A DNA stretch of 64,000 nucleotides, from positions 3,803,501 to 3,867,500 of the forward strand of contig CP126202.1 in the NCBI GenBank assembly GCA_030272155.1, in the 5' to 3' direction. The translations under genes were made by a program, and so were the position numbers. The notes under the pieces are model-generated. The model ran no database searches and had not been told where the DNA came from. It worked only from the letters and a program-made list of their open reading frames with translations. Origin of the DNA: Tetradesmus obliquus. Its lineage: Eukaryota; Chlorophyta; Chlorophyceae; Sphaeropleales; Scenedesmaceae. Shown in pieces: positions 1 to 64,000 of this stretch (the first letter of the stretch is position 1; every line of letters begins with the position of its first letter).

Positions 1-119
1 GACCATGCCGCGCGCTGCCGCATTGTATGCTGCTTGCACTCGACCCAGCGACACTCCATACATCGGACGGTGCACGCACGAGACTGCTGCCCTGTTCTGC
101 TGCACGCTGCATGTGCCAG

Positions 120-432
120 GCGACGCATCTGGCGGACTGCCGCTGCTGCTGGAGCGCCTCGCGTTTGGCTGGGTGCGGCAGCGCCTGGGGGGCAGGGTGC
201 GCTACATGACCACAGGTGGGGGGCAGGGGACAGGCACCGCCTGCTGAATCATCCACAAATGCACCCACCCTGTACACTGGTGTACTCACAGGACTGCTGC
301 TGCTCAGTCCAACAATGCCTTGCCGTATCTTATTGACTTGCACGCAGCGCAGCAAGCAGCATGAGCATGCGCTGTCCTCGTCCTCCCCTGCAGGCTCGGC
401 AGCCGCCAGCTACGACAAGTACTCACCAACTC

Positions 433-473
<41 letters not shown>

Positions 474-937
474 GCCACTGCTGCTGCTGCTGTGCTGCTG
501 CTGCTGTGCCGCTGCCCCATTGCAGGCCCGGCAGCTGCCAATAACTCACCTGCTGCCTGCTGCTGCTGTGCCACTGCTGCAGGCGCCAGCCCCATCAGCG
601 CCGCCGTGCTGACCTTCCTGCGCGTGTGCATCACGCCTGCCGCTGTGGAGGGCTACGGCATGACTGAGGCGGGCTGCACCATCAGCATTGGCAGGCCTGG
701 TGACACCAGCTGCGGCCATGTGGGGCTGCCCCTGCCCTGCTGCGAGGTGGCACTGGCTGAGCTGCCTGCCTTGGGCTACAGCACAGCAGACAGGCCACAC
801 CCCAGGTGAGTGAGGCAGAGCCTCCGTGCCTGCTATGAATCAGATTGCTGCTGCTGCTGCTGCTGCTGCTGCCACAGTACAGCAGATAGGCCATGCGCCA
901 GGTGAGGCAGCAAGCCTTTGTGCCTGCTATCAACCAA

Positions 938-988
<51 letters not shown>

Positions 989-2938
989 ACAGCACAGCAG
1001 ACATGCCACACTGTAGGTGGGGCAGAGCCAGGCAGTCGCACTGGCCTGCACTGCACACTGCATGTCTCTGTGTTGGGCCCTGAGCAGGAACAGGCAGCCG
1101 TGTGCGTCTGTGTGCTTGCCTGCCTGCTGTGAACCAGCTGCTGTGCCTCACTGCTGCCGCTGCTGCTGGCCGTGCTGCTGCTGTAGGGGCGAGGTGTGTG
1201 TGCGGGGCCCCAGTGTGTTCCGGGGCTACCACAGGGCCCTGCAGGCCACAGCGCAGGCGCTGGACAGCCAGGGCTGGCTGCACACTGGCGATGTGGGCGA
1301 GTGGCTGCCTGGGGGGCGGCTGCGGCTGATAGATAGGTGCGCTCAGGCTTCTCTGCAGCTGCCATACTGCGTTGCGTTCTATGTCGCTTGTATGTTGTTT
1401 ATGATGCTTGTTTGATAGACTTGTGGCCGGTGTGACAGTTTGCAGGGCTGCTGCGTGTTACTGCATGGAGTGAGCGTGTTGTCGATGCCTGGGATGACGA
1501 TGATAGACCTGTGGCAGGCTGTGGCAGTGTGCAGGCAGCTGTGTTTCACTGCTCAGCCAGCGTGCTGTTGATGCCTGGGATGGCTCAGCACGCCTGCTGC
1601 ACCCTGCTCAACCTCATCCCGCCTCCATACCCTAGTTTCATTCAGGACACTGTACACATGTGCCTGCTCTTCAACTGACTGTACCTGCTGAACCCTCTCC
1701 CCACATGATGATAGACGGCTGCTGCATCTCGTATGCATGGTCACTCCATGCCCTGCCATGCCTTGTTTGCCTCGTTCTTGTGCTGCCTGCCCTCCTGCTG
1801 TGCTGCAGGGAGAAGAGCCTGTCAGGGAACAGTAGCGGCTCTGCAACTGATCACACTTGCCAAAGCTGTTCTCCTCCTGTCCCTGCTTCAGGTACTCCCC
1901 TCTTGTTGAACCTGCGCTTCCTCTGCCATGCCTTGCCTGTGTTTGACGTTGTGCTGCCGGGCCTGCCGCAGGAAGAAGAGCCTGTCAGGGGTTGACCTTG
2001 TCCCTCCTCTGCCCTGCCTTACTTTGTGCTGCCGGGCCTGCTGCAGGAAGAAGAGCCTGTTCAAGCTGGCGCAGGGCGAGTACGTGGCACCAGAGCGGCT
2101 GGAGGCGGTGTACGCCAGGTGGGGCGCGACAGGACAACCCTCGTGTATGCATCATCATGTTAACCATCAAACCATGGCAACAACGCCATCGGCCCCGCGC
2201 CCCACTGGAGCGGCACCCCTCGTGTGTTGTGTTGACACTGTTTCTGACAGAACATACACTGGCAGCACTCCATGTACTGGCACAAGTTGCTTGCTACACA
2301 GTTGGCGCTTGCGGCAGCAACCCCCAGAGCTACGGCATACTGCACATCAGCTCATGCGAGGGAAGAGCAACGGATGCAGTGCCGGCGTGCTCTGCATGTG
2401 CAAGCGTGTGTGACATGTTCTCCAGATGACATGCCATTGTGGGAAAAACACTGCAGCACCACAGCCAAGGACATGCTGCAGCTGACGCCTATGTTACTGG
2501 CTCCTGCTGCTTGTGCTGCGCTGCTGCCGCTGTACCCCGCTGCTTTGCAGGAGCCCGCTTGTCCTGCAAGTCTTTGTGACTGGCGACAGCCTGCAGCAGC
2601 AGCCAGTGGCAGTAGTGGTGCCAGACCCTGAGGCCCTGCAGCGCTGGGCGGCACAGCACAGCACACAGCACAAGCTGCAGGGCATGCTTGACTTGTGTGC
2701 TGAGCCGGCTGCAGTGCAGGCAGTGCACGGCAGTCTGCTGCAGCAGGCGGCTGAGACAGGTCTGCAAGGGTATGAGGCTGTTGCTGGAGTGGTGCTGGTG
2801 CCACAGCCATTCAGTGTAGAGAATGGCTTGCTGACGCCAACACAGAAGCTGCGGCGGCAGGTAGCGCGTCAGCGGTTTGCTGATGCTGTACAGGCCGTCT
2901 ACCGCTCCTTGCCTGGCAGCCGGCGCAGTGAGGCATGA
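120..2938 (+). CDS. LACS: Long-chain acyl-CoA synthetase, 3' part (5' end outside window)
   Basis: Activates free fatty acids to acyl-CoA with ATP; membrane-associated in this family. Five exons join in phase: 120-215, 583-805, 1187-1336, 2047-2118, 2551-2938 (about 309 C-terminal residues; the family is usually 650-700). Motifs seen in order: LGGRVRYMTTG, then GASPIS and VEGYGMTEAG (adenylate-forming core), GEVCVRGPSVFRGY, GWLHTGDVGEW, RLIDRKKSLFKLAQGEYV (hinge and fatty-acid motif), VFVTGDS, and ENGLLTPTQKLRR near the C-terminus. The last two are typical of eukaryotic LACS. All introns are GT-AG. The intron before exon 4 holds two decoy copies of that exon's start. Start of the 120-215 exon is inferred from a CAG; it could extend upstream. 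A TGTAA lies 134 bp after the stop. Family assignment is secure; isoform and location (ER, peroxisome or plastid) cannot be told. Confidence 0.9.
1801..2060 (+). repeat. Three copies of the LACS exon-4 splice acceptor and exon start
   Basis: Copies of a pyrimidine-rich tail ending in CAG, followed by G(G/A)AGAAGAGCCTGT, occur with exon-like first bases at 1809, 1972 and 2047. Only the third continues into the conserved LACS reading frame (KKSLFKLAQGEY). The first two diverge after about 20 exon bases and would shift or stop the frame. Seen directly; interpretation as partial tandem duplications is inference. Confidence 0.8.
2138..2225 (-). mobile_element. SINE-like short element copy, reverse orientation
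   Basis: Contains the family 3' core read on the minus strand (ATGG, TTGATGG, TTAACATGATGATG) and an upstream part with CCGATGGCGTTG and a GCGGGGCC stretch shared with the 7309-7406 copy. It lies in the last LACS intron. A 9-bp CCCTCGTGT flanks both sides (2138-2146, 2217-2225), but similar bases also occur inside the 7309 copy, so this target duplication is uncertain. Confidence 0.6.
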
Positions 2939-3316
2939 CGGTGTTGCAATGGCATGACAGTTGGGTCTCAGCAGGACTTTTTTTGGCTCAGGGCTTGTGG
3001 GCCTGTCAAGCTGATACATTGCAGCTGCAAGATATGCTATGTGATAGCCTTGTACCATTACATGTATGGTCTGTAAAGGTTCAACCATCGGCCAGCAGAC
3101 ATTGACCTGTGACTGAACTGCCAGTGTGTGAAGCTTTGTCTGGCACTATTTCTGTGCTTGCAGAACGTACTAGCCTCAAGTAACTCCAATTTTCAGTACT
3201 TGAGCTATCAATGTAATGTTCAGTGACTCAATGTTGCTCTTGAACCGACCAATTGAGTTGCAACACGCACAGCATGCACAGCCTGTGCCGGGCGCATCAC
3301 TGTAGACGCCAGCGAT
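2939..3316. other. LACS 3' UTR and intergenic spacer
   Basis: No coding signal. It should contain the LACS 3' UTR, with TGTAA at 3072-3076, and the upstream region of the next plus-strand gene. T-rich compared with the coding DNA around it. Confidence 0.6.
3072..3076 (+). terminator. Probable poly(A) signal TGTAA of LACS
   Basis: TGTAA is the usual chlorophyte polyadenylation signal. It lies 134 bp after the LACS stop codon. Position and motif are seen; use is inferred. Confidence 0.45.
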
Positions 3317-3548
3317 ATGAGCAAGACACCAACTAATATGTTTTCAGCGTTGTCGGGCACCGAGGAGAGGGACCATAAAAAGCTAGCAAAGAAGTCTGGC
3401 GGGGCTGGCAAGCAACAGAAACAACAGCAAAAACAGCACAGGCGAGCATCTATGGGGTGTGCTGCTGATGATGAAAGCACAATGGCGTCTCGTTCGTTAG
3501 TTTAGCGTTGCGACTGGCCACCTGTGTTGGCTGACAGTGAGGACAAAC

Positions 3549-3594
<46 letters not shown>

Positions 3595-5856
3595 CAGGAG
3601 CAGCAGGGCAGCGACCATTGCCAATCAAACCACCTGGGTTGATGCACTCTCATACACATCACTCCAAGACTAGCTCTCACTCGTTGCACAACAGTCCTAG
3701 CATGGCGCTGCGCACAGCTGCAATCAACCGCTTGACGCTGCATGCCTGCACTGCACCTCCACGTACACACTGCCATGGACAGCAGCGGCAACAGACAGGC
3801 GCAGCCTCCCAAGCAAGCCAGCAGCCGCCAGCCACACACCGTGCAAGCGCCATGCAGCGCACCGCACAGCAGCAGTGAGCCAGACAGTCCTCGCTGGTTG
3901 CAGGATATAATAGCTCAAATAGCAGCAGAGGAGCAAGCAGCACCTGCTGCTGAACAAGCTTCAGTCGACCCATGGGGTGCTGCAGCAGCTGCCTGTGCAG
4001 CATCTCCCAGCCAGGCATGGGCGGCCCCACGCAGCAGCAGCTGGCCTGCTGACAGCGGCAGCGATGATGAGTTCATCTTCCCTGCAGAGCAGCAGCAGCA
4101 GCAGCAGCAGTGGTGGCATGACTCAGGTCCAAGCAGAAGCAGGGGTGGCAGCACAACAGCAACAGGATGCAGCTCACCTCAGGAGCAGCAGCAGCAGGAT
4201 GAGGAGTGGCAGCAGTGGCCAGGCCCAGCGCCACTCTCGGCGGCCAGCAGCAGAGACGAGTCAGCTGCAGCCTGGCGCAGCTTTGCAATGGCGTTTGCAG
4301 CCAGCGCCAGTGCTGCCGGGGACCACGCAGCAGCTGAAGATGCAACAGACTTTGCCCTTGCAGCGTACGGCGATGGTGCGGCATCGGAGCAGTGTGGGCT
4401 GCAGGCTGCTGCTGGCGTCCTGTGGGCTGACCCTGCCACTGCCGGCATCATGGAGGCAGCTGCGCTGGAGGCAGAGGCAGCAGGCCTGTCCCCTATGGAG
4501 GTGCTGATGGCGCAGCAGAAAGCCCTGCTGCAAGAGGCGCAAGCAGCAGGCAGCAGCCGCTCATGGGCAGCAGCCGCAGCGACAGCAGCAGCAAGGCCAT
4601 CGTCACCGCCGACACGGCAGCGAGTACAAGTGCAGTCCACGCCGCCGCGCAGCCCAGCTGCCGCAACAGCGGCCAGGGCAAACCCGCGTGACACATTCCC
4701 TGCGCTGCCCAGCAGTGTGCACTCGCCCGCTTCCGCACAGCAAGGCAAGTCGCCGCACTCAGTACCGCGCGGCTGGAAAAGCGGCCGCAATGCACCCAAG
4801 GCACAAGGCGTGCGCGTGCTCAACAGCGGCGCCAGCAGCAGCAGCAGCAGCGGCATGCGCCCTAGCCAGCAGGACCTGCACTATGGCCTGATGCTGGACG
4901 GGCTCAAGCTGAAGGATGAGTGCCCCTTTGAGGCTGCAGGCGCAGCCGGGGGCGCGCAGCTGTTTGGCGCTGATGCAGCAACTGCAGCAGCCACGCGGCA
5001 GCTGCTGGCAGAGCAGGCTGCTGCAGCAGGCAGCAGGCCGCGCGCTGCAGGCGCTGACAGCTGCAGCCAGGAGGCCGTCCGTAGGATGATGGATAGGGCA
5101 GGCGGGAGCAAGGAGGATGCTCAGGGTGACAGTCAGGGCTTCAACTCATTGCTGTTTGCAACAGGCAATAAGGTGAGGCCGCTGCTAGAGCATGGACAGA
5201 TTGATGGGCACAACCTCAAGGCTCGGCCTTCTCTGCCACAGCTCTGTCAGCCGCTGCAGCGGCTTCTACCTACATCACAATATGCTCAGCGTTGCTGCAA
5301 GCAAGCTGCTCAGGTGCCAGCTTGATGTGTGCTAGAGCCCTGCTGATGTAGGTTGCACGGCAAAAGGCTTCTTCTGTGGTTCGCGTACATGTAATCTATT
5401 GCGCTGCATGCGGCTTCAGGCCAGCCCAGCAGCTCCGCAGGGCCTGCATGCCCCCTAAGCCCACAAATCCCTGTAGCTATGGCTCCTGCACTCCACGTGC
5501 TGCTGCCTGCTGCCCCTGCTCAGGTGGTGGGGCGTGAATGGTCACAGTTCTTCAGCTATGCCAAGACTACACGGTGGGTGCCCGTGACGGGGCGAGATGG
5601 CGGCGGCGGCACGCATTACAAGCTGCGCCGCACACTGCCCTACAGCGGCACGGTGCAGACCTGCATGGTGGCCAGCTCATCGAGTGACTCCACGCGAGGC
5701 ATCAAGAATGCAGCTGCGGCGCTGCGGCGCTATGACAGGGAGTACAATGCCGAGCTGGCTCTGCTGGAGGCAGCAGCAGCAGCACAAGCTGAAGAGAATG
5801 CAGCCATCGATGGCAGCAGCGGCAGCAAAGCTGTGGGCGGCCGCAGGTGCGCGTGA
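3317..5856 (+). CDS. Gln/Ala/Ser-rich orphan protein with a conserved-looking C-terminus
   Basis: Function not recognised. Best-supported model: exon 3775-5172 (ATG at 3775) joined in phase 0 to exon 5524-5856, 576 aa. The long exon is low-complexity (poly-Q, poly-A, poly-S) with islands that look constrained: SPRWLQDIIAQIAAEEQ, SDDEFIFPAEQ and RPSQQDLHYGLMLDGLKLKD. The junction ATGNK|VVGREW leads into a compact C-terminus with SQFFSYAKTTRWVPVTGRDG, THYKLRRTLPYSG and STRGIKNAAAALRRYDREY, a basic helix-like end. A short upstream frame at 3317-3505 (MSKTPTNMFSALSGTEE, then Lys-rich) looks protein-like and may be the true first exon, but I could not define its donor. A (CAG)n tract at 3549-3590 lies between. 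Could be an RNA- or DNA-binding protein; this is a guess from charge only. Confidence 0.55.
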
Positions 5857-6391
5857 CAGCAGTGCGTGTCATGAGATGATCATTAATTAGAGCTTTTGGG
5901 ATGCGTGCGCTGCTGCTGGTGTGGCGATGCAAGGCAGCTGTCTTGCTGGTGACGGCAGTGTTGTAGGCCTCCAGCAGTCAGGTTTGCTTGGTTGCTGTGT
6001 ATGGCCAGCCAGTGGGGTGTCGCTCCCCCTGGTAAAAAAGATGCAAGGCAGCTGCAGCACACTTGCTTTACCTTGGGGCAGCTGTGCCCTGTGCAGCAAG
6101 CTGTCTCTTGGCTGGCAGCATTTAGCTGAGCTGCTGGTGCGCTTGTTGCTGCTGCTGCTGCTTCAGGTGACTTTGCCCAGGCTAACACACCCAGCCTTTG
6201 CAGCAGCAGCTGTGCTGTCGCTGCAGCTAGCTGAGGGAGCATCTCCACAGGGGAGGTTGCATGGGCACACACAGCTCTGCGGAATGGTGTGCGAGGTAGG
6301 TGGTCAGTACCTGCAGCAGCTGCTGCACCATGTTGTGCAGATGGTGCTCTTGGGTGGTAACACATTGCACGCAGCACCTGGCAGCGTCACT

Positions 6392-6409
6392 CATCATCAT
6401 GTCACCCAT
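6392..6409 (-). mobile_element. 18-bp SINE-like tail fragment with 17-bp target site duplication
   Basis: The insert consists only of the family's terminal core (minus strand ATGGGTGACATGATGATG). It is bounded by a perfect direct repeat CACCTGGCAGCGTCACT at 6375-6391 and 6410-6426. The repeat length fits LINE-type target-primed insertion. Confidence 0.7.
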
Positions 6410-7023
6410 CACCTGGCAGCGTCACTGTTGAAGCAATGCGTATGTCAGCTGAAATTCAACAAGAGATGGGGAACTACGCACAGCAGCCTGACTTACCAGT
6501 GGCTGGCTGCATGTCACAGCAGTTAACAGGGCAGCTGGGTGTTCTTGGGAAGTCTACTGTCCCGATGCGTAAAGCAGTCGGCGCGTTGGCATGCCTGCTC
6601 ACCAAGGTGTTTGTACACATTAGCGCAAGCCTCCCGTGTTTCATGCAGTGCACCATGTAATCACCACGCCAACAACCCAGGTGCTTTCATGATATGCATG
6701 CAATGTGTTGTGCCTTGCTGGTTGTTCCGAACAGCAATTGGCTGTCATTCTTTTGTCGCCAGTGGCCTGGTGCCATGCGCAGGTGCATAACTGCACCCTG
6801 CATGTGGCGACAGCACCCTCTGCACCAAGCCGGAGTTACAATCTCTGCACCAAGTTGGCCCGGGCTCTGCAAGCAGCCTCCTTGAGGGTTTAAGTTTACA
6901 AGAAGCAGGCAGCTGTGAAGACACATCAAGAGAACATAGCGACAAGTCGTGCGGAGGCTTTGCTCTTTTTCTTTGAGGGGCAGGCACGGGGTTTCTGCTA
7001 GTCACCACTCATAAGCACCTGCT

Positions 7024-7058
7024 TGATGGGTACCATGATGATGATGTTGATGATGATG
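7024..7058 (+). mobile_element. 35-bp SINE-like tail fragment with 13-bp target site duplication
   Basis: Insert reads TGATGGGTACCATGATGATG and continues as ATG-type repeats. A perfect direct repeat ATAAGCACCTGCT flanks it at 7011-7023 and 7059-7071. Confidence 0.7.
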
Positions 7059-7308
7059 ATAAGCACCTGCTCAAAAGGCAATTTCAGAATCGAGCGCATT
7101 ATAACAGCATGCGTGTACATATATCAGGGCAACCTTTGCTGCAGCAGTAACAGCTGTTACGCCAGGTTATCTTTTCAAGTCCAAGGATTACGCTGCTGCT
7201 GCTGTTACAGTCAATGCAATGTCACTAGACAGTCATCGGTATTTATGCCGACCCTATGTGTGCATGGTGGGCCTTGAAGGTAATGATAATGGTGTAGACA
7301 TGGTGGGC

Positions 7309-7406
7309 GTAATGCTTGCAAACACGAGGGTGTAGTTGCCGCTCCATTGGGGCGCGGGGCCGATGGCGTTGATGCTATGGCTTGATGAGTAACATGATGA
7401 TGATGA
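7309..7406 (+). mobile_element. SINE-like element, longest copy (about 98 bp), 16-bp target site duplication
   Basis: Flanked by a perfect TGTAGACATGGTGGGC at 7293-7308 and 7407-7422. From 5' to 3' it holds a CACGAGGGTG segment, GCCGCTCCATTGG, GCGCGGGGCCGATGGCGTTG, then the core CTATGGCTTGATGAGTAACA and (ATG)4. It has no open frame. This copy best defines the element's 5' part. Confidence 0.75.
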
Positions 7407-8147
7407 TGTAGACATGGTGGGCCATGGTGGGCCAACCAGCTGCAACCAGCTATGTTACACACATCAAAGCAAGCAGCACCCTCATGTGTCCAGCAGGGAA
7501 GCCATTACTGAAATTAAGCTGTTTATCCACCATATGGCATCGTTGCCAGGGCTTAACTGCTGATCAAAATGACCGACTAGACACCGAGCCGTGTCGATCT
7601 CAGCCCACAGCCATAAACCCAGAGCAATTGCATGCAGATGATGCTCTGCATGCATTAAAAGCAGATACTCTTAACAGATGGCGCAGGCTAGGCAGTCATA
7701 TCACGACTAACTGCATCCAAATCATGGATACGGGTTTAGGCTGTTCATCATCACGTGTCACTTTAGTCGTGGTACCACAGACGTTTGATAGAACAAAACC
7801 TGTCGTTTGTGACATTTACATTTGCATATACTAGGCTCAGTACATAGGATAATTCAGCTTCTTTTCAGCAGAGAACACAGCAGCACAGCTATGGAGTACT
7901 CTAGCACTGTGATGTGCCAGCAGGTGCGTAATTTTATGTTTTTGAAGCTTAAGTGTAGCCGATAGCCTAGCCAAGGCAAGTCATGGGCACACTGCTTCCA
8001 TGGATTCACTTCCCTCCAAAGAGTCAACCAGTTGTAGTGCGTTTATGGCAAAGCGCTGAAAAGCAGAGAAGTATTTATTATCGGCATGTCGATAAAGTAT
8101 CTATACGTCACGTGACTCAGGCTGCTGCTGCTGCTTGTTCCCAGGCC

Positions 8148-8751
8148 ATGGACTCCGGACGCCTCATGGCGACTCCGCTGAGCATGCCGTCGTCGGGCAT
8201 GACCATTTATAAGATGGTCAAGCGGGCTCCACTCATGCGGGGCGAGGTAGGCACAGGCTGGTTCCAAGGGGAGACGTAGGGTCATGAAAGCAAACAGGAC
8301 AGCATTCTTCACCTGCTGGCAGTGCTGCAGGTGCCAAAACGTTTATTCCCAGAAATTCGACAGCTTGATATCAATCAGCTTACTCAGTTCGTGCTCAGCT
8401 TCAGTGCACAGCTGCCTGCGATTGACCAGACAGCAGCGCACTGCAGGTAAAACAGCTTGGTTGTGTTTTGCCAGGCAAAGGCAGCGGTTGACTGCAGCAA
8501 CAAGGTCAATGTACAGCATGAATAACCAACGGCATACTAAGCACTTTCTTTGCTCTACATGCTGTGCTGTTGCTTACTTGCAGCGTCGCACGCACTTTGA
8601 CAGTGCAGACTACTACATGCAACGTGAAGGCAAGCTGTCGTCTGACGTGCTGCTACCGAACAACCCCTCGCCTCAGCTGGCGTCCCCTCTGCTGGAGCGG
8701 CCTACGCTCTTGGTTACCAGTCGACCAAGTCGCCTTGGCTGCAGCCGCTAG
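8148..8751 (+). CDS. Small endosulfine/ARPP-19-like protein (putative PP2A-B55 inhibitor)
   Basis: Exon 8148-8246 (33 codons, ATG preceded by a 3' splice-like CAG) and exon 8584-8751 (56 codons to TAG), both phase 0; an optional phase-0 exon 8331-8390 may lie between. The second exon opens RRTHFDSADYYMQREGK. FDSADY resembles the FDSGDY core of the endosulfine/Igo family, whose Ser is phosphorylated by Greatwall kinase so that the protein inhibits PP2A-B55 at mitosis. Total 89 or 109 aa fits the family's size. The basic stretch IYKMVKRAPLMRG before it also fits. Evidence is one short motif, so the family call is tentative, and the exon set needs transcripts. Confidence 0.5.
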
Positions 8752-11700
8752 GCCCAGTGCTGCTGCTGCTGCACGCCAGCCCATGTGACTCACCACGGAG
8801 CCCACCTGCTGCCACAGTGGTCACGACAAAACCAGACTGCACCTGGCGCACAAGAGATACCATGCAGCCTCGAGGCACCAAGGCACCAATGCTGCAACCC
8901 AAGGCATGCTTTGTCTGGTGTGGTTGACAGTGCGCCGTGCCAGTGGTGTGCATGGGGCTGTATGGTGTGGTGATGCTGGTGTGCCCTAGGTGGGCAGGCA
9001 CTCATCACTTGATAATGCTTTCTAACAGGCTGCTCATTGCAGTACTGATGGCTGGAGCCAGGGCGGCATCCTCTGCCTGAATATCCACTGATAGCACTGC
9101 AATGTGCAGCTGGCAAGTTTCGCATGGCGAATCATATGTGAATGTGTGGCTGCCAGGTTGCATTGAATAGTCGCATGCCTGTGCATGTCTGCTCGCAATA
9201 TCATGCAGGTCATTGTCCCGCATATATGCGCTGATTTGTGGGGTATCAGGGAGGTGCATTGCATGACATGGCCGCACATGGTCATCGAGTATCTTGACCA
9301 CATGGCATCTGCAGCTGCGCTTGTTTGGGGGCCGGCATGGCCATGGCACGAAGTTCAGGCGCTGCACGTTAGGGTGTCACCAGAGCACCCACTCCTATGC
9401 GGACGCGGTCTGCCGGAGCAACAACAGCTTGACGTGACAATCTGTGAACCAACATCTCTGGACACCATCAGTGCATGGCCACTACATTAGGTGGCGGTTT
9501 TGGCTGCTTAGCCCTTGCTGCAGTGCATGTCCTGGTCAGATGGCCAGGACAATCCAAAGCAGGGCATCATGTGGCAACTTTGCAGGTGGCCAGCTTGGGC
9601 GCACATTTGATATGGTGCCTGTGTTGTGCATAAGCCTTAGGGCATCTTTGAGCTGCCCACCACAGTAGGACAGGCCAGCGGTCATTTTGCTGCCTGAGAT
9701 GGCAGCCTGCATGAAGATGAGTGGGTGCCCGTGCAACTGCATGCAGTCCACACAATGCACGCAGTGCAGCACTGCAAGTGCGGCTGCACGCCCTCATGGA
9801 TGCTTGGCTTTGTAGGGTCATAGCTAGTGTATGTACTTTATTCTAGCTGTTCAGAGCAGACATGAGCTACGCGGCCACTTCTGCTTTGCTTGATGCTGGT
9901 TTGGCTTAGACTGGGGCCTGTTACAACTGGTACTTATGCTAACTTGGTGTGTTCAGTGTCTGTCACCCACATGCTGCCAGCAAACTTGCAAAATGTTGCT
10001 GTGCACCATGCTGTGCGTTCTATGGTCCCGCGGCTGTTCCTTAGGAGATGAACCGGCAGTTCCCTCTGTGTGCTGCCGCAGTTGCTTGGCACAAGCGTGC
10101 ATGCTAGGTTCTTTACCGTTTGTTGTATATGCCCACACACGAACTTGGCAGGTTGGCCAGCAGAAACAGTAGTCAGGTGGTTGTCACATGCATTCAGCAG
10201 AAGCAGTGCGTAAGGGCGGTGTATGCAGCACTACTGCATGTGGTGGTTGGCGTTGTTTGCGCTCAGAAAGCGTGTTCAGGTGTGTTGCTCTAAAAGGAAC
10301 ATAACACACATGGTGTCTTGGGTGATGTTTTTGTAGTGCAGGGCCTTTGCATACCTACCTGGCCCCCATCACCACAAGGATCACAGCCTGCGGCTGCTGC
10401 CGTGTTACTCAGATTGCACAGCAACCTGAGTTTGACAGCGTAGCGCTGAAGGTTGGGCAATGGGGAAGTGCAGAAATGCAGGGGACCATGAGCTAGCCCA
10501 GTTCGAGCACCATACTTAGTGCCAGCTGTTGGCCCTCACCTGCCATGTCGGCGTGCATGTGTGGATTGTTCCCCCACCACCTGTTGCCACGGCTGCAACG
10601 CATCAAAGAACATTGACATGTGCACAAGGAAAGCATTCAGCAAGCAGCTGCCATGTGTTGCTGTGGGTTGCCATGCTGGTTTGGTGCGTGCAACCGCCAG
10701 TAGTTGCGCCATGTTGTTGACTGCCAACCTGCGTTGTGTTGACAGTCCATGCAGCCTGGAAGCAGTGTGGTTTTTAGTGGCCTAGCAGTGCAAAACAGCA
10801 GCGCGGCACAGGCGCAGCTGCTGCACTGCCTCTAAACAACGCTCACAATCAGGTGTCAGGATGTTAGCTTTACGCCACTGTGCCATGCGCCAGGGTATCT
10901 TCCCCTTGCCTGTGCGCGCATCAGCTGAGTGGGATGGCGTGCAAACCTGCGGTGAGGCTCCATTTTGTTTCTGTTGTCCATGTTCCGTTTGCATCATGCT
11001 TCATACTGCTGCACTCAATGCTCAATCTGCAGTGCATTCGTGCTGATGTGGTATTGCAGACGCGCAGCACTGTATCATGCTGCCAACAGCAACGTGTTTG
11101 GTACTTGTGACAGTTCATCGGCTGTCATGTTGCTGGATTTGCAAAACATATGTCATGTCAGGATGCTCTGTCTGTGTGAGCAGCAGGTTGTGGTCTGTGG
11201 GAGTTGCGGAGCTGCAGGTTCGCCGATGATGCACGCTAGTGTAGGCCGTCAGCGTGCACCTCGTCTGCTGCGGGACGCTTGCTGTGGCCCCGCTTGCTAT
11301 TAGCAGCCTCTGCAAGCACCTGTGGGAAACTCAGCTGCATTTGGTTGTGTGGCACCGTCGGCATTCTGTGGTTTGCTTGAGGTTTGCTACACGGCATCAA
11401 CTGCATGATGCACTCACCAGCACTACCGCAGAAGTTTGATGAGTGGTGGGTGATTGCTTCTGGAACTACAGCTTTCTTGACCCTTTTGGTAGTGGCACTG
11501 GCCACTCTCTACATTGCAAGACGGCATTGCATTGAAGGATTGTGCGCGCCTGCCTAGGGGCGCTTGGCGGTATGTACTGCGGTGTCCGCAGGCCACTGTC
11601 AAATGCCCTAGCAGGTGCCTTTTCAGCCTCCTGTTGCGCCGCGATGTGTTGGCATTGCCTGCTGTCAGGCAGGTGCAGTGACGACACAGAGCTGGATGCA

Positions 11701-14700
11701 CTTGTGTGCCACGGTGGCGGGGTGCGTGGGCTACCTGCCGTAAGGGTGCACATACATGTTGGTGGCTGGAGTTGCAGAAGGGCATCGTCTGCTACTTCTG
11801 CAAAGACCCTTTTGTCACTTTGCGGTGTTCTTGCAAAATAAGGACGGGCTGAACTGTTGTAAACCAACAGTGTGTTTTGTGAGCTTTTTAAACACTTCAG
11901 TATACTTGGCAGTGTGTATTGTACGCAGTTATATTGGACTCGGCACTTGGTTGCATTGTCGTATATCAGGCGGTGGCAGCAGCCATTGTCCTGCTTGCAT
12001 GCACGTTCAGTGGCTGGGCAGGCTGCCATTCCAGCCTGCCTAGCAAGGTGATCTGTGCTTGCCCGGCTAGGGTTTAGGAGCTGAGGGGGGGATGCTTGGT
12101 AGACTGCACTCTGTACATAGGGGCAGCTGTGGAGCTACCCCTGGCAAGGCGCATGTGTTGGCACTGTGCCAGGCAGCTTTTAGTCGACTGTGTGCAGGTG
12201 TTGCGTTTGTACTGCAACTTCGAGTTGAAGTTCATGCTGGGTTACCTGGTTTTGCAACAGGCGCAGGGCTGTGTTCTGTTTCCTGATGCCTTCAGAGACT
12301 GTTGTATACCGACCAGGGGCCAAGAAGAAGGCCGCTGCCTCGCTCCTGCAGCTTGCAGGGAGCTGCTCTACAACCTGGTGGTAGCTGCTATCGGTCTCAT
12401 TTCTTGGCAGTATGAAATAGCGCAGCAGCTGCTTGGTGACTTGGCATCTTGACGCAATGTGTGCTTGTTGACAGATCTTCACCATTTAGCGCTTAGGTAC
12501 TGCTGCTTGGGCACTGCTACCACACAACATCTTGTTATAAGAGCAAGTTTTGCGTTTTAGTACAGGATAAAGCATTGTATCACAGCATGGCATCGAGCTC
12601 ACCTCGTCATCTTTGTGCAGATGCTGATCAGGATTGAGGTAGTGTTGCAAAAGCCTACTTGCAAGTCGCAGCCTGTGCAACAGCATCCTGTTTCAAGCTG
12701 CAGGCATGCCTAATGGGCACACTGTTTGAGGCATTGATAGGAGGTGGAAATGCAAATGGATATATTGAGGGTTGCAGACACGGAGAGCATGGAGCCTACT
12801 TGGGTGAGACAAGGGACAGCGGTTCTAATACTACTACATAGAGGGTTTGGTCAGCTGTTGATTGCAAGTGGTGTAACCTGCAAGCTCAGCGGGGCATCTT
12901 TGTGTAGTGTGTAACTTGACACGTGAGAAGTCCCTGCCCAGCAATTCCATGTCGCCAACTATCCTGCTCATCAGAAGGGCAATGCCGTGCAGTCAGGGAA
13001 CATGGAGGCCAGAGGCTCAGCGTGCTGATACGCCTCCCATGTGCTGACAGCACAACTGGTTGCATGTGCCATCTGCGCACCTCCACCTGCTTCATCATAA
13101 TCATGTTTGTTTGTTTTCATAATCATGTTACCCACCAAGCCATACTATGCCTAGTAGGCATCAACGCCATCGGCCTCCACCTGCTTCTGTGCATCCGCAA
13201 GGTTTGCTGCCTTCGATTAGGCAGTCCACACCACCTCATCCTGACGAGTCACATTAGATGTCTATCACACTGGAGGTGTACAAACAACAGCTGCAAAAGA
13301 CCACGTCGAGTTCGTGCTGTTCAGGGACAGCAGTAACACGAGCAGGTTCTGCCTTGCATGTGACAGCGCTCATGTAGGCGGCTGCACCAACCTGGTGGCG
13401 CGCAATGCGCACACATGAAGGCAGCCCTTCAAAGAATGCATTTCACCCAGCAGCAGCACAGTACTGTGCAATCCGCATTGCTATACTTCTCAGCACAGGG
13501 AAGCAGTCCACTACAAAAATCTATGATGAAATAATACGAGAGTTGCGCAATCCCTGCAGCGTGCCCAAGCGCAGTGCTACAACCCAAAAAGAGGCGTCAC
13601 CGGCGTCCCCCTGCACACTGTGCACCAGTGGCGATCGTGCCGCACGAGGGCCTTGCTAGTGCATACGCATCACACTGACATAATACTGTATGCTGTCATT
13701 ACAGGACACAACACGCATGGATCTAGCATGTCCAGCAATTGCTCAGCTTCTGGGCTGCAGGCCACTCCACATGCACGCTCATGCAGCAACCGCAAGCAGC
13801 TACCAGTGGTTGTCCGATGTTTGTCCAAATTGCTCCGTTGTGCGTGCTGTGCCTCGTACTATGCAAGTCATGTGCCGACCCAAAATATGGTGCTACCTTT
13901 ATACAGAGCAAGCACGATGCTGCACAAACACAGCTTGCAGGACTCAAGCTGTGCCCTGACAGGGTCAGCACAGCTTGTTGACAGGTCCGCAGCTGTGGTC
14001 TCCGTCCACCAATAGATAGCCTCCCGTATGCACAGGTTTCATGGCACATGACAACTGTCGCTTGTTGCTCACACAAGGGCCGTGTCATGGCAAGCCATGC
14101 CTGGCAAACCAGCGGCAGTCATATGCAGCGTTTTGAAGCACAGCAACTCAACCAGAGTGTCAGCACAATATATGATAATCAACACAAAGAGCTGTAGCAG
14201 CACACTGCGGCAGCATAACACAGCTGCTTGGCTAAATGGCTTGGAATGCTGCGCGCTGCTCGCAGCACCAGCAGTGGCAGTGCACTCATATCTTTAGACT
14301 CTCTCACTGCTTCACGTGGGCACAAGCAGCAGAAGCAACATCATGCAATGCTCAACTGCTGCCCAAGATATTGCTGTAGTGCAGGTTGTACTTGAACAGA
14401 CTGCCCAGGCAGAACGCCCTTGTGCACAGTAGGCTGGACAACTCCAGCATGACCAACCAGTGCGCAGCATGCAACAAAAGCACTTGCCCACGCATCCAAA
14501 GCGGCAGGTGCAGCGCTGCCTGTTGAACCGAATGGCGCAAGTCTGTGGCACAGATCAGGACGGATACTTGATGATGCAACTCTGTCACATCTACACCAGC
14601 TGCTTTCAGCACATTCTTTTGCCTATCACTGACCATGCGCAGCGGTACAGATCACCCCCTCCCCACACTAACTAGCCCGCCACAGCCAGGCATGACAGCA
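8752..14700. other. 5.9-kb gene-poor region
   Basis: No exon chain, repeat-coded protein or known domain found on either strand. Triplet CAG/CTG runs, abundant elsewhere in the window, are nearly absent, and the DNA is richer in TG and T. Frames up to 187 codons (11466-12029, minus) lack recognisable sequence. A short frame near 13405-13659 with NAFHPAAAQYCAIRIAILLS could be an exon, but nothing supports it. One SINE-like copy lies at 13094-13173. It could hold long non-coding RNA or rapidly evolving small genes. Confidence 0.5.
13094..13173 (-). mobile_element. SINE-like element (80 bp) with 14-bp target site duplication
   Basis: Perfect direct repeat CCTCCACCTGCTTC at 13080-13093 and 13174-13187. 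Read on the minus strand the insert begins CCGATGGCGTTGATG, contains TATGGCTTGGTGGGTAACAT, and ends in degenerate ATG repeats split by an AAAACAAACAAAC stretch. Confidence 0.75.
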
Positions 14701-16053
14701 TCACAACAGCTTTGGCGTCGCCCACGCACACAAGCCCCACGTCACAAGCAGCAGCAGCATGGCACAGATCACATCATCCTTTATGCGCACCCTGGGGCAG
14801 CGCAGCATCTCCAGCAGGAACTCCCGGCTGATGGGCTGCAGCCAGCCCACCAGCTGCAGCCGAGCAAGGCAGCCGCTGCTGCCGTCTGCAGCGTGATCCC
14901 CGAGACGACCTTGGGCCTGTCCCGCTGCTGCTGCTGACCCCACTAGCTGCGCTGGTACTGGTGCTGCAGCTGCTGCTGCCGCCGCGCGGCTGCTGCCGCT
15001 CACATCTGTGGTGGTGGCTGCGGCGGCTGCCTCACCACCGTCAGCACCCCCTGCCTGCTGGCTGGTGAGCCCTGCTGCGTATGACAGCGCAAAGCGTGCC
15101 TTGCCTAGTAGCTCCGCTTTATACAACAGGAACAGCGGCAGCAGCAGCCCGGCATACACAACCACAAAGTTTGCCACCAAGCGCAGGTCGCCTGGCCGGC
15201 AGCCTGCCAGCACCGCTGGGGTCACAAACACAAAGCCAGCAGCGACGTGGAACACGCCCTCACACAGCGCATGCAGCCGGAACATGGCCGCAGCCAGCCC
15301 AGGCAGCGCCTCCACATGCAGGAAGGCTATTGCGTGGAACTGCCGCAGCAGCAGCCCCACCTCCAGCGCCTGCAGCGGCGCTTGCAGGACAAACGGCACC
15401 GGCTGCAGCAGCGGCTGCAGCGCAAGGTTGGCCAGCCAGCTGGCAGCAGCAAACAGCACCGCAACTTCACCAGCTGCTGCACGCGCTGCTGCGGCTGCTA
15501 CAGTTGCTACGCCTGCTGCGCCCGGGGCTAACTGCTGCGCCTGCAGCTGCTGACCTGGCGCTGCTGCTGCTGCTGCTGCTGTTGATACCTCGTAGCGCAG
15601 CGCTGCCGCTGGCAGCGCTGCTGTTACATTGGCTGCCAGCCCTGGCCTGAAGAATGCCCGTGCATGGATGCCGCGCAGCGCGTAGCAGCTGAAGCACATC
15701 CACGCCAGTCGCAGCAAGCAAACCAGCGCCAGCCGCACTCTGACATACTGCGGGCGCCACCACGCGATCATGGACAGCTGCAGCAGGGCTGACAGCAGCA
15801 CCAGCCCCAGGCACCAGCGCGGCGCTGTGCAAGCATAGGCACTGGCTGCCACGCGGCACACAGTCATGATGCCGTAGGCAAAGTCCAGCTTTATTACGTC
15901 GCGCTGGTACCGCCAGCGCCAGTACTGCTTGCCGCAGGCTGCTGGCTGCACCCGCAGGAACACGGAATCCACAGTCAGGCAATGTGATTGCTGCTGCTGA
16001 TGCTGCTCCAACTGCCGCAGCGTGCCGCTGTTATCGCTTGCCGGTTCAAACAT
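14701..16053 (-). CDS. Polytopic membrane protein of unknown function
   Basis: Uninterrupted frame, about 450 aa from the Met at 16053 (MFEPASDNSG). The frame is open further upstream, and a CAG acceptor-like site before GFPKHQPLGSTR suggests that an earlier exon may supply the real start. About seven hydrophobic segments are visible, for example LGLVLLSALLQLSMIAW, LALVCLLRLAWMCFSCYAL, VAVLFAAASWLANLALQPLL, HVAAGFVFVTPAVLAG, LVANFVVVYAGLLLPLFLLY and a C-terminal VICAMLLLLVTWGLCAW. An Ala/Ser-rich cytosolic-type loop precedes the last one, after a KAELLGKARFALSYAAGL stretch. The pattern resembles a small transporter or a TRAM/LAG-like or TLC-like membrane protein, but no signature motif is present, so no function is claimed. 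Confidence 0.65.
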   Translation of the reverse strand: MFEPASDNSGTLRQLEQHQQQQSHCLTVDSVFLRVQPAACGKQYWRWRYQRDVIKLDFAYGIMTVCRVAASAYACTAPRWCLGLVLLSALLQLSMIAWWRPQYVRVRLALVCLLRLAWMCFSCYALRGIHARAFFRPGLAANVTAALPAAALRYEVSTAAAAAAAPGQQLQAQQLAPGAAGVATVAAAAARAAAGEVAVLFAAASWLANLALQPLLQPVPFVLQAPLQALEVGLLLRQFHAIAFLHVEALPGLAAAMFRLHALCEGVFHVAAGFVFVTPAVLAGCRPGDLRLVANFVVVYAGLLLPLFLLYKAELLGKARFALSYAAGLTSQQAGGADGGEAAAAATTTDVSGSSRAAAAAAAAPVPAQLVGSAAAAGQAQGRLGDHAADGSSGCLARLQLVGWLQPISREFLLEMLRCPRVRIKDDVICAMLLLLVTWGLCAWATPKLL

Positions 16054-16928
16054 GCTACGCCACGCCAGCGTTTCTGCTGCTGTGCGGGTGCTGCCCAACG
16101 GCTGGTGCTTAGGGAACCCTGCATAGCAGCAGGCAGTGACAGCTGTGTGTGCCGTATGCACGCAAAGGTTGGTGTTGCTGCTCCTGCACGACGATGAATG
16201 CAAGGGGGCAGGATGTTGCTTCATACATGTGCTGATGTGCATGATATCACATATGCATGGATCGGTAGCCTGGTGTGCAAGGAACCTGCATTTCATCGTT
16301 CACAACAGCAAGCTTGATGATGATTAAGTGAGCGCTACAGCTGCTGATGCCAGGCACTGACCTCTACGTCCCAAGAGCTAACTGTTGAAACTTTACTCCG
16401 TCGATTGGAGTGTAGCATGCTGCCTGACACGTGCGGCGTTGCCGCTGGCAACCATTCTGGAACACCGCTGCAGCAGCAGCTGCTGCTGCTGGTAGTGGTG
16501 TCAAACAAGCTTCCGGAAGGTTGCTTCTATGAAGATCTAGAGGATATGCAAGGTGTATAAGCGGCCAACAGCATTTAGCAACAACGTCAAGGTCATTGAA
16601 AAGGCAGGCACAAAAGCCAAGCGCAAGCAGAAGGTAATATGCAACAAAGAAGGCAGCTTGAAACGTTCACTATTGAATAGTGTGCACGAACGTGGACGGC
16701 ATGAGCTACAGCCAGCGACTTCGGCGTAGTGCCTGTTGCTTTGCAAAGCCCCAGCCTGACGGGCCCGCCTGTCCTTCTAGCTCGTTCATGAAATGAGCCA
16801 CAGCGTGGTTGTTCAAGGTTGCTGGGAAAGGCATGCGTGCGCTATGCTGATTGGTGCTCTGCAGCTCACCATCCAACCCAGGGTTAGTGTTACTGTTCGT
16901 CCATTCACTGCTCCTCACAAGTTTTGGC
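16054..16928. other. Divergent intergenic region
   Basis: Lies between the 5' ends of a minus-strand gene (16053) and a plus-strand gene (16929), so it should carry both promoters. A (CTG)/(CAG) cluster near 16469-16495 is the only repeat. No TATA box or coding sequence is convincing. Confidence 0.45.
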
Positions 16929-17545
16929 ATGGATCTGCTGGGTGACTATGGATCAGACTCAGATGATGATGATCGACCCGTGGAGCAGAGGGCAGTGTCA
17001 TCAGCAGGCACAGCCGCAGCCACACCCACTGGCTCAGTTCCTGCTGTTAGTCCAGCAGCTGCTCCTGCTGTACTCTTCAACCCTTTTGCGGATGATGTGC
17101 CAGGGCAACCGCCTGCTGGGTAAGTGCGCAACAATGAAACAACCCAGGCATGCAGCAATTGGTCACATAAGCTCAGGCTTGTCAGCCACTGTTGCAGGCG
17201 CCGACGCTGCTGTACAGTCGTATGTGTAGCTTTTGTGACCCCGTCGGACTGCTCCACGTGCCCTAAATCTTGCAGGAACGCAAAGCAGCAGTTGTCAGGA
17301 GGGGCAAAACGACCATTCACATCTGTAACAGGCCACTCATTGCGGGCTGGAGCAAGCAGTCTTCCAAAGGCCAGCAGGCAGGCGCCAGCAGCGCGGCCAG
17401 CAGCAAAGCCAGCAGCTGCGGCGCTGCTGCCGCCACAGCTCAAAGGCAGGCAAGTTATCTGCACACGGCTCACTCTGGTGACTGTTTCCTGCAAGCCAAT
17501 TTGCATTTCCTGCATTCTGCTGGGCATGTACAAAACCTGTTTCAC

Positions 17546-17586
<41 letters not shown>

Positions 17587-17854
17587 ATGCATGGTAACTT
17601 CACAGGTGGCAGCACCTCCTGCAACGCAGCTGACCTGCACAGATTCATTGCTTGGCTGCTTGACCGGAATAATCCTTATTCCCCTCCTTGCCCCAAAACC
17701 TGCTGCTGTACATGCGTGCAGGAGCAATGTGGTGACTGAAGACATTGACAGGCTATTTGTCAAGCGACAGCCAGGCAGCAGCCCAGCAGGGGCAGCAGGA
17801 GCAGCCTCAGCACCTGCAGCATTTGGCCCAGCAGCCAGGCCTGCTCCATCGTGA
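16929..17854 (+). CDS. Small conserved acidic nuclear-type protein with a GC-AG intron
   Basis: Three exons, 165 aa: 16929-17119, 17276-17449, 17722-17854, all phase-consistent. N-terminus MDLLGDYGSDSDDDDRP is typical of small splicing- or chromatin-linked eukaryotic proteins. The middle holds GGAKRPFTSVTGHSLR and an Ala/Pro linker. The strongest block is formed only by splicing exon 2 to 3: LLPPQLKGR|SNVVTEDIDRLFVKR. A PPQL...NVVTED motif recurs in short conserved eukaryotic proteins, but I cannot name the family. Intron 2 starts GCAAGT instead of GT. It contains a (GCAA)n microsatellite. Confidence 0.7.
17450..17721 (+). other. Non-canonical GC-AG intron
   Basis: Exon 2 ends in AAAGGCAG and the intron begins GCAAGTTA, the usual form of a GC donor (exact match to the 5' consensus apart from C at +2). 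It ends CATGCGTGCAG. This junction restores the conserved GRSNVVTED peptide in phase; no GT near it does. Confidence 0.7.
17544..17586 (+). repeat. (GCAA)n microsatellite
   Basis: About ten tandem GCAA units inside intron 2 of the acidic-protein gene. Confidence 0.9.
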
Positions 17855-19072
17855 CACACTGTCATCCAGCAACCGTGCTATCATCTTTGTGAATGTTTCA
17901 AGCAGCTCGAGCACAGCCCCACCACACCAACGCACTCATGTCTCCAGCAGCTGTGGGCCTGCAGCGGCTTGCAACAGGTGCAAGCATCACCCCTGCTTGT
18001 ACTGTGGCAAATAGCCATCCGGTGTTGATGCACTGCACCGCTGCTTGTCTGGTGAATCACAGCATGCCTGCTGCCCCATGACTATGTGCGTGTCTGCAGC
18101 ATGGTTCCCTGCAAGCCGCAAAGACAGCAGAGGCCCCGTGGCTGTGCGAAGTGGACGCGTGGCCTGCACAGCAGGGACGGCAGCAGCTTGAGGAAGTGAC
18201 TGCTGTGCTGTGATTGCTGTTGTTAGCTAGTCTCTGTTCTTGTGGTGCACCCCTGTGCAGGATTGTTTTCTGACAGAACGCATGTATGCAGGAGCATTGC
18301 TAAAGTCCAAGTTGGATTGGCCCTGCTCACTTGAGTTTGGGCACGTTGAGTGCGTGCATGTATCAGTTTGGCAACAGCGTGTGCTGCACCACGATTCTGG
18401 TCCCTGTTCTATACTTGAGCGCCGCGTGGTGTCTTGCAAGGGTATGTGATGACGGTGGGACGGCATTGAGGACTGTGTGCTGATTTTGTGGTGCAAATGT
18501 TTGTTTGCAGCATGCACGACTTGGCACGTGCCGCTGTGTCCTTCAAGTCAATGGGCGTTGCAACTGCCTTTGATGTGTCCTGTACCTGCGGTTCGGCCTG
18601 CACGTGGCTGCACGCAGCGATTTTGATGTGAGGTACCTTGTGCCAGGGCCAGCAGCTGCCTGCCAAGCAGGTTGAACATCATGGCTGGACTCTGCTCAGT
18701 TGCTCCAAGAACCCCGTCTTAAATTGTCTTCACGTTGTACTCGGCAAGCTGGCCTGTGCGATACAATCGACAGCTGCCACATACACCAAGAAGTAACATG
18801 GTTTAGAATGTCCACTGCCAGAGCATGACTATAAAAAACTGGGACGAACTTGAAACTTCATATCTATTTCAAACGAGCTCCAGCGTCTGTCTGCGACTGA
18901 AGCTGTATCGTTGGCCATCTCCCGCCTGTACCTCCTTCTACTGTCCCGACTGTGTAGCAGCAGAGTGGTTGAACTAAAAGCTACTCTAGTCAGCTTTCAA
19001 TCGTAAAGCAGCTGCTTCCTTGCAGCTTGCAAGCTAGAGGAGTATCCTTGCTCGAAGCTGCAGGCGGGAAGC
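17855..19072. other. Intergenic spacer
   Basis: 3' UTR of the acidic-protein gene and promoter/5' UTR of the FAS1 gene. A short frame after a CAG at about 18510-18627 (MHDLARAAVSFKSMGVATA) looks weakly protein-like, but I could not link it to an exon chain. Confidence 0.4.
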
Positions 19073-20450
19073 ATGAAGCTCTTGTGTGCAATGGCCGTCC
19101 TGGCCCTGCTAGGTAAGCATCGCAGCTGCAATGTTCCGAGCACCAGGCATGCAGGGGCTGCTGCGCGGCTGCAAGCTTGACAACAGCACTTTCAAGCAGC
19201 TGGCCCATCATTGCAGACGTCCTCTCCGCTGGCACACTCGCTTGCCTGCACTCTGCCTCATTATTGTCAGTTGGTGCTTTGCAGGTGTGGCATACGCGCA
19301 GACATTTGCTTCCGTGCAAGACGCAGTGGCGGGGCTGCCCGAGCTGTCGATGCTCAACCAAAACACAAACGCCATCGCGCTGGCCGACAAGCTGCGTGAC
19401 CCCAACTTTGTCGGCACTCTGTTTGCTCCTACCAATGCGGTAAGCAGGTGTAGCGCAGCTGGGTCGCTGTAAGCGCTTGCTGCTGGTTTGCCTACTGTTC
19501 CTGTGCAGTGCCACCAGCACAGTACCAGCAGAACAAGGCTGTCCTTGCATTGAGCTGCAATCAACCTTTCTTGATAATTGCTGTTCACAGGCCCTGAAGC
19601 CCATGGAGGAGGCTGTTGGTGGTGACCTCACCTCCCTTCTGGGCGACCCTGAGCAGGTCAACGATGTGTTCAGCACTGCTGTCATCCCCACCCAAGTGCT
19701 GACCCTGGCTGACCTCAAGGATGGCATGAGCCTTCCAACTCTCAACGGCAACATTGTGAAGGTCACCATCAAGCAGTGAGTGGGCTGCAGGAGTTGCAGC
19801 AGCTGTGAAAGCAGGAAGCAGGCACATACAGGGCAGGAGGAAGAGGATAACCACATCAGCAGGAACAAAGCTTGCAAAGATGAAAGCAATGCCAGATATT
19901 CTACAGCTGAGGCACGTGCTGTAACCATCTTGACCGTTTACTCCTTGATTTGTCTTGCAGGAAAGTTGTTGTTCCTGGTTCAACCATGTCGCTTGCCAAT
20001 TTTCTGCCTTTCTGTGCTGCCTGCAGGACTGCCTCTGGCCCAGCTTACTACATCAACAAGGCCCGCATCACGCGCGGCAACATCAAGGCTGGCAAGGCCA
20101 TCATCCATGAAATGAGCAGCATTGTGGTGCCACCAGAGTACCAGGACATGCTCGATGCACTGGTGCCAGCAGATGACTCTGCACCTGTTGCCACCGTTGA
20201 TGCATCCGGCACTGGGTCAGCAACCACCACCACCTCCGGCGCCACCACCACTGCCGGCTCCACCACCAACGTGAAGGATGCAGTGGCCAGCGGCACCACC
20301 ACCACAACCACCACCACAACAGAGCCGGCTTCACGTATCCTGGCTGCCAACGCCACAACCGGCGCCACGGCAACCAAGAGCAGTGGCAGCAGCGCAACCA
20401 TGGCAGCTGCGCTGCTGGCTGTCCCAGCCCTGCTGGCAGTGCTGCTGTAA
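19073..20450 (+). CDS. Secreted fasciclin-like (FAS1) protein, probably GPI-anchored
   Basis: Four exons, 289 aa, phase-consistent: 19073-19112, 19285-19439, 19591-19775, 19961-20450. Signal peptide MKLLCAMAVLALLGVAYAQ spans the first junction. One FAS1 domain follows: FASVQDAVAGLPELSMLNQ, then the hallmark FVGTLFAPTNAALKPM, later NGNIVKVTIK, YYINKARITRGNIKAGKAII and MSSIVVPP. Behind it are a Thr-rich stalk (residues about 205-260) and a hydrophobic C-terminus with LLAVPALLAVLL directly at the stop, as in GPI signals. FAS1 proteins act in cell adhesion and wall organisation. A segment MSLANFLPFCAACR in exon 4 ends like a 3' splice site (CTGCAG) and may be retained intron, so that stretch is uncertain. 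Confidence 0.88.
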
Positions 20451-22067
20451 ATGTACTGCATCATGTGTGCCTGCAGCAGCAGTGCAGCCAGGTAGAAACA
20501 GGTCCGTATGCGGTGCTGGTGCAGTATGTCCTGGGCTTGTGACTTCTCAAGGCATGCGCTGACACTGGACAAGGCAGAAAGGCCCGTGTATTGTGGTATA
20601 GCATTGACGTCAAGCATTTGTTCTGTGAGCGCACACACAGCAATGCTTTGACGGTTGTTGGTGTAGCATACTGTATGCTTTGCAATGGGTGCAAAATGAA
20701 CGGCAACATGCATGTCAATCATATGCCAGGTGGTCGCACGCCTGTCCGCAGAGCAAGCTCTGCATCTGCATGTTGATGCACCATATTGCAGTTGTCTGCG
20801 TCATACGCCAGAGTTTGGATGAATACTAGTGGTCAGCCTTCTTGCGCTGCAAAGCTGACTTCATGCACCTACCACATTAAGCCATGACCTGGCAATTGCC
20901 AATGTCGGTATCAACTGACAGTGCTTGCATCCCAGTTGGAAATTGTGGTGCACAATGAACCTGGGGTGTGCGTACAGTACGCATTGAAACAGGACTGTGT
21001 TTGTGAGGTGCTGGGACGTACCAGCATACATGGCCACGGCCCATGGTTGTTGATGGAAGCACTTTGGCAGGAGTCTAGTGCGGGTAACGGTACTCAGGAT
21101 CCAGAGGTGTTTATGATCATCATATTCCCCATCAAGCCATAGCTTACTGTAAAGTAAGGCTGTGTGCCTGGTGTAACTCAATAAAGGATCCAGAGGTGTG
21201 CATTACAAGACGAACATTGCTTGGCTTCGAGTAACAAACAAAACGATGGCAGGGCTACTTTCACAGTGAAGCCTCGGATTAGACCTACAGAGCAGCTGAA
21301 TCAATAAATGTGCCTGCAGTGCACAGTGATCCACAAGGTCATCACTGCAGGTGAACACGTGCACCAGACACCATGTCAACCTGCAAGCGTGCGGAGCTCA
21401 GCAAAAGTACGTTGTGCTGATGTGCAACAATGCAGCATCCATGTTGCAGGATCGCCTTCAAGTAACACTTGCCCAGTCACTAGACCTGGTGACTGGCACC
21501 CGCCAAAGTACAAAGACAAGGTGGGAATGTGTCTCCAAGTGGGCCTGTCAGCAGGCTGCAGACATGCCAGTCAGGCCAGATAGGAAATGTGACAGCAACA
21601 CATCAGCTGGCGCTCGTGCACGCTGTGCGACCCACTTCACAGCGCCACAAAAACTTTGTGGCAGTGCCACTCCACACGCCACTTCAATAACACGTCTGCA
21701 TCAGCATTGCGGCCGAGCTTCGCTGTTATTTGATACAGAAGGCGTCAACAGCCTGTCCAACTGAGTGCATCCTGGCGGCATACATCCACATCGCTGCAAG
21801 GCGACGCTGCTGGCCTCAGTCAGCATCCACATGCTTCACGCCACAGCGTACAACCAGCGAGCAGCCAGTAGCCACCAGCCGCAGCTGCAATGTACGAGGT
21901 CCACGTGCACAGAGGTGAAGCCAGCCCGCAGCAGTAACAGCCCACCAGTTGCAAGCAAGAATGTTTTGCTCGCAGGAGCGCCATACTGCTTAGCATGTGG
22001 TGGCCTCCGTGCACGATAACACACTGCCAGCCACGTTGGTCCACATCACACCAGCCACCACCCGGCA
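20451..22067. other. Intergenic region between convergent genes, with one SINE-like copy
   Basis: Holds the 3' UTRs of the FAS1 gene (+) and coiled-coil gene (-). TGTAA motifs occur at 21148 and 21171, the first inside the inserted element at 21111-21185. No exon recognised. Confidence 0.5.
21111..21185 (-). mobile_element. SINE-like element (75 bp) with 14-bp target site duplication
   Basis: Perfect direct repeat GGATCCAGAGGTGT at 21097-21110 and 21186-21199. Minus-strand insert contains AGTAAGCTATGGCTTGATGG followed by ATATGATGATC. The AAGTAAGCTATGGCTT part is shared with the copy at 53694, defining a subgroup distinct from the CCGATGGCGTTG type. Confidence 0.75.
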
Positions 22068-22506
22068 TTATGTTGAGTCACTTGCTCGCCTCTGCGCGCT
22101 GCTAGCAGACACGCCAGCCTCAGCTTGCTCGCCATCAGCAGCAGCAGCAGCAGCAGCAGCAGCTACACCTCCTGCAGATCCAGCACCACCACCAGCACCG
22201 CCTGCAGATGCTGCTGCTAGCGGTGGTGCGCTGCCGCTGTCACTCGAGCCTCGCCGCATCGACAGACGCATGCTGCTGCTGTCCTTGAACGCCTGCCCAA
22301 GCCGCTCCACCCCTGCCGCCAAGCCTGCGGTGAACGACCGGCCCAAGGGGCCAGGCGCTGCCTGGGAGTCTGCTGCTGCTGCTGCTGCCGCGTCCCCCTC
22401 GTGCTTGTTGGCTATGGCCAGGATGCCCTGCAGCTCCTTAAGCATGCCGCTGTTGGTGGGATTCTCCACCGCACGCCGCAGGTTGCGCAGCAGCTTCATC
22501 AGCTCG

Positions 22507-22546
<40 letters not shown>

Positions 22547-24651
22547 CGATCAGGTGGCAAGGTGAGGTGCACAGCATTAGGTGTCCCCATATAAGCCAGC
22601 AGCACAGATGCCGATCAGGAGTTGCTTGTTGCAGGCAGTCCCCTGTGGCGGCACAGGACGTTGCCAAGCACAGCAACACGGCGATTCACCACCTGGCACG
22701 CTGCATGACGCATGCGCTCACCAAGTGAAGCCGGCAGCACAGGCATACAGGGCGCGCCAGTTACAGGCAGGTGCAGCAACTCCAGACACGCAGGAAACAA
22801 CACACTGCCCTGTTCAAATCACCATCTGCTGTGCCTATGTTGAGACCCATGCTGCGCTGCTCATGCAAGCTCATGCAGGCTCATGCAAGCTGCTCACCCT
22901 TCTTCTCCGCGATCTCCACCTTGGCGTCAATCAGCACACGAGTGAGCTCTGCATGCTCATCCTGCAGCTGCTGCAGCATGGCGGCAGCAGCAGCCAGCTG
23001 CAGCGTGAGCAGGCAGAGGCAGCGGAGCAGCACGCAGGCAAGGTTAGGAACAGCACAGGCAGGTGCAGCTGTGGCCAATGCTGCACCACCTTGGGCAAGA
23101 GGGTGATGACACAGCAGATGGGCTGAAGGTCTGCTATGTGCCAGCTGGTGCAGCTGACTGCTGCCAAGCAGCATGCAGCGCCCTGCTGTTCACAGAGACA
23201 TTGCATGTTGCTGGTAAGCGGGCGAGAAGTGATCGGCGGACGAAGCATTGGGTTACGATAGTAACTGCTGTGCTACGCTGAGGCCCTGTGTGCACAGCGG
23301 GGCTGTTGTGCAGCTGCACAGACACAGGTAGTGCCTGCAGGCCGTGTCACCATACATACAGGCAAGGCACAGCACTGCCCGCATCCCAGCACACGCAGCC
23401 TTGCTGCGTAGTGCCCGCCGCACCTGCTGCTTGGCCTGCACCGAGTCTGCCTCTGCATCGTCTGCCTTGTCAATTGCCACCTTCATGTTGGTGTTGAGGT
23501 GCTGCACCAGGCTCTGCGTCACCTGCAAGGGAGCATAGCCAGCCAGCCAGCAAGCAGCACAGTCGGCACACATGCTTTGATACAATGTGCATTCGTGCCT
23601 CAGACACCTGGACCTCTGTAGGGCGTGAGTGCATTCCAGCTGCCACCAACCGAAAACAAAGTGCCGCATCTCAGGGTGCTGCTGAGCATGCAACACATCT
23701 TCAGCTGCTGTACTGCCATGCGCTACCTGCTGCATGTGCAGGGCACATCACGCCGCTTTGCTGCTGCACTGCTGCTGCACTACTGCTGCTGCTGCTGCTG
23801 TGCGCACCTGCAGGCTTGCTGCCAGCTCCAGGTTGTCAGCCCGCAGCTTGCTCAGCTCTGGCAGCAGGCAGCAGCAGCGCAGGAAACCAGACACATGCAA
23901 CAGTCGACAACAAAGGGCAGCAGAGAGGACAGCAGATTGTATATGATGTTGCAGGCAGCTGCACCTTGCTGATGCAGCGGTGACGCAGCTATGTTCATCA
24001 CTTCCTGTGGTGAGCCGTGCTGGTCGTGAACAGAATGAGTACTGCTGGCAGCAGCAGCAGCGGCAGACTACAGGAGCCGACAAACAGTAGCATGCAAACG
24101 ACAACGTCCTGAGCACCAAACCAGACCAGGCAGCCCTGATCCACAGCACTTTTACACCACTTCTACACCACGAAGAGACACGCCACACCGACAAAGCTCT
24201 GCTGTGGTCGCTTGCATAACTCATGAACAGCAAGCTGCAGCGCACATCCCACAGTAAGCTGCCGTGTCCTGGCCGCAGCAAGTTGAGGGTGTAAGCATAA
24301 GAATGCTTGTTACACTTGGTGTAACAAGCAAGTTGCGTGCTCCCGCCTCACCCTTGGCCACAGCGCCCAGGTCAGCCAGCTCCTCAGGCTTCACCTCGAT
24401 CACAGCAGCAACATGCGCCTCGCGGTCAGGAGCAGCAGCAGCAGCCGCCGCGGCAGCAGCAGCAGCATCGCCGACAGCGTCCACCTCGCCAGCCTCACTC
24501 GGGCTGCTGCGGCGCTGCAGCTGGTGCAGCAGGTCCAGCTGCTGCCCTACTGCAACCTTGCCCACGCTGAGCTCTGAGCCAGATGCGCTGTAGATGATGC
24601 CGCTGCCTGACCGGGGGTCACTTTGCTCCGACAGCAGCGGCGGCGCCTGGC

Positions 24652-24691
<40 letters not shown>

Positions 24692-27600
24692 GGGTTGCAG
24701 GTCGTTGTCGGCAGCAGCTGCAAGATCCTGCGCTGCCGCAGCTGCTGCTGCTGGCAAATAGGCCGGAACGCTGTCTGGCAGCGCCGCATCAGCTGCTGCT
24801 GCTGCTTTGGGTGCATCGGCGCTGTTAGCTGGTTCCATGTCTCCGTTTGTGCTGGGCACCTCACCACCACCACCATCAGCTGCTGCTGCAGCTGCTGCTG
24901 CGGGACCTGCTGCTGCCTGGCTATCGGAAGTTGGCAGCTCAGCAGCGGTCTGTGTAGCTGCAGTGACTGCAGCAGCAGCTGCTGGCACAACCACAGCATC
25001 AGCCTGCGTGCCCACATCCACAGACTGTGCACGTGTTGTGCTGTCGCTGCTCGCTGCTTCTCCTGCTGCTGGGTCTGCTGCTGCTGCCGTTACTGGCTGC
25101 TCTGCTGCTGCTGCTGCTGCTGCGGCGGCTGCTGCTGCTGGAGGGCTCAGTTGTGATGCCAGCAGCTGTGGCACCTGCGGGTTGACTGCAAGGAAGCCCT
25201 TCAGCAAATCCAGCAGCACATGCTGCTGCTGCTGCTGGCCGTCTGCTTCTGCACCAGCAACACCTGCTGCTGCCGCTGCTGCAGCTGCTGCTGTGTCAGC
25301 TGTGGGTGCTATCACCCCCTGCTGCTCCAGCTGCTGCAGGAACTCCCCAAACACCTGCACCAGCAGCTCCTGACTGCCCGCCTGCCTGCTGGCCTGCTGG
25401 TGCAGCTGCTGCAACTGCGACACCTCAGCAGTCACTGCTGCCAGCTGCTTCTGTACTGCAGCAGCAGTGATGGCGTCACCAGCGGCACCGCTGCTGCCAC
25501 GGGCAGCAAATGACTCCTTGAGCTGCTGCACAGATGCCAGCAGCAGCTCTGCTTCCTGCTGCTGCTGCTGCAGCTCCGCTGGTGATGCTGCTGGTGCCCC
25601 TGCAGCGCCTGCTGCTGCTGCTGCTGCTGCTGAGTCCTTCAAGTGCTGCACAGCTGCAGCCAGCTGCTGCACCTGCTGCTGCCACACACTGCTGCTGCTG
25701 TCAGGGCTGCTCTCAGCCAGCTGGTCAAACAGCTGCTGCAGTGTGGTGACGGAGCTGCTGACAGTGTCTGCCTGCTGGTCAATAGCCCTGGCATCCACCG
25801 CCTGCTGCTGCTGCAGCTGAGGCTGCTGCTGGGGCTGATCGCCTGCTGCAGCAGCTGTGTTATTGTTGAGGGCTGCTGGCAGCGCTTTGAAGGTCACATC
25901 CTGCAGCAGCAGCGGCAGCAGCCAGTAGCAGGCACAGCAGCGTGCACAACGGCATTCGATGCAGCAACGCAGGTGCATCAGGTGTACTCTGCCAAAACAG
26001 GGCAGCATGCAGGATGCGACGTGCACGCCTCCCTTACTCACATTCACTGCACCTCTCCCTACGCAACAAGAGTAAACCACCCACAATTTGCGTGTCACAC
26101 GAAGGGAACATAGCCCATTTTCGAGCCAATGACAGGCACATTGCGCAACCACCTGTGACATTAGCCATTTACTCAATCTGACCAGATGTGACTCTATAGC
26201 ACACTGGCATGCTGCACTATGGCAGCCCACCTGCAGCCGTCCCGCGTAGTTGCCCTTGAGCACCGCCACAGGCTGCAGCGGCTCCTCAACAACAGAGCCG
26301 CCGCCGATGCTGCCGCCCCCTGCTGCTGCTGCTGCTGCTGCCTCACCAGGCGCTGAGCTGCGGATGACCCTGAAGCCAGCCCCCTGGCGCACCACCACCT
26401 CCGCACTGACATTATCAGCAGGGCCCTGATGTCCTGGCGGCTTGTCTTTGTCCTGCAAGATGCTTGCTGCTGAAGCCTCCTCCTCAGATATAATGCTGTT
26501 GAAGGACTTGACCTGCCGCTGCACGCCCGCCTGCTGCTGCTGCTGTTGGTGCTGCGCCACCGCGGCGCTGTCTGCTGGGAGCTTGCTACCGCCCCCGCTG
26601 CTGCCGCTGCCTTGCTGCGGTGCGGCAGTGTCACCTAGCATGCTGCTGCTGCTGCCCTGCGCCGCTGCTGCTGCCGCTGCTGCGTCGAGCTGGCTGCCTG
26701 TTGACTGGCGGGGCGTCCTAGCTGTGCCACTGTCAGAGTCAGCGGGGCCTGGGGGGCCCTTGAACTGCAGCGGCGCGTCCTTGCCCCGGTTCTCATCCTG
26801 CAGGCAGCAGCAGCAGCATTGCCAGAACAATGTCAGCATTGACAGCAGGGCATGTGCAGTGCAAGCAAGTAACTTGGCTGTTGGATGTTACAAGCTTGCA
26901 CCTCTGCTTGTGCATCATGCTGCACAGGCCGCTGGCCAGCTTTCAGGACAACAAAAGCGCCAGCAGCAGCTGCTGCGTACTGGCCCTGCCAGCCCGCCAC
27001 CTCACACACAACAGCAATTCTGTGTCGAAACACCCAGAAACACAGTCATCTCACCAGCAGCACGGTCACATCGGCCCAGAAGGCAGCCATGGCCGGGTCC
27101 ACGTTCATGTGTGCCCTGTACTGCTTCTCCAGGTCAAGCAGGCCACTCTTCAGTGTGAAGTTCTTGGTGGTGTACGACTGCTTCAGCTCGTCGCTCAAAA
27201 ACTGCAGTATGCATGCAGCAGTCAGGCAGGCACAGCACTTTGGCTAAAATGAAATGCAGCGTGAAGTTCTTGGTGGTGTACAGCTGCACCGGCTCTCAGC
27301 TGCTGCACCTTCTTGTTGCTGTTGCTGCTGCTGCTGCTGCTGCTGCTGGCATCTGCACCACCAACCCATGACCTCTTCCAACACGCACCTGCACCTGCTT
27401 CTCCAGCTGCTGCACCTTCTTGTCGCTGCTGCTGCTGCTGTTAGTGCTGCTGCTGCTGCTGTTACTGCTGCTGCTGCTGCTGCTGGCATCTGCCCCACCA
27501 ACCCATAACCTCTTTTTTTTTTTTTTTTTTTACAACGCACCTGCACCTTCTTCTCCAGCTGCTGCACCTTCTTGTCGCTGCGCAGCGCCTCCAGCTCTCC

Positions 27601-28740
27601 CTCCAGGCTGCGGATCTTCTCGTTGAGCTTGCGTGCCACGCTGGGCCGCAGGCTGGCCTCGTCACGCGCCTGCGGCATAGCCAGGTGGTGGTGAGCAGGA
27701 GGCAGGAGACAGGCGCAGCCAGCCATGCGGCAGGCAAGCAGGAAAAGCAGTGCGGCACAAAAGCGTGCGCCGATTGCGAGGCAGTGTGCAAGGGAAGGGG
27801 CTGGCGCAGCAAGCTGCTGGAGCTGGGGCTGTTGGGACACACAGCATGGCACATGCGCTGTGCTGTTGGGACACACAGCATGGCACATGCGCTGTGCTGT
27901 TGGGACACACAGCATGGCACATGCGCTGTGCTGTTGGGACACACAGCATGGCACATGCGCTGTGCTGTTGGGACACACAGCATGGCACATGCGCTGTGCT
28001 GCCAAGCACTGCTGCTCCAGAGCAGTATGTGCAGTATGTTGAGAAGGGCAGGGTAGGTGCACCAGTGGAAAGGAACAAGCCCAGACGCACAAGGCTGGCA
28101 GGGAGCAGCATATGGAGAGCGTGCAAGGATACATATTGTGCCGTTGACACACAGCAGGCTGTATGTCCAGGGGCAGCAGGATGATGCAGCTGCTGCGTGT
28201 GGCTGGTGCAGGATGGGTTTGCTACAGCAGAGGGATGCCGTTGACACAAGCGGCACTGCTGTTGCTGAGATGAAACCGCAGCAAGTACACGGGCTTGATG
28301 CTTACGCAGTCTAGCCTATCACTGCCCTGCCATCATGACATTGCGCGCCTTGCCAGCAGTGTCTGTGCCAACTCTGTATTACATAGCTGCAGCTGCTGCC
28401 GAACGCCCCACCCTTCTTCTTGCGCTACTAGGGTTGCAAGACAGTAGCCACAGCAGCAGCTTGTATGGTTCACCTGCTGCAAATCCTCCCGCAGCTGTGC
28501 CTGCTGCTTGAGCTCATCCTTTGCAACCAGCAGTAATTGAGCATCGACTTCCACGCGATCTGATTCTGACTTGCCCTGCAGAAATCATAAGGCACTGCTG
28601 TAAGCAGCAAGCCCTTGTGCTTCTGCAAGTCCTTCATGGCTTCACAGCAGGACTAGATCGGTCTTATTAAACAGCTATACAGGCCCTTCGTGTACCTCAC
28701 AGCTGGCCTCCAGAGCCTGCAATAGCTCCTGGAGGTTCAT
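22068..28740 (-). CDS. Large low-complexity coiled-coil protein
   Basis: Ten exons, about 1075 aa, every junction in phase: 28696-28740, 28474-28575, 27541-27669, 27055-27201, 26231-26797, 24352-25900, 23808-23857, 23424-23522, 22898-22997, 22068-22507. Start MNLQELLQALEASCE. Coiled-coil segments: DAQLLLVAKDELKQQAQL, KLNEKIRSLEGELEALRSD, ELSKLRADNLELAASLQ, VTQSLVQHLNTNMKVAID and a final ELMKLLRNLRRAVENP. Between them SYTTKNFTLKSGLLDLEKQY and MAAFWADVTVLL look constrained. The two big exons are Gln/Ala-rich. C-terminus is Ser/Ala/Gly-rich. Cytoskeletal, basal-body or scaffold roles would fit coiled coils; there is no diagnostic domain. Introns around exons 3-4 contain duplicated exon ends. Confidence 0.75.
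27250..27583 (-). repeat. Duplicated exon-3 end with splice donor, plus an exon-3/exon-4 chimeric fragment
   Basis: The real exon end (KKVQQLEKKVQ, donor GTGCGT at 27540) is repeated downstream at about 27394-27425 as KKVQQLEKQVQ with its own GTGCGTG donor. Both are followed by related intron sequence (GAGGTTATGGGTTGGTGG and GAGGTCATGGGTTGGTGG). A third fragment at about 27255-27310 joins AACAAGAAGGTGCAGCAGCT to a copy of the exon-4 piece coding YTTKNFTL. Confidence 0.75.
27513..27531 (-). repeat. Poly(A) tract in sense orientation just inside an intron
   Basis: About 19 T on the plus strand, so A-rich in the transcript, nine bases after the exon-3 donor. The duplicated donor copy lacks it. 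Confidence 0.85.
27832..28001. repeat. 34-bp minisatellite, five near-perfect units
   Basis: Units start at 27832, 27866, 27900, 27934 and 27968 with TTGGGACACACAGCATGGCA. They lie in the intron between exons 2 and 3 of the coiled-coil gene. No spacers between units. Confidence 0.9.
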
Positions 28741-29637
28741 CCGGCAAAGTGGCAAGCTTCAACTTGGCCTCATGTTGGCCTCTACCAGAGCTGACACCGC
28801 TCGAACCTCTGCTACAAAGCAACTCAAATCAAAACTTAGCGTTATAACGTTTTAGATGAACGTGAACCCCGCATGTTGCTGCTGCTTGGACAGTACAACA
28901 GAGTGGACGTAGCTGATGGTTTGGAGTGAGACTGATGAAGTACGAAGAAGCTGAAGTAGTGATTGAACGAACGTGCAAACGGCGTAGTGATCAGTATGGG
29001 CCTCCTGGTCGTAACACCTGGGGTGCACATGGTCATGCAGAAGGTTGCACCTGCAGGGCTGATACAGTATGGTACAGGCGCCGCTGTGACAAGGCCAATG
29101 CTAGCACTGAATTGCTCAGCGCTACACGCTGTTGATCATACTTTGACTCGTGTCAGTTTTCCTCATCAAACGCAGTTGCTAGCTGCCGGGCTTGCACTGA
29201 GGCACGCAACGCTCGCAAGCCAGTCAGCATGAACATCACCATGCAAAGTGCACAAGGCAGCTGCTGCTCAGACATGCGGCCCTGAGGACAACGTTACTCA
29301 ACCAAATGCTTAATCAACAGCAGGATATACAGCACCAAGCAATTATACCTACACAACAGCGCTAAGCTGAGCTGCATAAACGCTGGAAGCGTTGATGCCT
29401 CAGCCAGGCAACATCTACTGGTCGAAGTCAACAGCAAACTCCTAGCCGTGCGTTCAGACAACAACCACAAGCAACTTTTATGCACGCTGCAGCCTACTAA
29501 CCCAGCAATGTACTGACAACACCCGTGTATACACACTCCTGTTGGCCTGCCAGGCCTGCCGCAGGCAGTGCCATGATGCCTTGCCAGCACTTCCCACCAA
29601 AGCGAGCAACCCATCTGCCACTACCACCCACCATCGA
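28741..29637. other. Intergenic region upstream of the coiled-coil gene
   Basis: 5' flank of the minus-strand coiled-coil gene and 3' flank of MYND gene A. Short plus-strand frames (28926-29232) are not convincing. Confidence 0.4.
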
Positions 29638-32314
29638 TTACACCTCCTGCTGCTGCGCAGGCGCCTGCCCTTGGCTGCTGCGCTGCTTGAACAGGGCGCA
29701 CACCTGCTTGTGCCCCGCCTTCCAGTAGGCCTTGTTGCAGGCAGGCCCACACAGCCGCACGCTCCTGCAGGCGCTGCACACGGTGCCCTTGCCAGCCACC
29801 AGCTGCCGCTCAGATGCATCAGCCAGGGAGGTGCAGCCAGGGTTGGCGCAGCACCAGTGCTGCCCAGCTGCAAGGTGCACACAGATACCGCTGCCCAGAG
29901 CCACCAGCTGGCTGGCTGCAGCAGCTGTTAGCGCTGCCTTCAGTTCAGCTTCAACTGCTGGCAGCCCGCGATTCTGGGAGGTGCTGCTGTTGCTACTGCT
30001 GCTGCTGCTGCTGCCTGTGCTCGGCACACGTGTGGACATTCGGCTGCGGCGGACTGCAGCCACCAGGGCGTGCTGCAGCAGCTGCTGCTGCTCCAGCAGG
30101 TCACTGGCAGACTGCTGCGCCGCTGCCGCAGCACTGCCGCTGCTGGATGGCAGTGCCTGCAAGCCCTCAGCCGCCTGCTGCAGGGCGGGGCGCACAGCCG
30201 CAACGCAGCCCAACACAGGCAATGCAATCAGTGAGAGGCACGTCTCGGGCGGGCCCACGTCCATGATGCTGGCTATGGGAGGCTTGCTGCCAGCTGCTGT
30301 CCGCTGCCCTCTCAGCGTGACGCCCTCCAGTGCCCCCTCGTGCAGCTGCAGCAGTGCCCTGCCCGCTGTGTGCATGGTGCGGCCAAGCAGCAGCAGCGTG
30401 GCAGACTCATCTGAGGAGCCGCCGTGTGTAGCTGCTCGGCTAGAGCTAGCAGCAGCGCTGCCACGGTTGCCCGAGCGCACCCTGGCTGTGTTGCTGCTGC
30501 CACTGCTGCTGCTGCTGCTGCTGGTGGAGCTGGTTGCTGTTGCGACCAACCCCACACAATGCTCTACAACTGCTTCAGGTATGCCCTGGGCCACATCTGC
30601 TGCAACTGCCTGAATCATGGCCCTGTTTGCAGCAGCATCAACGCCAGGCAGCAGCGATGCCTCCACCGCAACAGTCCCCAGTACATACACAGCTGGCACC
30701 CAGCTGCCCAGCGCTGCTGCTGCCGCCTTCAAGCAAGAGATGAACAGGCCCCGCTGTTCAGGCAGCCATTGCTGCTGCTGCTGCGTGTGGTGTGGCGCAA
30801 AGGCGCAGTGCACTGGAGCGCTCAGGAGCTGCGTGGCACACACAGGACCAGCTGCCGGAGTCCGCAGCCTTGCAGCTGCTGCTGCAGCTACTGTCCTGCA
30901 AGCGTCCTCCAACGTTGCAGCAAACACCGCAGGCTTGTTGCCACCGCGGCGGCAGCAACCGCCTCAGGTTGGCCTGCACACAGGCAGGACATGCAGCACA
31001 GATGCCAGTTGGGCGAATGATATTCAGAAACTCGTCAGAGAGTACGCATTGCCAGGGTTAAAGGCCCAACCTGCACGCAGAGTGCCCTGCACTGCACTCG
31101 CGCCCACAGCGCTGCGCTAGCGCAAACCTGCTTACTGTGCAGCAGGCTCCCCGTCGTGCTGCCCTGCAAGCCGCCTTCATGCACCACAATGAAGTGCAGG
31201 AGCCTTGCTCACCTCGTGCAAGCAGCATGAAGACCTCGCAGGTCATGCTGCCAAAGTCTGCATCGCTGCAGTTCATGGTCCTCACAATAGCAGCGACAGC
31301 AGCCTTGTCTGCAGCCAGTTGGGCGATGACTTCGGCTCTGCAGCTGCCGTGATCATCATGGTCCATCAGCCGCCTCACAACAAAGATGGCGCGCATCGCG
31401 CTGGCTTCGTCTGCTGCTGGCGTGCTGGCCAGCAGCTGCACCACATCGCAAATGAAGCCGGGCAGTGCCGCAAGCTGCCGCGCTGCTCTATCACCTGCGT
31501 GCACTGGCACTGGCTGCACCATGTGCATCAACGCTCCCAGTCCCTCCTGCCGCATCATCCAGTCGCGGCTGCTGCGCAGCAGGCCTGCAGGAACTGCAGT
31601 GATGGACAGCTGCTGCTCAGGAGACACGCTGCTGCCAGGCAGGGCCGCAAGCTTGTGCAGAGCAAAGGCTGCCTGGCAGGCATGGGAAGCGATTGTGCGC
31701 GTGATGGCAGTCCTGCTTTCACCCGTGCCTGCCGCGCGCACAACCCGTAGCAAGCCTGCAACTATGGCTGGCTCTGCTGCCATGCGCTGCGCTGCTGCGC
31801 TGTGTTTCATCAGCTCCTGGCCTGTTTGCACAGCGAACTGAAGATCTGAGCTCGCAGAGCCACTGAGCTGCAGCAGGTGTGCCAGGGCAGGCAGCATGCC
31901 AGGCTGTTCTGTGATCTGCTGTGCAGCCTGCTCGCCTGCTGCTGCCAGCAGCGACAGCAGCGAGGCCGCCAAGCTAGGCAGTGCTGTGCCTGGCCTTTGC
32001 AGCAGCTGCTGTAGTGCTGATAAGGCAGAGGGCTGCTGCAGCATGGCTAGGCGAGCAGCCATAGCCTGTGCAGTGCCTTGTGGCGATCCACCAGTGTTGA
32101 TGGTCATCTTCAGAAGGTCACGCACTGCAGCTTGCTGCTCTGATTCACTGCCATCCTGAATGGCTTGCTGCAGGCGCTGCAAGCGCCTGGAAACTTGTTC
32201 GTTTATGCTTGTACGTACATAGGTGCGCGATGCGGCTGCTGCCGCTGACATGATGCTGATGCTGTCAGCAGCCTCAACAGTGTGGCTTCTGCTGCTGCCT
32301 CGGGGGTGCTCCAA
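29638..32314 (-). CDS. Armadillo-type repeat protein with C-terminal MYND zinc finger (copy A)
   Basis: Two exons, about 808 aa: 31213-32314 (donor after FMLLARG) and 29638-about 30962. Exon 1 is an alpha-solenoid of armadillo-like repeats (ALQQLLQRPGTALPSLAAS, QPGMLPALAHLLQLSG, ALHKLAALPGSS). Exon 2 carries WLPEQRGLFISCLKAAAA, GRTMHTAGRALLQLHEGA and the MYND finger CCANPGCTSL, CSACRSVRLCGPACNKAY, WKAGHKQVCAL, with the expected CxxC/CxxC/CxxxC/HxxxC spacing. MYND fingers bind proline-rich peptides; in algae such genes form large families of unknown role. The exon-2 acceptor is uncertain: the CAG homologous to copy B (after 30974) gives the wrong frame, so a CTGAG six codons on is used here. 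That may mark a frameshift. Confidence 0.75.
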
Positions 32315-33662
32315 GGAGCATGCCAGCGGCCTGCACAGTTCAACAGTCTTTTGTAATGAGCGCAGTCCCTGGTTGTGTTATGCACTGTGTGATCGTGGCA
32401 TGTGATGCTGGTTGCAATAAACCAATCGGTGCAGGCTCACTCCGAACTTAGTGTGTCGAAGCAGACAGCCCTCACATGTTATGACGGTGCTCACCGCGAA
32501 ACAAAAGCGTTGCAGTGAAGCAACAGGCACCTGTTCACGCAGGTTTACGAAAGATCATGCGTGCTTCTGCAGCTGAAGTTGCCTGCAAAATTTGGTCGAA
32601 TGACGCCACTGGGCCGACTGCAGGCGTTGAAGTTCTGTAATTTGTTGTCCAACATGCTTTACGAGCAGCAGACAACCACTGCGGCGACGGGCCAGAAGGT
32701 GACATCCTAACGTTGGACAGGACGAACACAGGTGCTGCACAACCAGCGCCCGCGTACAACTCCAATACCGCCGATTCGTGCATGCGAAAGCCATTTTGCT
32801 GTCCATTGACTGCTGTGAAAGCATTGCTCCCTGACCTGAACACCCCAACCGCCTTCATCGCGATTAGGATATCCCAAGCTGCCCCTACTAAATCACGCAC
32901 TCCACACATTGCCTTTGTTGTTCTTCGAGTCTGGTTGAACTTTTTCCAAAAGTCCAAGTTAAAATGCCCCAAGACCCATCTGCTGGCTCCTTCCCGTCAG
33001 TGCATCTACAGCCTCTGCAGAAGCAGCAGGCTGCTTCCTGTAGTGTAAGTGTAACGGCTGCCCTGTGCATGGTTTGCCAGTGCACGCAGCCTCAGCAACG
33101 TGGCACAGTATACTGTGCGAGCATTACGTAATGCTGGTTGACCACGAATATGCAAGTTGGGCCGCAAACATCTCGATACTGCACGGGGAAGTTCACGCTG
33201 ACTGGCTGGTGCACGCCACGTGTGTTACATGCTTGTGGCCACACATAACTGCCTAAGCCAGAACATCAATCCCAGCCAGAAATCCCTGTGCAACAAAGGT
33301 CACCAGATTTGTGCTTACTGCTGCCACTGTATCTTTACTGCCAGTTGGTCCAGGACCAACGCAACCGCACATTCCCAGTATTGGAGCATCCATAGTCAAT
33401 CGCTGATCAGGCCCTATGCATGCCAGTACTGCAGCACAGCAGTATTTTATTGATGCCTGTGCACATTGTACAACATTCTGTTGTTGGGTCCGCAACGCAC
33501 CTTGCTGTCATTCTCATAAACCTTAGAAACGAATCAGCCCTTGGCAGTCCTTAACCTGTCACTGCACCTGTGCCGCTGCCTGCATAAAGCTGTGGAGCTG
33601 CTTGAACAGCGCAAGGCTGCAGCATTAGCTTTGCGCTCCATGCAACTAGCACCCACCACTTA
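32315..33662. other. Spacer between MYND genes A and B
   Basis: Holds the 5' flank of copy A. A 145-codon minus-strand frame at 32535-32972 (MGHFNLDFWKKFNQTRR) is not low-complexity and could be a small gene or exon, but it has no recognised relative and no splice context. Confidence 0.35.
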
Positions 33663-36236
33663 TCACACCTCCGGCTGTGCAGCCGCCTGCTCCTGGCTGC
33701 TGCGCTGCTTGAACAGGGCGCACACCTGCTTGTGCCCCGCCTTCCAGTAGGCCTTGTTGCAGGCAGGCCCACACAGCCGCACGCTCCTGCAGGCGCTGCA
33801 CAGTGTGCCCTTGCCAGCCACCAGCTGCCGCTCAGATGCATCAGCCAGGGAGGTGCAGCCAGGGTTGGCGCAGCACCAGTCCTGCCCAGCCGCAAGCTGT
33901 ACACACACGCCGCTGCCCAGCGCCACCAGCTGCGTGGCCACAGCAGCTGGCAGCACTGCCCTGAGCTGCGCCTCAGCTGCAGCCGCTTGTTCTTTGTCAG
34001 TGCTGTTGCTGCTGCTGCTGATGCCGCTGCTACTGCTGCCGAGCGCTGCTACATGGGCCAGTGTGCTCTGCAGTTCCCGCTGCAGCTGCAGCAGGTCAAC
34101 GAGAGACTGCTGTGTTGTTGCTAGGCGACTGCTGCTGCTGCTGCTGCTGCCATCTGCTGGGTGAGTATTGGCCTGCTGCAGTACAGGCTCAAGAACAGCA
34201 ACACACCCCAGCAGTGGCGATGCAACCTCAAACAACAAGGCCTGCTCTCCTAGTACCAGGCGCCATGGCTGGTCAGGGCTGCTGCTGTCCCTCCTGTGCA
34301 ACGGCACTGCAACAATGCCTGGCTGCTTGTGCATTTGCAGCAACGCACGGCCGGCTGCATGCAGCGCGCGGCCCATCAGCAGCACGCCAGCTAGGTCAAT
34401 AGCAGATGTGGCAGCACTACTGGCAGATGCACGTGCATGCGTGCCAGCAGGGCTGCTGCGGCTGCCTGCTGCGTCAAGTGGGGGAATTTCGCTGCCAGGC
34501 TCATCCCTGCCTGCTGCTTCCGGCACACCCTGTGCTGCTGCTGCTGCTGCTGCTGCTGCTGCAGCCGACATGTTCTTCCATGCAGCTTCCTTGAAGCCTG
34601 GCAGGGTTTTGCAGATGCCTGCAACCGCCAGCAGCACCTGCAGCGGCGGCACCCAGGTGCCTAGGTCTGCTGCCGCCAGCTTGAGGCACGTGAGCCACAA
34701 GCCGCGCTGCTCTGGCAGCAGCTGCTGCTGAGTCACTGCATTCGCCAGGTAGCCAGGCAAGCCCAGGATCTCAGCAAGCCCAGTGCAGCCGAGCCCGCTA
34801 GCAGCGCCAGGATGCAGCCTGCTGGCTGCCTCTGTTGCCATCCATCTCCTGGTTGATGCCTCCAGCACTGTCGCTGTTGCTGCTGGGCTGCTCTGACACT
34901 TGATCGCAAGCAGCCGCATGTTGCCTGCAGAAATGGTGTGCGGCGCACAGGCGGGTGGCAATGAGAAGGTCTGCACATGCTGGTGGTGGGTTAATTTCAG
35001 CCCTGTCATCCTTGAGAGTATGCTGACATGCAGCGAATGGTGCAAGCTGGCTGTGACTGAGTCGCCCGTGAGCACATGCACAGCTACTGGCATACACGAT
35101 GCAAGCAGGCTGGCAGGCACATAGCAGGCATATGACTGGGCATGCAGGATGAAGCATCTGCCAGCTGCGATGTTTGTGCCTGAGGACTTCTACAGCCATA
35201 TCCCAGCTCGCAGCAGTCAACTCAGCACACCTTGAGAGAGGACGAAAAAGGCCTTTGCTGCCATCCGCCGCTCATCTTTGTTGACACTGCCCAGGGCTTT
35301 TGCCAGCGCGGCAAGTGCAGCAGGCTGCTCAACCAGCTGGCTGGCAGTGGCGTGGTCGTAGAACACCAGGTAGTGCAGCACATTCACAGTAGTAGCACGC
35401 ACTCTGGCTATTGCAGACTCCTGCCGGCTGGTCAGCAGCCGCACGAGGTCCTGCATCACGCCAGGCTGCCTTGCTAACTGCTGCATCACTGGCCGCACTG
35501 CTGCACTTGCGCCGGCCTCTGCAGCTGCAGCAAGCCCCGTCACTAACGCGCTCAGCACATCCAGCCCGGTGCACTGTGCTTCTGTGCTGTGCTGGTGCTG
35601 CAGCAGGCATGCCAGTGCTGCCATGATGCCAGGCTGCTGCAGCACACGCTGCGCATGGCTTCCTGAAAGCTGCACCAGCGCTATTGCAGCCTGCATCGCC
35701 ACACGCGTCTGTCCGCCATCTGCAACAGGCGCTACATCTGCCACGCTGAGCAGGCCCACCAGGCCTGACACTGCTGCCGGCTCTGCTGCTACACGCCGCG
35801 CTGAGACCTCAAAGTCGCAGAGGCTGACAAAGCACACTGCTGCATAACACGCAGTGAACGCGCAGCGTGCCTTTGCTGCGCTGCTGCGTGCCAGCAGCCC
35901 TGCAAGGGCAGGCAGCATGCCAGGCTGTGCTGTGATGAGCTCAGCAGCCTGGGGGCCAGGCCGTGCCAGCATTGACAGAAGCATAGCTGCATGGCCAAAG
36001 ACAGCTGTGCTGCTGGTGGCAGCAGCAGATGTGTACATGTCGCACAGCTGCCTCAGCACGGCAAGGACGCCTGGCTGCTGCAGGATTAGCAGCTTAGCTG
36101 CAGCATCTGCATCAGCCACCACGTGCAGCAGATCCTTCAGGGCTCGCAGTTGACCTATCGTGTTTCTACGGTCAGTGCTGCGTTGCAGGTGCTGCACATG
36201 CTGAGCAACTATCCTTGCTGTCTGCTGCTGCTGCAT
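33663..36236 (-). CDS. Armadillo-type repeat protein with C-terminal MYND zinc finger (copy B)
   Basis: Two exons, 755 aa, phase-consistent: 35231-36236 and 33663-34924, intron 306 bp with CTGCAG acceptor. Exon 1: start MQQQQTARIVAQHVQHLQ, then repeats such as QPGVLAVLRQLCDMY, QPGMLPALAGLLARSS, QPGIMAALACLLQHQH and a final AKAFFVLSQG at the donor. Exon 2: NMRLLAIKCQSSPAA, LLPEQRGLWLTCLKLAAADL, GRALHAAGRALLQMHKQPG, LLGCVAVLEPVLQQA, then an intact MYND finger. This is the best-preserved member of the cluster and serves as the reference for reading copies A, C and D. Function unknown. Confidence 0.8.
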
Positions 36237-36689
36237 CGCTGCTGCTGACTGCTTCGAGCCAGCTTTTTGGTTGTCAATGAGAGTTGTTGAAGGCTAAAGG
36301 GAGTTCAAGCGGCTGCAGCTCGGCTGAAACGTGGTGACGCCGAACAGCCCCGGAACGGGCTTGCTCAAGCACTGAGCCAAAAGGTGAGTCAGACACAGTT
36401 GGCTCAACGATGGAAATTACATGAAACCGTGCTTGAACCTGGATGCGGGGCCGGGAAGGCAGAACGCGGGCCGGACGGCAACCATGAGATAATGTAGACA
36501 CCACCCTTGACACCATCATGCCTACACCCTTGACGCCATCATGCCTACACCCTTGACACCATCAACGCCTCCCTCCGGTCGACTTTCGGACGTCAAGGAC
36601 CCCACGGGCCCCCGAATCTGGTTGTTGAAGCATCATCAACGCACCAGCATTACGCTTCATGCAACCATGGTTGCAGCACCCGCCACCTG
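36237..36689. other. Spacer with short tandem repeat
   Basis: 5' flank of copy B. It contains a roughly 25-bp tandem unit (CATGCCTACACCCTTGAC with a CCAT end) repeated about 2.5 times at 36518-36565. The end CCATCAACGCC recalls the SINE-like family, but no core or target duplication was found. Confidence 0.45.
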
Positions 36690-37137
36690 TCACGCCTCCT
36701 GCTGTGCAGCTGCCTGCCCCTGGCTGCCGCGCTGCTTGATCAGGGCGCACACCTGCTTGTGCCCCGCCTTCCAGTAGGCCTTGTTGCAGGCAGGCCCACA
36801 CAGCCGCACGCTCCTGCAGGCGCTGCACATTGTGCCCTTGCCAGCCACCAGCTGCCGCTCAGATGCACCAGCCAGGGAGGTGCAGCCAGGGTTGGCGCAG
36901 CACCAGTGCTGCCCAGCTGCAAGCTGCACACAGATACCACTGCCTAGCGCCACCAGCTGGCGCGCAACAGCAGCTGGCAGAGCCGCCCTGAGCTGTGCTT
37001 CAACTGCTTGGGCTGCAGTACTGCTGCTGCTGCTGCTGCTGCTATCTCTGTAGTGCTGTGTTACATGTGCCAGTGTGCTCTGCAGCTCTTGCTGCAGCTT
37101 CAGCAGGTCACTGAGCGAGTCCTGTGATGCAGCTGGC

Positions 37138-37168
<31 letters not shown>

Positions 37169-37586
37169 CGGGCCCTGCTGAGCCAGTAATCGCCTGCTGC
37201 AGTGCAGGCTTCAGAGCAGCAACACACCCCAGCAGCGGTAGTGCAACTTTCGCTGATAAGTTCCGCTTGCCTAGCACCAGTTGCCAGGGCTCGCCAGCAC
37301 TGCTGTTGCTGCTGATGCTGCCATGCGCTGGTGCTGCAACAATGCCTGGCTGCTCGTGCATCTGCAGCAGCGCACTGCCAGCTGCATGCAGTGCGCGACC
37401 CAGCAGCAGCACGACAGCTGAATCAGCATCAGCTGCGGCAGCACTGGCCGGAGCACCTGCACATGTGCCAGCAGTGCTGCTGCTGCTGCTGCCGGCGCGT
37501 GCTGCTGCTAACGGGGCTAAGTGGTTGCCAAGCTCTGCACATAATGCCGGAGGCGGGCCGCGTGCTGCTGCTGCCGCCACAGCCAC
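36690..37586 (-). pseudogene. MYND paralogue copy C, 5'-truncated
   Basis: Open frame of 298 aa covering GRALHAAGSALLQMHEQPG, LLGCVAALKPALQQA, and a complete MYND finger (CCANPGCTSL to HKQVCAL). Compared with copy B it lacks the whole armadillo exon and the first ~150 residues of exon 2, including the LLPEQRGLW block. Homology ends near 37570, where sequence belonging to the inverted copy D begins after about 130 bp. It may still be expressed as a short MYND protein; truncated pseudogene is my preferred reading. Confidence 0.6.
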
Positions 37587-37716
37587 GGCCGTACAGGCAG
37601 CATCCTGAGCACCTGGAACCTGGAACCTTTGATCGGATGCCCTCGAGTTGTCATTGAGGTGTATATTTTGTGGTGTTCACACATGTTGCCTGTGTGCCGC
37701 ACACCGAGCTGCGCAG

Positions 37717-38481
37717 GCGACGTGAGGCTGCTTGCGGCCAGCTGTGGCAGCAGCCCAGCAGCAGCAGCAGCAGCACTGGAGGCAGCAACCAGGCTACTGG
37801 CGCCACAGCTGATCAGCAGTTGCCTTCCTGAGCCTGCTGGCGGGCCAGCCGGCCATGAACTGATGGGCTTGCCCGTGTCTGTGGCAGCAGAGCTGCGCCA
37901 GCGACGCGTGCAGCAGCAGCTGCTGCCAGAGCAGCGAGGCTTGTGGCTTACCTCCCTCAAGGTGGCAGCAGCAGGGCTGGGCGGCTGGCTGCCTCCGCTG
38001 CAGGTGCTGTCGGCGGTACCGTGACTTATGCAAGGTGTTTGCGGGTGTGGAGGTCGCTGGACTGAAGGTGATGGCTGCTACCCTAGCAGCTCAGACTGGC
38101 GTGCCTGAAGCAGTGTGTCTGGCCGCAGCGGCAGAGGTAGGCAAGCAGTTTGACTCGACAACAGCAGCTGGCAGCGGCAGCAGCGGCAGCAGCACTGCTG
38201 GCACAAGTGGTGACCCAGCTGGCGTGCTGCTGCTGGGCCGCGCACTGCATGCAGCTGGCCGTGCGCTGCTGCAGATGCATGAGCAGCCAGGCACTGTTGC
38301 AACACCATCAGATGGCACAGCAGCAGCAGCAGCAACAGCCCTGGCCAGCCATGGCGCGTGGCAGGAACAGAACAGGCTTCTGCTAACCTCCTGTCAGTTG
38401 TGATCGCAATGCCATTGCTGGGGTGTGTTGCTTTGGTGCAGCCTGCACTGCAGCAGGCTGTTACGGCCTCAGCAGATGCTG

Positions 38482-38519
<38 letters not shown>

Positions 38520-38978
38520 TCTCTGGCTGCATCACAGCAGTCTGTTAGGGACCTGCTGCACCTGCAGCGGGAACTGCAGAGCGCACTGGCCGCTTGCGAT
38601 GTGGCACACCTTGGCGACGGCAGCAGCAGCAGCAGCAGCAGCACTGACGGAGCGCAAACGGCAGCGGCTGAAGCTGAACTGAAGGCTGTGCTCACAGCTG
38701 CTGTTGCGCGCCAGCTGGTGGCGCTGGGCAGCGGCGTGTGTGTGCAGCTTGCAGCTGGGCAGCACTGGTGCTGCGCCAACCCTGGCTGCACCTCCCTGGC
38801 TGATGCATCTGAGCGGCAGCTGGTGGCTGGCAAGGGCACCGTGTGCAGCGCCTGCAGGAGTGTGCGGCTGTGTGGGCCTGCCTGCAACAAGGCCTACTGG
38901 AAGGCGGGGCACAAGCAGGTGTGCGCCCTGTTCAAGCAGCGCAGCAGCCAGGGGCAGGCAGCTGCACAGCAGCAGTAA
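37717..38978 (+). pseudogene. MYND paralogue copy D, inverted, with two frameshifts
   Basis: Starts at a preserved exon-2 acceptor (GCGCAG before GDVRLLAASCGSS) but has no armadillo exon upstream. Frame runs through LLPEQRGLWLTSLKVAAAGL to a TGA at 38022-38024. The homologous peptide (DLCKVFAGVEVAG) continues in another frame from about 38023, as if one base had been gained. A second shift between about 38366 and 38400 moves the frame again before AMPLLGCVALVQPALQQA. The MYND finger is intact. Missing exon 1 plus two shifts indicate a pseudogene unless the assembly has base errors. Confidence 0.7.
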
Positions 38979-39582
38979 CACGTGATGGCTGCCAGAAGCG
39001 ATGGCGTGATTAGTAATTCTTGGATTTTCTGCACATGCATGGCTGTGTGGTGTCTTCTGGTTTTGCACATTCTTGCTAGTAGCCTACTAGGCTACCTGGT
39101 ACTAGTCCCCAGGAGCCGGGAGGAGATGCTGAGATCTCCATGCCGCGTGGCCCGCAGTTTGATGCTGGGCTCCCGGAGCCATATATACCACTTCCCAATA
39201 GTATTTGGTGGGCCTGCGGCCCTACCTTGCTACCTTGGTAAATGCCACACTGTCATTGTCGCGGTACCCGGCACGCTCGCGGTCCAGTGCAAGGTTGCTG
39301 GTAGTGAGGTTTGTGCTGCTGTGACTTCAGTCATGTGGATGAACGGCATCAGTGACTGCTGCTGACTGGCAGATCATGATGTAGTGTTACATGACGGAAA
39401 AGCGCCTCATTAATATAGAGCACAACGCAGATCTGATGCGCACCCACCCAATGCGGGTCAGCTGTGGGCACACTGACACCATGGTGTACTTGTGTGCTGC
39501 CCAGCCGTGTCGCTTCACAACACCATCGCGGCTGTCAAACGTAAACAAGGGCTGGCGCGCATGCGCACAGCAAACACAGCAT
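38979..39582. other. Spacer between convergent genes
   Basis: Lies between the 3' ends of MYND copy D (+) and the membrane protein gene (-). TGTAA on the minus strand at 39388-39392 is a fair poly(A) signal for the latter. No coding sequence seen. Confidence 0.45.
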
Positions 39583-42500
39583 TCAAACATTGGGGTACAC
39601 GTCAGCCACTGAGATGCCAGGCAGCGAGCCAGTGCCGCCACTGCTGCCCAGCACCCTGCCGCTCCTGCTCTGCTGGTAACCCCCTGCCGCAGCAGGAGCC
39701 CCAGCCGCTGACGTTGCTGCCGCTGCTGCTGCAGCGCCAGTTGCTGTCGAGGTTCTTCCACCCTGCGCTCCTCCCAGCTGCCTCGCTGCTGCTGCTCTGT
39801 AGCCGCCAGCTGCTGTGCCGCCTCCTGCAGCACCCAACGCAGCATTCAGATCACCGCTGCCAGTGCTCTGCCGATTTGCCAGCTGCAGCTGCTGCAGGGC
39901 ACCCTGACCAGGGTGTGGCGAGGCCTCGCCAGATGCCGTGCTGAAGTTGCTGTGCATCACGAGCGTAGATGGCAATGCATGCGGAGATTGCAGAGACTCC
40001 TGCGGTCCCAGCCCCTCTACTGCTGGGGGTAGGAAGCCAGCCATACGCCCCACTGTGCTCCACACAGTGCGGATCTTATCCGACATCAGGAAGTTGCCTG
40101 CTGCAGCATCCGCGCCTGCTGCTGCTGCTGCTGCACTGCCTTCCTCAACGTCCCGGTACGCCATAGAGCTGCTGCTGCGAGGTAAGGGAGTGCCGCTGCC
40201 GCCGCCGGCAGCAGTGTTGTTACCGCGCTGTGCGGCTGGCTGCTGGGCCCCTGGCGGCTGCTGCTCCGACTGCTTGAGCAGCGTGACTGCTGTCTGGAGG
40301 CTCCTCAGCAGCTCGTCCAGCTGCTGCACCTGCACGGTGTGTGCAGAGACAGACAGTGGACGAGTGAGTTGCAGATCAAAGAACAGGTGCTTCAGAGTGT
40401 GACGTTGGACCAGCATGCCGACACGCAGGCAGCTGCCCCATGCCAACCTGAAATGCCAGCGGGCACAGCCGCCATTCCTGCTCTTTACCCCCCCCCCCCC
40501 CCCCCCCCGCCGCCCCCCCATCATCGACACCCACCTGGGGCCCTGTCATTGCCTCGCTCATGGCCCTGTCGCTGGACATGAGCCCAACCCAACCAGGGGG
40601 ACACACCAAGGCACCTGCTCCTGTTACTGGTGCTGCCCTCCAAAACACACCAACTGCTGCTGCCAGCGCTGTGCACCAACAGCATGCAGACACAGGAAAC
40701 TCAAGGCGCAAGCCCTCTCTACAGCACCAGCAGCCAGTGCACCCCATCCTCTCCCCAAAGACACGCACCTGTGGGCCTGTCATGGCTTCGCTCATGGCTC
40801 TGTCGCTGGACCTGTTGAGGCAGCGCACCAGCAGCAGCCCGCCAAACAGCACCACCACCAGCCCCAGGTTGGCACCCACAGCGATGCCAAAGCTCACAGA
40901 TAGAGCCAGGCCAGCACCAGCATGCAGCCACCAGTGCTGCTACAGCCCTTTCCACAGCGCCAACGGTCACTCCACCCAAGCACAAACACCCCACACGCAC
41001 CTGTGGGCCTGTCATGGCTTCGCTCATGGCTCTGTCGCTGGACCTGTTGAGGCAGCGCACCAGCAGCAGCCCGCCAAACAGCACCACCACCAGCCCCAGG
41101 TTGGCACCCACAGCGATGCCAAAGCTCACAGATAGAGCCAGGCCAGCACCAGCATGCAGCCACCAGTGCTGCTACAGCCCTTTCCACAGCGCCAACGGTC
41201 ACTCCACCCAAGCACAAACACCCCACACCCACCTGTGGGCCTGTCATGGCTTCGCTCATGGCTCTGTCGCTGGACCTGTTGAGGCAGCGCACCAGCAGCA
41301 GCCCGCCAAACAACACCACCACCAGCCCCAGGTTGGCACCCACAGCGATGCCAAAGCTCACAGATAGGGCCAGACCAGCACCAGCATGCAGCCCTGCCAC
41401 CAGTGCTGCATCGCCTAGGGCTACCATGGTGGTTAGCAGGAAGCACACGCTGCAGTGCACCAGCACGCGCGCGCTGGCGGCAGCCACGTTGCTCTGGACC
41501 GCCCTGCGAAAAGAAAAGGTAGCAGGGAAGGGCATGGGATGGTATGTTTGTGGCAGTGCTGGTTTGACAGCAATGCAGCGGCAGACACGTTGCTGGAACG
41601 CCCTGCAGAGAGAAGAAGAAGGAAACGGCAGCGCGGGAGTGGCATGGGACAATCTGGTTGCGGCAGTGCTGGTTGACAGCGAGACAGCAGCAGCCACGTT
41701 GCTGTAGACCGCCCTGTGGAAAGAAAATGGGGCGTGGGAGTGGCATGTGGCAATCTGTTTGCGGCAGTGCTGGTTTGACAGCAATGCAGCGCCAGCCACG
41801 CTGCTCTGGACCGCCCTGCGGACAGGAGAAGCGACAGGCAGCGTGGCAATGGCATGGCCATTAGTGCATACAATTCGACTGCAGGTGTGCGAGTCTGGCG
41901 GCAGTGCAGTGCCATGAGCATTGAACAAAGCTTGCTGCTATTTGCGTGGTCGACAGGCTATGTTACACTTAAGAGCAACAGCCAGCAGGAGGGTGCGCAC
42001 CAAACACAGCCGCCTGCATCCACCTGCACTTCAAGGCTTTGGCTTTCAAGATGCAAAGCCTCCAAAAAACCAGCAGTACGTGCGCATCTACATACATTGT
42101 GTGAGCAGCCAGCAGCCAGCCAGCCCGCACCTGGCAAGCTGGCCAGCAGTTGAAGTGAGCGCCTCTGTAGGTCCAGGCCCGGCTTTGGCTGCTGCATCTC
42201 CCACTGCTGCTGCCTGGCCTTGCTGCTGCTGCTGCTGTTGACCCAGCTGGGCTGCGTCCACCTCATCGTCTGCTGTAAACCGCTGCAGCTTGCTGAGTAA
42301 GCGCTTACTCACAGCTGAGTTGCTCAGCCTGTGCCTACCTGCAGGACCTGACAAGCCTGTTGAGGAACCTGCTGTTGCTGCTGCTGCTGCTGTTGGGCTC
42401 TGGCCTGCTGACAGCAGCGGCTCTACTGCTGCTGATGTCATTGAGCCTCCTTCAGAGTTATTGGGGCTGTAGAACATGGATGAGTCATTGGTCGCACCAT

Positions 42501-42606
42501 TGCGGCTGTGCACGTGCAGCTGCTGCCGCAGCTGCTGCAGCTGCTGGTGCTGCTGCTGGGCCTCCAACTGCTCTGAGAGCTGCCTGGTGAGGCTGGCAGC
42601 TGCAGG

Positions 42607-42642
<36 letters not shown>

Positions 42643-44657
42643 GCAGAAGCGGATTGCATAAGAGGCCCATGAACCACACCTGCAAGTGACCAGGCATTGC
42701 TCGCTTGGCTATGCTATGCAACAAGTGACCAGGCATTGCTCGCTTGGCTGTGCTATGCAACAAGCATTGTGAAACAGATGGTGCTGGAAGCAGCTGTGAC
42801 AGCATGCACACTTCACCCTAGAAGCACCAGGCATCCCAAGCCTTCTGGACAACCCAAGCAGCAACAACACGCAAAGCTCATTTGCTGTGTTTCGCAGCTC
42901 GCTCAGCCCACCTGGTGCTATCTCTGCTGCGCCGCCCTGCTGCCGTGCCTGATACACATGCAGTGCATCAGAGCTGCGCCGCGGAGGCCGTCCAGCTGCT
43001 GCTGCTGCTGCCGCCTCCTGCACTGTTGTGGTGAAATGCACACAGCCGCCAGCGTCATCCAGAATGACGACGTCAGCCTGTGCAGGGGAGCTGCCTTGCT
43101 GCTGCTGCGTGCTGCCCTGAGGGTGACCATGCTGCTGCTGCTGCTGCTGCTGCTGCATTGGATCCTGGTGCAAGGTGTTGTGTAAAACGCGGGAGCCGTT
43201 CTGCTGCAGTGCATTTGACAACTGCTGCTGCTGCTGCTGCTGCACAGCTGCAGCAGCTTCGCTGGCTGATGCACCAACAGCACTTTGAGCAGCTGGCATG
43301 CCCCCTGCTGCTGCTGCTGCTGCTGCACCTGCTGCTGTGAAATCAGCTGCAGGTGCCCCAGCAGCATCCACAATGACAGCAGCCAGGCGCTCAGCAGCAC
43401 TGAACAGCAGCTGCTGCAGCTGCGGCCCTCGCTGCAGTACACCAGCGCCAGTACTGTCTGCTTCCTGAAATGCAGCTGTCAGCACTGCTGCCAGCACCTG
43501 CTGCCGCTGCTGCCACTCGGCTTCAGCACCTGTGTTGCTCAGCTGTGCTGCCAGGGACTGGGGAGTATCATGCCTGAGGATCAGCTGCGCTGCTGCTGCG
43601 GTGCACCTCAGCCCTGGCAGCATTGCCAGCAGCCGGGGTAAGGTAAGGCCATTCCTGCAGTCGTTGCGGTGCAAAACAAAGTCAGTATTCGTCTGGCTGC
43701 GGTGGCATGAGCACCACCGCATGAGTGCAATGGCTTGGTGTGCAACATATAGCACCAACAACAGCAGCTTGTGGATGTTATTATACAGCAGGCGCTGGTG
43801 AGCTGCTGTTATCACTAAGTGGTGGATTGCATTCATCAACTGCGGAATGCACTGGATGATTTATTACTCGCCCGCTCACCTGTCAATCAGCGTGCAGTAA
43901 CACACATCCAGCTTGTCAGCCACATCCCCCGTTGCACCAAGGCACATCAGGAACACCAGAGCATCCAGCCGCACCCAATTCTGCTGCTGGGATGGGCCCA
44001 TGCGAAAGCGCTGCAGCTGCTCGACAGATGGCTGCAGCGGTGTGGCAATCTGCCGCATGGTAAGTTCCTGCAAGCAGGGGATGCAAGGCAGCAGGTGACA
44101 TGCCGGCAAGCAGCCATACTGGTGGCTGGATGGACGGATGATTGATGTCAACAGCACTGTAGAAGACATATTGATAAGTGTCTGTGGTCAGCATCGCTTT
44201 ACAGACGCCTGCTGCACAGCATGAAGGATTCTGCACAGCATCCTGTCAAGGGTTGCCATTGTCAACTGCATTTAAAGCAACAACACAGCACAGCAACCAC
44301 TGCTATATCCAGAAATATGATTTGTTACCTCTGGGATAATGGAGAGCAACCCCAGGTGCTGCATTGCCAAGCTCACAGGAGCGATGTTTCCTGCACGAGT
44401 GTCTGCTGGCAGCATTGCTGCAACAGCAGTAACGGCCACATCGTAGGTCAAGGTCAAGGTTTATATGTGTTGCAGGAAGTTTGATTTTGTGCCGATACAG
44501 GGACCGGTGGGATTGTCAGCCCCGCCCTGCATGCCTGCAACTTACTGAGAGCATTCAGCAGTATGTTGCTGCTTCTGTTGATGTCCGGAGATCCATTGCT
44601 TTGACTGGCAGCTAGGTTTGCCAGGTCTATCAAAGATGAAATCTCTGGGAGCCTCAT
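39583..44657 (-). CDS. Membrane protein with two hydrophobic segments and duplicated exons
   Basis: Seven exons, about 872 aa, in phase: 44546-44657, 44329-44417, 43880-44067, 42912-43654, 42131-42599, 41233-41503, 39583-40329. N-terminal half looks folded (MRLPEISSLIDLANLAAS, SLAMQHLGLLSIIPEELTMR, NWVRLDALVFLMCLGATGD, LIDRNGLTLPRLLAMLPGL); faint EF-hand-like spacing is seen around DVCYCTLIDRNG and EADSTGAG but Ca ligands are poor. Then poly-Q/A linkers, two membrane segments (VHCSVCFLLTTMVALGDAAL and VSFGIAVGANLGLVVVLFGG), a conserved RCLNRSSDRAMSEAMTGPQ tail, and a Ser/Ala-rich C-terminus. The TM exon is flanked on both sides by partial copies. Function unknown. Start shares a 435-bp divergent spacer with ELL. 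Confidence 0.7.
40488..40508 (-). repeat. Homopolymer C21 (G21 in the transcript)
   Basis: Twenty-one C on the plus strand followed by GCCGCCCCCCC. It lies in the last intron of the membrane-protein gene, just after a duplicated donor. Confidence 0.9.
40535..41388 (-). repeat. Tandem copies of the transmembrane exon with its donor
   Basis: The 3' part of the TM exon (from LHAGAGLALS to SEAMTGPQ plus a GTG donor) occurs at 41233-41388, about 41000-41155 and about 40766-40920, period about 235 bp and nearly identical. A fourth fragment of about 45 bp (SSDRAMSEAMTGPQ) ends at about 40535. The two complete extra copies are preceded by GCTGTAG and stay open in phase 0, so they could be spliced in as repeated exons. 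Confidence 0.85.
41490..41840 (-). repeat. Four copies of the TM-exon acceptor and exon start
   Basis: Read on the minus strand, an AG followed by GGCGGTCCAGAGCAACGTGG (or a close variant) begins at 41503 (real exon), 41602, 41713 and 41815. The upstream copies diverge after about 35-45 exon bases. Period about 100-110 bp. Confidence 0.85.
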
Positions 44658-45092
44658 CTCGTCTTCATTACTTGTGAACAACAACCTCAGGTGCAAGTGC
44701 AATGCAACAGTGCTGCAAGACAGGGGTCAACGCTGCTGCAGCCTGGTTGGTCTCAGAAGCATGTCAGGAGTTGTGGCGCTGCTGTGGACACAGCAATGTC
44801 CGTGGAACTTAAACAGAAACGCCCTTCGTTAGTTTCAGCCTGGCTGAGCCATGTACCGCGTGGTTAGTTCCCCAACCAAAGAACAACACCTCTGGCAGTT
44901 CGGACCCTATGTGACTAGTCATACCTGGTATGCACCTTCAAGCGTGTGGAGTGCGCATGCTGTGCGACGGTTGCATCGTTGATGAACGGCAGGAGATCGC
45001 TTTGTGTGTGCAATCGGCCGAGCAGCATGGCATTGGACCACCTCAGTGGATAGTTTCGTTGCGACCAGGCTTGCGGCTGCACCAGCTCCAAT
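44658..45092. promoter_or_regulatory. Divergent promoter region of the membrane-protein gene and ELL
   Basis: 435 bp separate the inferred ATG of the minus-strand gene and the ATG of ELL. No core element is convincing; the call rests on gene orientation only. An additional 5' exon of either gene could lie here. Confidence 0.4.
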
Positions 45093-48000
45093 ATGGCAGA
45101 CTTATTGGGACATCAATTACTTTTGACTCCCACTGCTCGTTGTGCGGTGGTGCTGCGCCTACCCGCTGAACTGAAGAGGCTCTTGAACGCAGCAGCCCAG
45201 ACTGGCGAGCGAGTGGCCTTTAGAGTTTCTGAGAAGGGCGGAATTCAGCAGGTATGCACTTTTTGCTGCCTGCTGTGTGCATGGAGCTGATTTGAGCACT
45301 CCTGAACTGGCCCTCGACCTCTGCTGCTGCATATCTTGTCTTCTGCTGCAGGCCACGCTCACCGTCGGCAGCAAAGAACACCATTTTGTAGGCAATCCGG
45401 TGGCAAAGCAGACGCTATTGCGCCTGACGACCAGCGAGGACGACAACGGCGGGGTGGTGGCAAGCATCACGCACAAGCTGCATCAGCGGGTGGGTATGGC
45501 TGGTTCAGGCAAAGTTGCAGCTGCAATAGGCGTCCATCAGCAGCTTCAACCCGCTTGTCAGGCTGAGATCTCCAAGAGCATGCAGCCTGCTGCTGCAGTT
45601 GCACAGGGATCAAGCGCTGCTGCTGCTATGCCATTGCAACTCATTGGGAGGGTGTTGTGCTCCTGCTGCTGCCTTTGGTGGCACGTGACATCTGCAGAAG
45701 GAGCTGCACAACAGCGACATTGGCGCGAAGCTGCGTGCATCCAAGGCGAACCAGGCAAACTCTCGGCCTCAGACGCAGATGCTGCTGGATAAGCCAGTGG
45801 CGTTGCAGCAGACAAGTGGTGCGTTTGCACGCCTAGCTGCATACACAGTCCCCAGGGTCGAAGCAGCCGGGCACACCATTGTCACAGCAGTAGGCACAGC
45901 GTGTTAGCCAGGGTTGCATGTTCAGCCCCTGCACACTAACTGGTGATTTGCTGTTCTGTTGAGCTTCAGCAGTGCCAGAGTGCATGCTAATAGCCAGCAG
46001 CTAGAGTCCAAGCAGTTGTGCCAGAGCAGTGAGCACAATCGCCTGCTGCAAACGGGTTTGTCAGACAAAAAGCCACGCAACCTCAAGCTGATCACAGCTG
46101 AGGTCTTGTGTGCGTCCCTGTATCCTGCATGCACTGCAGGGCGAGCAGGGCCAGGGCACTACCGCAGCGTGACGCCACCAGCGGCAAGCCAGCGCGCATC
46201 AGCAGGCTGGCAGCAGCAGCAGCAGCAGCAGCAGCGGCCGTCTACGCCGCCGCCCAACCTGTCCAGAGCAAATGCTGAGCGCAGGCAGCAGGGCACATCG
46301 CAGGCTTCTAGACTTGTGGGCAGAGCGCTCACTCCACCCACCAGCAGGCCCCGCACACCGCCGCCTGCATCTAAGCAGCAGCAGCAGGTGCAGCCTCAGC
46401 AGCAGCAGCAGCAGCAGCCCCAGCAACAGCAGCGGCCGCAGCCGCAGCAGCGGCCGCAGGCCAAGGCAGTGTCACGTGAACCCCCCAAGCCCAAGTCGCT
46501 GCAGCCTGTCAGCAAGCTGAAAACACCGCCACCTGCCAGCCTGCAGCAGCAGCAGCAGTCCCGGCAAGGATCAGCTGGAAGCGCTGCTGCAGCAGCAGCA
46601 GCAGCAGCTGCAAAGGCCTCAGCCACGCCACCTCCAGCAGCTGCTGCAGCACCACCAGCAGCTGCTGCTGGGGCTGGCTCCGCTGGTGCAGCAGCCACGG
46701 CAAAGGCAGCCGCAGCAGCTGCTGAGAAGGCTCCCGGCAGCACTGCAGCAGCAGCAGCAGCAGCTGACAAGGCAGCAGCAGCTGGAGCCAAGGCGCGCAC
46801 TGGCGGCTCAGGAAGCAGGCCTAACTCAAGGGGAGTGTCACCGGCGCCGGCAGCAGCAGCACTTGCAGCAGGTGCAAAGCAGCAGCAACAGCAGCAGCGG
46901 TCATCAATGCCGCTGATCTCTGTACAGCCGCTGCAGCAGCAGAAGCAGCAGGCGGCAAAGGCAGCTACGGAGCAGCGGCGGTCACCTGCGCCCGCATCAC
47001 TGGCAGCGGCCACGCCAGTACAGCAGCAGCAGCAGCAGCGCAGGCTGCAGCAAACAGCGCAAGTGCAAAAGGCAGCAGCTGCAAGCTCGGGTCCCAGCAA
47101 CAGCAAAGCATCTGCTGCAGCTGGCAGCAGCAAGCGGCCAGCAAGCTCGGTCAGCGCCGGGAAGCCGCAGCAGGGCGGCAGCAGCAGCAGCAAGCAGCAG
47201 CCTGTGCCGGCTGCCAAGGCAGCTGCGGGGGGCTCTGCAGGGGCGCGGCCTGCAGCACCCAGCCAACAGCAGCAGCAGCGGCCCACCAAGCGGGTGGCAT
47301 CTACTGGCACACTGTCGGATGCTGCAGCTCAGAAGGCGCCCAAGATGCGCCGCCTGGACAGCATCAGCTCCAAACCAGCAGCAGCAGCAGCAGCTAGTGG
47401 CGCTAGCCAGGCGGCAGCAGCAGCAGCAGCAGCAGCGCGCAAGGCGTCTAGTCAGCAACAGCAGCAGCAGCTGCGGCGGGGTGTTAGTCCTGCAGCAGCA
47501 GCAGCTGGCGGGGTGCAGCGGCTGAGCCCTGATGATGTGTCAGGTGCCAGCCCTGGCGGCAGTCCCACACAGCAGCAGCAGAACACCAAGCAGTGGTTCA
47601 CCAGCAGCAGCGAGGAGTCTGGAGAGGCTTGCTCTGTCGGGGACGGCCAGACCAGCGAGCAGCCGGCAGCAGCAGCCTGGCCAGCAGCAGCAGCAGCAGC
47701 AGCAGCAGGCTTGAATGTGAAGCGGAAACGCGAGCAGGACGGCGCCAGCAGCGCCGCAGCAACAGCAGCAGCAGCAACAGCAGTTGCAGCGGCGAAGCAG
47801 AGCTGGGCTGCGCGGCTGGCACAGCAGCCGCAAGCTGCTGCTGTTGCTGCTGCCAAGTCGTCGTGGACGGCAGCACTGCAGCAGCGGCAGTCCCCCAGCC
47901 ACCAGCAGCAGCAGCAGCACCACGCCCCTGTGCAGCCAGCACCAGCAGCAGTGCAGCCGGTGCGGCGCAAATCGCCCCCGGCAGTGCTGGACCTCGGGCC

Positions 48001-48502
48001 CCCTGGCTATGCGGATTTTGCGGAGCGCCCACCGCGTGTCTTTGCGCCCATCAGCAGCAAGCAGCAGTACCTGCAGTACACGCAGCAGTACACGCAGCAG
48101 TATGCGATGTACATCAGCCTGCACAAGCTTATAGAGGCCAACATTGCGTCTGTGCGCAGCTTGCATGAGCGCGTGGCGGCTGAGGCGCTTGGCACGCCAG
48201 CACACCACGAGCGGCAGGCCGCGCTGCGGATCATGCTGCAGGCCAAGGCCCCGCTGACACAGCGCTGGAATACGGCGTTCAAAACATTGCACCAGGAGCT
48301 GCAGCAGCTGCAGCAGCTGCTGCAGGCGTGGGTGGCTGGCGGGGCTGCTGCTGGTGGTGGTGGTGGGGCTGGGGGTGCTGGCGGGATGCAGTACCCGGCA
48401 GCGGCTGCGAATGGGCATTCGGGCAAGGGCCTGATGCTGGCTGCTGCTGCTGCTGCTGCTGCTGCAGGCATGCAGCCAGCAGCAGCACTTGTTGGGGCGT
48501 AG
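45093..48502 (+). CDS. ELL: RNA polymerase II elongation factor ELL
   Basis: Suppresses transient pausing of RNA polymerase II; nuclear, part of elongation complexes in other eukaryotes. Four exons, 926 aa, in phase: 45093-45251, 45352-45489, 45698-45818, 46140-48502. N-terminus MADLLGHQLLLTPTARCAVV, LRLPAELKRLLNAAAQTGER, then TLTVGSKEHHFVGNP and ASITHKLHQR, resembles the ELL N-terminal domain. The large last exon has about 650 residues of poly-Q/A/S with Pro/Ser islands. The C-terminus, SSKQQYLQYTQQYTQQYAMY, ISLHKLIEANIASVRSLHER, RIMLQAKAPLTQRWNTAF, LHQELQQLQQLLQAWV, matches the Occludin/ELL coiled-coil domain in pattern and position. The domain pair is the basis for the name. Poly(A) signal TGTAA lies 296 bp after the stop. 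Upstream extra exon not excluded. Confidence 0.8.
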
Positions 48503-48797
48503 TCGGCAAGGTGTCAGGTCGCATGGTAGTTACACTGCAGAATAGTTGAATGCTGGGTTTCAGGGCATTAGCAGGTTGGGGTAGCTCTTATGTGTGCTGA
48601 CACCCTAGCGGGTTGCAGGCATTAAAATCAAGCCGTGCGTACAGGCGTATGATGTGCCATGTGAGTAACGCATGTGTGGTGATGTTGGGTTTGTCTGCAG
48701 CTGTGTGTCTTTTGTTTGGGTGTTTGGCCTGGGGCAATGGGTGTTTCGGGCAACGGGTAAAGGTACATGTAGAACTAGGTATGGACCTTGAGCAAAT

Positions 48798-48802
48798 GTA
48801 AA
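48798..48802 (+). terminator. Probable poly(A) signal TGTAA of ELL
   Basis: TGTAA 296 bp after the ELL stop codon, the first on this strand. Use is inferred. Confidence 0.35.
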
Positions 48803-51166
48803 CTGTTGTCATACCAAGCTGATCTGTCTTAGGCCTGCCGCCGTCACTACGTTGTTGCTGCTCTACTTGAAGCAGGCAGCCGGCACCACTGGTGTTTGTT
48901 TGGTGGCCGGGTGGCAGTGTAGCACTTGGTTGGTGGCGTTGGCTCGTGCCTGTGTGATGCACTGCACTACAGTAACATGCGTGGGTTGATGGTGTGGGAT
49001 GGTGATTCAGGCCTGTTGGCCTGCCACGTGCGTGCAGGCTCCACTGCCGGCAGGCAGGCTGTTTCATATAGAGATCTGGCCCGTCCAGGCATATGCAAGC
49101 ATTGGTTTGTGGTTTACGTGCTGCAGTGCTGCCCTGGTGAGGTGGGCACTCTCGGCACATAGCGCCTTTGGTGACTCGGCCTGGCCCTGCCAGGCACAGC
49201 TGGCAGCTGTGTATGGTCTGCATTGCAACTGCCCCTGTTGAGCTTCTAGCTGTGCATGCAGGCCCTAGCAGCTCATTATTGCCTGCTAAGCTCAAAATGT
49301 CGTGAGCGGGTGCTGTGCATTGTTGTGGCAGCAGCACCTGTTCCTGCAGGTGCAAAAGCACGTCCGGATAGGTCACTGCAGGCGGGGGGTCCCAGCCACC
49401 CTGATGGGAGGTGTGTACATGGTGGCCTGCTTACCGGCAGGTGCCGGGCTTCAGTGCTTTGCATTGTGTGCATGCTCAGAGCAGCAGATGGCACCGTAAG
49501 CATGCACGCTGTTAAGGCTGTGCATCTGAAACACGTTGCTCTCTGCCAGCCAGGCGCAGCAGTGTGTGTTGACTAGTCGACAGGCTGTCATTGGCTTGCA
49601 ACAGTCAGCAGATCACTTTTACATGTCTCTCTTTCCTGTGGACAGTTTCCGTCACTGCCATGGCAGCTGGCCTGGGTGCCTCACCTGTGTACATGTTAGC
49701 ACATGGCTATGCGCCTGCTTTGCACTGCACTGCATCTACCTTTTGGCGAAAGAGCAGCGTCAATGCATTTATGCTTGGCTTGGACGAGGTCACCTAAGCA
49801 TTGTGCAGACGACCTCGTTAATTGATTTTGATCGGCGCTCGCCCGTGAGGTTTGGACAGGCAGTGTGAGCTCTGCCTGGCTGCTGCGGCTGCCACGTACG
49901 GACAGCTATCACCATGGCACAGTGCCTGGTGTACCTGTACAGGTATGGCCGTCTCTGTTCTTGCCGATACATGTTTTGCCCTTGTGCACCCGTGTAGCGG
50001 CACGGCTCGTGTCAACACGCCGAGACACGGGCTGTGTGTGTCTATATTGTTACCTCGCTGTTTTGCACGTGTCAAGCAGACGGAATGCGCCATGAGCCTG
50101 TTGGCGGGCCGCCGGTTGCGGCAATGTGCCAGTTTTTGACAGAGAGAGTGCATGTTGCATGTTTGCCTTGTGTAACATTTCCAGTGCGATGTGCCCAACG
50201 CCCTACCTGTGTTCAGGTAACGTGCGTTGAACAGTCTACTGACACAGCGCGCCAACCGGTGCCATGCCTTACGAGCAGCAGGCCAGGTCGCGCAGGCCAG
50301 GCTGCACTGCTAAGCGCTTTGCAGCAGCTAGCAGGTGCAGCAGCTTTTGGTGCTCACCACAGTCAAGGTCAGAGGCAGCAAGCAAATGCCTGGAGGATGC
50401 GATGGCACAATCAAACAACAAAAACCTCGAATGCTGCAAGTCAAGTCTCTACGCGGCACTGCACAGCTGTGCTGCAGCACGTCATCACCGACAGCCACGG
50501 CATTGTGCTAGCGTTGTTGCATCGTGTCAGCAAAGCAAGCCCGCCGTGGGCATTGCAATCGAATCACGTGTCCATGACAGTTGCGCATATGCCACCATGC
50601 ATGCTGTGCCACTCTACAATGTATGCTCTAAGGAAACTACATGTATGTACAGACCAGCAGAACTACACAGCTACACAAAGCAAATCAATGCACCAGAGGT
50701 GGCAATGCAGTGCTGAGATGCAGCAGCTGCACTGGTGCCAGTCAACCTAAAGGGTATATTGATCGAAATGGCAGCTGTAAGCAGTGCTGGTGGAGCAGAG
50801 TACTGGACACGCCCCATCCAGCTGCGCAGTTGAGTCAGCACAAGTGCCTCATGCGCTCCTAACCTCATGCGCTCCTGCGCCTGCCTGCCAGCTACCCCTG
50901 GCATACGACGAACAGTTTGTACACAACCATTACACCGAGCACGCTGCACAGAATTTCTCACCAAGGTCCTACGCATGGCCTGAGGCCTAGGAACTCATTT
51001 GGTAGGCCACGTGTAATCAGGAGGCCAAGGCAATCATTTGTAGGGCCACATGTATGTACACCATAACCTACCGGCTGCCCTGCACCGCAGTGCAGGCCTG
51101 CCACCAGCGCTCACTCCTGCTGCGTGCTGCACTGCTAGCACAGTAGTACAAGCGGTATATTCACAT

Positions 51167-51410
51167 GTGAAGCCATGCCTAGGCTGAATCGTTCATCTGC
51201 TGAGCCACATCTTGTCCCTACTGCGTGCTGCACTGCATGCATTTGTGAAGCCACGCCTAGGCTTGCTGCCTTCATTTGTTGAGCCACGTCTTGTCGCTGC
51301 TGCGCGCTGCGCTGCATGCACTTGTGAAGCCTTGCCTGATCCAAGAGTCTTCACTTGCTGCCTTCATTTGAGCCACATCATGTCCCTGCTGCGTGCCGAG
51401 CTTGCATAAC
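51167..51410. repeat. 79-bp tandem repeat, about three diverged units
   Basis: GTGAAGCC starts at 51167, 51245 and 51324. Each unit has a TGCCTAGGCT-like part, GAGCCACATCTTGTC and GCGTGCTGCACTGCATGCA variants. Lies just beyond the 3' end of the Cys-rich protein gene. Confidence 0.8.
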
Positions 51411-51427
51411 CAGTAGGAGCTCGGATC

Positions 51428-52243
51428 TCAGGGCTTGCACTTGTAGTTCACATCGGCACGGCACTTGCTGGGGCAATCATACACAGTGCAGGCACGGCTG
51501 GGATAGATGCTGCAGGGCAGATGCGGCACGGCAGGGCAGGGCAGGACAGCAGATGTCAGCGCAGACTGTAGGACCGTATGACCATGTTGAAGCAGAGCAT
51601 CTGGACTCATCATGCCAAGCGCAGGGCAGTAACACTTTTGTATGTGATGGGTGTGTGGCTGAAGAATGCCTGCACGCTTGAGGATGCGTAACAGTGCACG
51701 GCTGGCTGTGGCTGGTCATACCTCTGCTGAGCAAAGGCGACAAGGTCGTCAGGCTCATCGACTGCTGCAGGCATACTTTCCAGGACAAGCAATCAGCAGA
51801 TAATGACAGCAAACAGTTTGTCATATGTAATTCAGCTGCTGCTGTAGCACGCCCGCAGCTGCTGCTGCTGCTGCTTCGAAGCAGTGATTTCACCTGATGC
51901 GGTCGATGTAGCAGCGCGCCACACACAGCCCATACTGGCAGCCCCTGCCGCAGCCAGGCCTGTTGAGCGGCGCATCCGCAGCAGCAACCTGAGCACCTGC
52001 CGCAGGTGCTGCTGCAGCCTGAGCTGTAGCTTCACTGCTGGGGATGAGGGCTGCAGCCCTGCACAGAGCTGAGGATGCTGTCAGCTGTGTGGCAGCGCGG
52101 GAGATCTCCTGCTGGAACTTTGCCTCTGCTTTGTCAAGGCAGGCTTCAACTGCAGGGCTCTGTGCTGCGGCAAGAGGCGCGTTGACTGCTGCAAACGCTA
52201 GCAGCACCGCTGCCAGCAGCAGGCCAGCCTTGGAGAGGCTCAT
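51428..52243 (-). CDS. Small secreted Cys-rich protein
   Basis: Three exons, 161 aa, phase-consistent: 51894-52243, 51722-51775, 51428-51509. Signal peptide MSLSKAGLLLAAVLLAFAAV ending near APLAAAQ. The mature part has a helical, Ala-rich segment (AVEACLDKAEAKFQQEISRA) and two similar Cys clusters, CGRGCQYGLCVARCYIDRI in exon 1 and CTVYDCPSKCRADVNYKC in exon 3, each with about four Cys. The tiny exon 2 (MPAAVDEPDDLVAFAQQ) starts at an unusual GAAAG acceptor chosen because the stronger CAG four residues on gives a stop. Extracellular or vacuolar role likely; no family recognised. Confidence 0.65.
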
Positions 52244-53404
52244 GCTAGATGAGCAGGGGCGGTTGTGCAGTGGCAGGTGAGGCAGCAGTTCCTGCAAGGC
52301 GGCACAGCGAGTTGCGGGCACATGTGAGCGCTGCAGCGCGTGATAAGGACTTAAATTAGTATGTGTATTGTTGTTGGTGTGAATGGGATCCTCTGCGAGG
52401 CTGTAAGTGTAGTCGGTGCAAGAGGTTGCAGTGTTGGCAAGAAACTTCTCTGCTGCTTCAAGTAAAATGATTGATTGGAGCTTAGCATGCTGTGAGCCTT
52501 TCCTTTCCTACACATATATATTCAACGGGTAAATCTGTTACATAATTGAATGCATGCATGCACTGACGCCCCTTCAAGCCTGATCTACCCGGGTAGTCTT
52601 CAACCGTGTGTTTCATGCATCAACTGCCGCAGATAGCAAAATCACCATGCGCGTTTATTTAACAAAAAAACAGTTACCCGTTTAATTCCGTTGTATCTAC
52701 GCGAGTCCTCTTTCCCCTCACCTGAACACTGTCTTGACGCGGCGCTGGTGACACACGGTGTTCGCAATCTGCACCTGAATAAATGAGCTTGAATGCACAC
52801 CACACGACCCCAAGAGGCTGGTGCGACCCTTTTATATGCGTGTCGCCCCTGCCGAAGTTCGTCAGAACTCGTCCTGAAGTGCGGAACAGCAGGGAAGTCG
52901 AGTGGCAGGCCTTGCGTGATCGCAGCATCAGCCGACTGAAACACGGTTGACTGCCGTTTGTTGAAAACACAAGCTGCTGACTACAACAGGGCACAGCATA
53001 TTGCTGCACGCAGTACATGGAGTGCACGCCGAGTACCAACACCTGCCACTCCACTCCAGGGTTACCACCAGAGAACCACGGCACAGCCTGGGTAGTAAAA
53101 CGATTGCAGAAACTATTTCTTGGTTTATGTTGTTACACCATGCGGCTTCTGCATGTTGCTTGATTGTGAGTTGTAGGTCTCCTGCAACACTCCGAGAGGC
53201 CAGCTGATAGCTGCAGGCTGCCTCAACCACTGCAGTGCACCAACTGCTCACAGCGCAAATCAACAGCATACTTCCGTGGCTGTGCGTCTGCGTGCACACA
53301 GGGCACTCGCAAACAGAGCCAATTGAAAGCAAACAAGGTCCCAGAAACGAGCAGCTGTACAGCAATTATTGTTACGGGCAGCCAGCAGGTAGCCACAGGT
53401 AGGC

Positions 53405-53463
53405 AACTACTTGGGCACCGAGCTGCCCCTGCTGCGCCAGCACCATAGGTCACCCCACTGCAT
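53405..53463 (-). repeat. Partial duplicate of the METTL17 terminal exon including its stop codon
   Basis: Minus strand reads QWGDLWCWRSRGSSVPK then TAG, against QWGDLWCWRSRGSPK TAG at the real 3' end. It begins only at the QWGD codons, so it is a tail fragment. Confidence 0.75.
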
Positions 53464-53693
53464 GGGTTGCAGACGGGGCCTGCAGCAATGGCCACCCTTT
53501 TCAGCTGCCCATCTGCTGGGGCGCCCTGCAAACCTCATGAAACCACTGCACTGATGCAACTGCACACAATCAACGTCACACCCAAGGGAGATGCACGCGA
53601 AGTTCATGCAATGACAGCCATCAAAGGGCAGATCACTTCAAAAAAATTGCAGTTGGCAGCTGAACCTCAAGCAGCCAACAAACTACTTGGGGC

Positions 53694-53762
53694 CGATGGC
53701 GACGTGGGCACACCCTCCCATATAAAGTAAGCTATGGCTTAAATGGTAACATGATGATGATG
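53694..53762 (+). mobile_element. SINE-like element (69 bp), 14-bp target site duplication, beside the METTL17 stop
   Basis: Perfect direct repeat AAACTACTTGGGGC at 53680-53693 and 53763-53776. Insert begins CGATGGCGACG, contains AAAGTAAGCTATGGCTTAAA and ends TAACATGATGATGATG. The right repeat includes the METTL17 stop codon (TAG on the minus strand), so insertion occurred directly at the gene's end. Confidence 0.8.
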
Positions 53763-53765
53763 AAA

Positions 53766-53961
53766 CTACTTGGGGCTACCCCTGCTGCGCCAGCACCATA
53801 GATCGCCCCACTGCGCATCACGAGCCATGGTGTAGGCTGCCCGCCCCATCCACTTCTTGGCATCAGACTTAGCCACCACGTGACGCTCCAGCTGCCCAGC
53901 CACCGGCAGCAAGCCGGCAGCACCATCAGCGCCTGCTGCTGCTGCTGCGGGGTCAGCGGGG

Positions 53962-53993
<32 letters not shown>

Positions 53994-54047
53994 GCACACG
54001 TCTAGGATGACGTGCCCGCCACGCTTCCTTGGAGGGCGGATGATCCT

Positions 54048-54093
<46 letters not shown>

Positions 54094-54722
54094 GAGCAGC
54101 GGCAGTGAGGTTGCGTACGCAGTAGAAAAAGCGGCAAGCAGGCGTACTAGTAGAGCAGAGGCAGACACAGCAGCAGTGGTGCTGACGATACAGCACCGTA
54201 TGCCACGGCTGCGCCCACTGCTGACGATTACACGTGGCGGCAGTTGAATGCCTGCGCACTGATATGTATGACAAAAGAGCCATGCAGCTCCTCGTCGACA
54301 GAGCTTCATGCCTTGCTGCCAGCAATGCTCGTTGCCACAGCCGATTGCAGCAGGGTGACGAGAGCACCACCACCTACTGCACCACAGCCATCCATATGCA
54401 TTGCTTTCACTTATTGCTGGCTGGTTGCACGACTGACGTCACGGAACAGCACTGCCCATCCAGTGGCGGACATCCCACCTTGACCATGACACGCTGGCAG
54501 CAGCAGCATGACCCAAGTCCTCCTCCTGCAGCAGCCACAAGCCAGCCTGCTGCTGCTGCTGCTGCTGCTGCTGGCCAGCTGACTCGTCCCACTCTTCGCA
54601 CTCATCCCCATCACTCTCCGCCTCACTCCTGGTGTCATTGTCATCATCTGATGCTGTATTGTTGTCAAACAAGAGGGGTCTGCTGCTGCTGCTGCTGCTG
54701 TTGCTGATGGCACTTGCAGCAA

Positions 54723-54762
<40 letters not shown>

Positions 54763-56380
54763 AACTGCGTCCGCAGCATCTGCTGTGCCTGCAGCTGGCT
54801 GCGTTTGACTTGTCTTGGCTGCCACCTGTGGCTGCAGCCCATCCCCTGCACCTGACGCCCAGTCGACACCTGCAGCACAGCAGCCAGGCATTATTCACCA
54901 CCGTCTTCATTGTCAGCAGCAGCATGTGGAGTTTCACCAAACACGCCAGCAAAACATACCTCGGCATCCTCAGCAACATGCGTGGCTCACAGTCAGGATG
55001 TTGTACCAACACATCGAGCCTGTCAGGTGCACTTGTGCTCAGGGCCTGCGGCACATGGCAGCACTGCTGGTCTGGCATGACATCCAGCTGGCACTGCCAC
55101 CCTACCAACCACCACAGGGACACGCCGACCTGTAGATCTTTGCAAGTACCGCAACCCAATAACCGTCACCAGGACTGGCGAGAGCTCGATGCTGGCTTTT
55201 AGTGTGTTGTTACACATTTTGTTATTATGTTGTTATAACATCAACACTAACACAGCACCCCACCTGCATCCTCCAGCGCCATCAGTCGGTCAACCAGCCC
55301 CTGGCCAAAGCCATCCAGCTTGGCATTCACACGCTGGAAGTGACCACCGCCCTCTGCTGCTGCTGCTGCTGGCGTCTGATGCTGCTGCTGCTGCTGCTGC
55401 TGCTGCGGGAGTGCGTCTCCAAGCAGTGCTGACAGCTGCTGCATCTCAGAGGCGGTGAACAGGCCCTCAGCAGGAAGCGATGCACCTGCTGCTGCAGACT
55501 GCTGCTGCTGCTGTGGAGGCTGCAACTGTGCTGAGACAGCATGCAGCACCTGCTCCTGCTGCTGCTGCTGCTGACTCCAATCAGGCTGCTCATTCTGGCT
55601 GCTGCTGGCTGGGTCAGGGCTTGCATTATGTAAGTGGCCCTGCTGCAGCTGCTGCTGCATGGCTTGCTCATCGTGCTGCCGCTCCTCTAATTCTTCATCG
55701 CTGCTGCTGCTTCTATCAAAATGCAGCAGCTGCTCCTCTGCTGACTCAGTGGCAGCAGCAAACACGTCGCTGCTGCTGCTGCTGGCTGGTGCAAAGCTCC
55801 TGCTGATGTCAACCGTAACCGCTGCAGCAGGCCGCACGCCACGCCTGCGGCAGCACAAGTCGTATGACAAGGTGCAAAGCAGCACAGCAGCACAGCAGCA
55901 CAGGCAAGCACAGGGGTCAGAGAATGCTTGTGTTCAGCAGCACAGCCCGCGAGGAGAAGTTACCTTTCATAGCATCATAGTGCAGTGTAATTGCATTGCA
56001 TTGCAGTGCATGACACAGCAGCAGCTGTGTGTAGCCCATGACTCACTTCCTGCCAGCTGCACTGCTGCTGATGCATGCCAGCAGAGCCTGCGCACCCCAG
56101 CTCTTCATCATGCACAGCAACACCCAGTCTAGTCAGCGTCAGAAGCATCCAGTCAGCCCCATGTCACTCGCTCTGCTGCTCATTTGCTGCCAGTTCTCGA
56201 CTCACCGCAGCACCACGTAGCTGTAGCATTCATCCTCGTGACTCACACCACTGCTCATCATCTGTCAATCAGTCTGCTACATTTGCTGCCAATCGTCAAC
56301 TCACCGCAGCACCACGTAGCTGTAGCGCTCGTCCTGGTGGTCTGCGGGGTTGACATGGCTGCCCGGCAGCGCCTTCGCGG

Positions 56381-56444
<64 letters not shown>

Positions 56445-57126
56445 GCAGCAAGGCCGGCGCACATCATCAGGCACACGACACTACGCAAGCGCGGGCATCC
56501 AACACCCAAAACCACACATAAGATATATATGCGCTGCCTGCACAAACAACCCTATGGTTGCAACAAAAGCCTGTTCATTGCCCATGTTTCTCGCACCTGC
56601 ATGAGGGCTGGCTGCTGGAAGGGGGTGCTGAAGTGGCACCAGGCCTTTGCCCCAGGGCCTGACAGCGGGGGCACACACAACATCCACACACCAGATGCAA
56701 GCACTGCGTCTCATCACAATTTCCTATACGCTGCGCTCGGGCCCCAAAGTGCAAGACAGTGCTGCCGACCGCACCTGCATGAAGGCTGGCCGCTGGAAGC
56801 GTGTTCCAAAGTGGCACCACGCCTTAGCCCCAGGGCCTGACAGCGGGCAGCGCCCGTCATGCGGGCAAGGGGCCACCACATGCGCCCCATACCACTTGCT
56901 GCCTAGCTTAGATGCCAGGTTGGGGTCAAACCCCTGCTGCTGCTGCTGGTCGGTGGGTAAGCTGTTGCTGTCAGTGTCAGCAGCAGCAGCAGCAGCAGTG
57001 CTGCGTCGGTGCAGCTTGGCTGCCCTGCGTGCCTCATGCAGCAGCACTGCATCACGTGCCTCCAGTATGTTGGCATGGCCAGCTGGCGTGCCGGGCTCAA
57101 CAAGCACCAGCAGCCCAGAAGTTAGG

Positions 57127-57165
<39 letters not shown>

Positions 57166-57428
57166 TATGTGAGTGCCCAGCTGGCGTGCCTGGCTCAACA
57201 AGCACCAGCAACTCAGAGGTAAGGCCTGACGGCAGCAGCAGCAGCAGCAGGTGTGCGAGTGCCCAGCTGGCGTGCATGGCTCAACAAGCACCAGCAGCTC
57301 AGAAGTCAGGCCTGGCAGCGGCAACGGCGGCAGCAGCAGGAGCAGCGGCAGCAGCAGCGGCAGCAGGTATGTAAGTGCAGCTGGCGTGCCCGGCTCCACT
57401 AGCACCAGCAGCTCAGAGGTAAGGCCTG

Positions 57429-57464
<36 letters not shown>

Positions 57465-57869
57465 GCAGGTGTGTGAGTGGGCCTCATGTAGCAGCACTGC
57501 ATCACGGGCCTCCAGTATGTTGGCATGGCCAGCTGGCGTGCCCGGCTCAACCAACACCAGCAACTCAGAAGTGAGGCCTGGCAGCAGCAGCAGCAGCAGC
57601 AGCAGGTATGCGAGTGCCCAGCTGGTGTGCCCGGCTCAACAAGCACCAGCAACTCAGAGGTGAGGCCTGGCAGCAGCAGCAGCAGCAGCAGGTGTGCGAG
57701 TGCCCAGCTGGCGTGCATGGCTCAACAAGCACCAGCAGCTCAGAAGTCAGGCCTGGCAGCGGCAACGGCGGCAGCAGCAGGAGCAGCGGCAGCAGCAGCG
57801 GCAGCAGGTATGTAAGTGCAGCTGGCGTGCCCGGCTCCACTAGCACCAGCAGCTCAGAGGTAAGGCCTG

Positions 57870-57905
<36 letters not shown>

Positions 57906-58106
57906 GCAGGTGTGTGAGTGGGCCTCATGTAGCAGCACTGCATCACGGGCCTCCAGTATGTTGGCATGGCCAGCTGGCGTGCCCGGCTCAACCAACACCA
58001 GCAACTCAGAAGTGAGGCCTGGCAGCAGCAGCAGCAGCAGCAGCAGGTATGCGAGTGCCCAGCTGGTGTGCCCGGCTCAACAAGCACCAGCAACTCAGAG
58101 GTGAGG

Positions 58107-58142
<36 letters not shown>

Positions 58143-60630
58143 TATGTGAGCAACAGCACTGATTTGCAGCCACGCCCAGCCATCGCCCCTGGTAACCCCT
58201 TCCCCGCCCAGCAGCCAGCAGCAATCAACACACACGCAGGTAACATCCCCTGCAGCCAACACCTGTCCCCCTCTCCCTTTGCCCCCACTCACTCCACAAG
58301 TGTCGGACCAGCTCTGCTCGTTGCTGCCGACTTGCTATCTCCCCAAGCACAGAGCTGGCCACCACCAGGTCAGCCCCATACAAAAACATCACATTCATAA
58401 CCGAATCAAGATGGTGCTATGCACAAAGCCAGCCACTTTTATTTCAACAGGAGCCAGTAGCAGCAAGCAGCACGCTCACAATCAGCCACCACACGCAGCC
58501 AACAACCGGCCCTCCCCCATCCCAACTCACTCCACAAGTGGCGAACCAGCTCCGCACGCTGTTGCGGACTTGCCACCTCCCCAAGCACATAGCTGGCCAC
58601 CACTAGGTCAGCCCTGCTGCTGCTGCTGCTGCTGCTGCCCTGGTTGGCTTTGCGGCCCTGCAGCGGAGGTGGCAGCTCGGCGCGCCAGCGCACCTGCAGC
58701 ACGAGCAGCAACATGTGTGCAGGCACAGAGCAGTGCGATGAGGACGTACACAGGCACAGAGCAGTGCGATGAGGACGTGATGTGTCTGGTGCTCATGCTG
58801 GGGTGGCTGTGTGAGACGGCGGCTGGCTCAGCTGCAACAGCAGCTGCGATACTGCTACCCCTTAAGCTGCAGCACTGCAAGCGCGGCAGCACTCGCCAGT
58901 GCTGCTGCCATGCACGCAGGGGTCGCTGGCTAGGAGAAATGGCTGTGCTTCTCTGCAGAGCATGTGGTGGTGGCAACAGCAGAACCTCATGCACATTGCA
59001 TCCTTGCTGCGACTGCTGCTGCTGCTGCGCCTGCGCGCTGCTGTTGCCGTGGAAGCAATACCCCTGGCGCACCAGTGGCGCGCTAATCAGCAGCAGTAGT
59101 ATGTAGAGCATCAGTTACAGTGTGAACCCACCAGTGGTGCACTGGCGTGTGCGAAGCGGCGTGCCGCCTCCAGCCGCTCCCCCAGGCGCCGCATTGGTAA
59201 GGAGGACTCGACAGCAGTTAGCCGGGTCAAGTGCTCTGGCCACACCTGTATAGCACAACACGCATAGCAAGCACATGTATGCAAGAATGTCCAGCACATC
59301 ATGTCGCTCGCCCAGTCGCCGCATTGGTAGTGACGGCTCAACAGCAGTCAGCCGGGTCAGGTGCTCTGGCCACACCTGCCTACAATGCAGATATGCAGCA
59401 CCACATGAGCTTGACTGACAGCACAGGGGAAGCCCAGTACCATCTCGCAACACATTGCCACACTGCGGATGCTGCAGCGACCCAACCAGCACAGCAGCAC
59501 AGCACCCACAATAGCACAGCAGCAGCAGCAGCAGCAGCCCTGCACTTCCTGTGCGGCCCAGCTGGCAGTGCCAGGCCCCGCACCAAAGTCAAGCAGACTC
59601 CTGCGGAGAAGCCCAGCCGGGCAGCCGGCCCCATTGCACTATACATGCCACAATGCGGATGCTACAGCCACCCAACAAGCACACTGCACTACGCCACCGC
59701 CGCACTCACAGCCACAACATCCCCTCATGCACACAACATTGAACATGCTTGATGTCACAGCAGCATGAGCAGCAGCAGCAGCAGCAGCAGCAGCCGCCCC
59801 TGATTCCCTGCCGCACCTCCTGTGCGGCCCAGCTGGCAGTGCCCGGGCCCGCACCAAAGTCCAGCAAGCTCTTAGGGGACCAGCCAGGCAGCCGCAGCCG
59901 CAGCTCGCTGAAAATGCGGCTGCAGGCGGCGTAGCAGCCCGGCAGCCGTGCCAGCGCATAAGCCAGCGCCTCGCCTTCGTTGTATGCTGGGGTGGCCTGC
60001 ATGGATGCGTTTGACAGAGGTTTGTTGTGAGAGCATGTGATGGCAGACAGTGACATTGTAGTGATGGAGGAAGAAAGCTCGCCACAGATGCGGCTGCAGG
60101 CGGTGTAGCAGCCCAGCAGCCGTGCCAGTGCGTTGCGCGTAGGCTGGCACGCGCTAGCGCCTGACCGTCATGGTAGGCAGGGGTGGCCTGCAGAACAGGG
60201 TGTGTGAGCGTGTGTGAACGCCAACGATTGTGAGAATGTATGGAGGGGCGGGGAAGAAAGCTTGTTTGTCCGCAAATGACGATGCGGCGGCAGGCGGCGT
60301 AGCAGCCCGGCAGCCTTGCTAACGCATAAGCCAGCGCCTCGCCTTCGTTGTATGCTGGGGTGGCCTGCGCGAAAGAGGTTGTTGGATGTGAGCGCATGCG
60401 AAGGCAGACTGGCAGACTGGCCGCATGATGATCTTTCTATGCTGGCGCTGAATGGTGCTGCCTCACTGCTCACACTGCCTCACAGTGCCTCACCTTTTTC
60501 AGGGCCAGGTTGCGCTGCGGGCTGTCCAGGCTGGCGCTGGGTGGCAGGTCCAGTGCTGCTCTCAGGTGCTCATGCGGCACCGCCAGGCTGCCGTGTACTG
60601 CGATGTGCTCCAGCAGCGCTGCCTTGGCCT

Positions 60631-60665
<35 letters not shown>

Positions 60666-61091
60666 GCTGTCATTAAAAGGGTGTTAAAATAGCTGCTCAA
60701 CTACACAACTGCAGCACCTCCTTCGGCCTGTGCTCATGCTTCTGCCTCTGCTGCTGCTGCTGCTGCTGCTTTGTGTGCTAGCATCTCTGAGTCGCTGCTG
60801 CTGCTGCCACTGCTGCTGCTGCTGTCACTGTGGCACTGCTTCATACCTTGCTTTGAAACGCCCGCCCTTGTTGGTGGGCAGCGCCAGGGCAGCCGCCGCC
60901 TCTTCTCCACATTATACCACAAGAACACACTGTCAAACTTCTCACTTCTGCAGCTGCCGGAGGATCACCCGCACCTTTGTTTTCAGGCGGCCGCCCTTAG
61001 TTGTGGGCAGGGCCAGGGCAGCCGCCGCCTCTGCTGCTTCACGCGCCCTCCTGTGGCGTGCCAGCGCCTCAGCACCAAAAGAGGCAGCCAT

Positions 61092-61147
<56 letters not shown>

Positions 61148-61588
61148 GGCGTTGGTGAGGCACACCCAACACAAGCAAAGTTTGCACTGCAGCTAGTGCG
61201 TGCAGCGTACGATTTGGCCACACAGTAGGCAATTTTCATGTGCTGATGTCTGTGCTTTGCAGGACAGCCACCAAGCAGAAATGCAACCGCTGCAGAAGCA
61301 AGTGCTTGGGCAGCGCTCAACAAGTAACAGATAACAAGTAACAAGTAACAAGGTCACACCTGCTCCAGCTCAGCCTCCATCTCCGCCTGCTCCTGCAGCT
61401 GCTCAGCCGTCATGCCGCCTCCCGGCTGCTGCTGCTGCTGCTGCTGCTGCAAGCTGCTGCCCTGCTCAGCATTGCTGTTGCGGTAGGGCTGCAGGCCTCC
61501 CCTTGCCTGTGAGCGGCTCAGCGCCTTGAGCTGTTCTGTGAGGGCCTTGCTGCGCAGCTTGGCGCGCTTGCCTGTGAGCCCGGCCTCT

Positions 61589-61630
<42 letters not shown>

Positions 61631-61739
61631 GCGGCGGCAGCAGCAGCAGCAACAACAACAAAAGCTCAGCGCCTTGAGCTGCTCTGTGAGGGCCTTGCTG
61701 CGCAGCTTGGCGAGCTTGCCCGTGAGCCCAGCCTCTGGC

Positions 61740-61771
<32 letters not shown>

Positions 61772-62155
61772 AGGCAGCATCTCAGAGCCTTGAGCTGCTC
61801 TGTGAGGGTCTTGCTGCGCAGCTTAGCACGCTTGCCGGTGAGCCCGGCCTCTGCAGCAGCAGCAGCAGCAGCAGTAGGGTAGGGACAGACAAGGTGGTTG
61901 ATGCTAGGCGACAGCATTGTTGCATACTTGAGCGCGTCCGTTTGTTCCCAAGCCAGCTCTAGAGCAGCAGTAACGGTTGCATGTGTACAGCAAAGGGATA
62001 ATATACCACCAATGCCATGAGCTGCACCCGTGAGAACGTGGTTGCCCAGCACCTGTCAACTGCTGTGGCGCTCAACGGCCTACAGCAAATCTGATGCAAG
62101 GCCACCACGGCAACTGAACACGGCATAGAGCTGCGGCACATTGCGCGGCCCGTCC

Positions 62156-62205
<50 letters not shown>

Positions 62206-62418
62206 ACCTCTGAAGTAGCCATCCAGCGTCTGCAGCATGTCTGGCGGCAGTTTGACCAGGCCGCGACCGTGCTGCGCAACTGCCTGCGCAGCCTCAGCTG
62301 ACACCACCACATGCTGCAGGCATGCAAACCAAACAACGCATACTGTTTCAGTCAGTGGCTTTGTCACAATGGCGTTACAACCAGGCAGCCCATCTGTTGC
62401 AGAGCTGGAGCAAGATTC

Positions 62419-62449
<31 letters not shown>

Positions 62450-62529
62450 ATGGCAGCAGCAGTACTGCTGCAGCCGCTCAGGGGTGCCTCACAGTTGCCA
62501 GAGCCCTCGCAGCCTGCCAGCAGCTCCAT
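53766..62529 (-). CDS. METTL17: METTL17/Rsm22, mitochondrial small-ribosomal-subunit assembly factor
   Basis: SAM-fold Fe-S protein needed for mitoribosome small-subunit assembly in other eukaryotes. Thirteen exons; 2-13 fully in phase: 62208-62313, 61360-61586, 60975-61091, 60494-60628, 59817-59996, 59132-59245, 58531-58693, 56775-57127, 56305-56381, 55264-55844, 54479-54869, 53766-54045. Exon 1 starts at 62529 (MELLAGCEGSG); its donor is unclear. Marks in order: LPPDMLQTLDGYFRG; YALARLPGCYAACSRIFSEL; SAM loop SLLDFGAGPGTASWAAQE; VWPEHLTRLTAVESSLPM; RADLVVASYVLGEV; LLVLVEPGTPAGHANILEAR; HVVAPCPHDGRCPL with WCHF (three Fe-S Cys); YSYVVLR; RKRGGHVILDVC (likely fourth Cys); ending WGDLW. Exons 11-12 insert about 320 residues of poly-Q/S/acidic sequence before the last strand. 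Many introns hold copies of exon edges. Confidence 0.9.
56195..56860 (-). repeat. Donor-side duplicates of METTL17 exons 9 and 10
   Basis: The end of exon 9 (from GPGAKAWCHFGTRF to the donor at 56774) is repeated in the next intron at about 56591-56665 with CATCTGCAG-type donor context (CGCACCTGCAT on the plus strand). The end of exon 10 (YSYVVLR plus GTGAG at 56304) is repeated at about 56199-56235. Both extra copies lie downstream of the real exon in transcript order. Confidence 0.75.
57060..58140 (-). repeat. Ten copies of the METTL17 exon-9 acceptor and exon start
   Basis: Read on the minus strand, (CTG)n then an AG, followed by GCCTCACCTCTGAGTTGCTG or a close variant, begins at 57127 (real exon), 57225, 57311, 57425, 57577, 57666, 57752, 57866, 58018 and 58107. 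A higher-order unit of exactly 441 bp is evident: 57225/57666, 57311/57752, 57425/57866, 57577/58018 and 57666/58107. Two copies (57577, 58018) carry about 100 exon bases, the rest about 60. Confidence 0.92.
58280..58640 (-). repeat. Donor-side duplicate of METTL17 exon 8
   Basis: The last ~85 bases of exon 8 (ADLVVASYVLGEVASPQQ to HLW, donor GTGAGT at 58530) are repeated at about 58290-58377 as ADLVVASSVLGEIASRQQ with the same GTGAGT donor. Confidence 0.8.
58715..58780. repeat. Two direct copies of a 33-bp unit
   Basis: GCACAGAGCAGTGCGATGAG plus GACGT occurs twice in a row within the intron before METTL17 exon 8. Confidence 0.7.
59132..60370 (-). repeat. Partial duplicates of METTL17 exons 6 and 7
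   Basis: Exon-6 start (ATPAYNEGEALAYALARLPG) occurs at 59996 (real), about 60366 and, diverged (ATPAYHDGQALARA), about 60188. Each follows an AG. The exon-6 end (SLLDFGAGPGTASWAAQE) recurs downstream at about 59548-59605. The exon-7 start (VWPEHLTRLTAVE) occurs at 59245 (real) and about 59378, upstream in the intron. Confidence 0.8.
60840..61091 (-). repeat. Donor-side duplicate of METTL17 exon 4
   Basis: The end of exon 4 (AAALALPTTKGGRLKTK, donor GTGCGG) is followed in the intron by a copy coding AAALALPTNKGGRFKA with a GTATGA donor at about 60845. Confidence 0.7.
61500..61860 (-). repeat. Three copies of the METTL17 exon-3 acceptor and exon start
   Basis: EAGLTGKRAKLRSKALTEQL (or a close variant), preceded by (CTG)n, occurs with first exon base at 61586 (real), about 61740 and about 61855. 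The copies end after the KAL codons; only the first continues to SRSQARGGLQPYRN. Confidence 0.85.
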
Positions 62530-63020
62530 TGTATATTGCTATTACTCGAAAGCAGCAGGAGCATCGCCATGGTTGAGTCAGCCGGCGGCACAGAGTGCTG
62601 CTGCAGTCACACTTGATGTTGCGCCATGCTCCAAACGATCTTCTGGGTTTGATGCGATTGACTTGTATCAGTTCACTTAGTATATTGTTGCTTTCGTTTC
62701 AATGTAATCGCCATGTTTAGGAACTGTTACTATCAAGGGAACACCGGACTTTCAAAAAGTAATGCAGCGGCGAAGCGTGCTTATGATATCGTCATGTTTT
62801 CTCTTGAAATTACATAGCCAAAATTGCGTGCTGTTTGCCAACCACGATTCGCACGATCACCCCCGTACCACCCAACGTCCAAAGCTGATGCCTGACCTTG
62901 GATACGCAATGATGCGTTACAGACGTAGCTTCTTCATAAGCACGGTCAGCGGTGTGCAGGCCTTCGCATGCTCTTCAACCCTCGACGCCGCATCACGCTT
63001 TGATTGCCAACAACAGCAGT
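62530..63020. promoter_or_regulatory. Divergent promoter region of METTL17 and peroxiredoxin
   Basis: 491 bp between the two inferred start codons on opposite strands. AT-richer than its surroundings near 62680-62760. No specific element identified; based on orientation. Confidence 0.4.
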
Positions 63021-63974
63021 ATGCTGACCATCTGCAGTGCACGTGCTACAGCCAGGCCTTGCGCGAACCGCAGCTTCGCTGCTGCACCCAAGCCCCGCCT
63101 CCGTGTGAAGACAGCATTCATGGGCGAGCAGGTCGACCTGTACAGCAATGGTGAGCTGCTGTTGCTGTGTGCAGGCTGTATCACCCTGCTGTTGATGCCA
63201 GGCGGGGCAGCAGCGCATTCGCATGCACCCAGCCAGCTACTGCTGCTGCACATGCACCGGATCAGGTGCATTCTGCAAGTGATGGATTGTGCGATGCTTC
63301 GAAGCAGTATGTGACGCGCAACACAGCAGATTCACAACTGCTGTTGACCGTGGTAAGCCAGCCGAGCAGAGTTGCTGTGCGCAAGTGACACGCACAGCAA
63401 TGCGCAGCAATGCGCATGCGCAGTTGCCATTCACTGCCACAGGTGCCGCACACCAGTCATCGCTGCAGAGCCACACATATACCTGTTTACTCAAAACCTT
63501 CTGCAACAGCACAACAGCACACGTTGAACTGTCAGGATGCCCACAAAATGACTGGATCTTCCCTTGCTTCCCCTGCCACCCACCCACCAACCCCTGCTGT
63601 ACTGTGCCTATCTGCCCTGTCAGGCGTGTTTGACTTCAAGCAGTCGCCCCGCATCAAGCAGGGCAACACGCTGCCCCTGGACACGCGCTGCCAACATTAC
63701 CTCTGCACCGCGCTGCTGCCCGTCCCCCCATGCTTCCCAGGTCCTCTGCCGGCCCCGAGTTGTTGCAACTTAAGCCTGCCTGCTGCCTTTTCTGTCTCTA
63801 TTTGACTCATTGCAGGCGTGTTTGACTTCAAGCAGTCGCCCCGCATCAAGCAGGGCGACAGCCTGCCCCTGGACGAGACACTGATGGTGCTGGAGGAGGG
63901 CTCCAGCGAGCCCAAGTCGGTGACATTGAAGGAGCTTGTTGGAGGCAAGAGGGCAGTGCTGTTCGGCCTGCCAG
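63021..63974 (+). CDS. Type II peroxiredoxin, plastid-targeted, 5' part (continues beyond window)
   Basis: Thiol peroxidase reducing H2O2 and alkyl hydroperoxides. Exon 1 63021-63150 and exon 2 63816-63974 join in phase. Exon 1: MLTICSARATARPCANRSFA, Arg/Ser/Ala-rich without acidic residues, looks like a chloroplast transit peptide; then TAFMGEQVDLYSNG. Exon 2: VFDFKQSPRIKQGDSLPLDE, TLMVLEEGSSEPKSVTLKEL and VGGKRAVLFGLPG, the segment just before the peroxidatic Cys loop of PrxII (Cys itself lies in the next exon, outside). This pattern matches the PrxIIE group. The donor at 63975 is GTGAGC. Intron 1 contains a decoy copy of the exon-2 start. Confidence 0.85.
63624..63690 (+). repeat. Decoy copy of the peroxiredoxin exon-2 acceptor and start
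   Basis: CAG followed by GCGTGTTTGACTTCAAGCAG and about 40 more matching bases (to LPLD), then diverges. The real exon starts at 63816, 192 bp downstream. The decoy is open in the same phase up to a possible donor near 63740. Confidence 0.85.
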
Positions 63975-64000
63975 GTGAGCACTATTGGGGAAAAAACTGA

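Follow-up and report, generated by a model that had tools for sequence, protein, structure and literature searches.

The stretch of Tetradesmus obliquus DNA analysed here, referred to as the window, is 64,000 nt long (assembly GCA_030272155.1, contig CP126202.1, positions 3,803,501-3,867,500, forward strand; coordinates are window-relative unless another stretch is named) and includes LACS, coiled-coil, membrane-protein and METTL17/Rsm22 genes, the last on the minus strand at 53.8-62.5 kb, as well as an exon starting at 63816. The original prediction held that introns across the window carry partial copies of the adjacent exon boundary, and those of the named copies that were checked are present in the sequence, at the LACS, METTL17, 63816, coiled-coil and membrane-protein exons. 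The features are as follows.

879..933, plus strand: donor-side copy of the end of LACS exon 394-805 (source 783-839, 81% identical)
1801..1822, plus strand: acceptor-side copy of the start of LACS exon 2047-2118 (21/22 bases identical)
1905..1985, plus strand: second acceptor-side copy of LACS exon 2047-2118 (exon 4), of the full-unit type, the match including 56 nt of intron
27386..27415, minus strand: donor-side copy of the end of coiled-coil exon 27541-27669 (41 exon bases match, 1 difference)
40761..41393, minus strand: membrane-protein tandem array of exon plus intron (232 bp unit, 2.7 copies, TRF 99% matches)
41578..41857, minus strand: acceptor-side copies of the edge of membrane-protein exon 41233-41503 (units of ~101 bp)
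53405..53461, minus strand: weak copy of the METTL17 CDS 3' end, lying past the predicted stop codon (84% with gaps)
56162..56240, minus strand: donor-side copy, METTL17 exon 56305-56381
56592..56669, minus strand: donor-side copy, METTL17 exon 56775-57127 (88% over 78 nt, ungapped)
57171..58106, minus strand: nested array in METTL17, 441 bp unit with 86-114 bp subunits
58252..58370, minus strand: donor-side copy, METTL17 exon 58531-58693 (84 nt of exon edge; 8 synonymous and 3 nonsynonymous differences)
59305..59378, minus strand: acceptor-side copy, METTL17 exon 59132-59245
59544..59595, minus strand: donor-side copy, METTL17 exon 59817-59996 (92%)
60088..60319, minus strand: older acceptor-side copy, METTL17 exon 59817-59996 (67%, gapped match)
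60282..60368, minus strand: acceptor-side copy, METTL17 exon 59817-59996 (83/87 bases, flanks near random)
60848..60906, minus strand: donor-side copy, METTL17 exon 60975-61091 (83%; GT shifted one base)
61666..61729, minus strand: acceptor-side copy of the edge (GLTGKxAKLRSK) of METTL17 exon 61360-61586 (95%)
61781..61846, minus strand: second acceptor-side copy, METTL17 exon 61360-61586 (91%; 5 synonymous differences, 1 nonsynonymous)
63621..63682, plus strand: acceptor-side copy of the exon starting at 63816 (59/62 bases; 3 differences, all nonsynonymous)

A third copy of the LACS exon 394-805 edge begins at 989, and in the membrane-protein array units 1 and 2 are identical while the third is partial. 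The exon from 63816, which the original prediction named peroxiredoxin, gave no Pfam match for 60 aa of it. METTL17 bears copies at nine junctions, and its nested array holds nine further acceptor-side copies of the exon 56775-57127 edge (LTSxLLVLVEPGTPAG), four of which exactly repeat four others through the 441 bp unit.

METTL17 also allowed comparison with relatives. At VEPS/VESS, the copy at 59305..59378 retains a residue found in homologs P0001, P0003, P0004 and P0007, as judged by eye at the protein level. In P0105, the METTL17 of a relative known as protein only from a metagenome contig, an exon edge occurs three times, as one exon and two copies, which sit at the junction of exon 59817-59996 that in T. 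obliquus bears the donor-side copy 59544..59595. When internal repeats were sought among 236 METTL17-like proteins, of which 13 were scored, only P0105 had repeats at that exon edge; read-through beyond the junction is short in the METTL17 of other algae, for example in ten proteins. Among the best 40 of 511 candidates scored, many outside matches to one METTL17 stretch fell on simple-repeat parts and the others were short or of low identity. A METTL17 paralog was sought as sequence donor and none was found; the gene being single-copy, the exchange partner of its copies would not be a paralog.

Three stretches were compared: the window, which is the discovery sample, 200 kb of another contig and a held-out 50 kb. 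Splice junctions were those of a self-trained ab initio gene finder, with homolog support for METTL17 only and Pfam support for LACS. Exons scoring below 6 or shorter than 40 nt, and copies overlapping another trusted exon, were left out before counting, which gave 517 trusted junctions (94, 349 and 74, respectively). A junction copy required at least 14 of 20 matching edge bases, or at least 16 of 20 for a profile of the copies, and one best copy was taken per junction. A blastn search with +1/-1 scoring was replaced by another search, its long low-identity matches being taken as composition-driven.

Local tandem duplications are frequent in this nuclear genome, with a unit most often of ~100-140 bp. 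In the window and the 200 kb stretch, direct repeats at 1-300 bp are ~15-200 times as dense as at 4-64 kb, and 43 and 67 pairs, respectively, lie in direct orientation at spacings (d) below 600. Across the three stretches, spacings of 100-140 bp form the commonest class (53 of 140 repeat pairs), while 23 of 37 junction copies have d<170, with a mean spacing of 122 (sd 19). Some copies are full tandem duplications in which the intron half matches too; duplication of the entire unit, with its intron part, is seen at a minority of loci (for example 62979, 101024 and 122457 of the 200 kb stretch), and unit size is similar for full-unit and edge-only copies. A unit near 120 bp suggests a specific mutational process at work, and its recurrence in three separate stretches bears out the suggestion that the copies are a steady by-product of local tandem duplication.

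An exon-edge copy was found in the adjoining intron at 49 of the 517 trusted junctions, on both donor and acceptor sides (window, 13 of 94; 200 kb stretch, 24 of 349; held-out 50 kb, 12 of 74; stricter rule). The copies had been described as intronic, which most of them are; two lie instead beyond a CDS end, one clean (200 kb stretch, 87358-87422 and 87584-87648) and one weak (window 53405-53461). The duplicated exon pieces are 12-84 nt long, and the copies often include intron bases beyond the GT or AG; several of 36 to 87 nt are 95-100% identical, with near-random flanks. The number of copies had been judged too high for chance, and placement agrees: pooling the three stretches, 48 of 521 repeat ends lie within 6 nt of a trusted junction versus 10.7 expected (rotation null maximum 25). 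The counts were 20 in the window (null mean 2.8, maximum 11; 1000 rotations), 16 in the 200 kb stretch (mean 5.5, maximum 16) and 12 in the held-out 50 kb (mean 2.5, maximum 8). An alternative null, in which each pair was shifted by 30-200 nt, gave a mean of 18.9 and a maximum of 33 versus the observed 48.

Among the duplications that could be detected, junction-spanning and intron-only ones stand at 38:7, whereas a simulation with random placement and neutral decay predicts a ratio of 0.74-1.07. The 38:7 count was made by hand for d of 80-160 outside the window, and omits pairs inside already counted arrays, intergenic pairs and pairs at exons scoring ~0; it takes in one 18-nt match (98152), one called gene end (184481), one exon scoring 5 and copies overlapping small predicted exons (e.g. 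116774 and 190521). The young full-unit duplications of the 200 kb stretch, likewise counted by hand and few in number, are 5 junction-spanning to 2 intron-only, close to random placement.

The GT or AG is kept at the matching position in 43 of 49 copies, about the neutral-copying prediction; of the six that have lost it, two carry a GT one base off and one a GC. The original prediction also offered cassette exons and raw material for intron gain as roles for the copies. Neither found a footing among 37 copies inspected by eye: no consistent splice signal lies at the exon-interior end, splice sites at both ends are not seen (possible array exceptions lie at held-out 25430 and 25888), and no duplicated AGGT bounds a new intron of unit length. 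An exitron-like or AGGT intron-gain reading was rejected on this search for far-end signals. Spacing that preserves the reading frame was likewise rejected, as only 9 of 37 spacings are multiples of 3.

Recognisable similarity persists in the exon-derived part of the copies beyond what neutrality would allow, and most of its differences from the exon are synonymous. Overall, 65% of the exon-versus-copy differences are synonymous (128 of 196), versus 29% expected for a neutral copy and 45% when the exon evolves as well (p=7e-9 against the latter). The first set contributed 91 of 132; the held-out 50 kb contributed 37 of 64 (58%), an excess that is weaker and, alone, modest over the stricter null (p=0.026), with exceptions at loci 36601 (0 synonymous, 6 nonsynonymous) and 7127 (7 and 7). 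The 63816 and GLTGK copies were scored separately, outside the 91:41 synonymous:nonsynonymous tally. Locus 57867 (5:0), one of the 37 loci and of the 13 window copies, is probably an array copy miscalled as an exon by the gene finder. The clean copy past the stop codon has four differences, all synonymous by eye, and its translation is unlikely. Changes unique to one copy, at seven multi-copy loci, are nearly neutral (20 synonymous, 25 nonsynonymous), and two copies of the 7-copy array at 101024 contain a stop codon, again by eye.

The intron flanks are too diverged for the similarity of the exon part at p<=0.05 in 14 of 40 loci and at p<=0.01 in 8 (combined Fisher 5e-14, loci of one gene not being independent), on an intron clock that may be wrong if introns mutate faster; this test alone includes the hand-added copies at 116774, 63816 and 87420. 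Flanks are no better than background at 19 of the 40 loci, and at 62979, 806 and 34652 they are as similar as expected or more so. Gaps per mismatch are fewer in exon-versus-copy columns (27/380, 13 of the 27 gaps coming from the single alignment at window 40526) than in intron-intron columns (86/649). In the 200 kb stretch, spacers one and two of locus 62979 agree at 52 of 53 positions by eye, and the six differences between the exon and its nearest copy, over 68 sites, are all synonymous, as expected if the exon parts are exchanged separately.

The reading we favour, with a confidence a little short of even, is that duplication in ~120 bp units, frame-keeping at exon edges and exchange with diverged functional exon alleles together could produce this pattern. 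Frequent local tandem duplications would supply the raw copies. Those wholly within coding sequence would usually be purged by selection and those wholly within an intron would be neutral; those overlapping an exon edge would be tolerated, as the anatomy of the loci suggests: the usual junction can still be made from the outer donor or inner acceptor, and an extra edge, GT or AG included, stays behind in the intron. The unit's intronic portion would then decay fast. While the duplication is polymorphic, the spare edge would be allelic to the exon edges of other chromosomes just as the working edge is, so that ordinary recombination or gene conversion could keep replenishing it with sequence from functional exon alleles that have diverged synonymously. 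From sequence comparison we infer, short of proof, that the copies exchange sequence with such alleles; allelic synonymous divergence would have to be high, very roughly 10-15%. Selection on the copies through conversion load was considered and rejected on a rough, uncomputed rate argument.

The most serious competitor, which we nevertheless judge unlikely, is a plain neutral by-product, with random ~120 bp duplications, survivorship of the frame and easier detection of junction copies, since their exon half diverges at half speed, and neither exchange nor function. The 5:2 ratio of full-unit duplications fits it, as does the decay of the copies, visible in the six without GT or AG, the stop codons in two array copies and the 20:25 copy-unique changes; moreover, 35-52% of detected junction copies look edge-only in simulation. 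It fails on the 38:7 ratio against a predicted 0.74-1.07, on flanks too diverged for the exon part and on a synonymous fraction of 0.65 versus 0.45. The survivorship null of the original prediction thus accounts for the intronic location of the copies, and is compatible with the near-random placement of the full-unit duplications, but not for these three observations; as a whole, the original interpretation is partly supported.

Duplications might arise preferentially at exon edges, owing for instance to transcription, R-loops or GC-rich exons, and then decay neutrally. This would explain the 38:7 excess and the 48 repeat ends at junctions versus 10.7, but the young full-unit duplications show no clear excess (5:2, a small number) and both the synonymous excess and the copy ending at a stop codon would be left unexplained; we regard it as improbable. 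That the copies are functional, as alternative exon ends, decoy splice sites or cassette exons under coding selection, seems quite improbable: coding-like divergence, gap depletion and retention of GT or AG in 43 of 49 copies speak for it, against which stand the 37 copies without a consistent far-end signal for in-frame joining, the 28 of 37 spacings that are not multiples of 3, the nearly neutral copy-unique changes and the similar pattern in the copy downstream of a stop codon. Very improbable is an assembly artefact, in which two diverged haplotypes or strains were left uncollapsed side by side: coding-like divergence beside unalignable introns does resemble two diverged alleles, and unit sizes cluster, but 6 of 49 copies lack the GT or AG at the matching position, unexpected for functional alleles, arrays hold the edge 4, 7 or 10 times, and P0105 indicates a similar structure in another assembly, at the protein level. 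Copying bounded by splice sites, whether by RNA-templated repair or through an inserted intron-like element that makes a long target duplication, would suit the short, nearly identical copies with near-random flanks, yet is the least probable of all, given the intron bases often held beyond GT or AG, spacing like that of full-unit duplications and at least one copy ending at a stop codon, which weakened the splicing-bounded form; the introner form was rejected as well, since spacing is slightly less variable than spacer length (sd 18.8 versus 23.0, a small difference) and intron bases are frequent in the copies.

On the favoured reading, the phenomenon is internal gene duplication, an already known kind. 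Internal gene duplication, or tandem genomic duplication, was reportedly treated by Gao and Lynch in 2009 and by Hellsten et al. in 2011. Such duplications are direct, lie within genes, include splice sites and are tolerated if the ordinary mRNA is recovered by splicing; in the intron-gain form, the duplicated segment is exonic and carries AGGT, and a new intron comes to lie between the two sites (PMC3443670). Here too the copies are direct and close, far above background density. Unlike in the intron-gain form, what is duplicated is an existing junction, and no new intron is evident; unit sizes gather around 120 bp, roughly a tenth of the junctions are hit and divergence is coding-like. Green algae are known to have introners, transposable elements that generate introns and place intron-like sequence in many genes; their target-site duplications measure 3-9 bp (PMC9860276), whereas the exon pieces duplicated here measure 12-84 nt. 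Each copy here, moreover, is local to its own exon, unlike introners. In concerted evolution or gene conversion between short local repeats, copies stay like the functional copy while flanks diverge. The present repeats behave similarly, but they often share less than 80 nt of homology, and diverged alleles, not the exon next to them, seem to be the source of the differences. Mutually exclusive or duplicated cassette exons also repeat exon sequence within an intron, as is the case here; at most of the listed junctions, however, one exon edge is copied, with no consistent splice signal at the other end.

In its widest form, which we think possible but unlikely, the favoured reading would make introns a reservoir of untranslated exon edges that sit inside the exon's recombining allele pool and evolve as if coding, a concerted evolution at about one in ten junctions, sustained in a highly diverse population by tandem duplications of ~120 bp. 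If this is right, about one in ten splice junctions in some algae would have an extra copy, a point of relevance to how introns grow and are gained and to splicing fidelity; gene annotation would be affected as well, since such copies are easily mistaken for exons. Coding-like divergence in non-coding copies would caution against taking a synonymous excess as proof of translation, and would be a natural record of gene conversion and of hidden allelic diversity.

Three samples of the 104.66 Mb assembly (17 contigs), namely the window (C12:3803501-3867500), a 200 kb stretch of contig C1 (2.0-2.2 Mb) and a held-out 50 kb of contig C5, were analysed, with a GC content of 57-58%; the Tetradesmus obliquus genome has been described as 108 Mb in size, with 57% GC and a mean intron length of 462 bp (PMC5966456). 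Splice junctions were taken from a small gene finder self-trained on the window and the stretch, which picked up the signals CAG/GTGAG and TGCAG/G. Exon translations joined by hand backed the minus-strand METTL17 (Pfam Rsm22, 1.2e-45), which is single-copy in the genome and has Monoraphidium and Elliptochloris among its matches, and the plus-strand LACS (Pfam AMP-binding, 7.6e-17). A 54 bp match (87%) to LACS exon 4 at L002 (C1:10005920-10005973) possibly represents a paralogue. Related genes with a Cys-rich end, presumably resembling a MYND zinc finger, are clustered on both strands at window 29616-39000, where 33612-34547 and 36637-37577 are 77% identical.

By self-comparison after masking of simple repeats, the window has 43 direct-repeat pairs spaced by <600 bp, and the stretch has 67. 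Repeat density per million base comparisons was 1.26-2.43 at 1-300 bp versus 0.012-0.031 at 4-64 kb in the window, and 0.30-1.33 versus 0.017-0.020 in the stretch. When the three sequences were pooled, spacings peaked at 100-140 bp, a class that took in 53 of the 140 pairs spaced by 40-440 bp, and a further peak stood at 200-260 bp; the usual event therefore looks like a tandem duplication of ~120 bp. As of 2012, tandem genomic duplication was described as the sole route of intron gain shown in vivo (PMC3443670), and the target duplications of introners are given as 3-9 bp (PMC9860276). Examples of the arrangements are as follows.

Window 27828-28001: 34 bp unit repeated perfectly in tandem (5.1 copies, 100%) inside a predicted intron.
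Window 57031-58132: 441 bp unit arrayed in 2.5 copies (96% matches), with 86-114 bp subunits nested inside.
Stretch 33614: 36-nt edge present four times, three identical (the exon among them), with largely unrelated spacers.
Stretch 100274-101085: acceptor edge plus part of the intron, seven times at ~125 bp spacing.
Stretch 116774: copy identical at 51/51 positions, with a flank identity of 0.49-0.53 versus a random-pair mean of 0.47.

Each nested subunit at window 57031-58132 bears the METTL17 edge LTSxLLVLVEPGTPAG, and all four bases occur at one synonymous site across the exon and its copies. At stretch 100274-101085, inspection by eye showed alternating copy types (1 like 6, 2 like 4 and 3 like 5) and a stop in two of the seven copies.

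In many repeat pairs one copy stops a few intron bases past an exon edge, its partner lying in the adjoining intron. Such copies were borne by 13/94 trusted junctions in the window, 24/349 in the stretch and 12/74 in the held-out sample. Among 45 copies with at least 16 of 20 edge bases matching, ungapped identity on the exon side was 92-95% (donor) and 89-92% (acceptor) over the 20 nt edge, while on the intron side it was 86-88% in the first 5 nt and then ~50-65% over the next 10. Across the three samples, 48 of 521 repeat ends fell within 6 nt of a junction, against a null of 10.7 and a local-shift null of 18.9 (maximum 33); the signal was weakest in the stretch alone (16 versus a null mean of 5.5, with at least one of 1000 rotations also reaching 16).

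The original prediction offered, as its null, the survivorship of duplications that spare the reading frame. Duplications of 92-148 bp were therefore simulated with random placement over 196 exon-intron-exon units (median intron 349 bp, mean 416.5 bp), neutral decay and scoring for detection much as in the real data, which yielded junction to intron-only ratios of 0.74-1.07, varying with maximum age. Hand counts were 25:6 for the stretch and 13:1 for the held-out sample; the resulting 38 junction cases out of 45 are improbable on either of two ratios (p=1.6e-6 under 1:1; p=7e-4 under a rough 1.6:1 that allows for easier detection), an outcome that hinges on the intron lengths of our own gene models. 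The full-unit duplications of the stretch were hand-counted at 5:2. The junction excess therefore lies mainly among older, part-decayed cases, which suggests, on these small numbers, longer persistence more than targeted birth, duplication biased towards exon edges at birth being still a conceivable source.

Differences between exon edge and best copy were concentrated at third codon positions (28, 18 and 86 over 526, 534 and 530 sites), and 91 were synonymous and 41 nonsynonymous (69% synonymous; bootstrap by locus 60-77%), compared with 29% for a neutral copy and 45% for a neutral copy plus an exon changing only synonymously at an equal rate. The held-out 50 kb, scored with model and thresholds unaltered, gave 37/64 (58%; p=1.5e-6 relative to the 29% expectation and p=0.026 relative to the 45% one). 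Gaps per mismatch were 0.071 in exon-copy columns, 0.133 between introns and 0.064 between exons. Against simulations matched on the number of exon-part differences, intron flanks were more diverged than expected at 14 of 40 loci (p<=0.05; eight at p<=0.01; Fisher 5e-14), and at 19 of the 40 were no better than random. At stretch 33614, ~20 nt past the edge are common to two of the four occurrences; stretch 62979 is the reverse of the loci with diverged flanks, in that two spacers are near-identical, yet the exon and its nearest copy differ at synonymous sites.

Neutral decay with a faster intron clock is a serious rival to the recombination proposed below. At seven multi-copy loci the changes unique to copies (20 synonymous, 25 nonsynonymous) indicate almost neutral decay; those unique to the exon were eight synonymous and one nonsynonymous. 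Rough per-site divergence over 49 loci was ~4% nonsynonymous, ~20% synonymous and higher still in intron flanks, which misfits a single neutral clock, since such a clock would give ~1:2:2. Two functional haplotypes left uncollapsed would be expected to retain intact splice sites, but GT or AG is lost at the matching position in 6/49 copies (one being GC and two having GT one base off). Translation of the copies is unlikely, because no consistent splice signals were found at their far ends and one copy sits downstream of a stop codon. In that case (stretch 87358-87648, copy 87584-87648) a predicted gene's final 63 coding bases, together with its stop, recur 226 bp downstream, with 4/4 differences synonymous by eye.

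Among the literature matches listed (titles and abstract openings, with subscription journals mostly outside the scope), no description of intronic copies of exon edges in these algae was found, which is weak evidence of their absence from print. A metagenome protein, P0105, reads through METTL17 with the edge PGFAPKSLLDFGAGPGTASWAAQEV at the exon and twice more beyond, whole or decayed, at the donor where METTL17 of the window also bears a copy; this one protein points to something similar outside this assembly. The transcriptome-derived METTL17 of another alga (P0002) runs into unrelated residues soon after the edge AAQEV and then ends, as if an intron were retained. As for the origin of the divergence pattern, a spare edge may recombine with diverged functional alleles of its exon; such recombination, which would require high allelic diversity, fits the nonsynonymous, synonymous and flank figures.
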